From Scenedesmus sp. ARA3 (Eukaryota; Chlorophyta; Chlorophyceae; Sphaeropleales; Scenedesmaceae), in assembly GCA_004335835.1 (NCBI GenBank), contig RWJK01001094.1, positions 1 through 64,000 on the forward strand: 64,000 nucleotides of DNA, in the 5' to 3' direction. Every line of letters begins with the position of its first letter. The first letter of the stretch is position 1. The notes under the pieces were generated by a model. That model had not been told where the DNA came from, did no database searches, and worked only from the letters and a program-made list of their open reading frames with translations. This document shows, piece by piece, positions 1 through 64,000 of this stretch. The translations under genes and the position numbers were made by a program.

Positions 1-60
<60 letters not shown>
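1..60. repeat. (ATG)20 microsatellite at window edge
   Basis: The first 60 bases are twenty uninterrupted ATG triplets. The Met-run reading frame through them is an artefact of the repeat. The tract may continue outside the window. Confidence 0.98.
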
Positions 61-61
<1 letters not shown>

Positions 62-1228
62 CGTCAGGCAGGCTACCACTCTCATGTTTGTCACAGTTGG
101 CTTGGTGTCAGCAATGCCAGCCAGCTGCGACTGCTGAGCTACAGTCCGGCTCCGGCGGTATGCTGCATGTTGGCTTTGGCTGCTCAGCAGCAAAAGTTTT
201 GCTTTGCTGCTGCCTCTTCAAGAGGTTCAAGAGGCAGTAATCCACTGCTAGCAGCTGAGCAATGTGGTATGCCAGGGATTCAGAGAGAGGACTGGCAAGT
301 GAGGGTCCTGGCACCATCTCAGCTCAATTTGAGCTGAGTTCAAGTTGAGTTTGAGTTGAGTTCAAGTTGAACCCAAGCTCAGCTCAAGTTGAACCCAAGC
401 TCAGCTCAGGCTCAGCCGGGTGCCAACCAGCCATGCCACTGGCAGCTTGCTGTCACTGCTGTTGTCTCTAGTGAGGACTTCATGGCACACAGTTCTACAG
501 AGCTGTGCAGCTGCAAGGTCTGTCGTGACCACTGCATGCAGGGACCCCCATGGCATCCTGTCACATGCACATCCACATGACATTTCGGGGACTTGCCTCT
601 GAAACGAAACTTTTGAGGCGACGGCGAGCAAGTAGCACAATTACACACTGCACTGCTAGAACCACGTAGCTATGGATATAGACATGCTGCACTACACGCC
701 AGCTCTGCACTAGGAATCAATTCGGCCTGAGATCAAGCTTCACCGGTGGGGTGGCAAACGCCTCATTAGGACCAGGTGACTGCACAAGATGTGATGTGCC
801 CCGTATGGTTGATTTGCGCGGTGATCGAGACAGTGCAGCAAACCTGTCGTAAGGACGACAATCAAGTTTGTTTCCTGGACACCAAGCTGCCGCAACACCG
901 TTGAAACCGCTTTATTTTGTGCCTGCATGCTTGATTCGTCTACGTGAGGACTGGATCGGCTGAAGTTACCAGTGTGCAGCTTTCACCTCCACCAACTGTA
1001 CACATGTGGCCTCTTCCCTACGCTTGCATGTGCTTTTGCGCCTTTGAACGTGTTGACATGCAGCGTTCACTCACTTGTGCTTGTCTCTGCAACATGAGCT
1101 GCTGTTTCATTCGTTTCGGAGCCAGCTCTTCGCTGCCCTCGACCCACCCCGTCACCCATTGTGCTTCTCAGCATCGTGTTGAAAAACACTTTGAAACATG
1201 ATCAAACCGTGTGTTGGTTTGCAGGTTA
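61..1228. other. 5' region of SBP-box gene 1, no other gene recognised
   Basis: I see no convincing coding sequence here. A short stretch at about 320-420 repeats a motif close to GAGCTGAGTTCAAGTTGA several times. A likely 3' splice site (TTTGCAG) at about 1218-1224 lies just upstream of the SBP gene 1 start codon, so a 5'UTR intron probably ends there. The matching position in SBP gene 2 also has a GCAG acceptor. Confidence 0.5.
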
Positions 1229-2976
1229 ATGGGGGACATAGATGATCAAGCCGGCACACCTGACGAAGCTGATGAGGAGCAGCAGTACCAAGCTGGTACT
1301 GTGCAGGACAAGCAGGCAACAAACAGGAGGCGCTCCAAAAGCGGGTTATGTCAGGTGCGTTGCCCTGCAAAACCCTTGTGGATCCACGTCTTGATTTGGC
1401 AGCTGCACGCAACAACGTGCAAGCAGAAAGCAGTGCCGTCTGCTTGCACGATCGCACGATGGCATCAGCAGCTGCCCAGCTGGCATTTGAGGAGCGCAGG
1501 TGCCACAAGCATGAAGTGCATATCCATTGATAAGCTGAAGTGGTGGCTTAGCTGATGTTGGTCCTGCTGCGCTGCTGCTGCAGGTGCAAGGATGTGGCAC
1601 CCACCTAAAGCGCCTGCGCAAGACGTACTGCACTCGCCTTGGCATCTGCCCAGCTTGCATGAAGGTGGGTTGGGCTGCAGGCCAGGCAGAAGGAGGAGGC
1701 TGGGGCTGCCCCTGATTTGCGCAGGCAGGACCTGTACTATCCTCTCCCTGGGGACGTGCTCATCTTGCATGGAGTGTGCAGAAAATATGGTGGTGCATGG
1801 ACGTCAGCACTCCAGCAGCAAAGCAGCATGCTGCGAGCAAGCAGTTACGCAGCATGCTGCTGGCAATCACAGCAGTCAGTGCATGTTTGCAGCAGCAAAC
1901 CAGGAAATATGCCAGCAACACTTGCTGTGTCAGCTGCGCATCTGCTGTGTCAGCTGCGCATCTGCTGTGTCAGCTGCATCTGCTGTGTGCAAACCTTCTG
2001 CTCTGTGCCAGGTTCAAAGGTGCTAGGAGATAACACACAGCTCAGATGCTTCTGCTGCTGCTGGCTGTCTGCATCTGCCGTTCATATGTGTGTGTAGCTA
2101 AGTGAAGGAACCCAGCTCACGCGCTTCTGCTGCTGCTGAATGAGGGCATCTGCTGCTGTTGATGTGCGGTTGTGTTGGTGCAGGCGCACAGTGTCCGCTT
2201 GCCAGGAGACAACTCGGAGCCCATGCGCTTTTGCTTCCAATGCGGCAAGCTGCAGCCACTCTCCATGTTTGAGGGAAATAAGAGGTGAGGCGCACTGTGC
2301 AATTTGGCTGGCATCATATCACATCACCAGCAGTGGCAGCAGCGGTGGCAACAACAGCAGCGTGATGATGCAGACCAGCTGCACAGTGAAGAGCGCCTGC
2401 ACCAGCTGCCTAACCTGCCCAGCATGCTTCATCCTGTCTAGGTGCATGATTGTAGCTTTGGTGCTGCAAACAAGCAGCCTTGGAAAGCATGAGTTCACCG
2501 GTAGCTCAACAGCTGCGATACTCATGATTCTGAATGCTGCTCATATGCAGCGCAGGAGCAGCATGTCACATGTAGCTCAGCAGCTGCAGAATGCAGTAAA
2601 ACCCCATCGTTTTCCAATTCACGCTCCGTTGATATGTGTTGACAACATGCTCTTCATCCTGCGCGTGCAGGAGCTGCATGGCCAGTCTGCAGAAGCGCCA
2701 CGTTGCGCCCGAGTCCAACGATGCAGGCCCACCGCTGCACACCAGCAGCAAGCGTCGCACCTGCAGGGGCAGCCACAGCGGAAGCACAGGGGAGGCAGGC
2801 GCATCACAGCAGCTGCTGGCTAGTGACGGTGATCGTGGTGACGCCGCACAGCAGGCAGGCAGCAGGCACTCTCCTGCTGATTGGCCGGCTGAGGCTGCTG
2901 GCAGCTGGGCCGCCATGCAGCCGGGCCTGCAGGGCTGGCAGCAACAGCAGCAGCAGCAGCTGGGTCTGCAGGGCTC

Positions 2977-3009
<33 letters not shown>

Positions 3010-4541
3010 GCAGCAGCAGCAGCGGCAGCAGCTGCTGCCGGAGGATGTGGTGACACCTCTGCTGCTAGAGCTGGCAGGCACTGGAGGACAGCAGCCGCTG
3101 CAGCAGGATCTTGATAGCTGGCATCATGGCTAGAAGATGGAGCCGAAACTGATGAGCAGCAGCATCAGCTAGGCTGTCTTCAGCCAACGGCAGCATCAGC
3201 AGCAGCAGCAGCAGCAGCAGCTGCTGCTGCTACACCACCAGCAGAAGCACCAGTACCAGCACCAGCAGCAGCAGCAGATGTTCAGGTACGATCAACCTCA
3301 CTGCAGCACGGAAGCATCGGCCAGTTGGCACTGCCAGCCCACTTGAGCTCAAACCTTGGCACTTTTACAGAAGCAGCAGCAGCGGACCTGCAGGCAGCAT
3401 CACCCACATGGCAGCTAGGCAGCGCCAGGCAGCTGAAACTGCTGGCCACTGCTGATACAAACATGGCGTCACAAGCAGAAGCTGCTTGGGCAACAGCAGA
3501 TATGCAGGCGTCAACAGCTCTGCAGCTGGACAATACAGGTCAGCTGGGGCTGCAGAGCCACATGGACTCAAACCTGTCATCAGCCGCAGCAGCAGCAGCA
3601 GCAGCAGCAGAGGTGCAGGCAGCACCCACTGCACTGCAGCTGGGGAGTATCAACAGACTGGAAGCTCCACAGCAGTCAAGCCAGGGCTTAGTATCCCCAC
3701 CAGAGGCAGCAGCGACAGCACAGCTGCAGGCAATATCAGATGCCCTGCAGCTACACAACATCAGTCAACTGCAGCAGCAGTCTCCCAGCAGCGCAGAACT
3801 TCTAAGCGCAGCTGCAGCAGAGGTGCATGCAACAGAGAATGCACTGCAGCGGGGCAGTTTCAACCAGTTGGGGCCGCCAGCGCCCTTTGCCATCAACAGG
3901 CGCTGTACATTGTCAGCAGCAGCAGCAGCAGGAGTAGCCTCTGCTGGGGCAGCTGCATTTCAAGCAAACCACAGCACAACCGCACAGCATGCTGCCGTTG
4001 CACCTGCACCGCCTGCTGGCTTTGAGCTTGCGAGCCACACCGTAGGCCAGCTTAACGCGGCTGCATCTGCAGCAGTTGGTAAAAGGGCGGCAGCTATCAA
4101 CGCAGCTCTGTTGCCAGCTGCCGCCGCACCAGCAGCAGCAGCAGGGGCCTGCAATGGGCTGAATCCTAGTGCCCAGCATGCTGCACCTGCTGCTGCGCTG
4201 CTCATGCCAGGCCCAAATGCACTGTTGTTGCGCATGCTGGTTCAACAGCAGCAGCAGCAGCAGCAGCAGCAGGTGATGCTGGGAGAGCCGCAGCTTGCAC
4301 AGCTTGAGCAGTTAGAGAGGCTGGAGGTGCAGCTGCGGCAGCAGCAGCGCCAGGTAGGGCAGGCGCGGCTGCAGCAGCAGCAGCTGCTGCAGGTGCAGGT
4401 GCAGGTGCCTGCAAGCATGGATGCATTGTGCGGGTCACCCAGCACCTGCTTGAAACAGCAAGTCTCACCGCTGGGGCAGCAGCTGCTGCTCCTTGAGAGG
4501 CGTGCTGCGGAGCAGCAGGCAGCAGCTCAATCCCTCAGCAG

Positions 4542-4575
<34 letters not shown>

Positions 4576-5115
4576 TGGTGCCTGGCTGCCACCGCCAGTG
4601 CAGCAGCAGCCTGCGCTCAATGCGGTGCAATTGCAGCCAATGGCGCAGCAATTGATGAGGACTGTCAGTGACGCCAACAGCAGTGCCATTGGCGAGCAGC
4701 AGCTGCGGCAGCTGCTAGCAGATGAGGTCGGCTATGAGCAGCGGCGGGTGCAGCTGCAGCAGGAGCAGCAGGCTATACAGCAGCTGCTGGGGCAGCACCA
4801 ATGCAAGGTGCAGCTGCTGCTGCAGCAGCTGGCACACCAACAGCAGCCCATGCAGCAGCTGCTGGTTGATGCTGCAGAGCTGCCCACACTGTCACCACAG
4901 CAGTCACTTTTGTCACACATGCAGCAGCAGCAGCAGCCGCAGGTACCGTACGATGCAGGATGGCAGATGTTGGCTGCCCTACCTGGGTCGCAGCAGCAGC
5001 AGCAGCAACAACAGCAGCTGCAGCTGCAGCAGCAGCAACAGCAGCTGCAGCAGCAGTGCTTACAGGGCGTTGGTTTGCACGCTGCTGCTGCTGCTGCTTC
5101 AGCTGGAGTACTGCA

Positions 5116-5148
<33 letters not shown>

Positions 5149-5241
5149 TCTTCCAAGTGCGTCTCTGCAGACTGTCGCTGCTCCATCTGGGCCATTATCA
5201 TGGCAGCAGCGGCTGTCGCAGCTACAGCAGCACCAGCAGGT

Positions 5242-5282
<41 letters not shown>

Positions 5283-5344
5283 TGCTGATGCAGCAGTACA
5301 TGCATAACCATCTTGGGCAGGCGCTGGACTGGCCGCCACTTTGA
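1229..5344 (+). CDS. SBP-box transcription factor 1, Gln/Ala-rich, with two frame disruptions
   Basis: Four exons are inferred: 1229-1354, 1584-1664, 2184-2284 and 2671-5344, with intron phases 0, 0 and 2, the same as in the inverted paralog. The spliced start has an acidic, Gln-containing leader, then RRRSKSGLCQ, VQGCGTHLKRLRKTYC, GICPACMK, RFCFQCGKLQPLSMFEGNKR and SCMASLQKRH. This is the SBP zinc-finger fold (CQVxGC start, RFCxQC middle, GNKRSC end). SBP proteins are nuclear DNA-binding regulators; in Chlamydomonas the SBP protein CRR1 controls copper responses, but no such role can be assigned here. The rest is Gln, Ala and Ser rich, with the conserved segments VMLGEPQLAQLEQLERLEVQ and LMRTVSDANSS. 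Compared with SBP gene 2, the frame shifts near 3117-3121 (a 4-base loss fits) and shifts back within about 4440-4575. Either the assembly has errors or the gene is decaying. The start is the ATG just after a UTR acceptor. Confidence 0.75.
1921..1990. repeat. Short tandem repeat in SBP gene 1 intron 2
   Basis: The unit CTGTGTCAGCTGCGCATCTG repeats about three times inside the intron between the second and third SBP exons. No coding meaning is evident. Confidence 0.8.
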
Positions 5345-5764
5345 AAAGGCTGCATTGATAGGCCTCTGGTTGCTGGGCTAAGAATACTGCGTGAAGCAGT
5401 GCTGCAGTGTGCCAAGCATTAGCACAGATATCGGCAGTGACTTACATAGCAATTGACAGCCTGATTTTGCATGCGTGCTCTGTGGCTGCTGGACAGTGCA
5501 ACAAGTGCAAGCAGCAAAGGTGTGCGTTTCGACAGCTTTTGTGTGTGCTCCTGTGGTCGAGTGGGGTATATGTTATCTTTGCCAAAGACGGTGACCGGGT
5601 TTAGCTTCTGCTGACAGCCGGCACTGCTAGGCTGTTCCATCCGTGTTGGCTGTGATGCCTGCATCGCTGAGCTTTGTGCGCTGGCAGCACAGCTGTGCTT
5701 TTGAACCTGAAGCTTTGCCCTGAGGCTGCTTGTGTTGTTGACGTGTTGCCGAGTGTCCGAGTGC

Positions 5765-6215
5765 TTGGCAGTCAAACTTGCGGTCTCCGAGTGCTGCAGT
5801 TCTGAACAGCCAGCTGACAGTCACACTTGTGGTGTTGTATTGTTGATGTAGTGTTGCATATAGGCACACTTCTGTTGTCATGGTGCTGCACAGAGACACA
5901 GAGTTGGCAGTCAGACCAATGGTGTCGTAGTTGAAGAAAGGATTGTTCTAGTGCGGCAGGGGCCGCACTCAAAGCTGGCAGTCACACTTATGTTGTCGTG
6001 ATGCTGCACAGAGGTACACAGTTTGCAGTCAAAGTAATGTGGTTGTCAATTCAGGGGGAATATTAAAGTGCTGCAGGATTGCACAGCCAGCTGGCAGTCA
6101 CACTTGTGTAGTCGTGGTGCTGCACAGGCAGCCAGCTGGCAGTCAAACCAACATTGTTGCAGGATTACTGAGCCAGCTGGCGGTCAAACCCAACGTTGTT
6201 GCAGGAAACTGAGCA
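5765..6215. repeat. Degenerate repeats of CCAGCTGGCAGTCA motif
   Basis: The motif AGCCAGCTGGCAGTCACACT and variants recurs at least six times at irregular spacing, often followed by TTGTGGTG, CATTGTTGCAGG or TGGTGCTGCACAG. This looks like a decayed tandem array with units of roughly 35 to 110 bases. Confidence 0.7.
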
Positions 6216-7302
6216 AAATGGGTCAGCAGTCAGCAAAAGTGTGATTGGTTATGGCATTGTGTTGCTGTTGTTTGCACGCGCTTAGGGCGGAATGGTTGTT
6301 ACTAAGGCGTTTAGGAACGTGGTTGGCCAGCCATACAACGAGACCACTTCATTGCTACCCGTACCAGAATGTTGTCAGTATGATGGTATGATTGCAATGC
6401 CACCACATGAGGTGGTCCTGCATCCGCGGTTTATATGACACTAAACACATAGCATTGCATGGTGCTGACTGCACACATGTGTTGTGCGTGTGCAGCTATG
6501 GTGGTATTGTAATGCTTGAGTTGCTGGTGAGCGCGGTCAATGCGCCCGTTACCGCTACGGCTGCACTCTGCACTATGACAGCTGCTGACAACATCATGCT
6601 GCATCTGCAGCAGGGGACAGCTGTACCAAATGCCATGTGCACAGATCGTTTGCCTTTTCAGGCTTTCAAGTGGACCGAAGTGTGATTTATTGCCGCCTGG
6701 CACAACATCAGCGCTGATGCCGCTGCCTTGTGCATGGCTGCTGTTATGGTGATGACGCGGCATGATGCTCTGTGCAGACCCAGCAATGAATGGAGCGGCA
6801 GAGCACGCGCGTTGCTGATGCACAAACCGTGTCAGGCATGTATGCCGTATGGTTGATGTACTTTGTTCTCTGCTGTGTTGCCCATGGAGCTGCCATGCAA
6901 TGTCAGAGACTATCTGCCTTGAAGCAACACCATCGCAGGCACACCGTTATCATCACCACAATCTGCACTGCCAGGCTCACCTGAGGGCCTGAATCTGCAA
7001 GCCTTGTGCCGGGCACTCAATTATATGGCGTTTCTATTTTCAACCTGTCGCCCACTACCAACCTGCCACTACATTATTCGGGGCGGCAGGGTTCTGGTGT
7101 GTGGATCAAAATGGTGCACTGCAGCATGGCCTGGGGGGTGTTTCGAGCATGGCGACGTTTGAGGATTTACTCACACTTGCGCCTGCAGGTGTGCTGCTGT
7201 TGAGGATCTACTGGCAGGCATGGAGGCGGATTGTATGTGCGATGACTTCACAAGTGCGCAGTACCTCAAGAGATGCCTGCCTGCACAAAGCCAGCAGCTG
7301 TG

Positions 7303-7388
7303 CTCTGGCAGTTGTCCGCTGGCAGTTGTCCGCGGGCAGCTGTTTGCTGTTGGCAGTTGTCCTCTGGCAATTGTCCTCTGGCAATTGC
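7303..7388. repeat. 14-bp tandem repeat GGCAGTTGTCCKCT
   Basis: About six imperfect copies of a 14-base unit (GGCAGTTGTCCGCT, GGCAATTGTCCTCT and variants) run head to tail, with one longer interruption (GGGCAGCTGTTTGCTGTT). Confidence 0.85.
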
Positions 7389-7939
7389 ACAATGATCCGC
7401 GGCGTGATTTCCACGCGAGCCAAAGCTGTGCTGCTAGCCGAGGAATTGTGAGGGCCTGGACGGTACACTTGCACCCAAGTATGTCTGCAGCTGTTGCTGA
7501 GTATCATCAAGCAGGTGGTCGTGCCAGACCAGGCCAGCCCACCTACACCTGCAAGAAAGTGATGCCGTACACATGCCGTGTTGTTCAATTCAGCACATAT
7601 ACAAAATAGTTTGTTACTCACTTCGACACAGTGCGGACCTGTAAGCATGCCTGTGGCGTACCGTGTGCTGCTTTTGAGCGTTGAGCAGCACGCAGTTGCA
7701 AGGTATGCATGCATCCATCAGCAGAAAGGAGTCCATCAGATAGACAGTTGGACACAAGGACCGCACTTCTCACAATCGCAATGGCATATTCATATGCATT
7801 GAACAGTCGTACTGACATACCCTGATGCATTGTACAGTTGGGTGCTCATCTTGAACTTCCCTTGGGTTGCAGCTTTGCGCGCCGTGAACAACATTCGTTT
7901 GTGCTGTGGCCAACTACATATGCACCTTAAAGCTGCCTT

Positions 7940-9010
7940 TTTGCAGGACTTGTGAGGGCCCTCAAGCCTTGCTGCATGCGGGTGCTGTGCGATGTTACCG
8001 GCAATCGTGCCTTGCTGCATGCAGGACTTGTTCAGGCCCTTGGGCCTTTCTGCATGCAGGACTTGTGAAGGCCCTCAGGGCTTGCTGCACGCAGGACTTG
8101 TGAAGGTTTTAAGGGCTTGCTGCATGCAGGACTTGTGAAGGTTCTAAGGGCTTGCTGCATGCGGGACTTGTGAAGGCCCTCGAGGCTTGCTGCATGTGGG
8201 TGTTGTGAGATGCTACAGGGGCAGTTGCACCTTGCTGTATGCAGGACTTGTGCAGGCCGCCGGGGCTTGCTGTATGCAGGAAGTTTGAAGGCCACCGGGA
8301 CTTGCTGCATGCAGGACTTGTGAAGGGTTTCAGGGCTTGCTGCATGCAGGCTTTGTGATGGCATTCGAGGCTTGCTGCCTGCGGGTCCTGTTAAGACATT
8401 CAAAGCTTGCTGCATGCGGGACTTGTGAAGGCCATTGGGGTTTGCTGCATGCGGGACTTGTGAAGGCCATCGGGGTTTGCTGCATGCAGGACTTATGAAG
8501 GTTTAAAGGGCTTGCTGCTTGCAGGACTTGTGAGGGTCTCGTGGCTCGATGCTTGCCGGGCTTGTGCAGGCGTTCGAGGCTTGCTGCATGCAGGACTTGT
8601 GAAGGCATTTGAGGCTTGCTGCATGCAGGACTTGTAAAGGTCACCAGGGCTTGCTGCATGCATGAAGTTTGAAGGCCACCGGGACTTGCTGCATGCAGGA
8701 CTTGTGAAGGCCTTCAGGGCTTGCTGCATGCAGGACTTGTGAAGGCCACCAGGGCTTGCTGCATGCGGGTGTTGTGAGATGCTGCAGGGGCATATGTACC
8801 TTGCTGCATGCAGGACGTATGCAGGGCGCCGGGGCTTGCTGTATGCAGGACTTGTGCAGGCCGCCGGGGCTTGCTGCATGCAGGAAGTTTGAAGGCCACC
8901 GGGACTTGCTGCATGCGGGACTTGTGAAGGCCCTCAGTGCGTGCTGCATGCGGGACTTGTGCAGGCCACCAGGGCGTGTGCAATGTGTGGCTCCCTGCAT
9001 GCAGGACGTG
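7940..9010. repeat. 35-bp minisatellite array (GGCTTGCTGCATGCAGGACT unit)
   Basis: Roughly thirty imperfect copies of a unit containing GGCTTGCTGCATGCAGGACT followed by TGTGAAGGCC plus five variable bases. Successive copies at 8061, 8096, 8131 and 8166 are exactly 35 bases apart; other copies are longer, and some carry an insert with TGTTGTGAGATGC. Because the array has few stop codons on the minus strand, long minus-strand frames (SPACSKP and HKSCMQQ motifs) appear in all three phases. That is a consequence of the repeat, not evidence for a protein. The core TGCATGCA is self-complementary. Confidence 0.92.
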
Positions 9011-10781
9011 TGGAGACCCTTGGGGCTCGGACCGGTCAGTTACACTCACATTAGTGTTTGTGGATGTCTTTTGGTACAACTGAAAAGGTTGTCGCGCAGT
9101 CCTGTTCACCTGAAGCTGCACGGATATGATGCCTGGTGCATGACATGTGGCTCACATTGTGTTCGACACAGGGCAGTGGAATGAAGCAGGTGTGTGGCGT
9201 ACACTGTGCTAAGTATGTTACAAAGCAATGAACAGCATGATTGCAGCATATGCATGAGCATCCACCAGCAGCACTGAGCCCATCAGGTGGTGGTGACTTG
9301 CTGAAGTCACTGCGACTGGCACCACTCTGTGCAAGGGCGCTGCTCATGACAGTAGTTGTTGCTGAGGTTTCAGACGGCTTGATGCAGTCTGCTGACTGGC
9401 TGCATTGGGTGTGGGACACCTATGTTGTGTCTGACGGGCCTGGCACAAGTTTGGATTGTATACTACGTTTTTGGGAGCTTCCTCGTGACTTCAGTCCCGC
9501 TCAGCGTCTGCTGTCATTGTTACAGATGTGCGCTCACACAGAATGCTGTCAATGGCGTGTGCAAGGTATGCAGAATGTTTCCTATGGCAGCCCATTTGTA
9601 CATTAACATTTGGAGCCCCCATGTGATTGCGTCCACCATGAAATTGCAGCCACCTTGTAACTATCAGACAGTTGCTACTGGCGCAGAATCCATCGTCAAG
9701 TGCTGGCCTTGCTGTTTCTGTTTAATTGTTTGTGCCACTAGACGGTACTTAACACATCACACTTAACAAAATGTAACTCTCCCTTAACGGCAAGCTTGCA
9801 CAGCATCAGAGCTTGCAGCGAGTTCATGGCGCAGCACTGTACCAATAGACTATTGGCAATAGTATTACAAGATGTTGTGGACAGTGCGCACAGCACCGCA
9901 TTCTAGTAGAAAGTATTACCTAAAAGCATATAGCACTAGATTGCTGCATGCATCCCCATGTACAAGGACGATTGTATACGTAACAGGTAACATGAATAAT
10001 TCATGTATCTTGCAGGAAGTAACACACCCCCCAAGAGGCTTGCCTCAGAAAATCTCCCAGCAGGCCACTCATCAGGTTCCACTGTCGCTCACACCTCAAC
10101 ATAGTTTGCCGCTGCTCACAAACTGAGTGCCTATTAGGGCAGCTACAGCATTTGGCACAACACGAAGTATGTCCCTCCACTGCTCCGAAAGCAGTCTTTC
10201 ACTGTGATGCTGCTCAGCCCTGATCATGAGATGGTACTTAAGTCAGCAGCTGCTGCTGGCAGTCGAAGACATTAAGAACCTCGCATTCATCACAATACCC
10301 AGACAAGTTGCCAAAGATGCTCAGAACCTGTGCCCAACAGCAACAACACATTGTCAGTAAGGCTGGCTTCACGAAACGTTGTTGAACCTCACACCAAGCG
10401 GCATGTACACGAGTGACGCCACATTTCAGCAATGAAAGGGACATGGTGAGTTTATCAGTAGTGACAGCAAGCTAAAAGGACACACCTTGTCACTGCAGCA
10501 GCAACAAGCTGCACGCCACATGCCCCCTTGCTTTGCCATACATAGCGGTCAGGGCTATGTCATCACAACAGGGCTCTGCCAACCTGACAGGGCTCTGCAA
10601 CAGATGTGATGGGCTTGGTGGTGCGTGCAAAGGGCTTTGCACCGCGTGCAAGGGCTTCTCGGCACATGGGAAACATGCCTGCTGGCTGAACTATCAGATG
10701 CACGCAGACTGAATCCTCATGTGCATACACAAACCTGATAGGCCTGCGCACAACCAGGACACTCTTATGCCAGCACAAAAC
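9011..10781. other. No recognisable gene
   Basis: Only short unmatched reading frames are seen. A TGTAA, the usual green-algal polyadenylation signal, occurs at about 9771 on the plus strand but has no gene clearly attached to it. Confidence 0.45.
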
Positions 10782-12728
10782 TCAGATGCTTTTACACTCC
10801 GTCGGCTTGCATACGCCGTCTTGGATTAAACCAGCACATACATTACAGCTTATGCGGTCCACATCAGGCAGTGAGTTTAGGTTGCAAGCAGTGCAAACCC
10901 CACTCTGACCCACCTCAGATGCAGTACAGACACATTCAGCAAACTCGCAAGCGCCGTCGCTGTTCAAACCAACAGGGACTTTTACCTTGCCAGCAGGGCA
11001 GTACTCACAAGCAGTACGCGCAGCATTAGGCACCTTGCCACCAGGGCAGTCGGCACATGCACCGCTGCTGGCAAATTGCCCTACGTCACACTGGGTGCTG
11101 GCAGCAGCACAAACAGCAGCTGAGCTGGTTGCATCCGGATTCTTGACACTGCCAGCGTCGCAGTCTTCACAACTTGCACTTGCAACATTGGGCACCTGGT
11201 TACCAAGGCATGTGCTGCACACCCCTAGGGCGCCAATTTGAAACAGACTGCACTTGGTGCTGGCGCTAACACATCGGCAATCATTGTTCTCTCCAGCAGG
11301 GTCCTTCACTTGGCCAGCAGGGCAGAATTCGCAGGCGGTGCGTGCAACATTTGGCACCTCGCCGGCAGGGCATGCGGCGCAGGCACCGCTGCTGGCAATC
11401 TGCCCTATGTCACACTTTATGCTTGCATCAACACACACGGCAGCAATACTGGTGGCGGAGGTATCCTTTACTTTGCCAGCAGGGCAGTCCACACAGTTTG
11501 CACGCGCAACATTAGGCACCTGGTTACCAGTGCATGCAGAACACTCTCCTTCAAAGCCAATCTGCCATATGGTGCACCTGATGCTGGTGCAGACACACTG
11601 GCCATTGCTGTTTTCTCCAGCAGGGTCCTTGACTTGGCCAGCAGGACAGTACGTACAGCCTGTGCCAGCAGTGTTTGGGACTTTTCCAGCCGAGCAGTCG
11701 GTGCAGATACCGTTGTTGTTCCACTGCCCTAAATCACATACAACTGCAGTCGGGTTGTCATCAACGCAGACACCGTTGGCGTTTGTTCCGGGTGGATTCT
11801 TGATGGTGCCGATAGGGCAGGCTTCGCAGGCGGTGCGGCCTGAGTTAGGAACCAAGGTGACGCCACAGTTGGTGCAGACACCATTGCTGCCAATCTGCCC
11901 CACATCGCAAATCTTGCTTGCACTCCTGCACACACCGTTTATGTGAGTGCTGGGCGGGTGCTTCACCTGGCCAGCGGGGCAGTATTCACAGCCGGTGCGA
12001 TCTTCAGTAGGGGCCTTGCCAGCTGGGCAGTTAGCACACACCCCGTCATCCACCCACTGCCCTTTGTGGCAGACCTGATCAGCCCCAACACACTCGCCGT
12101 TGGGGGACTGACCAGCAGGCTTTTTGGCTTGGCCAAGAGGGCAGTGCACGCAGTTGTTGCGCACGGCGTTGGGCACCATGCCGTCCGGGCAGTTGGCGCA
12201 GACGCCGTTGTTGCCACGCTGGCCCTCGTCGCAGTGGATGGCTGCGTTTACACACACGCCGTTGCTGTTTTTCCCCGCGGGCCATTTGACCTTGCCTGAT
12301 GGGCAGTAGACGCAGGTGAGGCCAACTGCCACCTTGCCTTCATCACAGCCAGCTCTGAGGAGGTGGCGTGCACTCAGCAGCCCTGCAGCATTTGGCAGAG
12401 AAGGCGGGATTGCAGCACAGATGGCTTTTGCTGTTACCAGGCAGAAGAGAATGCAGGTGCCTTTACAGCAGCATCGTTGCATGTCAGTATCTACTACGCT
12501 TGTGCGGCCGACTGCCACCTTGCCTTCATCACAGACAGCTTTGAGGAGGTGGCGTGCGCTCAGCAGCCCTGCAGCATCGGGCAGAAAAGCGGAACATCTG
12601 TTCTCAATAGAAAAACAGAGATGCATCTCCGACATGTCATGAGATGACAAGACAATTTGAAGGTGTTGTGAGCTGAGTAGCGCCTCAATGTCAGGATTAC
12701 ATGCAATTCTTTGTACAACACAAAACAA
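10782..12728 (-). CDS. Cys-rich repeat protein B, ephrin-receptor-like/GCC2-GCC3-type modules; 5' end unresolved
   Basis: The reading frame is open from 12728 to a TGA at 10782-10784. The true exon probably begins at 12382, after a CTGCAG acceptor, and gives two leading bases and then LLSARHLLRAGCDEGKVAV. It is followed by about nine degenerate modules of roughly 55 residues with the pattern CDxGQxxxNGVCxxCPAGKV and then PNxxRTxCxYCPAGQVKxPAG, ending in SCNVCAGLIQDGVCKPTEC. Such closely spaced Cys pairs fit the extracellular ephrin-receptor-like or TNFR-like repeat class. That implies a secreted or surface protein, but no signal peptide exon was found upstream. Protein A, about 5 kb upstream on the same strand, is a paralog: it shares the exon start (VIGTRHLLF against LLSARHLLR), the splice phase and the ending. 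A second copy of the exon start sits at about 12568, 186 bases upstream and in frame; I treat it as a splice-boundary duplicate. Confidence 0.75.
   Translation of the reverse strand: MFCVVQRIACNPDIEALLSSQHLQIVLSSHDMSEMHLCFSIENRCSAFLPDAAGLLSARHLLKAVCDEGKVAVGRTSVVDTDMQRCCCKGTCILFCLVTAKAICAAIPPSLPNAAGLLSARHLLRAGCDEGKVAVGLTCVYCPSGKVKWPAGKNSNGVCVNAAIHCDEGQRGNNGVCANCPDGMVPNAVRNNCVHCPLGQAKKPAGQSPNGECVGADQVCHKGQWVDDGVCANCPAGKAPTEDRTGCEYCPAGQVKHPPSTHINGVCRSASKICDVGQIGSNGVCTNCGVTLVPNSGRTACEACPIGTIKNPPGTNANGVCVDDNPTAVVCDLGQWNNNGICTDCSAGKVPNTAGTGCTYCPAGQVKDPAGENSNGQCVCTSIRCTIWQIGFEGECSACTGNQVPNVARANCVDCPAGKVKDTSATSIAAVCVDASIKCDIGQIASSGACAACPAGEVPNVARTACEFCPAGQVKDPAGENNDCRCVSASTKCSLFQIGALGVCSTCLGNQVPNVASASCEDCDAGSVKNPDATSSAAVCAAASTQCDVGQFASSGACADCPGGKVPNAARTACEYCPAGKVKVPVGLNSDGACEFAECVCTASEVGQSGVCTACNLNSLPDVDRISCNVCAGLIQDGVCKPTECKSI
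12395..12568 (-). repeat. Extra copy of exon 5' end and acceptor of Cys-rich gene B
   Basis: On the minus strand, CTGCAG then GGCTGCTGAG and sequence encoding LLSARHLLKAVCDEGKVAV occurs at 12568, repeated at 12382 with LLSARHLLRAGCDEGKVAV. The upstream copy runs into unrelated sequence after about 70 bases. The spacing of 186 is a multiple of three, so both stay in one open frame. This matches the upstream acceptor-type copies seen in the two large plus-strand genes. Confidence 0.75.
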
Positions 12729-15700
12729 TGGTAAGTAGCATTGCCGTCATGAGTTGCGCAAGGCCAGGCGTTCTTGCAACTACATTTATCATAGCGTTCC
12801 AGCCAAGCGACAATCTCAGACTTTGAACAAAGGGTTTGTGGCGTGATCGAAGCACTGCCAAGAACTCCCAACTTACAGCCCTCGCATCTTACAGCGTGGC
12901 CACACACTCAGTAAAGAAAGAGGCGTTGAAAGACGCATTGTGTGTTGCATAAAGACACTGTTGAACAGCAGCCGGTGAACAGTCAACCTTGGCTGTGGCA
13001 AAATCTATGTCATGAATGTGAAGTTGCTGCTGCTGTTGCTTGTGCCGGCCAAATTGGCTGGTTGGCTGGCTGGCTCAGCACAGTGGGCTGGCTGTACTAC
13101 TCTGTAGCTGAGCTGTGGCACGTCTGTTGCTGCTGCTGGTGCTGCCCCGGCTGGTGCTGCTGCTGCTACCACGGCATCTGCTGGGGCAAAGCAACCATAT
13201 TGGTTCAATTCAGCAAACCATCTACCCACCTGCTGATGCTGCGATCTCGCCCCCAATCACGTTGCTAGGGAGCAGGAGCAGGGCAACAACAAGCAAAGTA
13301 CTTGCACAACAGTATCTCAGGAAAGCGCCAGCTTGCACACATATTGGCATGGTGGTGCAAATTCTGAAGGTTTAAATGTGTCGAATAGGCTGTTGTATGT
13401 TTTCAGCGACAGGACGCTCGCACACACAGTTTCGGCACGACTTGCTGACCGAGCTGCTTGACGAAATTCAGGCAGCCGTTGCGATTGATCACCGCGGCTT
13501 GAGAGTACATTTGAGGTTGAGCTTAGAAATTGTGTAAGTGAACGCGCGTGACACTGGACGCACATCAGATCTTTTGGCAAGCTCTGCAGCATGATCAATC
13601 AGCACGATACGATCTGCCGACACATTTGTTCCTCAACCTGGGCGCTTTCGTGTTGCAAGCCAATCTATTAACACTAAAAACGTTTTGTTTTATGTGATCA
13701 CGGGCACGCATTAAGTGTTCGTTGGCACCTTCTCTGGAAGACGCCGTGTTTAAACACTGAAATTTCAGTGGCGGAGAGTGTGGGGCATTCAAAAGTCTAT
13801 CCATTGCAATAATAAGCAGGTGGGAATCTTCATATAAGCTACAATGCTGGTTGGCTGGTCTTGCAGAATCATGTATGAGTGGGCTGCAGGACAGGGCACA
13901 CTCATCAACTGATCAGTGCCTGCCAGGCTAGCCACTGAGTGCATGCAGGCTCATGCTCAGAGCCAATGAGGGTACGATGTATCAAGAATGCCTGTAGAAA
14001 GCATAAGAAGCTGATATACGGTGACGAGGCGTGTTCAGGCAAGGTTGCACTCCTAGAAGCTTGGCTCCGCAGCAGAAAACTTACAGAGCTATAGCTGTCA
14101 CAGCTGAGTGTCCGAACTGCAAAATGTTTGCACTGTCGCTACATCACGCACGGCAGTAGCACCGCTGGATATAACCACAACCTTTGAAGCTTGACTGAAC
14201 TCAGTGGTATGCACTGATGTCTGATTGGATGACAGGCTTCAAGTTTTGCAACACAGGGTAGTGATGGTTGGCTGAGCATGTCAGTTTGATTGCTGTCCTG
14301 AGCTCAAGCGACGCATAGTAGGGAGCAACCTCTTTGCTGAAGCAGCTCTAGTATTCAAAGTCTAAGGAAGTAGCAAGCAGTGACGTGCATGAGACGGCAA
14401 GGTAACGGCCGGATACAGTTTTCGACTGGCAGTACTGCTGTAAGATACACTGCAAATGCATCGCTTGTTAACAAAGGCGAGCGGACGCACCCTCCTGCAC
14501 GCTAGGAGAATTGAACCAACTGTGATCAGGCTGCAGAACCTAGATTGGCCGAGCAGCTGTGACGCATCATTGCATGCAATGGCTATAACCACAGAATGGT
14601 ACATACATGGAAGCCCTTGCAGCCATCATCTGGCTTTCCCACTGGCGCCGGGCATGTGCAGCAGCAGCACGTTGCCTCCCATACGAGGTGCAACGACATG
14701 CACTGATGCATGCATCCTAGTCAAAGCTACTATCACAGGCCGGCAGTATGACACGTAATGCAGGCAGCACACACACTGAAGATTTGAACATCAGCTTATG
14801 CAAATGCATTACACTGCTGACACGCTGGCGTAACCCTCAGCTTGTACTGCTGCTGCAATGCTACGGCACTTGGGAAAGGTCTTTTGCAAAAGGTGAGGCA
14901 TGCTGGCAGACAGCTGCAGAGCATGGAAACGACCACGGCTGTCACTGCCACAACCATGCAAACAACGCAACCAGACATAGCATTGGTTCCCACTACAGCT
15001 CATATCGTTTGCTGAAACAAAGATTTTAATTCCAACAAAAACTTGGAGCACGCAATAGTGCCAAGCCACCTGGCCAATCTATGTGGCTTGAGCACTTGCA
15101 AGTCCAATCAGACAAGGACGCTTGGCCAAACGCCTTATGAGCTCACGCTCAACAGTTCAACTATTGTAACACCATGCTGCACCCTTGCATGCAACCATGC
15201 TGATATGATTGAGCTGCTTATGACAAACAAAACCAACCGATACCAGTGCCATGCACTCCTTAGCTGCACTGACAGACTCTTGTGCAGGCCTTGCAGAGTA
15301 CGAGCCCAGCTACTGGGAAACTGTTAGCTTCTGCCGGTTGCACTGGCAATGAGACCACTTTGCAAGAAAGCTGTCAACAGGGAATTCTGTACATGCTTCT
15401 GCACCTCAGTCCTTGTGTGAAACGACCGAATGTGGAGGTATACATACATGCCACCAACAAAACAACACGACAGCACAGAATCCCCTGACAGTATGTTGAC
15501 GTGTTGAATCTACCATATTGAGTGTGAAAAGGACGACAGCTGTCATCGCTACATGGATAGCCTCCAAGCAATCGCGGGGTTCTGCAAAGGCCTGGGGTCT
15601 CATGCCAAGTACTCAACAACCACGACAGGTAAAAGTAGAGTTTCGTATGCTGGGATGCAATACATTTGTGCGCTGTGGTGCCTTGGACCCCGTAAACATT

Positions 15701-17291
15701 CCAACATGCAAGGGGCATGCGGCCTGGGATGCCACATGCAGGATGATAGCAACGGAAAGCAAAGGGAACAGCAGATGCGTGACAGTCTCCTCTCAATCAT
15801 ATCAACCCCAGCAGATGATGTGTTTACGATGGGAAGCCTCCGTGCACAACAACTGGGTTGCCAATGCCATTTACAACGCCAACAGCAAGATGGACCTGTT
15901 TGCCATGCAAAGCTTGCACCATCAGCAGCAGCAGGTGCTTGCAGAGCAGCAGATGCCTGCATGTTGCGCTTCTTGCATGGCGCAAACCCTGCACTGTTGA
16001 CAGTTCACGAGCCTGGCTGACACCTCATCTCAACACGCTCAATTCTCTACTGACCTGCAGCAGCTTGCTGCTGCAGAAACCTGAACACAAAATAACACTG
16101 TGCAATGTAATGCAAGCCACATGGCCAATCTAGCGTGGCATGCCGGCTCAGTCGCAGGCGCTTGGCCAGGCGCTGCTACAGGGAGATGACTGGCCCACCA
16201 GCGGAGAACAAGGGACTTTTTGGAGGTCGAAACCTGCAGACAACAGTTATGATGTAACCGTCTCGTGCGTGTCGGCACAGTTTTCAGAGCAGAGCCCCAC
16301 TGGCATGACCAAGGTAAGCTCAACACATCTCGGCTGTAGCACACTGCTCATTGAGAACTGTGGGCCCCTGCTCACTGTGCCAGAAAGAGCTGCACCCAGA
16401 AGGACTGAAGTGCTGTCAAGGCCTACCACAGAGGTTGCACGCCAGGATCACAAAACAGCAAACCAAGCAAGCCACTTGGCCAATCCAACGTGGCTTAAAA
16501 CAAAACACAGAAGCGGTTGGCCGGAAGCCCCCACCATGCATGCTGCCGTCATCTAGATATGCAAGGTTACACGCAAAACCATCAGTTGATGAGCTGGCAC
16601 TCAGACGTCTCCGCCTTTCCTGAGACATGCTCCCAACAGGCATCGCCAGTGTGTCATTGTGATCGCAAAGCATAGCATCACACACCTTGTATGACACTGC
16701 TCTTCACAAACACGCCACCATATGTACAGGCGGCACGCCAGCTGTTGAGGGCAGCAGACCGCTGAAAGTGCGGCTTGTCTGTCAACAGCATAACGCACAG
16801 GTGTGCATCGCAAGAGCTGTGTCTGCAGCATCAGCTGACTTCACATAACACCCCTGAACCCCTGCAACTCCCAGCAAACAAGGCCTCAAGGCACTTCGCC
16901 ATCAACCATCAGTTTTCCTCCTCACACATGCTCCTCACGCATGCTCCTCACACATGCTCCTCACACATGCTCCTCACACATGCTCCTCACACATGCTCCT
17001 CACGCATGCTCCTCACCCTTTTTGCTTTGCACCCACAACTCAAGGCACTCTGTTACTGACCAGAAACTTCACACAGTTGTAAACCACAAGGTTCAGAACG
17101 TAGTCAACATGGTGCAGCTTCAAGCACAGCACTCAACAATGGAGATGTTCGGCGTGAGCAGTCACTGGCTTGCTCACAAGCCGACACAACACATCACCAT
17201 TGACCAGATGTTGCATATGTCGTACTGCAAGTAACTATCCCTGATCAATATGGTGTTGCTTCAAGCACACACTCCATCGTTGAAGCTGTTG
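12729..17291. other. No recognisable gene between the two Cys-rich paralogs
   Basis: Short unmatched reading frames only. The phrase AAGCCACNTGGCCAATC recurs near 15063, 16111 and 16470, followed each time by a GTGGCTT or GTGGCAT-like string, suggesting fragments of a dispersed repeat. The first exons of Cys-rich gene B should lie at the left end of this interval (minus strand), but none could be recognised by similarity to the signal-peptide exon of gene A. Confidence 0.45.
16921..17020. repeat. 13-bp tandem repeat CACACATGCTCCT
   Basis: About seven head-to-tail copies of a 13-base unit, with two units reading CACGCATGCTCCT. Confidence 0.93.
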
Positions 17292-19236
17292 TTAGGGGTG
17301 AGCAGCCAATGGCTTGCTCCCACGCCTAACAGTTCTCGTCAGGCTGTTTGGGGGGCACACAGCCAGCTTGCATACCCCCTCCTGGACGGTTCTACCTGCA
17401 GGGCAAGACTGGCAGGAAAGCCGGTCGGGTGTAGCCACTTTGCCAGTTGCGCATTTGGAGCAAACACCATAAGACACCTGCTCTGTAGTAGAGCAGATGC
17501 ACTCGCCAGGCACACAATGGCTAGTGGCTATTGAAGCGCCCGCGGCCGTGTACTTGACCTTTGCAGGGCCACAGGATGGGCAGGCCGCCACGCCACTGGC
17601 ATCATTGCAGTACACACATGCAGACCTGACGAGGTTGCCCACTTGTCCTTCAGTGCAGTACTTGCACACGCCATAGTCCGCCCTTTGCCCTGCGCCGCAC
17701 TGCTTCAGTGCAGGCACACAAGCAGCAACGGCAAGGTTGGCTGCTTCAATGTCTTTCACTTGTCCAGGGCCACAGGATAGGCAGGCCGCCTCGCCACTGG
17801 CATCATTGCAGTACACACATGCAGACCTGACGAGGTTGCCCACTTGTCCTTCAGTGCAGTACTTGCACACGCCATAGTCCGCCCTTTGCCCTGCGCCGCA
17901 CTGCTTCAGTGCAGGCACACAAGCAGCAACGGCAAGGCTGGCTGCTTCAATGTCTTTCACTTGTCCAGGGCCACAGGATGGGCAGGCCGCCTCGCCACTG
18001 GCATCATTGCAGTACACACATGCAGACCTGACGAGGTTGCCCACTTGTCCAGCAGTGCAGTTCTTGCACACGCCATAGTCCGCCCTTTGCCCTGCGCCGC
18101 ACTGCTTGAGTGCAGGCACACAAGCAGCAACGGCAAGGCTGGCTGCTTCAATGTCTTTCACTTGTCCAGGGNNNNNNNNNNNNNNNNNNNNNNNNNNNNN
18201 NNNNNNNNNNNNNNNNNNNNNTCGGCAAGGCTGGCTGCTTCAATGTCTTTCACTTGTCCAGGGCCACAGGATAGGCAGGCCGCCACGCCACTGGCATCAT
18301 TGCAGTACACACATGCAGACCAGTCGAGGTTGCCCACTTGTCCAGCAGCGCAGTTGGTGCATGCACCATTCGACAGCTTCTGTCCTGGTCCGCAGGTGAA
18401 CAACAGGTGGCGGGTGCCGATGACCCCTGCAACGTTTACAGCAAGAATTTGCAGATCACATGAGTTGCAGTGAGCATGCCATCGCCATCATGACAATGGT
18501 TGTTGCAGCCATGCACATGTATGACCTGCTGTATGGCCTGTTGATTTGCAACCATTATGGCATCCCGGATGGCACTGACTGGTGTGGCTCACGATCTGTA
18601 AGAAGCCCAATGCAAAAGGAGGATTGATTGACTGATCATTATTCGGCTGACATAACAACTGCATATGCCTGGCGCATGCCGCACATGCGCAAGCGGGTTG
18701 GAGCTGCGCATATCAAATCTCTGCAACATGCATGCACTGCCACTGCAGTGCCACTGGGCGTAAGTTGCTGTCATTGTGCAGTGCTGGTAGCAGTGCTGCA
18801 GTGCACGGTCCACGCATCAAAAAGTTTCCATAAATTGCTGTCATTGGTGTGTTCCTATGGGGTGATGGGTCGACAGTGCTGTACACGCTCTGACTACAGT
18901 CTCCGAGGACTCTCGTGAAGTATGGCGCAAACGTGAACAAGCGCACTGACGAATAGGTAAGCTGCAGCGACATTCCTTGAAGCATACGCTAGATTCATGC
19001 ACGTTCTATCGGCTGTACCTGGTGCAATTGGTCAATACATAGCTGAAGCTGGCGCCTGCTTTTAACGTCGACACATCACAGCTACCTTGCAAGTCACGAG
19101 CAGCTGCTGTGTTACCTGTGAACGAAGAGTGGGAGGTAGCTCCAGCGCAGCTGCTGAAGATGCAGAGCAATGCAGCCAGCAGGAACACTGCTGGCAGGCC
19201 CAGGCTCGAGGCCTTGTTCTGCCGACTGTAGGTCAT
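17292..19236 (-). CDS. Cys-rich repeat protein A, secreted, with 67-residue repeats broken by an assembly gap
   Basis: The first exon (19236 to 19019, donor GTACAG) starts with ATG and encodes a clear signal peptide: basic start MTYSRQNKASS, hydrophobic LPAVFLLAALLCIF, then SSCAGATS. A later exon begins at 18426 with two leading bases, then VIGTRHLLFTCGPGQK, as in protein B. The signal exon leaves two bases and this exon needs one, so a small exon between them must be missing from the model. The body is a nearly perfect 201-base (67-residue) repeat with GPGQVKDIEAASLAVAAC, QCGAGQRADYGVCK and LVRSACVYCNDASG. Copies begin near 17599, 17800 and 18001, then come the gap 18172-18221 and another copy near 18293. 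A terminal module ends with the stop at 17292. It is probably an extracellular or wall protein. Confidence 0.75.
18172..18221. other. Assembly gap (50 N) inside a 201-bp coding repeat
   Basis: The run of N lies in the repeat array of Cys-rich protein A. The flanking repeat landmarks at 18001 and 18293 are 292 bases apart, which is not a multiple of 201. The stated gap length is therefore arbitrary: true spacing of 201 would mean the contigs overlap by about 41 bases, and 402 would mean about 160 missing bases. Confidence 0.97.
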
Positions 19237-22200
19237 GGTGCTTTGGGTTAATAGTTCAGTAGCACGGGTGTACCTACAGTGTAGAAAATTGTGTTAATGC
19301 TATGCGTCAATCTCCCTGGGAGGCAAGACTGTTGACTGCGTAAAAGCAACTCACGAGAGTTTGTGATCCAAGTTTTCAGAATGCCAGCGAAGGATTGTTG
19401 CCAAATAACATAAGGCAGGAATATCTTGTTGGCTGAAAGCGATAGATGAAGCAGGCCACAACCAATCCCACTATCGCCCACGCCTTCACTGTCACTTGCA
19501 TCCCCTGCTCGCCGAATGCATGCGGCGTACGAACTGAAATACACATTCACAACCGTCTTGTATTGTGATATAATATCATGTAGGTGTTGTCGGAGCTTGG
19601 TCGGCAATGCAGAACATAATTGCTTTGATTCGTATCTTTGTGGCGAGCTGCACTGCCGGCGGGCGATGACCAAAGGTAAGCACGCCCAGTTGCAAGGTCT
19701 GCAGCAGCAGCCTGCAACTTAAGTTGCAAAAAATACTTTAAGGCCTCCTTTTCACGCGTGTATCGTGAAACGTGCGCTTGGCAGAACTGGTACTGCATCA
19801 GTACTCAGTACTGCTTTGAACGGTTCTAAGCAAGCTGCTGCTAGCCTGGCCAGGGCTTCCAATGACAGCAGCTTGATGACGCGACAGGTGGCCTACAGCG
19901 AAGCAAACAGCAGGTAACGCACGTCTCATAAATGGCTGCCTTTTTCACTAACAGACGGAGGCGTACTGTTGTCACGTACTGAAGAAAGCACACCAATGGT
20001 TTGAAATGATTCCAAACAGGTTGATGCACCTTCAAGTCGGTGATAGCAAACACCCAAATGGCGATGCACATCAGTATATAAGCAGCATGAATTTGAGTCC
20101 GTCTCAAAACGAAGTCCTCCACAATTACTGGTCTCTGCTTTTGTTCAGGTTGCTTTTCCTTTCTCGCTTCACAATGATCCTGTCACTGGCGAGCCGGTGT
20201 TTGGCAAACGGGCGAGGTTGTAAAGGGAGAGTTTTCATTTTGCAGCATGTAAGCAGGGCTGAAGCTGGCTCTGGCGCTGAAAGGTTGTGGTGTATAACTT
20301 CCAAGTTAAGATATTTGAACCGGGCACCAGGCCTAGGCCTAGGCTGTGACCTGCGTACATATCTGCACCTCATTACCAGCAGAAGGAAGTCAGGCGTCGA
20401 CTGGCAAATACCTCCAATACGCTCTGTGTGGTGTGGCACCTGGTGCGGCACTGCCTGGTGACCTGCACATCAGCTGATGTATGTGCATGCATGCCTATGC
20501 TTGCAGCAAGCACCGCACAATAACGGAAAGGCTCAGCCTTGTGAACGGATCCTTTGCAATCAACTGGAAGAAAAGAAACTTTGTATGAGCAATCCTGGAT
20601 CTCCCACTGCATGTCACCTGACACAAACAGGGGAAAGCAGGGCGGGAGAGCTGGAGCAGCGGTTGGCAGACCATCAACCGGCAGCTTCAGCGCAAGTTGA
20701 CGTCGCGAACCCTAACACGATGGTAGCGTAACACCCAGAAGTGTTTGCCGTGCCATAGTGTGCGCACTGCACCAACTTGCAAGCATGTCAACAGTGTGCA
20801 ACAGCAATGTGTTCAAGGCTACGCCATGCATGTGCATATGTCACTACCGCAAGTGAAAGGTTTTTTTGAGAGCCCAAGATACTTCCTTGTAGAGCAGCAA
20901 CCAGGAGAGGACGCCTGTAGGCTTCAGCAACTGCATCTGGTGCTACTAGTTGGTGTTTGGTCATTCATCTGGCAAACAAACCTGCACACGCTCTAGCACA
21001 GCAACACCTCAGCACATGTGTAAGCAAGGCAATTACTGCCATACGTATGCGGTCATGCATGGTAGGCTGATATGCAGTATTGTCGAAACACTAGCACAGT
21101 GTTGTTGGATCAGTGCATGCCGCACATTTGACAAGTTCAGTCAAGACAGTCGCATGAATGATCTATAGGTATATACCTGAAATGCTCCTTTAGCCATGGT
21201 GCCCTGCGTGCTGCAGCCTGACCAGCCATGCAGCATGCTGGCACTCAAAATGTGCAATTATGTAGTGTGGCTGATGTCTGTCAGCTCCAATGCAATAAAC
21301 TATCTGCGGGGGGTTGGGATATACAAAACCCAGAAGGATGTACACCAGCAGTCTCCAAGCACAATGCAATTTTACGCGACTCAGCCTGAGATACACCATA
21401 AAACATGTGGCTGTTGATTCTGCACACTGCAACTGCAGCGACGTGTGTGGCATGTAATCCACAGTGCAATCCTGAACTTCAAACAAGTAGCAAATCAAAG
21501 CTTGCATTTCACACCTGCAACCACACACCTTTGTGTAGCAGGCAGGCTTCTTCCGCTCTAGCAACAACGATCACCTGCCTGGAACCAGGTGTAAACAAAC
21601 ACTAATTGAACTCAAGCAACTTGCAGTCAACTGTTGTCAACACAGCAGCACTGCCAACGCTGCCTGGGGTGAGTAGCACAAAAAGGGTTGCACAGGCACA
21701 ATGCGCTACTGGGATGCACAGACTGACAGGGTGCAAAGGCAGGGTGCACAGGGTGCACGGTGCAGGGTGTACAGACCCGGTGTACAAACACAATGGGTGC
21801 ACAGGCCCATGGAGACATTAATGCAATATTGCAAGCGCCACAAGGACCACTCATGACAGTTTCAAGGTCCTCGAGCACAAGCAACACAGCTTGCCTGGTT
21901 CAAAAAGTGTACAGACAGGGACGGGCCTGCGGGTGCTCATCTTGCAGCATCACGTGGCAAGTCCAGGCACGGGCGTTTGCTATCAGCAAGCCGGCTGCTA
22001 CTCAATGCTTGGTGGCGATGCAAAGACTGATATATCAAAATACCTGTGCAGTGGACAGTTGTGCCACTCCACCCTCAGACGCTATTGACAACAACCAGCC
22101 AACTACACACAGCACATCGGCATGTTGGTACAAGCAGGTTGTGTGTTCCTCAAAGTAGTGTCATGTGATGCACAACTGGCATGGCAGCCTTTCTGGCTGC

Positions 22201-24558
22201 GGTGAATGGGCATGCATACGCTGCAACAACATGCTTTTAAAACCTTGGGAACGCCGCAACGCAGCGTATGCCATAGATTAAGTAAAAGCGATAAATTACG
22301 TAAGTAATTACGATGTGATATGTACAGGTGGTGAAACACATTCAGAACGCATGCATCATGCCCACTTCCCCTCACTGCAAAACGGCCCCTCGTGCAGTGC
22401 ATGACCAGCATCACTACACAACAGTCGATGCCCACTTTGCTAGCACACTTACAAGTATAGTGCAGTGTTCTGCCAGAATCCAAGCTAAAGTTTATCCACA
22501 CAAGGTTAACCACAGAAAGTACCCACAATGAGCAGCACACATACCGGCCCACACATAGTGTACCTTGCAATGTACTGCCTGCAGCCAGGACTGGTCCTTG
22601 CTAGCGGCCGCAATCAGAGCAAGGAGAATGGTGCAACAATGGTGTGAGCAAAACCTGCGCAACGACCCAGCTTTGCCCGCATTGAAAGTGAGCCACACAA
22701 CACCCCCAAACAGAGGCAGTCAGCAGACAATGATTGTGTTGCTGTGTCACCAACCACCACATGTAAACCATGGCCTGAGAACTTGCTGTTGTTTGAACAC
22801 CAGCAAAGCAAACACCAGCAAAGCGCATGGCACCGTACCTGCTTCAACAGTGTGGTGCCTGCATATATAACAGTGTTTACCTTTCACCGTTGTGTGCAGC
22901 ATCAGCAAGCACACCAACATCTCGGGCAGTGCGCTGCTCAGGTACGTCACCGCAAATCACCAGGGTGGGTGTCACCAGGCACGTGGTGACCCAGTGAATG
23001 CATAAGGTTGCATGTAAACAGGCAAGCGACCAGTTGTGTTATGCGTGTCTGTAAAGCCAGACACCTCCACTCGCATTGTCATCATGCATACCACCCGGCC
23101 GTGAATCCTGCTGCTGAAGCCTCGAGAGCGACACAGCAGCAGCCTCAAGTATGTGTGCAGCTGCAGCAACACGTATGCATAGACCCGAAGATCTGCGAAC
23201 CCCGTGAAAATATTCTATGGTGTGGTGAATGCACACCAATGCTACACACCAAAACTCAGCCGGCGAACCAACAACACCCAAAACCTTGGAGACTGCGGCA
23301 TCACCCCAGTCAATGCCATTGACATCCGGTGGGCCACCTTTGGCAGTAGTTATTGGCAGTAGTTGTTGCAGTGAGTATCTTACCCCATGATGCAAGAGGA
23401 GGCTGCATCGAAGGCTGAGTGCCCTTGGAGCGTCAGCCCCTCACATGTGCCCAAACTGCCAAGGATTTTGATTATGATTATGCGCCTGAAACATGACTAT
23501 CCATCAAAGGTCTCAAAAGTTGTCTCGCAATCCCAAACGTAACCAGCAACAAAGCACAGAAACCATTGCGTGCCAGATTCAGTGGGTCACACAGGTGTGC
23601 GCACAGCCAATCCTTTCATAACATGGCCTGCACGGAGCAACGTGCCGTGAGATTCATAGAACAGCAGCAGTGTACGATGCGTTGCCACCAGCGCCGTTGT
23701 CGTAGTTCTCCGCCAGCAAACCCAGCATCAGTCTAATACAGCAGCCATGCACGCTTACGGGTGGCGCACCATCAGTCTGCATGACATCCAAACAGTTGAC
23801 ACAGCTGCACGGCCCCACATGTAACTATCCTCTCTCAAAATAGCAAGTTGCCGCCTAGCCCCATCAAGTTGCAGTTTTAGCCAGCAAAAACCAAGTCAGC
23901 CATATCACCAATCTCATCAAGATCGCGTAACTACCATAGTTGGGCACATCATATTGCCGACCACGTTGCTCACAGGCTTACATGCAAAATGCAAACTCTT
24001 TCACAGCGCTGCCTCCAGCCCAGCCTGCTGGTTCCACCTTCGGCGCAGCATGAGAAAGAGCCATGTATTAGCTTGGCTGATGATCGGCTCAGCCAATCCG
24101 TTGCACTACACAAGCATCACGAGTACACACAAGATATGCCGCAGCCACTCTGCAGCAGGACTACATGTTGGTTGAATGGCCAGCTGGCCAACCGAAAGCT
24201 TCAATGCCACTTTTGAAAGAGACATGTGTGCCGCAAGCGCGCAACAATGCATGTAAGCACATAACACTAGTTCTGGGAGTGCAACTGCCACGCAATTCAT
24301 GCTGCCAGCAGAGCCAGTATAAAACCCCACTAAACACACTCACAGCAGCCCGCAAACCACATAGACAAATGCATGCCTATGCTGCTTGAACTTGCCACGC
24401 TGTTGCGTGAACTCTAAGCATGCATGCAGGAGCAGGCTGCGGTACAATGATGGGGAGGCTGCTGCTGCTGCAAGTGCTCAAGCCTGCTACAGTTCATCAC
24501 TGCTTACTGCAGATTTTTGTACCCCTCCAAGCTTTGGCACATGAACGCAGCCTTTTTA
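19237..24558. other. No recognisable gene
   Basis: Reading frames are short, lack the CAG/CTG composition of the flanking genes and show no known motif. A GGTGCA-rich imperfect repeat lies at about 21711-21800. The promoter of Cys-rich gene A must lie just right of 19236. The stretch just left of 24559 is probably 3'UTR of SBP gene 2. Confidence 0.45.
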
Positions 24559-24634
24559 TCAAGGCAGGCTGCCCTGCATGTGCCCAGGACAAACACGCAT
24601 GTATTGCTGCAACAGTTGCTCCCGTTCCTGAAGG

Positions 24635-24675
<41 letters not shown>

Positions 24676-25132
24676 AAAGTACTGCTGCTGCTGCCTAAGA
24701 TACTGCTGCTGCTGCTGCTGCTGCTCCTGATGCGGCCCAGGCACAGAAGCTAAAGTCTGCCATTCGACACTGTTGGCTACACACTGCTGCTGGTGATGCA
24801 GCTGTGACAGTGTGGGAAGGCCTGCAGCTGCACCAACAAGCTGATGCATGGGTTGCCGTTGCCCCAGCAGCTGCTGCTGCTGCTGCTCCAGTAGCTGCTT
24901 CTGCTGCAGCAGCTGAACCTTGCTGTGATGCTGCCCCAGCAGCTGCTGCAGCGCCTGCTGCTCCTGCTGCAGCTGCTGCTGCCGCTGCTCAATGGTGAAC
25001 TCTTCCGCAAGCAGCTGCTGCAGCTGCTGCTCGCTGATAGCACTGCTGTTTGCGTCACTGACGGTCCGCATCAACAGCTGCTGCGCCGTGGGCTGCAGCT
25101 GCGCAACAAACGTTCGTGCTGCTGCTGTTGAC

Positions 25133-25168
<36 letters not shown>

Positions 25169-25487
25169 GGCGATGGCCAAGCGCTGCCTGGAGCTACACC
25201 GCCTGCCCCTGCAGCAGCTGGTGAGCTGCTGCTCAGCTGCAGGACTGCTGCATGTGTTACAGAATGATCCTGGTCACAGACCATCAGCTGCCCCTCTTGC
25301 TGAGACGCTTGCAGGTCCATACACATGGAGCAGGAGCCACAGGATGCATCTAAGCAGCCTGCAGGTACCTGCAGCAGCTGCTGCTGCAGCAGCCGCGCCT
25401 GCCGTATGCGGCGCTGCTGCTGCCTCAGCTGCACCTCCAGCCTCTCTAGCTGCTCAAGCTGTGCAAGCTGAGGCTCGCCCAGCATCA

Positions 25488-25573
<86 letters not shown>

Positions 25574-25909
25574 GCCTGCTGCTGCTGCTGCTGGGCGTAA
25601 AAGTGCGACAGCAGTGCATGGCCGGGTGGCATCAGCAGTGGCCTCATTGTTGCTGCGGCTTGTCTTGCTGCTGGTGCTGCGTGCTGGGCACTCAACAGCA
25701 GCCCATTAAAAGCTGCCGCCGCTGCTGCTGTTGGAATCACCGTTGCAGAAGGTGCTGCTTCTGCGTCTCCAGCTGAAAGCGTGGTAGCAGCAGCAGCGTT
25801 ATTCTGGCCTGAAGTTTGGCTGCAGAGCTGAAAGCCAGCAGGCAGTGCAGATGCATACTCAGCAGAAGGCCAGGCCATCGTGCTGTGGCTTGCTGGGATT
25901 GACCCTGCC

Positions 25910-25959
<50 letters not shown>

Positions 25960-26298
25960 GGATAGCAGCCATCCTGGAGCTCCTGCTGCTGGAGAAGCTG
26001 CTGCTGCTGCTGCTGCTGCCGTTGTTGCTGCTTGCTCCGCTGCAGCGTTGCCTGCCAGCGTCATGGGCCTGCCGCATCTAGCTGGTGAGGGCAAGACACA
26101 ACCCTGCCCACTGCAGCAGCCATGCTGCTGAGTGCTTGAGGTTTGCAGCAGCGCTGCAGCAGCAGCTGCTGCTGCTGCTGGTGGCAAAGCCGGGTGTGTG
26201 TCAACACCAAAGGCCGCTGTCAGATCTAACTGACTGATGCTGCCATGGTGGTGCAGTGCTGTTGATGCTGTCTGCGGCTGTGCTGCTGCTGCTGCTGC

Positions 26299-26331
<33 letters not shown>

Positions 26332-27120
26332 CGAGGATCCTAGGTTGCCGGCAAACGGCTGCTGTAATCCCGGCTGACCAACACTGCGCAGCACTGCAGT
26401 GGATGCTGCGGGCAGCCCCGTTGTTGTTGCTGCTGCTACTGAGGACTCAAAGTTCAACACCGGCAGGATTGGTTGTCCTAGTTGACTGAAGCTGCCTGGC
26501 AGCAGCGCGGGTGACGCTGCCTGCAGCTCTGCTGTTGCTGCCGCCATTGCTGCCTGTGTTGAGGATTTTAGGCTAGGTCTGAGCTGTTGCGGCAGTTCAC
26601 ACCTGTTAATGCTGCCAAGCTGCAGTGCAGTTGATGCTGCCGGCATCTCTTCGGCTGCTGCTGCTGCTGCTGCTGCTGCAGCTTGTGCTGAGGATCCAAG
26701 GTTCAAATGCGAGTAGGCTGGCAGTTGCAGCTGACTGAAGCTGCCTGGCTGCAATGCAGTTAACGCTGCCTGCATCTCTGCTGTTGCTGCCGCCATTGCT
26801 GCCTGTGTCGGGGATCCTAAGCTAGGTCTGAGCTGTTGTGGCAGGTCACACCGGTTGATGCTGCCATGCTGCAGTGCAGTTGATGCTGCCGGCATCTCTT
26901 CCGCTGCAGCTGCTGCTGTTGCTGCTGCTGCTTGTGTTTGGGATCCAAGGTTCGAACGCGAGTAGGCTGGCAGTCCCAACTGACCTATGCTGCCTAGCTG
27001 CCCTGGTGTCGATGATGCAGCAGCTGGTGGTGCTTGTGTTTGGGATCCAAGGCCTGAAAGCGACTGGACTGGCGGCTGCAGCTGACTGATGCCGCCTGGC
27101 TGAACTGTGGCTGTATGCAT

Positions 27121-27171
<51 letters not shown>

Positions 27172-27396
27172 AGCAGCAGCTGGTGCAGGGGACCCACGAC
27201 ACCATGCAAAGGGCGCTTTCAGGCCCAACACCAGAGCGCTGGCAGGGTGCAGTGCACTTAGTGCCTCTAGCTCCTCAGCTGCTGCTGGATCTGCTGCTGC
27301 TGCTGCTGCTGCTGCCTGGCAAAGGCCGGAAGACTGCTGCTGAGCATCAGTTTCAGCTTCACTCTCCAGCCATGCCGAAAGCCAGCAATCGAACTC

Positions 27397-27445
<49 letters not shown>

Positions 27446-27653
27446 AGTGGGCCCTGCAGGCCCAGCTGCATGGCATCACAGCTGCCAGCAGCCTGAGCAG
27501 TTGACTCACCAGGAGAGTGTCTGCTGCATCCTTGCTCTGCCGCGTCACTGCGGTCACAGTCAGTGGCCAGCAGTTGCGTGGCGCCTGTCTCATCATGCTG
27601 CTGTCCTCCAGCAATGTTGAATCCCGGCAGTAACGGCATGGCCACCTGCTGGC

Positions 27654-27688
<35 letters not shown>

Positions 27689-27731
27689 GAGCCTTGCAGT
27701 CCCAGCTGCTGCTGCTGTGAGGCCTGCAGCC

Positions 27732-27763
<32 letters not shown>

Positions 27764-27854
27764 GAGCCATGCAGTCCCAGCTGCTGCTGCTGTGAGGCCT
27801 GCAGCCCCAGCTGCTGCTGCTGGGAGCCTTGCAGCCCCAGCAGCTGCTGCAGCA

Positions 27855-27886
<32 letters not shown>

Positions 27887-29093
27887 GTGTTCTGCAATTC
27901 CAGCTGCTGCATCTGCTGCTGCTGCTGCTGCTGCTGGGGGTTCTGCAATCGCAGCTGCTGCATCTGCTGCTGCTGCTGCTGATAGCCCTGCATACCCACT
28001 TGCATGGCGGCCCAGCTGTCAGCAGCTTGAGCGCGCGGCTCACCAAACAATGGCCTTTCATGTGCCTGCTCATCTGCTTTGTTGCAGCCACAGTCACCGG
28101 CCAGCAGTTGCGGGGCTTCTGCCTCATCAGTGCTGCTGCTGAGCCTGAAAGCGCGGCGCTTGCTGCTGTTGTGCAGTGCAGGGCCGGCGCCATCTGCTTC
28201 CTGAGCAACATGGCGCTTCTGCAGACTGGTTTTGCAGCTCCTGTGCAGGGCCAGAATCAGAACAGCAGCACACATGATTGATTTAGCTCTTGCACACAGC
28301 AACACCTGCGTGCTTGCTCAACAACTACCTGCGCTGTGACTGCTGCTGTGTTACTGCACCGCCAGGGGTGTGTATGTCGAAGGTGCTGGCTGCACAATCA
28401 CTCGCGGCAGTGTAGTGCTACTCTTTCTAGTCCATAGCATCAGGTTGCGACAAGCATGTGTCGCTTGATCGACAGAAGTTATGTTCACCTAGAGGTGTGT
28501 GCACTGCTTAGAAGGCTGATTGTACTTCCATGCGGGGTGCAGTACGGTGCTACCATTGAATGCATACAGGCAGCATGCTGTGCAGAGCAGGGTGCTGGTG
28601 CAGGAGCATGCTCTGCACACATCCTGCTGCTGCTGCTGCTGCTGCTGCTGTGGTAGCAGCTGTTGTTCTCTTGCGCCAACGTTTGGCGCAGGCGCCTCAC
28701 CTCTTATTTCCCTCAAACATGGTGAGTGGCTGCACCTTGCCGCACTGGAAGCAGAAGCGCATGGGCTCCGAGTTGTCTCCTGGCAGGCGGACACTGGACG
28801 CCTGCGCAACACAGAGCAGGGGGCACAGCAGCTGCAGATGAGATGGCCTGCAAACAGGTATGCGTGCGGCTTTTGAGACACGGTATGCATGCTGTATGCA
28901 TGCGGGATTTGAGCAGCAGGGCAGCTATCACACCGCAGCAGTTATTCCAGTCCCACAGAGCAGCCGAGCCAGCAGCAGCAGGCTTCTGTTTGGTATTGTT
29001 CTGCACTCACCTTCATGCAAGAAGGGCAGACACCCAGCCGTGTGCAGTACGTCTTGCGCAAGCTCTTTAAGCTGGTGCCGCACCCAAGCACCT

Positions 29094-29129
<36 letters not shown>

Positions 29130-29639
29130 GCAGCAGTGGCGACATTCGCAGCAGCAATGTTAGCTAATCAGTTCATTCAACTATCCATTTGTTTGCGCAT
29201 GCACACTATCTGTAACCGATTTGACACCCAACAAGGCAGAAATTTGTATGTCCTGGCTGCAGGTCACTGCCATGCCGGCCACCATGAGAGTCAGGCAGAC
29301 TCTGCACAATTCATGAGGTCACTATGACGCTTGGCGGGCAGATCTAACAGCTGGTGTTGAACAAGGCATACTGTGCCGGCAGGGCGTCGTCACACTGTGA
29401 CAGGGCTGTGCTTGCACACGCCTGCACCGATAAGGCTTATCTCCAGCGTCGTGCATCATGCACAACATGATGTAGCTGCTAGTGCTAGACGTGAACGCAG
29501 ACATACTCGTGAAACCGACCTGGCATATTCTGCTCTTGGATTTCCTCCTGGGGCATGTGAGCGTGCCCTGAACAGCGTCTGCAGGTGATTCCTCAGCAGC
29601 TGCTTCAGGTGTGCCGGCCCGGTCATCTTCACAATCCAT
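24559..29639 (-). CDS. SBP-box transcription factor 2, Gln/Ala-rich, intact
   Basis: Four exons are inferred: 29639-29520, 29091-29011, 28801-28701 and 28240-24559. Phases are 0, 0 and 2, giving 1327 codons plus stop. The start ATG follows a GCAG acceptor and an in-frame TGA, so a 5'UTR intron is likely. Residues 39-110 form an SBP-type domain: CQVLGC, KTYCTRLGVCPSCMK, RFCFQCGKVQ, MFEGNKRSC. Predicted zinc ligands are C39, C44, C62, C65 for the first site and C84, C87, C103 for the second; Q91 occupies the position where SBP domains normally have His, and C65 replaces the usual His of site one. The remaining 1200 residues are low complexity: long Gln runs, Ala runs and a recurring module of about 33 residues (LGSINRCELPQQLRPSL, PGSFSQLQLPAYS). 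C-terminal conserved blocks are QLAQLEQLERLEVQLRQQQ and LMRTVSDANSSAISEQQL. It probably acts in the nucleus with Gln-rich activation regions. Target genes are unknown. Confidence 0.85.
25489..25592 (-). repeat. Long (CTG)n tract encoding poly-Gln in SBP gene 2
   Basis: Over thirty nearly uninterrupted CTG triplets on the plus strand (CAG on the coding strand) encode the longest Gln run of SBP protein 2, directly before VMLGEPQLAQLEQ. The matching place in SBP gene 1 (about 4245-4272) has only about nine. Confidence 0.95.
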
Positions 29640-30504
29640 TCACCTGCGAACGCAAAGCACGCATATGTGCGTGTTGAATCGTAGATCACGTGACTTGGAA
29701 CCAAACATGTCACCAGCGGACCCTGTAGGAGCGCTGAGGGCGATGGACTAACCGAAGGCTTGCACCGGAAGTGAATGAGGCATGTCCGTTCTGTGGCAGA
29801 CATGCAGACAACAAACCATCAGATGTCACCGGTATAACATCTGCATCAACTTCATAGGCATAAGACGCAGGCTGCAAGGCGACACTGGCAGACGGGTTGT
29901 GCTGCACATCATCGGAACGCCTGTCCAACCGTGTTTGTCCGATTTCAACAACCAATCAATACCTGAAATATATAACGGCGATATTGCGGCTTGGCGTGCT
30001 GAGCAGTAGATGTGCATGTCGTCCAGGCGATGGGGTGGCTGGACAGATGCTAAACACGTGCAGGTACATGCAAACCACGCAGATACAACCTTACAACTCA
30101 CCCAGAACGATTGCGACATGTGCTGCGCCTCAAGTGGGTCTGAATCTAGTGCCGATGCTTGCTTAGTGGAAAGCTTTCGGGCAGTGCAGTATGTCTAAAA
30201 CTGTCTATGCTGCTATCATAAAATCATCCCTGATGAGTGCTTCATGTATATAAGCCACCCCTGCAAACGCCCGGTTTCAGGGATCCCGTGTGACAGGACG
30301 TCCTGCACTGACGGTGCACATGTGAGCACATGCCAGCCTGACAGGGCCACACGGTGTGACGCTGATCGGGTCCGTCTTGAGCTCAACAGCCAATAAGCGT
30401 GGCTACGCCGTGTAGAACTCTCTGGGTAACAGATCTTCTTACTGCTGCGCAATATGCGCAGCCTGCGCGCCCCTCCTCAAGCAGGCAAACCGTGAGCATG
30501 CACT

Positions 30505-30592
30505 GCACTGCATGATGCATATGCACTGCACTGCATGATGCATATGCACTGCACTGCATGATGCATATGCACTGCACTGCATGATGCATGCG
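30505..30592. repeat. 23-bp tandem repeat, four copies
   Basis: The 23-base unit GCATGATGCATATGCACTGCACT repeats exactly; CATGATG starts at 30511, 30534, 30557 and 30580. The unit contains the self-complementary ATGCAT and TGCATATGCA. Confidence 0.95.
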
Positions 30593-30681
30593 CGCAACCA
30601 CACTCCGTGACTGCGGCAGTCACCACCGCCGTCAACCAGTGAATGATGCCATTATGTTTAAATTGTTCTCTTGTTAAACGT

Positions 30682-30837
30682 GCAGTATACCCTGCAGGGC
30701 AGTATACCCTGCAGGGCAGTATACCCTGCAGTATACCCTGCAGGGTATACTGCACGAAATCATAAGAACTTTATGCGTCGCTGTCTCAGTGGGATATGGC
30801 CACAGTGTACACTGTCACCTATCACATGTGATAGGTG
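30682..30837. repeat. Cluster of perfect palindromes
   Basis: AGTATACCCTGCAGGGC repeats three times from about 30684, then becomes a perfect 20-base palindrome GTATACCCTGCAGGGTATAC at 30731-30750. A perfect 14-base palindrome ACAGTGTACACTGT follows at 30802-30815. Immediately next to it is a perfect 22-base palindrome at 30816-30837 (half-site CACCTATCACA). All could form hairpins in DNA or RNA. Confidence 0.95.
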
Positions 30838-31160
30838 GTTGCTGTACTGCTTGCTTGGATTCTTGCTTGCATCTGACCGCACTCTTCTCGCCACCTGTAA
30901 AAATGGACAGCCTAGCATGAAAACAGCAAAATTTGCGCACCTTCAAGCATTGCTGGTCCAGAAGGCCCCCTGCCCCTAGCGCTCCTAGTGGGTTGTCCAT
31001 GCAGGCACGGCTGTCCAGCTTCACGGCAACACAGCAACATGCAATGTCTCACCTGTAGGCGCACAGAAGGTTTACAGGGCAGCAGCAGCGTCACATGAGC
31101 ACGCCCGGGCAGGGCAGTCGCCTGAGGCCACTGCACGCCCTGTGCATGGCATCTCGAGTC

Positions 31161-31200
31161 GGGTGCAGGGGTGCAGGGGTGCAGGGGTGCAGGGGTGCAG
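31161..31200. repeat. 8-bp tandem repeat GGGTGCAG x5
   Basis: Five exact copies of GGGTGCAG lie head to tail. Confidence 0.97.
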
Positions 31201-33253
31201 TGCATCAACGTGCTGATTTCAAGTAATGACGTGCACGGCAGCAGCTCTTCCACAGCAGCTGCAGGGAAGGGTTAGCCCAGCGGCATGGGACCTCAGGAGC
31301 CTGAGGCTCATTGAGGACTCCAGGTGCTACGGGCACCTGGCAGCACTTGTTAACCCAGCGTGACAACAACTGTTTCTTACCTGTGTCTCTCGTCAAAATT
31401 GCGTAACTTGTTGTCTATTACAGATGCTGAGGTGAAGGTGAAGCGGTTTGTGTCGGATGATGCTTGGGGTTCTGTTAGGTTACTGGTGTCTAGGTTCATT
31501 GCTCATTTTTTTGAAAAGGCTTGGGGTGTGCGTGATGCTTGCAAACACGAGGGTGTAGTTGCCGCTCCATTGGGGCGCGGGGCCGATGGCGTTGATGCTT
31601 TGGCTTGATGAGTAACATGATGATGATGATGTCTCTCGTCTGAAGGACATCAGTACCAGCCCCGCTCGCCAGCAAAGCTTGGGCCGCACGCGCATTGCCG
31701 GGTCATGACAGGCCAGATGCCTGCTCCAGCTGCTGCCGCTCCAGAGTGCTGCAACATCGCAAACATCCTGTAGATGATTTAAAGGGTTGCCATCAAAAGC
31801 CTCAGTGCCTGTTGTCAGTCGTTTTGTCATGCCCTGTTGCGCGCAACAGCGCCCACACTGGCTGACGCTGCTCATGCTGGCACACCTGTGGCAGCAGCGA
31901 TGGGGCCAACTGCTGGAGCTTGTAACACGAACATGTTTAGACAATATATGCAAGGCTGCGCACCTTCAATGCTCGACCAGGAGAGCCCCGCCCATACTCT
32001 CCCGATGCTCTGTGTGGCCCGTAGCGGCTGCCATGCAGGCAAAGCTGTCTGGCAGCATAGCATATTGTGATTGACATACCTGTAGGCATGGAAAGGGTTT
32101 GCAAGGCAGCACTGTCGTTAGGTGGCACCCCGGGGCCCCTGCTACTGCTGCAGCATAATATAATAAATAGTCTTTTTGTGAGCCATACCTTGTCATCGGC
32201 ATCGGAACCGCGCTTCGTACGGATGCTGCTGCAGCATGCTGAGCTGCGCAGCTCATGTCTGTTTGTGCTGCCGCAGGAGCGTCCATCATTTGTTTCTGCA
32301 ACATAATGCAAGTAATGGGACTTCTTGCTTCTAAGGAGGAGTGGGCCACTCCTCTTCTCTCAAATAGTCTGTGTTGTTCAACATGGGCGTGTATCGTTTT
32401 ACATGTTTCATTGTTGGCGCAGGCAACCCTGTGGGAAGATTTCCGTGTCGTGTGGACTGCCTTTCTCACTGGATACAGAGGAGGCTCCCTGCAAGAACGC
32501 CGCCAGCACTAGTGCTGCTGCACAGCCTGGTGTAGCCCGGGCTACGCCCCTGCAACACGTGCAGTGTCTATTGCGTCATTGGGTTGTGATGATTAGCATA
32601 CCGCTGGACCAGTTACTGTTTTTACAGCACATTGCGTTGGCAACCTGCAACAATGCAGCACAGCCCTAGGGTGAAGGCCTGACATGACGGAACCAGCGGT
32701 GACCAAGCAGCGTATACGAACCATATGAATCTCAAGCCACGATGCCGATGTACTATTCATTGAAGTAATTGAACGCTTCATTGCAGTTAAATGCATTGTT
32801 GGCCTGGTTTGAGCTGAAACAAGGCAAGCCAGCTCGATCAGCTTTGGCTGCCTCGCTAGCGTCTTTCCGTTGTCTACACTTCCAGAAGTTCTCCAAATTA
32901 AAAATTTATACCGAATTGAAAGGTAAGCTGCTTAGCAAGTTGGTTGTGCTGAACACTCTAGCTATGCTGGTGCGGGCTGGGTCCTACGAATGCTTGAGAC
33001 GCTCCGCACAGCCTGCGCTGCAGCGCAAATCTGTTTCAAACGCGTTCCAAACGTCTCATTTGTCATCATCCTTAATGTACGGATGCAGCTCAGCAGGGCA
33101 GAGAGGCAGCACCTCGTGTCAAGCAGGCCTCAAGCAGGCCTCAGTGTACTTCAGGTGCACTGTTCAGTCAAGTGGAAACTAGACAGGCATGGCTCGTATC
33201 ATCACATCAGGAGGGTCATCTGAAACACACGTTTGTTGCTGCGCAGGAGGTGT

Positions 33254-33480
33254 ATGTCAACTACGCAGAACTACAGCTGCCAGTCACGCAAAGCACGGCT
33301 GAGGCAGGTGCTGCCTTACAGCAGCAACAGCGGCAGCAGCAGCAAGCCAAACACTGCCATGTCGCAACAGCAGCAGAGCAGGTACCCAACAGCACAGCAC
33401 GGCAGCATAGAGGAGCAGGAGGTGCAGTCGCAGCTGCTGCTGCCAGATCCACCAGCCACACAGGCACCAAATGCGCGGCT

Positions 33481-33532
<52 letters not shown>

Positions 33533-33987
33533 AACGCTGCAGCCCCATGGGTTGGAGGGCGTGCTGGTTCCACAAAAATGGAAGAGGCAGCAGCATTAGT
33601 GGATGTAGCAATAGCAACCATATTCAACGAGCGGTTTATGCCAGCGCCTGATGACAACACGCCAGAAGACCGTGATATCAACCGGAGAGCATTCATTGAT
33701 GTAGCGTGTGCCATTGTAAAGGCAACCACAGCTGTCGTCTATGCACAGGACTACATAGATGCAGCAGCAGCCGGCGATGCAGGCGCTGTGCCAGTTGCAT
33801 TGCGGCAGCAGCTGCAGCAGTATCAGCAGCGCTGGCAGCAGCAGGATCCGGCTCAAGCATGGCACACTAATTTGCCGGAGTACCAAACAAATGTTGCAAG
33901 AGTAGGCAGCACGCGTCTTGTCGAGTTGCAGCAGCTCTCCGTGCTGCAGCAGCAGCTGGACCTGCAGCTGCAGTGGTGGCAGTATCT

Positions 33988-34025
<38 letters not shown>

Positions 34026-34210
34026 TTGATGTGCAGCTGCAGCCCAACATGCCTGCGTTGTGTGGTGACAGCAGCTGTGGTGTGTGCTGTGTGTGCATGG
34101 GTCAGAAAGCCGCTGTGCTGCAGCGCCAGCTCAGGCGGTTGCAGCAAGCTCGGGCCATTGTCTTCGCCAGCCCGCCTTGTGGCAACTTACTTCAGCAGCA
34201 GGGCAGCTAG
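33254..34210 (+). CDS. Gln-rich protein of unknown function
   Basis: The frame is open from the ATG at 33254 to TAG, 318 residues, with no intron. A GCGCAG acceptor-like site lies just upstream, so earlier exons are possible. Sequence order: a basic, Ser-rich start (MSTTQNYSCQSRKARLRQ), a Gln-rich stretch with a run of about 17 Gln, then an ordered, non-repetitive part of about 140 residues (VDVAIATIFNERFMPAP, RRAFIDVACAIVKATTAVVY, QDYIDAAAAGDAG). A second Gln run follows, then PALCGDSSCGVCCVCMGQ, QRQLRRLQQARA and a Gln end. The Cys cluster next to an RQLRRLQQAR helix resembles, in shuffled order, the CGSCSMCMD and LRQQQRRIRQARL segments of SBP protein 2, so it may be a relative that lacks the SBP domain. 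No SBP exon was found upstream. I do not recognise the family. Confidence 0.5.
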
Positions 34211-34355
34211 CTTCAGCAGTTGCGCAGCTAGCTTCAAAAGTCGGGCAGTTGGTTTCAGCAACTGGGCAGTTGGTGTCAGCAGCTTGGCAGTTGGCTTCAG
34301 CGACTGGGCAATTGGTTTCAGCAGCTTGGCAGTTGGTTTCAGTGGCCTCTTTCGC
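34195..34355 (+). repeat. 21-bp tandem repeat (GGGCAGTTGGTTTCAGCAACT)
   Basis: Seven to eight imperfect 21-base units overlap and follow the 3' end of the Gln-rich ORF. In another plus-strand frame they would encode seven-residue repeats (AVGFSSL type), but that frame has no other support. Confidence 0.85.
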
Positions 34356-37165
34356 ATTTCTTTGCCGGGTGTAATGCACATCATTGTTGTGCAGCACCTG
34401 CAGAATCCTGCACATGTCTGTACGCCTTTCATGCAGGGCCGCCAGTGCGATAGGTGCCTCAAAACCTCGCCTTTTAAAGGTTACGTCTGTGTTGCAGTTT
34501 GCGTACGGGGAATGGTTGTCTGCACAAGCACGTGGCATGGTGAGCTCAGTTACAGGTGGGGTCCGGGTACCGTCTGTCAAAGGCATGGTATGTGTGTGAT
34601 GTCCAGCTGCAGCTGCCAGCTGGTTGAACGCTCCGGTGTCTGTGATGCTACGTCTGTGCACAGCATACAGAGGTGGCCACTGCACTTACAGCCGACGTCT
34701 GACCAGAGTGGACAGACCCGAGGGGCCATGGCCCCTTGCCAGCTCGCATGCAACTGTAGCAACTGATGCATGTGGCATGGTGAGGTCAGTTTCATGTGGG
34801 GTCCAGGTACCATACTTGATAAACACAGCAATGTGCATGCGTTGATGCTTGATGGTACATTCATGTTGGCAAGGACTACCCCCACATGTCAGCAGTGGAC
34901 TGAAAACAGCAGCACGTGCACGTATAAGATCGTCATTTTGCATAGTATGTGTGCGAGGTCCAGCAGCAGCTGCCAGCGAGCCATTCCTGTGTTTGTGTTG
35001 CTGCGCCGTTGCACAGCATGCAGAGGTGGTCCCTTGCCAGCTTGCATGCAACTGATGCAATTTCTATGCCCAACATAAGATTGCATACATACATTACATG
35101 CTCCACTCAACGAGGAGTGGGAACCCCAGTCAGGAGCCAACGAGAGGCTCAAAGGCATCAACAGCATACAAGGGTGATCCAATGCCAGCTTGCAAGCAAC
35201 ATTCAGCAATACCTCAGTCAACACAAGCACTTCTGCTCTTTCTGTGGACGTGCTGCAGTGTATGATTTGAAGCACTCTGCTGTGCCCTGCTCTGTGGTCA
35301 CAAAACCCTGAGTGACATTATCCCTGCTCTGTGTCACAGACGGTCTGCCAAAGCCCTTTCAGCCAAACACTGTTAGGTGTCTGCCTGCGTGTCTTCTGCT
35401 TGGATGGCGCTTGGTGGCATGTGTGGGCGGCTTTTACCAGCGCTGTGCTGCACCTGCATGTCTCATGCGTGAGATATGAATGAATGCCTACCCCCCATAT
35501 GGGTGAGTGAGCTACGCGTGGTGTGTTCACCCTTGACAGCCACAAGGGGACGTGTGGGGTGCATGTCTCAGGTTGATGTAAATAGGACGATTCCAGGCAT
35601 ATTAAAAGCATAACTGCGCACCTTCAAGCAATGCTGGTCCAGAAGCCCCCCGCCCAAGGGCTCCCGGCGCTCCGATGTGGCTCTGTGCGTGTTTGCATGA
35701 TTGTCTATGCTGGTGCGCTGTGCTTGTGTTGCATGTCGGTTGTTCTGGTGTTAGAGTTCACTTGAGATGGCTTGTTTGTGCCTCAGACGTTTCATTTGCG
35801 ATGGAGGGAGGGGCTGGGCTACACACAGCACTGGCTAAAAGGCCGCCTTTTAAGCGGCTTCACTGTGAGTTGTGTTGTGTGAACTACTACAGCTGCGGCT
35901 TAAGCGGCTTCACTGTGAGTTAAGTTGTGTTGTGTGAACGACTACAGCTGCAGCATGCTGTGAGTTGTGAGTTCAGGAGAGAATGGCGTGGCAGTTGATG
36001 TGTTTGCGCCTGCTGTACAAAAGAGTAGGCCTGAGGCACTGTGCTAGTTGTAGCTGCGGCACTGCGGCCGTACTGCTCAGTGCATCAGTGTTTAACATCA
36101 CAGCTGCTTCTGTGACCAAAAGCTGGTGTGCGCTGGGCACTAGAGCAATACCGCAGTGCAGTCAGTGCAGTCACTGCAAGGGCCGTGCTGCAGTACTGCG
36201 GCAGTACTGACGGTGCTGCACTGAGCGGCTCAGTGCATCAGTGTTTGACGTCACAGCTGCTTCTGTGACCAAAAGCTGGTGCGCTGGGCACTACAGCAAT
36301 ACTGCAGTGCAGTCAGTGCAGTGCTGCAGTACCCCTGCAGCAGTGCGCAGTGCATCTACAACTGTGAACAACCATCATGGGTTGGGTCACGATGACCTAT
36401 GGCAGCATGCATATCAGGCCAATGGACGACAGCAAGCCCGTGGTAGCTTGTTTCACAGCTCCGTTGAGCTTGGCTGCAGTACAGATGACCTGGCAGGTCA
36501 AGATGGTGGCAGCAGGGCAACAATCACGCGGGCACTGCCTGCTCGTGTCCGAACCAAACCTGCTGTCAGGGTGACGTCAACCTACAGCATACATCTTCCA
36601 CATTCGTTGAGTGCGAAAAGTTTGAAGTACAATGAACTATTACCCTAAGTGCTCTATTTGAAGACTCAGTCGCTGCATATACCCGATCCGTCACCGCTCA
36701 AACCTGGTTACGCCCATCACTGATTCGAACTCGCTTCTACGGCATTTCCTTAAAGATGAAACTCGTTGTAGCGTCCTTCAAAGTGCCACGAACAGAAAAC
36801 AGAGCCGGTAATGTTGGCTTGTCAGATAGTAGCCTTCAATCAAAGTGGCTTACTTCATTGCCGAGCGGCCATATGGAAGCACTCTCTTGCCATAAACAAT
36901 TTGAACTGCCATGATCAACATAAATTTGCGTGCATATGCGGCATTGTTGTAGGTAATATAAAGTGGTCGTATATTGTCATTTTTTTATCGAACTGCTTGG
37001 CACCTACTGGCACACATACGCAGCCTGCTACTGCTGCTAAACCGAGTGGTATACTAAGCATTAGGTGCATCCATCCTGTTGGTGCAGATCGAACGAAAGC
37101 AACTTATAGCATCACCCCGACGGCTGTGGATTGGCTGACATACGTCCTTGCAGCTAATCATCGTC
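34356..37165. other. No recognisable gene
   Basis: Unmatched short frames only. Two near copies of a segment of about 150 bases containing CACAGCTGCTTCTGTGACCA and AGCTGGTG occur at about 36095-36215 and 36245-36345. Another pair, CTTGCCAGCTTGCATGCAACTG, is found at 34733 and 35032. The promoter and 5'UTR of the large Cys-rich gene must lie near the right end. Confidence 0.4.
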
Positions 37166-38206
37166 ATGATTTCACCGTTATTGAAGCCTGCAGCTTTGCT
37201 GCTGCTGCCGTTGCTGGCGTGGGTCGTTGCTGGCCAAGACGAGCTCGCAGCTGCGGCCAGTCCAGCCAATGAGGTATGCTTTATTTGTGTCTTGAGTTTC
37301 TTATCCGCGCCCTTTGATGGCAACAAATGCACAGCAGACACTTTTGCAGAGGCACCTCGTAGCCATTCGCCCAGCGCCTCTTGCACGATCGCAGCAGCAA
37401 CAGCCCAACACATCATCTTATCAGTAGAAGCTTCGACAGTTCAAAAACGGTCCTGCGTTGCGATTGGAGGTCGACAGCGGAGCTGGTGTCACCAGGCGTT
37501 GAACAGCACCTGCCGTGACTGCCACTGGTGTGCGCGTTGCATGGCAGCAGCAGCTCACTTGGACCGAACTTACTGCTTTAAGCTGGCCTGACAGCTCGCA
37601 GCGCCGAAGATACACGTTTCGAGGCAGCTCTGGCTGTCAGAGCAGTGTGCTGTGTTGCTGGAGCAGCAGTTACTGGTGACGCAGTGTCACTGCCAGCACT
37701 GCCGCATGCTCTTGCAGCAGCAGGGCTGCTGCTGGTGCTCAGGCACTGCACATTCATGCACTCCTTCCCCTTCACGGGGACACAAGGCTTGTGTGTCAAG
37801 GCTTGTGTGTCACTACAGCACCCCTTAGTCTTCCCTGCAAGATCTAAGAGACACACTCCTCCTCTTGCCCCAAGTTGTTGACTGGACGCACGCAATGCGC
37901 TGTCTGTTGACCAAGGAGTAACACCACGCTGCACTGTGCATGCAATAAACACTGTTTTCACGTATGCAGGGTCTCATGTAAGCACCAGTGCTTCCAGCAA
38001 CCATGTGCAGTACCATCGAGGATGGTGTGGAGGCTGCGCTTTGACACCTAGCTAGCACACCCTCATCAAGCTCCTGCTGCTGCTGCTGCTGCTGCCGCCG
38101 CCTGCATCAGGTTCCCACCAGTGCTGCCACCAGCCCAGCAGGCTACGTGCCTGGCTGGTATGGATCATGCGATATCAAGTCCAGCTAGCACACCCTTGAC
38201 AACCTC

Positions 38207-38274
<68 letters not shown>

Positions 38275-39911
38275 GCTGCTGCTGCAATAGGTTTCCACCA
38301 GTGCTGCCACCAGCCCTGCAGGCTACGTGCCTGGCTGGTATGGAGGAGGCATCTACCTGCAGGGCAAGCTCTGCTGCTCCCGCACCGTCTGCTCCCCAGG
38401 TGCGGCACGCCAGCTTGCAGGAAACCCTTTGATGCTTGCAGGAAACCATGCAGGGCTTGCAGGAAACCCTGTGCGCTTGCAGGAAATGTGTAGCTTGCCA
38501 AAACCGAGAGCTGGGGTCCTCATGCACCGCAGCCACAGCATTTGGGCGCAGTATGGACATCTTTTGAACCTGAGATCAATGTTGTGACTTGATTTCCTGC
38601 AGGCTGCTGACACTCTGCTGCCCGCCGCTGCATTCACGTCATTCTTGTTTCCTGCAGGCTGGCGCAGTTCCTGCAAGGGCTCTGTGACTGACTGCAGGAA
38701 GAAGAGCTGCAAGACAGTCAAGGCCCCCAACGGTGCCGTGTGTGACCTCAACCCGTGCATTCAAGGCTTGTGCTGGGATGGTGTCTGCATGGGCGGTGGA
38801 CCTGCCACCTGCCCCGCACACACTGAGCAGTGCATGCAGGTGAGCATGGCTCTGTGTATCACTGTACTTGTGATGTGTGGGGTTTGATGTTTTGTGTGAT
38901 ATACTGTGCCTGCACACGTGCAGCAGACGCGTGGGCATGGGGCGGTGGGCCTGCCCCGCACACACCGATGAGTGCATGCAGGTGAGCTGGCTGCACTGCT
39001 GTAGTATTATGTGAAGCTTGAAAGGTCCGTTGGAGGATTGGGTGCTGCATGGCTGTGCATTTGACGCGCCTGAGGTGTGCTCTGCGTACGGTTTATGGCT
39101 GCTGCTGCGTGTTTGGCAGCGCATGCAAGATGTGTGCTGGACTGACTACTGCCGTCCTTGGTCTCCGCTGCTGGTATTTTGTTGCTGCTGCTACTGCTGC
39201 TGCTGTTTTACCCTGCAGTACAAGTGCAACCCCAAGACCGGCCAGTGTAGGGAGACCTGCCCCAAGCCCAATGGCACTCCCTGCACAGGTGGCAAGTGCG
39301 AGTGTGGCAAGTGCATCCCAGATCCCCGCACCTGCCCTAAACCGCCCAATGTGTGCAGCATCTACCATTACAACAACGCTACAATGAAGTGCGAGCTGAT
39401 CAACGCCACCTGCCAGCAGCCCCCCAACCAGTGCAAGACGGTGAGTTGTGACAATCACATCCGAATGTTTTAGAGTTTTGCCCAGGATAAGATAGGGGCC
39501 CTGTGCCGTCTGGTGAGTTACGGCTCCAGCAGCAGCAGCAGCAGCAGTAGCGGCCTAGAAATGCAGTGGAATAGGCAACAGCTGCCCCAAACCGCCCAAT
39601 GCGTGCAGCATCTACCACTACAGCAACGCTACAATGAAGTGCGAGCTGATCAACGCCACCTGCCAGCAGCCCCCCAACCAGTGCAAGACGGTGAGTTTTG
39701 ACAATCACATCCGAAGGCTTTGGGGTTTTGCCCAGGATAAGATAGGGGTCATGTGCTGTAGAGTAACGGCTGCAGCTGCAGCAGCAGCAGCAGCTGCGGC
39801 GGCAGCGGCCTAGAAATGCTGTGGAATAGGCAACACCTGCCCAACATGCTGGCAACATGTGCTGGCAGCCAGGTGACAGCTGCTGTGTTACAATCCTCAG
39901 AAATGACTGCT

Positions 39912-39970
<59 letters not shown>

Positions 39971-40020
39971 NNNNNNNNNNNNNNNNNNNNNNNNNNNNNN
40001 NNNNNNNNNNNNNNNNNNNN

Positions 40021-40085
<65 letters not shown>

Positions 40086-40500
40086 CTGCTGCTGCTGCTG
40101 CTGCTGCTGCCGTGCTTGTTTCTGCCGTGCTTGTTTTCCGCAGCTGAGCTGCAACCCCAAGACCGGCCTGTGCACCATGCTCTCCAACAAGCCTGATGGC
40201 ACAAACTGTGAGCACCAGCACACTCTCTTGTATTTACATATACAAGTTGTGTAACACGTGTAATATAACAGTCTTATGTGCATGGATCCATGCACAGTGG
40301 GAGCAGCTGCACGCGGTGCACGCTACAACCCTGAAGCTGTGCTTGTGTCCTAACTTTGGCGTATCCTGAGCACTGTCAACTGAATCATGAAATGATGATG
40401 CAAACGGCACAAGGTAGACGCTAAGCTATTGGGACAGCACAGCAGCCTGGTGGCAGCAGCACTGACCTGTGCACGGTTGAATGCTTAGTTAAATAACACA

Positions 40501-40543
<43 letters not shown>

Positions 40544-43500
40544 GCCCAGGCACCGGCGGCACCTGCAAGGCAGGAAACTGCATCCCTCCCATCATCTGCG
40601 GCCCAAAGCCCTGCCCTCCCAACAACAACACCTGCAAAGCCAACAAGTGTGACCCAGCCACTGGCAAGTGCGACATCGTGGTGAACAAGTGAGTGACTCA
40701 GACAGCGACATAAAAAGTGTGACATTGCATGTCTCTGATCGCCGCCTGCAAGGCCAACAAGTGTGACCCAGCCACCGGCAAGTGTGACATTGTGGTGAAC
40801 AAGTGAGTGACACGAGCTCCTGACTTTTGGATAACGTAACAACACCTGCTTGGTAAACAAGTGTGACCCAGCCACCGGCAAGTGTGACATCGTGGTGAAC
40901 AAGTGAGCGACTCAGATGGTGACATAAAAAGTGTGACATTACACTGCACGTCTCTGATCGGTGCCTGCGAGTCCTACAAGTGTGACACAGCCTCCGGAAG
41001 GTGTGACGCCAATGTCAGTGTTTGAGTGAGCTCAGATGCATGCTGGGCCCTGCACCATTCAATGCATGCTGGGGCCCTGCATGGGGTGCATGCTGGGGCA
41101 ATGCATAATTCAATCCTGCTTGCATGCTGCAGCCAATTCACACCTGAGCCGCTAATGCAGCAACCTGCATTGCCTAGCTGTGCCAGCAGACTATGCAGAA
41201 ACTGACTGCATCTGCATGGCAGCAGCTCCTGATCTGGAACTGGCCGACCTGCACAAGCGGAACTCTGTGCAACTGACACGCAACCCGCTGCTGCTGCTGC
41301 TGCTGCTTCTGTGTGTGTGATGTGCAGGCCTAACGACACCCCATGTAAGTGGCAAGTTACACCTTGATCAATCTAATTGCATCAGCAGCTGCACAGCCCT
41401 CATGCTTCAGGCTAGCTTGACCGCAGCAGGCAGCACACACTGCGGTTCCATTGAATTTCAGCGTAATCCTGCAATAATGGGCTGTGTGTATACGCTGCCG
41501 GCTCCTCTCCATATCATCAGCAACAGTTGACCATCCCGCACATGCAAATGAATGCGTGAAGTTAGACGTCAACCTGCTTGTTTGTCATGTATTGTGTTAC
41601 ATGTCATGTTATTTAACATGTTGTTGTTGCTGCACCCTGCAGGCCCTGGAGGAGCCTGCCAGAATGGCATTTGCCTTCCTGCAGTCAAGTGCCCCACCAA
41701 GTGCCCTGATCACCCTGGTAAGTGGCAAAGGCAAAACTCAACCCCCTGGAGACCCGCCTCTGGAACATGGAAAAGCAGCAGCAGCAGCAGCAGCAGCAGC
41801 CGCCGCCGCCGCAGCAGCAGCAGCAGCTGCCGAAATGTGACGCAACTGGCCAGCCTCTTCCCGCAATCTGCCCCCTGACGCAGCAGCTCAACCCTCTGCT
41901 TTGTGCTGCCGCTGCTGCTGCTGCTGTTACAACAGATCTCTGCAAGAAGTACGAGTGCGACCTGAAGACCGGCAATTGCACCATTGTGGTGGACCGGTGA
42001 GTGACACAAATTGAAATATGTATTCCATGTAATTCATGTAATTCATGAAATCAATGTGATCCAAACCATGTGTTACATTGATTCTGACTCACCTTGTTGA
42101 GGACAAGTATATGACCCGCACGCTGGCAGTTGTACCATCGTGGTGCACCAGTGACTTTGATTAATAGTTCACCATGTGATTCAACATTGAATGTGCACGT
42201 AGTTTTAAGTTTCAAAAGGATGTGAGCAGCTACGCTGTGAGCCCAAGCCTAACAGCAGGTGCTGCTGCAGCGTTTGAACAGAAGCATTGTCGGGTGCAAC
42301 AGCGTATGCCTTGCTCTACCGCCATAGCTTTGCAATAGATCTGCTTGCTGTGCTTTTCAGGCGCGATGGCACGCGTGCCCTTCTACCACCTGCCAGCGTA
42401 TCATGGGGAAATAGCCCTTAGACATAGCCCACCTCTGCTATTCTCCTTAAAACATGATTGTTGTGTTATCTGTCTGCTGTTCAGGCCGAATGGAACTCGT
42501 GCCCATCTGGAACCTGCCAGGATGGCATATTAAATTTGATTGAAAAATGACCAAGTATGTTACTCCATCTCCTTCCAACTATGCATATGTGTCCTTGTCG
42601 TTGCTATTCAGGCCCAACGGAACTCCTTGCCCCTGTAAAACCTGCAAAATGACATAGGACAATGGCATACCAACCCATTACTCGGCCTCTGACTATGTTT
42701 TTATCTGTTCTTCTGTGCTTTTCAGGCCCAATGGAACACCTTGCCCCTCTGGAACCTGCAAAATGACATAGGCAAATGGCATAAACACCCATTACTCCGC
42801 CTCTGACCACTGTTATTATCTGTTCTTCTGTGCTTTTCAGGCCCAATGGAACACCTTGCCCCTCAGGAACCTGCCAGGATGGCATCTGCTCACCAAACCC
42901 GATCTGCCCCCCGAGGCCAAGCCCCTGCCAGGTGAGGCACTGATTTGTGACATGATTCATAACATGTCATATGGCATGATGTTTGTGCTGCTGGCACCAG
43001 CAGAGCACACCCCCGAAGGTCCGTGGTCAACAAGCCAGCCCAACACATCTCTTTTGTATTTCTTTCCGACGATGTCATGAAATGTTCCCTGGCAGGCCCC
43101 AAATGCACGCTGATCACCCTGTCTGACAAATCTCTCTGTTTTGTGGTGTTATAACATGTTACATTTTGTCGTGCTGCTGCAGCTCTACGAGCTACCCCCT
43201 GGCGCCACCAACTGCACGCTGATCACCCTGCCCAACAACACTGCCTGCGACGACGGCCGCGCCTGCACCACAGACGACAAGTGAGTCAACTTCTGAGTTT
43301 CTCCTATCTGTTTTGTTGGGGTTTGTTTCGCAAAGGGGAGTAAATTCTGCTTTGTTTGGGGGTAAGTTCTGCGGTCTTTGCTTCGTGCGTTTGCCCCAAC
43401 CACCTGCTTTTCCGCATTGCTGCAGGTGTGTCTCTGGTGTCTGCACGGGCACCCAAAAGACCTGCCCCGTGCGCCGTCAAGGCCGCAACCCCCAATGCAT

Positions 43501-44116
43501 CTTGTCAGTTTGTGCGGAGCCAAATGCAGTGTGCACTGAAGTGGAGGCCCCAGATGGCACCAGCTGCAATGATGGCCAGCCGTGCACAAACAAGGACCAG
43601 TGTGTGAACGGCGAGTGCAAGGGGACCCCGCTGGTGTGCTCTAAGAAGCGGCAGGCAGGCACCTGCAAAGAGCTCCGCTGCAACCCGCTGACAGGTGAGG
43701 CGGCTGCTGCTGCTGCTGCCCCTGTGCGTGCGTTTCGCTTTTGTGTTTTGAGTCTATTTTGAATTCCTGTTTTTGTCAAACAAGGACCAGTGTGTGAATG
43801 GAAAGGGCAAGGGGACGCCGCTGGTGTGTGCAAAGAAGCGCCAGGGCGGTAGCTGCACGGAGCGGCGCTGCAACCCGCTGACAGGTGAGACAGCCGCTGC
43901 TGCTGCTGCCATTACCTGGCATACTGTGATCTGCCTTGCAATCATCCCCGGCTTGGGTATGGTTATCAAGAAGTCTTAGAGGTTTTATATATGTCTATGT
44001 TATATGTAAGTAAAAGATATGTTTGTATGGTTGGATGTGTGTTGGGAGGGGCTGCAGGCGGGGCTCAAGATGCTCAGCTGCTCTGCGCCAGCATGCATGT
44101 GATTCATAGCTTACGC

Positions 44117-44152
<36 letters not shown>

Positions 44153-44809
44153 TGCAGGCCAGTGTGCTGAGCTGCCCCTGGCTGACAACACTCCCTGCGA
44201 TGATGGCAAGTGGTGAGTGCCGACGCATGGGATGTGCAAGGCTTGCCTGCTGTACTTTATGTAACATGCAAATGGCTGCTTGGTTACTTTGGTCTTGTAG
44301 CAGTTTCAGCTCCAGCCAAGTTTGTAACATAGATGCTGGTGCTGCTGTGGCAGCAGATGCTGCTGATGCTGCAGTGCTAACCTTCCGTCAAGACCGACAC
44401 ACTGATGCTGCGGCTGCTGCTGCTGTCGCGATACAGGTGCACCACCGACGACGTCTGCGTATCCGGCGTCTGCACCGGCGAGCCCCGCACCTGCCCCGAC
44501 TCAACAAACCAGTGCCAGCTTTTGCTGCTGCTGCTGCTACTGCTGCTGCTGCTGCCGTCTCGCAGGTGCACCACCGACGACGTCTGCGTATCCGGTGTTT
44601 GCACCGGCGAGCCCCGCACCTGCCCCGACTCAACAAACCAGTGCCACCTCCTAATGGTGATGCTGCTGCTGCTGTTGCCACCGTTCTGCAGGTGCACCAC
44701 CGACGACGTCTGCGTCTCCGGCGTTTGCACCGGCGAACCCCGCACCTGCCCCGACTCAACCAACCAGTGCCAGCTGGCTGCATGCATTGAGGCCACACAA
44801 ACTAACAGA

Positions 44810-44851
<42 letters not shown>

Positions 44852-44976
44852 TCTTGCAGGTGCACCACCGACAACGTATGTGTGTCAGGCGTCTGCACCG
44901 GCGAGCCCCGCACCTGCCCCGACTCAACAAACCAGTGCCAGCTGGCAGCATGCATTGAAGGCACACAGACTAAAGG

Positions 44977-45029
<53 letters not shown>

Positions 45030-47247
45030 TGCTGTCTTGCAGGTGCACCACTGACGACGTCTGCGTGTCAGGCGTCTGCACCGGCGAGCCCCGCACCTGC
45101 CCCGACTCAACCAACCAGTGCCAGCTGGCAGCATGCATTGAGGGCACACAATCTTGCGGCTTTGTACCCCGCCCTGATGGGGCTGTGTGCGAAACAGCCG
45201 GCACAACTCGCTGCGGCGTAGACACGTGCAGCAGCGGGCAGTGCGTTGCAGCCAACCGCACAGATTGCTCGGCGCTGGATGACGTGTGCAACGTGGGCAC
45301 ATGTAACGAGGGTACTGGGGCGTGTCAGAAGATCAAGAAGGCTGACAACACGCCCTGTGATGATGGAGAGTTCTGTACCACAGGGTCAGTGTGTACTGCC
45401 GGCCTGTGTGGTGGTGGCAAGCCGAAAGAGTGCCCCATGCCCCGCATCATGTGCAAGGAGGCCATCTGCTCCCCGGTGAGTCAGTGTCCAGGGTTTAGCA
45501 GCTGTCAGGGTTCAGAGAACTGACATTTGGGTTGGGGTTCAACAAATATGCGGTGTGTACTGCTGGGCTGGGTGGTGGCGGCAAGCCAAAAGAGTGCCCC
45601 ATGCCGCGCATCATGTGCAAAGAAGCCATCTGCTCCCCGGTGAGTGGTTTAAAGCTGTTTGGGGTTGAAGTCTCAGGGTCTTGCGGTTTTGTTTGGGATC
45701 GTGCTTTGCAATGTGGTCAGCGGGGAGTGTGAAAAGGTCAAGAAGGCAGACAACACGCCCTGCAATGATGGAGAGCTCTGTACTGAGGGGTCAGTTTGTA
45801 CTGCTGGACTGTGTGGTGGCAGCAAGCCGAAAGAGTGCCCCATGCCGCGCATCATGTGCAAAGAAGCAATCTGCTCCCCGGTGAGTGGTTGGCAGTGGAT
45901 GTTAGGGTTCAAGAATTGGGGTTTTAGGTTGGTTTTTGTGAGTCATGCTGTTGGGGTGTACTGCTGGGCTGTGTGGTGGCGGCAAGCCAAGGGAGTGCCC
46001 CATGCGCCGCAGCATGTGCAAAGAGGCCATCTGCTCCCCGGTGAGTGGCTGGCAGGGTTTAGAGTGGTTGTTAGGGTTCATGGAATTGGGGTTTTGGGTT
46101 GGGTTTTATGAGGCATGCAGCTGGGGTGCAGCGCAGGCATCTGTGCTTGCGGCAAGCCGAAAGAGTGCCCCATGCCCCGCATCATGTGCAAAGAAGCAAT
46201 CTGCTCTCCGGTGCGTGCTGTATGTCTGATAGAATTCAATTGTCTTGTTTTAGGGGGTGCGGTCCTCCATGCGACAGGTGTTGAGGCTCTTAAAGTAGAG
46301 TGCACGTGTTTGAATGTGGTACCTATGATGTGCTTGTGATGGCCAGTTTGGCACGGAGGGCTGGGTGTTTACTGCTGGCGTCTGTGCTGGCGGCAAGCCT
46401 GACAGACTGCTGCTAACCCTGTGTTTTGTGTTCTTTGCTGGTGCTTGCGTCTTCAGGCGCTGCGCCAGTGCCTGGTGCTTGACAAGGACTGCAGTGCCGT
46501 GGCAGATCAGTGCAGTGATGCCTGCTGATCCTCTTCCCATGATTGCGCCTGCTGATTCCCTTTTCTTGTGTGTTGTTCGCTGTGCATTCCTGCAGGCGCT
46601 GCGCTAGTGTCTGGTGCTGGACAAGGACTGCAGCGACAATCCTGACCAGAGCTTTGTGATGTATGCTGTCCCTTTTGATAATGAATTTGTTTGCTCTTGT
46701 TGTCCATCTTGCAGGCGCTGCGCCAGTGTCTGGTGCTGGACAAGGACTGCAGCGGCGTGGCGGACCATGGACAGTGCAACTTTGTCTGCTGGACCATTTT
46801 TCTAAAACATTCGTTGCTTGCTTGGTCTGTTTGCAGGCGCTGCGGCAGTGCCTGGTGCTGGACAAAGACTGCAGCGGCGTGGCCGACCAGTGCAACAGTG
46901 GCGTGTGCAGCGCAATCACAGGCCAGTGCCAGAAGTCCCCAAGCAACGAAGGTGAGCCGTTGGCAAAGTGATGAATTGGTTGCCGTTGATTGAGGGAGCT
47001 GATTCGAACCGCGTGACACTAGAAGCAGAAGTGTGGCAGGCGCATGAGTGCAGCACTAGCAGCCGTCGGCAGGCCAGAAGTCGCCAAGCAACAAAACGAG
47101 CTGTGCACTGATGGACATCAGCTGTCAGTTGCTGCATTACTGGCGAACCGATGTCACAGCATGCGGTGAATGCTGTGAAGGGGTTCCTGATGCACGCGGT
47201 CACAAACTCATGCGGTCAGGGACGCCAGGAGCAGTGTATCAATGGTT

Positions 47248-47284
<37 letters not shown>

Positions 47285-47347
47285 GGGTGGCAGATGCGAC
47301 GACGGCCTGAAGTGCACCATCGACAACACCTGCTCCACTAACCCAGC

Positions 47348-47383
<36 letters not shown>

Positions 47384-48392
47384 CAGGTGGCACGTGCGAC
47401 GACGGCCTCAAGTGCACCGTCAATGACACCTGTGCTGGCGGCACCTGTAGTGGCAAGCCGCTCATCTGCCGGGCCCCAGACAATCAGTGCAAAATGGCTG
47501 TGTGTGATCCGTCCACTGGCGGCTGCATTTCTGTAAACAAGCCTAACGGCACGATCTGCATCAGCGGCAGCGCCGCCGGCCAATGCACCACAGACACCTG
47601 CCAGGGCGGCGTGTGTGTGCGGGGACCGGAGAAGAACTGCACAGCGTTTGATGATGACTGCAATGAAGGATGGTGCAACCCGAGTAGTGGCAGGTGGGTG
47701 TGGTTCTTGGTGTCTGTGGTTTTGCTGATGTGTTTGGGGGTTTTCCAGATGTAAAGAGCTTTGTGGGTGCGGATTCACTTTGGTCTGCAACAGCGGCAGT
47801 GCTGCTGGCCAGTGCACCACAGACACCTGCCAGGGCGGCGTGTGTGTGCGGGGCCCGGAGAAGAACTGCTCTTTTCCCGCTGTGATTCAGGGGCTTTTAG
47901 GAACCCCAGGGATGTTCTATGTGTGTGTGGGGGCCGGAGAAGAACTGCACAGCGTTTGATGATGACTGCAATGAGGGCTGGTGCAACCCAAGCAGCGGCA
48001 GGTGAGTAGGGTTTATTTCAGGTATCTATTCTGGGTTTCAGGAAGTCACACACACAAGCCATAAATCACACACACAAAGCTTTAAACACAGACATATGCA
48101 AGGGCAGTGTGTGTGTGAGGTGGCCCTTGATGGCTAACTGCACGGCCTTTGACAACAATTGCAAACACCCTTGCTGTCACTAGCTGCCACTGCTGCTGCT
48201 CCTGTTTCTGTTGTTGTGAGAAGCGACCCGATTCAAACTGCAGCCCCTGCTGCACTGGCCTGTCATGTACACCCTGGCCGTCACTTGCTGCTGTTGCTGC
48301 TGCTGATGCTGCTGCTGTAGCTGTGAGAAGCGCCCCGCAAACAACCTCGGCCCCTGCAGCACCGGCCTGTCATGTAACAATCTGACTGTCAC

Positions 48393-48438
<46 letters not shown>

Positions 48439-48512
48439 AGCTGTGAGAAGCGCCCCGCAAACAACCTCGGCCCCTGCAGCACCGGCCTGTCATGTAACAA
48501 TCTGACTGTCAC

Positions 48513-48558
<46 letters not shown>

Positions 48559-49108
48559 AGCTGTGAGAAGCGCCCCGCAAACAACCTCGGCCCCTGCAGC
48601 ACCGGCCTGTACTGCAAGATCAACGAGCAGTGCAACAACGGAGTATGTGGAGGTGGCAGGTGAGAAAACCATTGTATTTCACTTGTTAAAGTATACTATT
48701 TTTTATGTTTATAATAACATAATTTACAAACATAGCATATGCGTGTAACGCATGGTCAACGAGCATCACAAGTGTATGCGGCGGCGGCAGGTGAGACAGC
48801 CACAGACAGCAATCGATGCAGTTGAATTGGGGTTGTGCAGTGCTTGTGAGGTTGCAAAGCATGGTAAGGTGCGTTTGTTCTTGTGAACACAACAGCCAGG
48901 TTGGCTGTCCTCCAAATCAACCCTGAACACCAGAGGATGCCAAACAATTTGATGTGCTGCCAGTGTCCCTATGTTCCTGGGGACAGAAAAATAATAATAA
49001 TAATAGAAGTATCAACCAATCCACATCCTGTCGAGTCAAGGCAGTGCACTGAGACCCCCAACGCACCCTTGACACAAACATTGTACAGGCACAACCCAAA
49101 TCATTATC

Positions 49109-49148
<40 letters not shown>

Positions 49149-52100
49149 TGACCACGCAGCGACCGCGTGTGCACATCATCCAACAAGTGCCAAACCATCC
49201 AGTGCAATGAGACCGCCAACGCCTGCAACATTGTTACAGTCAAGAACTGCTCTGGCCTCAGCGATGCTTGCAACCTGGGCAAGTGCAACAGCAACACTGG
49301 CGAATGCTTTGCTGACCCCGCAAATGAGGGTGCAACATGCGTCGACAGGTGGTTCTGCACCAGCAACACAAGTGAGTGTGGTGTTAGTGACATGTTACAT
49401 GTTGTGTTGTGCATGTTACTCTAATGTATTAATGAGGGTGCAACATGCGTTGACAGGTGGTTCGGCACCAGCAACACAAGTGAGTGTGGTGTTAGTGACA
49501 TGTTACATGTTGTGTTGTGCATGTTACACTGATGTAATTGCCCCAATCAAAAAGGGTGCAACATGCGTCGACAGGGGGTTCTGCACCAGCAACACAAGTG
49601 AGTGTGGTGTTAGTGACATGTTACACGTACTGTTGTGCATGTTACGCTGAGGTATCGATGAGGGTGCAACATGCGTTGACAGGTGGTTCGGCACCAGCAA
49701 CACAAGTGAGTGCAACTCTGCGGTCTTATGTGGGATGATGTCCAGGGTGAGATTTGGTAGTGTTGTGTGCCGATACATCCCATGGCCGTGGCTTTGTCCC
49801 GGTTTTGTTTTCTCTTTGCCACGTCATCAGCTCCCCAAGCGGGCGAGGTCACCCGTGAGTGTGTTAGTGACATGTTACATGTTGTGTTGTGCATGTTACG
49901 CTGATATGAATGCTGCCAGCAACAAAGACGCAGCCTGTGATGACAGGTGGTTCTGCACCAACCAAACAAGATATTTTGTTAAGTGGCATTCTAAGCAGCA
50001 AGTGTTTCAGGTGTTCTGACACTTCAACTGCATTGCCCTCTTGACTTATGCCTTGTTTGATTTGCAGGCAACTATGCTCACGTGTTACTAAGTGATGCCA
50101 GTTGCACATACATACAGTACAGCAATGCGCATACAAAAGCAGCATGCACCAAACAAGCTGCTGCTAACTTACGGCTGTCTACCCACACCTCTGTTGCGTG
50201 CAAAGAAGCCATTGCTGCTGCTGCTGCTGCTGTGCAGCGTGCAAGGCTGGCCAGTGCACCGGCGGCAACGTCACCACCTGCCCCAGTCTGGGCTGCAACA
50301 TCGGCTTCTGTGATGAGGTGAGTTTGGTGCCAAGTTTGTTGTTTGTGTTGTATACATACAGATTACATAAGTTTCCATTGCACATGTAAGCAAGGGACCT
50401 AAACTGGCGTCAGCATGTAAGCAAGGACCTGAACTGGCTGTTGTGTTGTGCTGTGTTGTGTTGTATGTGACCTCCGCCCAACAACACCCTGCTTTACAAG
50501 CAGTACTCACACCAGCTGTCAATGGCTTCACGGGTTTAATCTAGTTGCTTCTGGTTTTTGCATAAGAGAGCAGAAAGATTCTGCCCCAGCCTGGGATGCA
50601 ACATCCCATTTTGTGATGAAGTGAGTGGACGATTGAACAGTTCATATATGTTCGCTCAACACAGACTGCAGTACCTGGCACCCACATTGTACAAAACCCT
50701 GCCAAAAACTACTCAACCATGCCTAACCCTGCTAAACCCTGCTATGCCCTGCTCGCAGAACACCGACAAGTGCGACACTACCCCGAAGTCCTGCTCAGAG
50801 CTCGACACAGACTGCACAGCCGGCCAGTGCGGCACAGATGGCAACTGTTATGATGTCCCAATCAACATCAACGGGATATGCATTGGCGTCAACAACTGCA
50901 CGGGCCAGTGCAGTACAAACGGCACATGTGTGGAGAGCTGCCCCACGCCACCCGCAAGCCCCAGGTAGGCTAGGGTTTAGGTTTTGAGCTGTCAGGGTTT
51001 TGGGTTCAGGATTTAGGGTGTGGGATGGGCACAGTTTGCCCAACAACTGCATGGGCCAGTGCAGCACAAACGGCACCTGCGTGGAGAGCTGCCCCACACC
51101 ACCTGCAAGCCCAAGGTAAGCTAGGGTTTAGGGGTTTGGCTGCTCAGGTTTTTGGGTTTATGGTTTGGGGTTTGAGCCACAGTTTGCCCAGCAACTGCAG
51201 GGGCCTGTGCAAGTCAAATGGCATCTGCGTAGAGCAATGTCCCACGCCACCTGCAAGCCCAAGGTATGTAGAGGCAGTGGGGTAAAGGGCTCAGGGCTGG
51301 GGGTTTGGGGTTCAGGGTTTGGGGTTTGGGATACGCCAGCCGGCACAGTCTGCACAGACGCCGAAAACTGCATGCGCCAGTGCAACACAAATGGCAGCTG
51401 CATGCAGCAGAAGTGCCCTACGCCACCCGCAAGCCCCAGGTATGTTGAGGTTTCAGCTGCTTAGGTTGGGGGCTGCTTCTGCTGTGAATGTAAGTGCCAG
51501 CTGTCATCTGCTGTGTCCTGTGTTATCATCATGTTCCCCATCAAGCAATAGCATCAACGCCATCGGCCCCGGCTGGGTCCTGTGCCAAAGGATATGTGAC
51601 ACTTATTACGGCTGCTGCTGCGGCGGTGGCTGTCTGCCTCCCGCGGTCCTACTCCATCNNNNNNNNNNNNNNNNNNNNNNNNNNNNNNNNNNNNNNNNNN
51701 NNNNNNNNNNNNNNNNNNNNNNNNNNNNNNNNNNCCACCCACCCCCCAGCCCAGTCTTGCCACCCTCTCCAGTGCTCTCACCATGCCCCACACCCTTTCC
51801 AGCGGTTACGGCACTAAACATCTTGCTGCTGCTGCTGTTGCTGCTGCTGCCACTTCCGCCTGCAGTCCCACTCCACCTGCCTCCCCCAGCCCTGTCCCAT
51901 CGTCACCGTCCCCTGTCCCATCGTCACCCAGCCCTGTTCCATCGTCACCATCACCTATCCCATCGTCACCGTCCCCTGTCCCGTCATCACCGTCCCCTGT
52001 CCCGTCACCCAGCCCAAGCCCTAAGCCCTCTCCGTCTCCAAGCCCTGGTGAGTGCCAAAACCTGGAAAGTATGCTTTGCGCCTGCTTGTGCCTGGTGAGC

Positions 52101-53998
52101 TTATCTCGTCGCTGTTCCATCACCAAGCCCTAGTGAGTGCCAAAACCTGGGAAGTATGCTTATCACTAGCTTTTGCTTGACAAGGTTTGCTCTTCCCTGT
52201 CCCGTCACCAAGCCCTAAGCCCTCGCCATATTCAACCCCTGGTAAGTGCTGATGTGTCAAAACCCTGGACAGTGTGCGGAGACATAAACCCTTGAACCCT
52301 ACTCAGCCTTTGCCACATTTGCTTTGTAACTGTGATGAATCTGTGGGTGCATACTCAAGTTCAAGCTCAACCATTCATCCTATCAAAATCCGAGCCTGAG
52401 AAGAGTTAAGGTTTTTTTGGCACCCCTGGACAGTGTGAGGAAAAATCAACCACTGCCTTGCTGCCTCACCCAGCCTTGCCGTTGTGCAGAATTGTTTTAC
52501 AGCAAAAACAACTGCAGCTCCCACCTGCAGCAACAAATCAGACTGCGGCGCAAGCAGGTGCTGCTTGATTCGCTATGCCGCTGTTGCAGCCCAAACCAAA
52601 CTGTGTCCAGCCCTGCTGCCCTGCCATTTTTTTCCTACTCCTGTATCTGCTGCTGCAGCGCCCACCTGCAGCAAGGACTCAAGACTGCGGCACCAACTGC
52701 TGCCTAATCAAAATTGGCGTTGATGCAGCCAGACTCACGTGTTCCTGCCCTGCTGTCCTGCTGTGCTTGCTCCTGCAGTGTCGGCCTGCAGAAAACAATG
52801 TGCCTGCGGCGCAAGCAAGTGCTGCCTTATTTGCTCTGCCACTGTTGCTGCAGCCAGTATCTGACGCCCCTGCCCTACCTTGTTCTTCTGCGTTGCCTTT
52901 CTGCATTGCTTGTGCCTTTGCAACGCCCACCTGCAGCAAGGGCTCGGACTGCGGCCCAGGTTGCTGCTGCCTGATTCGCTGTGCCCTCGCCGCCCCCACA
53001 CCACCAACCCATCTGTTGCTGTCTTGCCTCTCTTTTCTGCTGCCGCAGCGCCCACCTGCAGCAAGGACTTGGACTGCGGTGCAGGCTGCTGCTGTGGAAC
53101 CGAGTGCAAGGCGAAGCTCAATGGCGATTGCGGATTCACGTGCGGAGACAGCGACTGCAAAAAGGAAGGGGGGCTGCAGTGCAATTGCATCAAGGCGTGC
53201 GATGGCAACGACTGCAGCTCTGTCGGCGGCAACCCCTGCAAGTCGAACGGTGAGCAAGATTTGCATCGGCTGAGGTTTACTTGACTCAAGTTTGGCTGGG
53301 GTTCAGCTGGGGATTGAGCGGGGTTCAGCACCGAGCAGAGCAGCTCCTGCAAACCTCCCAGTGGACAGGGTTTGCCTTGTGTGCGGCAGCACATACTTGC
53401 AACGCTTGCGGCCCAGCCCACAACAATACTGTACGTGCATAAACACTTATACATCTCATCATCGTAAGGGTAGGGTTCAATCTAGCTTGGGTGCTTGCCT
53501 AATCGCTTTTGCTAGAAGGTCGTAAGGCCCTCCCGGTCCGTTGCCAGGACACTTGCAGTGGTGCTTGCTTGGCCAATTGCTGGGCCTTTTGCAATGCGTG
53601 CCGCGGCACTTGCTGCAATATCTGCCTGCAGACTTGCCTTTAGTGTTTCGGATGCTTACATGCATACTTGTCTGGATGCTTGCCGAGACAGATAAACATC
53701 TGCCTGGATGCTGTTTTGAATAAGCAGATAAACATCTGCCTGGATGCTGTTTTGAATAAGCAGATAAACATCTGCCTGGATGCTGGCCTTGGCACTAGCC
53801 TGAATACTGCTCAATGCCTTCCTGCCATGTGATGTGCGTGCAGGTGTCTGCTGCTGCGCTAAGCCTACCACCACCGGGCAGATATGGGGCAACCTCTGCG
53901 AGAAGTGCACAGATGATTGCAACATTTCCAACCCGTGCGTTGGCAACAGCCCGGCGCTTGAGGCCAGCGTCTGCCGCGCAACGGTCCCTTTCCCCTAA
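37166..53998 (+). CDS. Large secreted Cys-rich protein with Ser-Pro hinge, 23 exons
   Basis: Splicing these exons keeps one frame for 1167 codons plus TAA: 37166-37273, 38322-38399, 38603-38839, 39219-39440, 40144-40207, 40550-40688, 41328-41344, 41643-41717, 41936-41996, 42841-42931, 43183-43280, 43426-43694, 44158-44212, 45043-45475, 46837-46951, 47387-47693, 48561-48659, 49160-49371, 50238-50317, 50759-50964, 51866-52047, 53049-53249, 53844-53998. Every junction phase matches, many across Cys codons. Residues 1-23 are a signal peptide (MISPLLKPAALLLLPLLAWV). The body is Cys-spaced modules such as PNGTPCTGGKCECGKC, CDDGRACTTDDKCVSGVCTG and CNDGQPCTNKDQCVNGECKG. A Ser-Pro repeat (SPSPVPSSPSPVPSS) in exon 21 is the sort that is hydroxyproline-glycosylated in algal walls. 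Next comes TCSKDLDCGAGCCCGTEC, a Dickkopf-like spacing, and a Cys-rich end. It is probably a wall or matrix protein; I do not know a named family. Exons 51035-51115 and 51183-51263 may also be used. Confidence 0.8.
38048..38345 (+). repeat. Duplicate of exon 2 acceptor region of the Cys-rich gene
   Basis: A block with AGCTAGCACACCCTCATCAAG, a (CTG)n tract, CCACCAGTGCTGCCACCAGC and GGCTACGTGCCTGGCTGGTA occurs twice, about 180 bases apart. Exon 2 begins in the second copy (38322). The first copy follows exon 2 for about 24 bases after a CAGCAG site at about 38137, then diverges. Confidence 0.8.
38410..38495 (+). repeat. GCTTGCAGGAAACC repeats after exon 2
   Basis: Four copies of GCTTGCAGGAAAYS lie at 15- to 26-base spacing just downstream of the exon 2 donor. 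Each carries a TTGCAG string that could be read as a weak acceptor. Confidence 0.75.
38925..38993 (+). repeat. Degenerate copy of exon 3 3' end plus donor
   Basis: GCATGGGGCGGTGGGCCTG and the following CCCCGCACACACCGATGAG, then TGCATGCAG/GTGAGC, copy the end of exon 3 (TGCATGCAG/GTGAGC at 38839) with a deletion that breaks the frame. Confidence 0.85.
39441..39840 (+). repeat. 250-bp tandem copy of exon 4 3' half, donor and intron start
   Basis: The last 110 bases of exon 4 (ending AAGACG/GTGAGT at 39440) recur ending at 39690, exactly 250 bases on, together with the first part of the intron (ACAATCACATCCGAA, GCCCAGGATAAGATAGGGG). A further stub follows at about 39823. Confidence 0.93.
39913..40081. 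repeat. (CA)n microsatellite spanning a gap
   Basis: Pure CA dinucleotides flank 50 N (39971-40020) in the intron before exon 5. The true repeat length is unknown. The CTG tract that precedes the exon 5 acceptor region starts right after it. Confidence 0.97.
40689..41036 (+). repeat. Three downstream copies of exon 6 3' end plus donor
   Basis: Sequence encoding KCDPATGKCDIVVNK followed by a GTGAG donor is repeated with ends at 40802 and 40902; a third, badly decayed copy ends near 41025. None has a good acceptor in front. The true exon ends at 40688. Confidence 0.9.
41328..41344 (+). CDS. 17-nt microexon of the Cys-rich gene
   Basis: Between ATGTGCAG and GTAAGT lie 17 bases that complete a Lys codon, encode PNDTP and give the first base of a Cys codon. 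Without it the frame from exon 6 (phase 2) to exon 8 (needs phase 1) cannot be joined. The resulting KPNDTPCPGGAC matches the module RPNGTPCPSGTC encoded by exons 9 and 10. Confidence 0.8.
42361..42840 (+). repeat. Four upstream copies of exon 10 5' end plus acceptor
   Basis: TTTTCAG or TTCAG followed by GCCCAATGGAACACC-like sequence occurs at 42361, 42486, 42612 and 42726, spaced 114-126 bases, before the true exon at 42841. Identity rises toward the true exon. All four copies run into stop codons after about 45-50 bases and have no donor. Confidence 0.93.
43087..43135 (+). repeat. Stub copy of exon 11
   Basis: CCAAATGCACGCTGATCACC, then CTGTCTGACAA, repeats the middle of exon 11 (AACTGCACGCTGATCACCC, TGCCCAACAA) about 95-110 bases upstream of it, after a CTGGCAG site. 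Confidence 0.75.
43775..43890 (+). repeat. Downstream copy of exon 12 3' end plus donor
   Basis: The last 110 bases of exon 12 (from AACAAGGACCAGTGTGTGAA to CTGACAG/GTGAGA) are repeated, ending at 43884. The true exon ends at 43694. Both copies are followed by a GCTGCTGCTGCTGCC tract, so the duplication unit included the intron start. Confidence 0.92.
44437..45042 (+). repeat. Four in-frame upstream copies of exon 14 5' end plus acceptor
   Basis: GTGCACCACCGACGACGTCT after an AG acceptor occurs at 44437, 44566, 44692 and 44860, before the true exon at 45043. Spacings are 129, 126, 168 and 183, all multiples of three. Copies 1-2 stop matching after TGCCAG or TGCCAC; copies 3-4 extend through LAACIE. 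No copy has a donor. The CTG tracts between them read as poly-Leu in the same frame, so the whole stretch is open, and using any of these acceptors would keep the frame. Confidence 0.95.
45476..46211 (+). repeat. Four downstream copies of exon 14 3' end plus donor
   Basis: Copies of the segment encoding KECPMPRIMCKEAICSP and its donor end at 45639, 45880, 46040 and 46210 (true end 45475). The second is longest and also carries KADNTPCNDGELCTEGSVC. Donors are GTGAGT, GTGAGT, GTGAGT and GTGCGT. A further stub lies near 46375. Confidence 0.94.
46457..46836 (+). repeat. Three upstream copies of exon 15 5' end plus acceptor
   Basis: GCGCTGCGCCAGTGYCTGGT after CAG starts at 46457, 46596 and 46715, before the true exon at 46837 (spacings 139, 119, 122). 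The copy at 46596 has a stop (TAG) in place of the Gln codon. Confidence 0.94.
47283..47386 (+). repeat. Upstream copy of exon 16 5' end
   Basis: GGTGGCAGATGCGACGACGG, then CTGAAGTGCACCATCGACAA, after a CTG tract, repeats the start of exon 16 (GTGGCACGTGCGACGACGGC), about 104 bases upstream. Confidence 0.9.
47790..48165 (+). repeat. Three downstream copies of exon 16 3' end
   Basis: Pieces encoding TDTCQGGVCVRGPEKNC (about 47815-47870) and NCTAFDDDCNEGWCNPSSG with a GTGAGT donor (ending at 48001) recur after the true end at 47693. A third decayed piece (NCTAFDNNC) lies at about 48135-48165. Confidence 0.9.
48214..48560 (+). repeat. Three upstream copies of exon 17 5' end plus acceptor
   Basis: CTGTGAGAAGCGCCCCGCAA after TAG or CAG begins at 48321 and 48441, exactly 120 apart from each other and from the true exon at 48561. 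An older, diverged copy begins near 48214. Each is preceded by a CTG tract. The copies diverge after ACCGGCCTG, with TCATGTAACAATCTG replacing the true exon sequence. Confidence 0.94.
48745..48800 (+). repeat. Downstream stub of exon 17 3' end plus donor
   Basis: GTCAACGAGCATCACAAGTG, then TATGCGGCGGCGGCAG/GTGAGA, is a decayed copy of the exon 17 end (ATCAACGAGCAGTGCAAC, GGTGGCAG/GTGAGA at 48659). Confidence 0.75.
49425..49975 (+). repeat. Downstream copies of exon 18 3' end plus donor
   Basis: GAGGGTGCAACATGCGTYGA, then CAGGTGGTTCKGCACCAGCA and ACACAAGTGAGT, recur at about 49435, 49552 and 49660, with a diverged copy at 49910-49965. Each is followed by the same intron start (TGGTGTTAGTGACATGTTAC). 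The true exon ends at 49371. Confidence 0.93.
50572..50622 (+). repeat. Downstream copy of exon 19 3' end plus donor
   Basis: TGCCCCAGCCTGGGATGCAA, then CATCCCATTTTGTGATGAA/GTGAGT, copies the end of exon 19 (true end 50317). Some 255 bases of intron separate them. Confidence 0.88.
51035..51115 (+). CDS. Possible additional 81-nt exon derived from exon 20
   Basis: Bounded by GGCACAG and GTAAGC, these 81 bases join in phase after exon 20 and before exon 21 (phase 2 on both sides). They encode LPNNCMGQCSTNGTCVESC, then PTPPASP, a near copy of the exon 20 end. Being a multiple of three, the exon can be included or skipped without changing the frame. Confidence 0.5.
51183..51263 (+). CDS. Second possible 81-nt exon derived from exon 20
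   Basis: Bounded by AGCCACAG and GTATGT, also 81 bases and phase 2 on both sides. It encodes LPSNCRGLCKSNGICVEQC, then PTPPASP. It is more diverged from exon 20 than the neighbouring copy, but keeps all Cys codons and both splice sites. Confidence 0.5.
51343..51440 (+). repeat. Third, diverged copy of exon 20 3' end plus donor
   Basis: The segment encodes GTVCTDAENCMRQCNTNGSC and MQQKCPTPPASP, then a GTATGT donor. The reading frame is open, but I find no acceptor giving the phase needed after exon 20, so inclusion is doubtful. Confidence 0.7.
51659..51734. other. Assembly gap (76 N) next to Ser-Pro coding repeat
   Basis: The gap lies in the intron before exon 21. The right flank (CACCCCCCAGCCCAGTCTTG, CCACCCTCTCCAGTGC) looks like a diverged copy of the Ser-Pro repeat, so part of the hinge or an extra copy of exon 21 could be missing. 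Confidence 0.97.
52048..52245 (+). repeat. Downstream copies of exon 21 3' end plus donor
   Basis: CCAAGCCCTAGTGAGTGCCA, ending near 52131, and CCAAGCCCTAAGCCCTCGCC, ending with CCCCTG/GTAAGT near 52242, repeat the exon 21 end (CCAAGCCCTG/GTGAGT at 52047). Confidence 0.85.
52509..53048 (+). repeat. Four upstream copies of exon 22 5' end plus acceptor
   Basis: Segments encoding variants of APTCSKDLDCGAGCC after a GCAG or GCAA site begin near 52513, 52659, 52780 and 52931, before the true exon at 53049. They keep the Cys codons to different degrees (APTCSNKSDCGASRCC in the first). Each then runs into a common CTGATTCGCTGTGCC-type tail and has no donor. Confidence 0.92.
53689..53795 (+). repeat. 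36-bp tandem repeat in last intron
   Basis: The unit CAGATAAACATCTGCCTGGA plus TGCTGTTTTGAATAAG recurs with GATAAACATC at 53691, 53727 and 53763. The last unit is truncated. Confidence 0.95.
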
Positions 53999-54090
53999 GG
54001 TTTTAGAGTTTACAACTGAACCCTACATCTGAAACAGGCTCTGCAACGCAGCCGGCCCTTGAGCTTGCATCTGCGGCTGTCGTGCAGATG

Positions 54091-54262
54091 CTGTGATGGC
54101 TGTGCAATGGCTGCTGTGATGGCTGTGATGGCTGTGCAATGGCTGCTGTGATGGCTGTGCAATGGCTGCTGTGATGGCTGTGATGGCTGTGCAATGCTGT
54201 GATGGCTGTGCAATGCTGTGATGGCTGTGCAATGCTGTGATGGCTGTGATGGCTGTGCAATG
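54091..54262. repeat. GCTGTGATGGCTGTGCAATG tandem repeats
   Basis: Two mixed sub-units, GCTGTGATG and GCTGTGCAATG, alternate about sixteen times in all. Confidence 0.93.
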
Positions 54263-55604
54263 GCAGGAGCAGCTGTGCTGACACGTCTTGTGAATTGGCT
54301 TGTCTGGATGCTTGGGATGTGTGAATAGCCTGTGGATCGTTTGGGTGTGTTGGTGCGCGGCGAAGGTCTGGTCAAACACGCGGCCAGGCTGCCACCAACC
54401 GCTGGTCAACGCCTGGTCAAAGTCTGGTCAAACGCTGACGACAGCATGGTCGAACACATGGCCATGCCACAATGCATGAATAACTTGCAAGGGGACAGGT
54501 TGCTATGGAGGTCTTGCAATATGGGAGTTTATGTCGGCATGTTGGCATGGAGCTTGGCTTGCATATAACAAACAACAGATGCTTTTCAGGGTCATACTAT
54601 TATGGTTATATCCATATGCCGAGGGTGCGTGTCAGGACATAACCATGCAGGGGGTACCAGCGGTGTTGCGGGTTGGGATGTCTGGTTGCCACGCTAGGCT
54701 GCACCACTTGCTTGCAATGAAAGAAACAGATGCTGCGGATCTTTGCTTGGAGTTGTGTGTCCCTGGCAGGGTGCGGCAGGGTGCTGTGCTGCTGCTGCTG
54801 CTGCTGCTGCTGGTGCCTTGGCAGCGTACGGGAGCTGTGCTGCTGCACCTTTGGCTGTGCATCAGCTGTGCCTCTATAAACATGTGGCTGTGCGATACTG
54901 CAGCAGCCACAGGCGCGTGGGAGATGGCCACCCGACTATGTGTGTGGTGTTGCAGAACAGTGCTGCACAAGGCCCGTGCAGTGCAGGGTTCTGGGGTGAA
55001 AAAGGTTGGCAGAGATGCGTGTTTGTTGCTGTTGCTTTGCTATTGGCAGGACTGCTTGCAACACGCTTCTGCTGCTTGCAACATAACACGGCGTGCATAT
55101 GTGAGGACTTGTTTGCGGCGAGATGGGGGCGGTTTGTTGGCGGTCACTCATAATATGTTGATATGTTGACAGTTGCTTAGGTTATCTCGGCAGTTAACTC
55201 AGGGTATAATCTGGAAATGGTGGTGCTGTGGGGTGTCACGGAGACAGGGCCTTGGGTTTTGAGTTTTTGTGGTTAAACACCTGAGCTCATTTCCCTGTTG
55301 CAGCTAGCTTCAAAACCCTGGCTTTGGGGCTTATGGTGTGCTGGGGCCTTCAGCAACAGCAGCAAACCTGGCCTCAGAGGTTCACTGTTCATGCTGTGCG
55401 TTTAGCGCTTGTCGCTGATTCAGCATGGGTTCAAGGTGTGAAACTGGGGTGTGACGCCGTAACAACTGGTCAGCGCTGGTCAACGCTGGTCAAACCTGGC
55501 TTTGCTTGTTGTGGAGGGCGGTTCCTGGGGCTCAGGTTTATTTGCGTAGGCAATAATATACGAGATACATTTGGTAGTGCCAGAATGTGGTTTGATGGCT
55601 CTGA

Positions 55605-55715
55605 TGCTGCTACAGCCAGGCCTGCTGAGGGGCATGCTGCTGCAGCCAGGCCTGCAGAAAGGCATGCTGCTACAGCCAGGCCTGCAGAGGGACACGCTGC
55701 TGCAGCCACGCAGCA
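55605..55715. repeat. 30-bp tandem repeat (CTGCAGCCAGGCCTGCAGAG)
   Basis: Three and a half copies of a 30-base unit, CTGCTRCAGCCAGGCCTGCA plus GAGGGGCATG. Confidence 0.92.
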
Positions 55716-56852
55716 GAGGGACTTGCTGTCTCGGCAATGCGAGCAGCAGCATGACAGCGGCAGTACGCATAATACGCATTTGTTGCGGGCCATCTGGCTG
55801 TTTGAGGTGAGTTGTGGGTATGTAGCCAGGCCTGGATCGGGATGCCTGGGCAATGGCAGTGGGAGTAGCTGCATGTGAGGTTTTCAATCACCTTTCTGGA
55901 CGGTGCAATGCGCGCCCTGGGTTGCTGTTGACGTACAGCAGCACGTGGCATCAACATATGATGGGATGGTTTGAGCTGTGGCGTGCTGCACTGCTGCTGG
56001 CACGCACTGCTGTCAAAACCTCAGGGGTCCTTGCGGGCACGTCGGTGCATGCATGATGATGCGATGTCTGTTTCCTGCTGCAGTGCTCACTGCTTGGTTT
56101 TGCTGCAGTGCGGTCAAACCCCAGGGGCATGTACATGATCACCCAGATGTCTGCTGCACACTGCTGCGTCTCCTGCTGCAATGGTGCTCACTGCTGTGCC
56201 TTGCTGTACTGTATGGCTTTGCGTGATGAGGCTTCTGCCACATAACATGCCTCCATGCAAAAACTTCCCTGCATGTGTCACGGTTGACTGTGTGGGTGGG
56301 TGCCATCATGCCACAGGTGTGTTTGTGTGTGTGCAAATACTAAACAGCAACGCTGTTCTTTGTGCAACGCATGATGTTGTTGCCGTTTGGTTCGTTCAGT
56401 CCTTGGCAGCGCCGCTGCAGCCTTGATTAGCAAAGAACGCATGCTCCTGGACTGCTGTTTGGCTGTGGAATCAAAGGCAGCAATGGTACGCGCTGCTTGT
56501 CCATACATGATGCCCGCAACCATGTGTGTCAGATGCAAACTTGAGCACATCATTACATGCTGTTATTTTGGGTCATGCCTGCACTGCTGCGGCCTTAAGA
56601 GGCAGTTCAGGCTGCTTTGCATGCAGCGGATGCCTCGACTACACAGGTCAGAATTGGCAGCTTGCATCACACACGTGGCAGCTGCAGCTTCTGCAAAATG
56701 CATCCAGAACATGACTCTGAAGCTGGCGCTGTTCTTGCCAGACTGCTGCTTCTCTGGGCAGTAGATGCCTCTGCACTTGTTGATTAGTTTTGGTTGGTTG
56801 CTGATTGAATTCATGCCAAATCAGGGCTGCCTGTGCAGGGCGTGCAATGCTC

Positions 56853-57135
56853 CTGTGGCTGTTACACAGCAGCCGCAGTAGGCCTGCCAGGCCGCAACGT
56901 GGCCTGTTACACAGCAGCCGCAATATGTTTGAGGCCTGTTACGCAGCGGCTGCCGCATGTCTGTGGCTGTTACACAGCAGCCGCAGTAGGCCTGCCAGGC
57001 CGCAATGTGGCCTGTTACACAGCAGCCGCAATATGTTTGAGGCCTGTTACGCAGCAGCCACCACATGTGTGGGGGGTCTGTGATGCGGCAGCAGCAGCTG
57101 CTGCAGTATGCGTGCGGCCTGTTACACAGCAGCAG
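56853..57135. repeat. 108-bp tandem repeat with GTTACACAGCAGCCGCA core
   Basis: A 108-base unit starting TGGCTGTTACACAGCAGCCG is present twice (56857 and 56965) with few changes, followed by a partial third. Inside the unit the core GTTACACAGCAGCCGCAATA is itself repeated. Confidence 0.93.
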
Positions 57136-57184
57136 CCGCAATATGCCAATGGGTACCAAACAGAACTGTTGTGTGTGCTGTCTG

Positions 57185-57625
57185 CCTCACGGCACACTGC
57201 AGCAGCACATGTTGGGTGGTGCACAGCTGCAGCAGTGCGCTGTACGGTGCACTGCAGCATCACATGGTGAGGAAGAGGCACCGGCCGTGCTTAATACACA
57301 CTGCAGCAGCACATGATGTGTGGTGCTGGGCTGCGGCCGTGCGCTGTACGGCGCACTGCAGCACCTCTTGGTTGTGCGCGAGGCACTGGCCGTGCCTTAT
57401 ACACACTGCAGCAGGGCTTGATGTGTGGTGTTGGGCTGTATGGCTGTGTGCTGTACGGTGCACTGCAGCACCTCTTGCTTCTGCGCGAGGCACTCAATGA
57501 CATTGCAGCAATTGCCTGCTCAGAGTTTGCAGTTTGGCTTAACGTCACATGACACTCTGCCACAGGGCATGATGTGTGATGCTCAGCTGCAGCAGCGTGC
57601 TTTACAGCGCACTGCAGCAGCAGCA
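57185..57625. repeat. Degenerate repeats of about 110 bp (GTACGGYGCACTGCAGCA core)
   Basis: Four to five units share CTGTACGGTGCACTGCAGCA, RCACACTGCAGCAGSRC, GATGTGTGGTG and GCGCGAGGCACTGGCCGTGC. Confidence 0.88.
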
Positions 57626-59188
57626 CTGGATGGCGTCTGGTTGCTTTATTGAATTGATGCAGCACCTGTTTTGGGGTTTGGAGTTTGTTTAGGAATTGCA
57701 GCTGCACCTGACAGCTCAGGGCGTCGGCAACTTGCTCGTTTCAATATGCATGCCTGTGGGTCGCTGTGAACCTTCTAATGGATGCCTTTGATGCGGGAGC
57801 CCATGCGCTCTGCCTCTTTGGGTACGTTGTGTTACGTTGTGTCACATACTCCACTCAGCCACGGGGTAGATTGCGCGTGAGCACAGTCGTGTGGCTGCTG
57901 GCTCTCCTTCTGTACATGTGTGCAGGTGTGTGGGTTCAATGCTGCTGTACAGCCGCAGTACATGGTACGTACAGGCACAGTCAAAGGCGGACTGATCAAT
58001 TGTCTACGGGTGACTTGAATGATGGTGGTTTGTTTTGATTCTGGCTGTGCAGCAGCAGCAGTACATGGCATGCAAAGGCACAGGCGGACTGCTTTCCACA
58101 TTGATGATGGTGACTTGAATGATGGTGGTTTGTTTCAATTCTGACTGTGCAGCTGCTGCAGCCTACCGCATTCGATCTGACTCGTCTACAGGCATGCGGC
58201 AGCAGTTGGGTTCTGAAAGAGCAGCTGTTGCAGCCTGCCGCATTGGATGTGGCTCATGTGCAGGCGTGCGGCAGCGTCGCTGCTGTTGCGCTGGACTTAT
58301 CTTTTCAACGCATGCACTTTACTGGCATGTGGCGCGGCTTCTGCGCTGGCTTGCTTTTCTTTCAACGCATGCACATTGGTAACTCTCTGTCACTGACAAT
58401 GTTGGGGGAACACTCTGCACCACTCCGTGGGGGCATGTGTGTCAGGCGCTAGGCTGCTGCAGAGTACCCCACAAATGGGCCGTTAATTGCCAGCTACACT
58501 GCCGCAGCACAGCCTGTGTGCAAGGCTTGTAGGCACAGCTCAGCACAGGCTCACTTCAAAATCTAGTGCTGGAAGCTACAGATCTTACGGTGGCTGTTGA
58601 TATGGGGCGGTCGTGTCAGCCGGAGGTGTGATTACCCTCCTGCTGTGATTACCCTCCTTCTGTCCAATTAGGGTTTACTGCAGTCAAATCGGGAGCGGGG
58701 GATCATATAGCAACGTTCGTTTCACTCCATCGTCCCACTTGAATACATATTATATCAATTCCTATGTTCTGGTATGCTGTTGACTGCTCTTGAAAGACAT
58801 TGCTGTTTGTCCGCGCGCCTTAGCTTTGCAGTTGCAAGCTGCGATATTGTACGCCTACTTATACCAATCAAGCAGCACTATACGAACTTGCAGGACCGGA
58901 TCAGTGCAGGCTAGGAAGAGAACTTTCCTGCATACTGCTCGAGAGCTCTGTGCAACGCATTTTGAGAAATTGATTAATCGCAGCGTTTACTTTATCAAAC
59001 CAAGCAGATCATTAAACCACGCTGCGCGCGTGCCAGCCTGCCTGTTGGGCTGTGATGCACACAGCAGCAGCAGGCAGCTGCAGTAGCAGTTGCCCCACCA
59101 CAGCAGCAGCAGCAGCAGTAGCACCATCATCCCTAGCTTTCCTTTAGCGCAGCCGGTTCTATTAACTTCAACGAAGCCATTCTCTGCA

Positions 59189-59770
59189 ATGTCGCTGATC
59201 TACTCGCTGTATGTCATCAACAAGTCGGGCGGCCTCATCTACAGCAGGGTAAGACGCAGGCAGGACAGGACTCCTTTGCAGCGCAGTTGTTTGCAGGCTT
59301 CGCAGTGCAGCATGTGCGTGTGTTCGCGATAGCAGGTGGTTGATGTAGATTGCAGCAGCAGCAAGTCGGGCGTCCTCATCTACAGCAGGGTGAGGCGCAG
59401 GCAGCGGGAGCGGACTGCGCGGAGTGCGCAGCTTCTTGCAGGCTTACAGGTGCAACAGTGCGTTGTGTTGTTTGTGTGTCAGCAGTGGCCACCTAATGCT
59501 GATACGCCAGGTGACCTCATCTATAGCAGGGAAAGGAGCGAGCTGCGCTTTGCTTGCCACAGCAGCAGCAGCAGCAGCCGCCGCCGCCGTATGCCGTAGC
59601 GTTGGGCGGGCTCATTACCAGCAGGGTCAACAGCAGGCAGCGTGGGTAAGTTGCACTTTGCTTGCCTACAGCAGCAGCAGCAGCAAGTCGGGCGGCCTCA
59701 TCTACAGCAGGGTGAGATGCAGGCAGGAAACAAGCGAGCCGCGCTTTTATTGCCCACAACAGCAGCAGCA

Positions 59771-59803
<33 letters not shown>

Positions 59804-60230
59804 CTGAATCTGACCCCTGACGTGGACCCAGTTGCTGTTGCTACCTGCTCGCAGGACTTTGAGCCCTCCGCCAAGCTGGACCTGAACGACACGCTGCGCC
59901 TGGCCAGCATATGGTGAGCGGAGGGGGAGAATAGCAGCAGTAGAGGTCAACAGCGGCAGCGGCAGCAGCTGCGGCAGCACATGGTGCCTGTCATGCTGTC
60001 TTCTGTGGGCATCATTGGACAAGGAAGACACGCTGCGCCTGGCTAGCATCTGGTGAGCGGGGGCAAATCACTTGTGCTATATACATAGCAGCAGCAGCGG
60101 CAGCAGCAGCAGCAGCAGCAACACATGCTGCACTGTCATGCTGTGATTTTGTGGGCATCATTGGACAGTAGTTACACGCTGTGCCTGGCCAGCATCTGGT
60201 GAGCAGGAGATTACTACTTGTGCTATATAC

Positions 60231-60266
<36 letters not shown>

Positions 60267-60392
60267 CATGCTGCACTGGCCTGCTGAGGTTCGTGGACAT
60301 CGTGTGACCTGAGTGACACGCTGCGCCTGGCCAGCATATGGTGAGCGGAGGGAGAGGATAGCAGCGTGCATATCAGCAGCAGTGGCGGCAGC

Positions 60393-60425
<33 letters not shown>

Positions 60426-60497
60426 GCGCCTGGCCAGCATGGCACGCTGCGCCTGGGTGGCATCTGGTGAGCGAGATGTGTGAAATTTAATGAACTT

Positions 60498-60529
<32 letters not shown>

Positions 60530-61784
60530 CTACCACGATGCAACTAGTGGGCATTGTTTGGCCCAATGCTGCGCCCGGCCAGCATTTGGTGAGGTGTCAG
60601 TTGCAGCCACTCAGCAATGCACATCAGCTGCAGCAGCGACGGCGGCAGCGGCGGAGGCAGCAGCAGCAGTAGCACGTGCTGCACTGTCCTGCTGTGATTC
60701 GTGGACATCGTGTGACCTGAATGACACGCTGCGCCTGGTGAGCGGAGGGGGAGGATAGCAGCGTGCATATCAGCAGCAGTGGCGGCAGCGCAGCAGCAGC
60801 AGCCGCGCCTGGCCAGCCTTACACGCTGCGCCTGGCTGGCATTTGGTGAGCGGAGGGGGAGGATAGCAGCGTGCATATCAGCAGCAGTGGCGGCAGCGCA
60901 GCAGCAGCAGCCGCGCCTGGCCAGCATTTGGTGAGCGGAATGTGTCAAGGGAATAGCGCCAGCACCAGCAGCAGCAGCAGTAGCAGCTGCTGCCTCACTA
61001 CCACGCTGCAACTCAACACGGCTTTGCTGTGCTGCCTGACTCAGCTTTTCTTGCTGCTTGCCAGTACTCGCTGCATGTGATTGCCTCGCACCTGTAGCCT
61101 GCCACCCTAATCGCCCCGCGTAGCAGTCAACTAGCATAGCTGACTGAGCGCTTCTGTCTTGCACTGCTGCTGCTGGCTGCAGGCACTGCCTGCACGCCAT
61201 TGCCTCTCAGCTGTCACCCGCTCCCGGCTGTGGCTGTGGCTGGGCTGTCTGAGCGCTGCTGTCCTGAGTTGCTGCTGCTGCTGCTGCTAATGGTGCTGCT
61301 GCTGCTGGCTGCAGGCACTCGCTGCACGCCATTGCCTCTCAGCTGTCGCCTGCCCCCGGCTGTGGCGGGATCGAGCTGCTGCAGGCGGAGAGCTTCGACC
61401 TGCACTGCCTGCAGGTCAGAGATCTGAATCAAACAGCAGCTGCGACTCAAACGTAACATGTGTTATAAACGATTTGATAATGTATGCCAGCATCGAGCTG
61501 CTGCAGGCTGAGAGCTTCGACGTGCACTGCCTGCAGGTGAGACACCCCTGCACTGGCAGCAACCGCAGCTGTCGCCTCATGTTCAACTGTTGTTATGACA
61601 GCTACCAGCAATGCCACATTCTTGACAGCCGCGTTGTTGATGTTTCGGCGCGGGTCTCAGTCAAACAAGCTGCAGCTGCAGCAGCTGGGCATGCCTTGCT
61701 GACCTGCCTGTTCTGTGGCTTAGGTGTGTGCATGACACGGCAATGAATGGATGAAATGCATGCAACCGAACATCAATAACACTG

Positions 61785-61815
<31 letters not shown>

Positions 61816-61920
61816 AGGCTCCCACAGGCACCAAGTTCCTGCTGATGGTGGAGCCGCAGTGCCCCCAGGTCACAGCGCTACTGGGCAGGTGGGCAGCAGC
61901 AGCAGCAAGGGCAGTGCTGA

Positions 61921-61952
<32 letters not shown>

Positions 61953-63076
61953 CCAGCAGCAGGTGCAGCAGCACTGTGTACGTAACCATGACTCACAGAT
62001 GACAGAGCTGCTGGGCAGTTGGGCGGCAGCAGCAGCAGCAGCAGCAGCGCCCCCAAGTCACCGCACTACTGGGCAGGTGGGCAGCAGCAGCAGTGCTGGC
62101 AGCAGCAGAAACGGCAGCAGTAGCGCCATTGCGTGCAATCATGCTACCGCCTGCCTCTGTTATGGCGTTGCGCTTGACACCGTCACTGCTGCCACTGTTG
62201 CTGTTGCTGCTGCTACCACCGTCGCTGCTGTTTCCCTGTTGCTGCTGCTGCTGCCGCTGCTGCTGCTGCAGGATCTACGAGCTGTACAGCGACTTTGTCA
62301 TGAAGAACCCCTTCTACGAGGTGGAGCAGGTGCGCAGCAGGGATTTAGGTGAAGAAAGTTCTGCTACAACCCTAGGCATTGAGCGGTGGCTCTTTGTCAA
62401 AAACCCCTTCTACGAGGTGGAGCAGGTGCGCAGCAGGGTCTAGACCAAACCACGATCAAACCAAGATCCAACCCTAAACCCTAGGCTACGGCAATGTGAC
62501 ACTGTGCAGTGACTTTGTTATGAAGAATACCTTCTGTGAGGTGGAGCAGGTGCGCAGCAGGGTTTGGGGTAAGGAAGGTTTCCTTGCAACCCTAGACCCT
62601 AGACATTTATCGATTCCGTAAAAGGCAACCCCTTATATGAGGTGGAGCAGGTGCGCAGCAGGGTTTGGGGCATGCAAGGTTCCAGCAAATCCCTAGACCC
62701 TAGACATTTATCGATTTCGTAAAAGGCAACCCCTTATATGAGGTGGAGCAGGTGCGCAGCAGGCTGTAGACCCAACTATGATCTTGCATGAACCATAGCC
62801 TAGGGCAATGTCACACCGTGCCATGACCTTGTGCTGAAGACCCATGTTATGAGGTGGAGCAGGTGCGCAGCAGGGTTGAGACCAAACAAACCAAGATGCA
62901 ACAAAACCCTAGCCTAGGGGGAAGTAACACTGCGCAGTGACCTTGTGCTAAAAACCCCTCTACAAGGTGAGCAGGTGTGCAGCAGGGTTTGATTGTTGGG
63001 GTTTGGGTCCAAGAAGCAGCGACCAAACCCGTGAGACCTTGAGCAGTGACTGTGTCATGAAGCAACACCTCAACAC

Positions 63077-63107
<31 letters not shown>

Positions 63108-63917
63108 TGTTGCTGTTGCCAGGTCATCAAGTGTGAGCTGTTTGACGAGGCAGTCGACTTGGCAGTCAAGCGCTACCCCCTCATGCTGCTGGCGGCACCA
63201 CAGCAGGTATGTCCCCGATGGTGAAGAGTTTGGGCATTAGTCGCAATGGTTTAGGGTTGAGGTTAAGGGTTCCCTTTGTGGTGAAGCGCTACCCCTCATG
63301 CTGCTGGCGGCACCACAGCAGGTGCGTGCATGATGGTGCAGGGTTTGGGCAACTTGACAGTGGATAATCGTAGAGTTATAAGTTTGCTGTGCAGTCAAGC
63401 ACCAAATTGCTACCCCCTCATGCTGCTAACGGCACCACAGCAGGTGTGTGCGTGATAATGCAGGGGTTCGGCTTTTCGACAGTGATTTACGGTTGAGGTT
63501 TTGGTCCCCTGTGTAGTCAAGCGCCAAGCGCTACCCCCTCATGCTGCTGGCGGCACCACAGCAGGTGCGTGCGTGATGGCGAAGGGGTTGATCGTGTATT
63601 GCTGGTTGGAAGGGTTGAGGTTTAGGTTCAGTGCTACCCCTTCATGCTGCCAACGGCACCACAGCAGGTGTGTGCGTGATGGTTTAGGGTTTAGATGTGT
63701 TCTGCTGGTTTGAATGGTTGAGGTTTAGGTGCTCTGTGCGGCGAAGCGCTACCCTCATGCTGCTGGCGGCACCACAGCAAGTGCGAAGCGGTGTGCGATG
63801 AAATCAGCTGCAGTAACGGCACTGATCAAGCAGCAGCAGCAGTGCTGGTTAACTCACCTCTCACAGCCCCAGCCAACACAGGCTTTTTGGAACCTCGGGG
63901 TACTGATTGTCACATAG
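59189..63917 (+). CDS. TRAPPC4: TRAPP complex subunit 4 (TRAPPC4/Trs23, sybindin-like)
   Basis: TRAPPC4 is a small longin-fold core subunit of the TRAPP vesicle-tethering complexes on ER-to-Golgi and Golgi membranes, part of the Rab (Ypt1) exchange-factor core. Exons: 59189-59248, 59855-59913, 61315-61414, 61818-61888, 62272-62329 and 63123-63206. A weak last exon, 63882-63917, would end [11 protein letters not shown] and a stop. All phases agree, giving about 155 residues; plant Trs23 proteins are around 140. The product begins [20 protein letters not shown] and runs through [67 protein letters not shown] and [14 protein letters not shown], all colinear with TRAPPC4. Metazoan proteins carry an extra internal stretch after the first segment that is absent here. 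The tail after LAVKRY is unlike the family, so the 3' end is uncertain. Introns are full of truncated exon copies. Confidence 0.88.
59340..59720 (+). repeat. Downstream copies of TRAPPC4 exon 1 3' end plus donor
   Basis: AAGTCGGGCGTCCTCATCTA, ending CAGCAGG/GTGAGG near 59390, and AAGTCGGGCGGCCTCATCTA, ending CAGCAGG/GTGAGA near 59711, copy the exon 1 end (true end 59248, GTAAGA). Two more decayed copies end near 59530 and 59624. Confidence 0.92.
59914..60940 (+). repeat. Eight downstream copies of TRAPPC4 exon 2 3' end plus donor
   Basis: Short copies of ACGCTGCGCCTGGCCAGCAT followed by NTG/GTGAG end at 60052, 60198, 60340, 60466, 60598, 60737, 60845 and 60930 (true end 59913). Most are followed by a CAG/CGG tract and GTGGACATCRTTG or ATAGCAGCGTGCATATCAGC. 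The copies are only 20-35 bases of exon each and have no acceptor. Confidence 0.95.
61054..61314 (+). repeat. Two upstream copies of TRAPPC4 exon 3 5' end plus acceptor
   Basis: GCTTGCCAG then TACTCGCTGCATGTGATTGC at about 61063, and GGCTGCAG then GCACTGCCTGCACGCCATTG at about 61183, precede the true exon at 61315 (GCACTCGCTGCACGCCATTG). The second copy extends into CGGCTGTGGC before diverging. Confidence 0.93.
61470..61540 (+). repeat. Downstream copy of TRAPPC4 exon 3 3' end plus donor
   Basis: ATCGAGCTGCTGCAGGCTGA, then GAGCTTCGACGTGCACTGCC and TGCAG/GTGAGA, repeats the exon 3 end. The first donor (after 61414) is GTCAGA, weaker than the GTGAGA of the copy. Using the later donor would retain intron sequence. 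Confidence 0.93.
61889..62085 (+). repeat. Downstream copies of TRAPPC4 exon 4 3' end plus donor
   Basis: GCGCCCCCAAGTCACCGCAC, then TACTGGGCAG/GTGGGC, near 62078 copies the exon 4 end (true end 61888). A poorer copy with GAGCTGCTGGGCAGTTGGGC lies near 62020. Confidence 0.9.
62330..62980 (+). repeat. Six downstream copies of TRAPPC4 exon 5 3' end plus donor
   Basis: Copies of CCCCTTCTACGAGGTGGAGCAG/GTGCGCAGCAGGGT-type sequence end at 62425, 62549, 62650, 62751, 62862 and 62974 (true end 62329). The exon part shortens and decays downstream, while the donor flank AGCAG/GTGCGCAGCAGG stays almost fixed. Spacings are about 95-125 bases. Confidence 0.95.
63207..63790 (+). repeat. Five downstream copies of TRAPPC4 exon 6 3' end plus donor
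   Basis: CTACCCCCTCATGCTGCTGG, then CGGCACCACAGCAG/GTGYGTG, recurs with ends at 63321, 63443, 63564, 63667 and 63780 (true end 63206). Each is followed by ATGGTGNAGGGTTTGGG-like intron sequence, so the unit includes the intron start. Spacing is 103-122 bases. Confidence 0.95.
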
Positions 63918-64000
63918 ATATCAGTGCGAGAGTTCAGCTCAGTGCGTGCTGCCATGCTGCTCGCAGCGTTGCAGACCAGGGCAGCCCATTTAGCGCTGCA

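Follow-up and report, generated by a model that had tools for sequence, protein, structure and literature searches.

The window, a 64,000-nt stretch of Scenedesmus sp. ARA3 DNA, carries on its forward strand a Cys-rich gene and TRAPPC4, and the introns of both contain copies of the ends of the adjoining exons. TRAPPC4 exon 1 (59189..59248) was identified by reading of the sequence and by comparison of the spliced protein with Tetradesmus obliquus OEZ86_007260, to which it is 99% identical; the same match placed exons 2 to 6 at 59855..59913, 61315..61414, 61818..61888, 62272..62329 and 63123..63206, and exon 7 lies beyond the window (contig C776, 64117-64146). Self-BLAST gave seven junction arrays in this gene. 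Six consist of an exon 3' end plus donor, repeated downstream: exon 1 at 59215..59728 (HSPs at 59215, 59352 and 59674), exon 2 at 59877..60939, exon 3 at 61370..61542 (one copy), exon 4 at 61870..62093 (one copy), exon 5 at 62282..62991 and exon 6 at 63165..63785. The seventh comprises copies of the exon 3 5' end plus acceptor upstream of that exon (61052..61366) and was missed by the microsatellite-masked junction probes, which detected copies at 6 of 12 TRAPPC4 junctions (20 exon-end alignments). Within the exon 2 donor array the hexamer CATCTG, preceded by AG and followed by GTGAGC, occurs at 60045 and 60191; these six nucleotides would encode the two residues that are extra in P0002, an annotated isoform of T. 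obliquus.

In the Cys-rich gene three junctions were examined and 11 copies found in all by self-BLAST and in the sequence: four upstream copies of an exon 5' end starting at approximately 45042 (44434..45154), four copies of an exon 3' end plus donor downstream of approximately 45478 (45317..46217) and three copies of an exon 5' end plus acceptor upstream of approximately 46837 (46407..46894). Self-BLAST and by-eye reading added further acceptor-side copies at 42475..42885 and a donor-side copy at 43587..43910. The 44434..45154 array sits within one open frame and, judged from the sequence, may be partly translated. A Pfam search of two Cys-rich stretches gave no match, nor did an Rfam scan of the window at gathering scores. 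The window holds three N gaps. Probe search and self-BLAST agree with the first-pass annotation that copies adjoin the exon ends of these two genes.

For a wider sample, 16 genes with 104 introns and 208 junctions were partly modelled, 15 of them chosen by protein family and not by their repeats; the C1531 region with its single exon, the C1020 region with its single match and another eight proteasome contigs are outside this sample. The gene models are based on protein homology only and span the first to the last family match of each gene. Free Viterbi gene finding was abandoned as it mistook intronic copies for exons, and anchors and the expected protein length were therefore needed. Five models (C1184, C1492, C1032, C1016 and C1260) were corrected by hand in the light of chaperonin sequences, and three of these (C1492, C1032 and C1016) were compared with solved chains. 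The solved CCT5, CCT3 and CCT1 chains align to the models with gaps of only 1-4 residues; in response to a 2-residue gap against CCT5, one exon was altered after the alignment, and the CCT1 model retains a 4-residue gap. The 163 exon-end alignments include overlapping pieces and reduce to 145 once identical starts are merged; the merged places that come as close as 6 nt to the junction number 130. Detection misses copies with scores below 34 and exon ends masked as microsatellites, and copies in the same array are non-independent data points.

Copies of the adjoining exon end were present in 58 of the 104 introns (53 of 98 without TRAPPC4) and at 79 of the 208 junctions, with donors (38/104) and acceptors (41/104) contributing similarly. 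The copying extends beyond the two genes of the window. As a control, the exon-end probes matched only one of 1248 introns of other genes. In three further genes copies were found in 3 of 7 introns; with C1470 exon 1 taken as the upstream one of two candidate matches, these genes have eight copies, each of which, so placed, extends to the junction and has GT or AG there. An intron that contains strict junction copies tends to be longer, the medians being 701 and 345.

The side on which the copies lie had been described as a strict rule: exon 3' ends with donors downstream, exon 5' ends with acceptors upstream. With 70-nt junction-spanning probes this holds entirely, there being no wrong-side intron match for donors (0/88) or acceptors (0/88), and 94 of 97 self-BLAST arms lie on the predicted side. 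A few exceptions appear with self-BLAST and other probes. Two of the three off-side arms come from one array that includes C1184 exon 2 in full, the third from a C1032 exon that was later remodelled, and exon-only probes of 60 nt gave wrong-side matches at 2/88 donors and 8/88 acceptors, all ten from exons of at most 106 nt, where the probe reaches the other half of the exon. On the donor side GT comes next in 80 of 87 copies of 3' ends downstream of their own exon; on the acceptor side 55 of 65 copies of 5' ends upstream of their own exon keep the AG. The proposed decay with distance was not borne out: at 37 exon ends having at least two copies at identity ≥0.8, the nearest copy was the more similar in 18, the less similar in 17 and equal in 2.

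The geometry of the arrays points to tandem units. Part of an exon and exactly one junction are included in 74 of 79 tandem arrays; the means under random placement (500 trials for each scheme) were 22 when random, 33 with selection allowed for, 21 for single units and 37 for single units with introns halved, with maxima of 34, 44, 32 and 49, respectively. The shortest array periods range from 88 to 249 bp, with 61 of 79 between 95 and 150 bp. A far boundary common (within 5 nt) to at least two copies was found at 26 of the 32 exon ends with at least two copies, and 43 of 79 copy pairs share their far boundary (13.7 expected at random; maximum 30 in 1000), which argues that the copies belong to tandem units. 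Whole exons lie within only 2 of the 79 arrays. A copy includes a median of 42% of its exon, the repeated exon part being 26-77 nt (10th to 90th percentile), and few exon fragments stop short of the splice site, 11 of 163 alignments ending more than 6 nt from the junction. The idea that junction-spanning segments were duplicated gains support from the tandem geometry, although most copies as they now stand consist of an exon end and a few intron bases.

Whether junctions are enriched over other duplications depends on the measure: the arrays (74/79) favour it, but when copies are counted by window, intron interiors have them about as often (161/579) as junctions (22/104 and 23/104). Among intron-intron repeats, with exons masked, 15 of 16 at ≥85% identity and 35 of 38 at ≥80% were linked to a junction, several being in one array, a hint that new copies too arise preferentially at junctions. 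Longer persistence of exon-derived sequence, and not targeted duplication, may account for part of the junction enrichment.

Copied splice sites that keep GT or AG are, by sequence score, nearly as strong as the true ones; the median donor score is 6.2 bits for GT-keeping copies, 6.8 for true sites and -7.9 for other intronic GT. Of 30 gaps in copies 28 are not a multiple of three, stops number 6 (15 expected), and the offset modulo 3 over 80 copies was zero in 20, one in 29 and two in 31. A second splice site at the far boundary was sought without a clear result, AG being found near the start of 38 of 84 donor copies (32 expected) and GT near the end of 23 of 61 acceptor copies (25 expected), and with the offsets out of frame we rejected cassette-exon use.

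The exon-derived parts of the copies are approximately 90% identical and the similarity usually ends near the splice site. Detectable similarity in the flanks was seen for 49 of 150 copies, compared with 87-95% in neutral simulations at a divergence of 0.19, and among copies at least 95% identical to the exon 20 of 47 have similar intron flanks, compared with 87-100% in the simulations. Moreover, 12 of 19 copies at ≥93% run at most 6 nt into the intron, and 80 of 152 copies could be aligned through the junction. A 68-nt exon end plus GTGAG has a 100% identical copy 181 bp away with unlike flanks. Selection near the splice site alone was rejected as the cause, because in 57 ungapped copies of at least 48 bp the identity is 0.95-0.97 over the first 8 nt of the exon and stays at 0.90-0.93 at 8-59 nt into it, with one bin at 0.85.

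Mismatches between copies show a third-codon-position bias of 2.25 (95% CI 1.71-2.94), and changes private to one copy number 75, 66 and 139 at the three codon positions; at the third, 71 would be expected from the context rates of positions 1 and 2, so we rejected CpG or base context as the source. For exon-copy comparisons, with 60 codons having more than one mismatch set aside, the nonsynonymous/synonymous ratio (N/S) is 0.22 of the neutral expectation, and approximately 0.5 would be expected of a neutral copy. Simulated conversion gives 0.57-0.75 for exon-copy pairs, so simple conversion is insufficient, and a value of 0.22 would require either a degree of protein-like constraint or sequence exchange among alleles that have diverged. 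As a test for exchange, mosaic sharing of variants among the repeats was assessed. Incompatible site pairs, 14 of 24 informative ones in 8 arrays, exceed the 18% simulated, and 4 of 300 simulations were as high; a first version of the test gave 6 of 12 in 6 arrays (12 of 200 simulations), both samples being small.

We consider the best explanation, with a probability of roughly 0.5, to be that tandem duplications straddled the junctions, that the exon-proximal splice site was chosen, and that the copies then exchanged sequence with the selected exon. Slippage or unequal exchange would duplicate a unit of approximately 90-250 bp that includes an exon end, the splice site and some intron. Geometry and protein homology show that the gene structure preserving the conserved protein uses the exon-proximal site, as exon definition would predict, and the extra copy would thereby turn into intron; units internal to an exon, or with a whole exon, would mostly be lost. 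The intron parts would drift apart, with the exon end and splice consensus remaining similar, since the constrained true exon would go on exchanging sequence with its copies through gene conversion or repeated slippage, so that the kept part would end where constraint at the true junction ends. The outcome would be longer introns carrying decoy splice sites of nearly full strength. Junction-biased births are an effect that this explanation does not predict.

A more tentative possibility is that exon ends, as far as the splice site, are copied to, or actively kept in, adjacent introns by a process able to tell exon from intron. Two other readings are each improbable. If selection acted on the intronic copies themselves, with use in alternative or regulatory isoforms keeping both coding sequence and site, the low N/S (0.22 against approximately 0.5), the copy-private changes, the retained GT/AG sites at nearly full strength and the two P0002 residues encodable by CATCTG in the TRAPPC4 array would fit; the frameshifting gaps, the stops, the out-of-frame offsets, the want of a clear second splice site and the identity of the 68-nt copy at third positions too speak against it. 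Similarly doubtful is a process that places exon ends, trimmed at the splice site, in the adjacent intron, as break repair using filler DNA or a template of RNA or cDNA might do. The sharp loss of similarity a few bases beyond the junction, the 12 of 19 close copies that end there, a tested spacer that is single-copy and telomere-like motifs in some copy-bearing introns are in its favour, but shared far boundaries and some matching spacers indicate tandem units, and few exon fragments lack the splice site (11/163). Telomere-like filler was rejected as a general feature: exact motifs occur in three genes only, one of 19 permuted units does equally well on the donor side when matching is degenerate, and on the acceptor side both orientations are present (5 and 4 of 58 introns).

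Less probable still is simple tandem duplication across the junction followed by neutral decay, which is already contradicted for most copies. It accounts for the side rule, the shared far boundaries, the period range and the similar spacers of some arrays (e.g. the donor side of C1032 exon 10 and the acceptor side of C530). However, the uniform divergence of units expected of minisatellite-like decay is contradicted by the flank and codon data: flank similarity falls far short of the simulations, flanks are dissimilar in 27 of 47 copies with ≥95% exon identity, and the third-position bias between copies comes without decay over distance. Of the first proposal, tandem duplication at junctions, the geometry, one-sidedness and array enrichment thus stand, and decay that is simply neutral does not. 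We give as little weight to allelic recombination after duplication, in which other haplotypes of a very diverse species replace the true junction and exon and copy come to differ like divergent alleles. Coding-like differences, an abrupt end of similarity at the junction and undamaged splice sites would then arise together, and two T. obliquus-like TRAPPC4 sequences differ at 2 of 153 residues, but each gene would require many separate events. Finally, a mobile introner-like element or an assembly artefact is very improbable: the three N gaps and the caution of the first-pass annotation favour an artefact, but the copies contain exon sequence and differ from one another in a coding-like manner, simple repeat collapse is no explanation for such mutual differences, 6 nt of a copy are matched by an isoform in a separate T. 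obliquus annotation, and the single spacer searched (113 bp) occurs once in the 87-Mb genome, in line with the earlier statement that these are not introners.

Intragenic short tandem duplication masked by splicing, with the protein kept, is described for potato RdRp (PMC4974935) and, as cited there, on ATP2A1 (Hellsten et al. 2011). Unlike those cases, existing introns, which are what our analysis covers, are lengthened here, and in 58 of 104 introns copies lie on the exon's own side, usually with a single splice site. Intragenic tandem copying of exons is likewise shared with internal gene and exon duplication (Gao and Lynch 2009, as cited in PMC4974935), from which the present copies differ in comprising a median of 42% of the exon, usually with one splice site, and in being spliced out; whole exons are confined to the two arrays noted above. 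Introners also pad genes, genome-wide, with sequence that is spliced out, but PMC9860276 describes them as elements scattered among loci, in some cases with target site duplications of 3-9 bp; the sequence padding the present introns is of local, exonic origin, the 113-bp spacer matched only itself, and other-gene introns gave 1/1248. The titles and abstract beginnings of open-licence literature on junction duplication, intron growth, partial exon duplication, introners and the Tetradesmus genome do not describe the pattern.

In the concerted evolution of tandem repeats gene conversion keeps copies alike. The arrays differ from the usual case in that they include an exon end under selection and the stretch kept alike breaks off close to the splice site, and the N/S observed lies below what the conversion model gives. 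According to PMC5966456, the mean intron of T. obliquus is 462 bp, compared with 230-302 bp in three other Sphaeropleales and 270 bp in Chlamydomonas.

Intron padding with exon-end copies looks like an undescribed way of intron growth. To our knowledge, the causes of intron lengthening are poorly understood in genomes that lack obvious transposons, and here over half of the sampled introns have a traceable source of sequence. If a process able to tell exon from intron is at work, more than half of the sampled conserved-gene introns would be lasting stores of near-perfect exon ends with strong splice sites, and the process would represent a class of intron growth and intronic sequence maintenance of which we know no example. 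That intronic copies are preserved in a coding-like way, and only to the vicinity of the splice site, calls for a mechanism. Moreover, the arrays are natural splicing experiments, in which near-equal sites are adjacent and only the exon-proximal one gives the conserved protein, and they offer a natural test of how the cell chooses its splice sites.

Copies of exon ends inside the adjoining introns are a real, strong and widespread feature among the sampled genes. When the microsatellite-masked window was compared with itself by BLAST, 123 direct-repeat pairs emerged, spaced by 60-1000 bp and sharing 68-100% identity in almost every case; all six TRAPPC4 introns (exons 1-6 at 59189-63206) are represented among them. 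As read from the window, copies of an exon's 3' end with its GT lie downstream of that exon and copies of its 5' end with AG lie upstream.

For the wider sample, genes were chosen independently of repeats by Pfam searches of the 87.3 Mb assembly (1567 contigs). Cpn60_TCP1 gave 59 matches on 11 contigs, every one of which was used, and Proteasome gave 26 matches on 14 contigs, from which six regions were fetched and four kept. The first round for these two families comprised 20 fetched regions; two additional families were also searched and three extra regions from these were fetched later. Exons were modelled by spliced dynamic programming, with the family matches and the expected protein length as anchors; GT or GC donors and AG acceptors only were permitted, and five models were then corrected by hand. 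Every intron in the final models is GT...AG (GC was chosen nowhere), and alignment of the CCT5, CCT3 and CCT1 models to solved chains leaves gaps of only 1-4 residues. The final sample consists of 16 genes, 15 of them selected by family, and 104 introns.

With 70-nt probes across the true junctions, a straddling copy was detected in the own intron for 22/104 donors and 23/104 acceptors, at a rate of ≤0.001 in introns of other genes, and in the wrong-side intron for 0/88 donors and 0/88 acceptors. Exon-only probes detected copies at 38/104 donors and 41/104 acceptors. On the wrong side they matched at 2/88 donors and 8/88 acceptors, and all ten matches come from exons of ≤106 nt, short enough for a probe to run past the exon's midpoint. 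Among the 163 exon-only alignments 152 end ≤6 nt from the junction, and merging the alignments that reach this limit gave 130 places. At least one copy is present in 58 of 104 introns (53 of 98 without TRAPPC4) vs 1/1248 other-gene controls with exon-only probes, confirming the exon-end copies reported in the first-pass annotation; its side rule, 3'-end copies downstream and 5'-end copies upstream, also holds with few exceptions, at 0/176 on the wrong side for junction probes and 94/97 junction-straddling self-BLAST arms on the predicted side. Introns with strict straddling copies have a median length of 701 bp vs 345 bp for those lacking them. Within the 16-gene sample, no copies were found in the introns of the genes on contigs C837, C1219, C955 and C1274. 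Three further genes carry copies in 3/7 introns, with none in the four introns of a mitochondrial carrier gene. For one of these three, on contig C1470, there are two candidate matches for exon 1; the upstream candidate was adopted, and the donor copy goes unseen under the alternative choice.

Grouping the self-similar segments yields 79 arrays, whose shortest periods range from 88 to 249 bp (95-150 bp in 61 of them); 74 straddle one junction and take in part of an exon, two contain a whole exon, one covers the intron between two exon edges and two are intron-only. Under random placement (500 trials per scheme) one-junction arrays averaged 22 (maximum 34) and intron-only arrays 32. The corresponding values were 33 and 46 (one-junction maximum 44) when whole-exon and exon-only placements were barred, 21 and 58 (32) for single units, and 37 and 42 (49) for single units with intron lengths halved. 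The junction enrichment implied by the first-pass annotation is thus evident in the 16-gene sample, 74/79 vs placement means of 21-37 and maxima of 32-49. Window rates are less clear-cut, a copy being found for 161/579 intron-internal, 22/104 and 23/104 junction and 6/69 exon-internal windows, where the intron rate is not independent because intron windows contain the arrays' own copies. When exons were masked, intron-intron repeats of ≥85% identity and ≥40 bp of non-exon sequence were linked with junctions or with exon copies in 15 of 16 cases, and in 35 of 38 at ≥80% identity.

Among exon ends with at least two copies, 26/32 include two copies with far boundaries no more than 5 nt apart; matching far boundaries occur in 43/79 copy pairs, where chance predicts 13.7 and 1000 random draws never exceeded 30, and copies of one exon end tend toward a common stopping point within the exon. 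Geometry and common boundaries favour the tandem duplication originally proposed, and the copies were likely born through such duplication straddling the junction; the simple decay that went with it fares worse. Ungapped identity in donor copies is 0.88-0.94 over the 25 adjoining exon bases and 0.95 and 0.94 at the GT, falling to 0.43-0.56 at +6 to +12 and to near background by about +25, and acceptor copies show a like profile with a more gradual fall. Mean identity is 0.90 in exon parts, 0.67 in 40-nt intron flanks and 0.59 in unrelated flanks. Flank similarity is detectable in 49/150 copies (5% null threshold), and in 20/47 of those with exon identity ≥0.95; neutral simulations predict 87-95% at 0.19 substitutions/site and 98-100% at 0.10-0.15, the observed mismatch at 4-fold sites being 0.17. 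The clearest case is exon 7 of the gene on contig C1492, where 68 exon nt plus GTGAG recur identically 181 bp downstream, both flanks are unlike and the spacer is single-copy genome-wide. The claimed decay with distance was not found: the nearest copy is more similar than the farthest at 18 exon ends, less at 17 and equal at two. Duplication followed by plain decay does not account for most of the copies.

Copy and true exon mismatch at a rate of 0.051 for codon position 1, 0.043 for position 2 and 0.150 for position 3. Taken by exon end, the position 3 rate is 3.01 times that of the other positions between copy and exon (95% CI 2.36-3.82) and 2.25 times between copies (1.71-2.94). Codons with a single mismatch comprise 303 synonymous and 164 nonsynonymous changes, where the same spectrum predicts 163 and 395 (ratio 0.22; about 0.5 would be expected if the copy of a constrained exon were neutral), and there are 6 stop codons vs 15 expected. 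Changes private to a single copy number 75, 66 and 139 by codon position, those private to the true exon 2, 2 and 24. Despite this coding-like pattern 28/30 gaps are not multiples of three, so the copies look like sequence held near a selected exon rather than intact coding exons. In the Cys-rich gene, three arrays have 56 synonymous and 10 nonsynonymous codon differences and one stop, but one of them, the acceptor array at 44434-45154, lies within a single 380-aa open frame (44381-45520, with poly-leucine spacers from CTG runs), such that its copies may be translated.

A simple conversion model brings the nonsynonymous/synonymous ratio down only to 0.57-0.75 and leaves the observed 0.22 unexplained. 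Exchange may underlie the 14/24 informative site pairs that are incompatible with one tree, in 8 arrays of ≥4 sequences (the search covered the Cys-rich arrays); trees simulated without exchange gave 18% on average, and 4/300 simulations reached the observed value. A smaller first version gave 6/12 pairs, with 12/200 simulations equally high.

The GT is kept in 80/87 donor copies and the AG in 55/65 acceptor copies, and these copied sites are near the strength of true sites (median scores in bits: donor copies 6.2, true donors 6.8, other GT -7.9; acceptors likewise 5.1, 6.4 and -4.6). Choosing the exon-proximal site at both exon ends is what would be expected under exon definition, one of two modes of splice-site recognition treated in PMC3488318. 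Manual splicing of TRAPPC4 within the window, which is positions 1-64000 of contig C776, yields 144 aa (Pfam Sybindin; exon 7 follows just beyond, at 64117) with 99% identity to T. obliquus OEZ86_007260, which places the genome in T. obliquus or very close to it. The annotated T. obliquus isoform P0002 has two extra residues that CATCTG would encode, and CATCTG lies between AG and GTGAGC at 60045 and 60191 in the TRAPPC4 copy array, which suggests that copied sites may be usable. A second, shorter TRAPPC4-like model, P0021 (OEZ86_007263), ends in VCPRW, the reading of the bases directly after the exon 6 donor in the window.

Telomere-like motifs were found in introns of the genes on C1492 (L040) and C1032 (L045) and in TRAPPC4 introns 5 and 6. 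Plant-type 10-mers (TTTAGGG/CCCTAAA) cover 200 bp of copy-bearing introns (39.3 kb) and are absent from copy-free introns (15.3 kb), exons and window positions 1-36000. Sorted by the closest copy, the 17 places comprise 11 by donor copies, of which 10 read TTTAGGG, and six by acceptor copies, all reading CCCTAAA. When degenerate matches are allowed, the telomere-like score on the donor side is equalled by one of 19 permuted units, and on the acceptor side the motif appears in both orientations. The motifs could derive from break-repair filler DNA, or from G-runs and branch-site-like CTAAAC. Elsewhere in the window, 17564-18369 holds direct repeats that recur every 201 bp at 93-98% identity and enclose a 50-N gap, and 7917-9027 a long array (71-80% identical, offsets e.g. 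183 and 218 bp); 1593-4829 and 24897-29082, about 20-27 kb apart, show inverted similarity and are perhaps two related genes in opposite orientations.

There is a serious chance that the process maintaining the exon ends is itself new. Intron evolution driven by tandem duplication is already known, and the junction-straddling copies belong alongside it.
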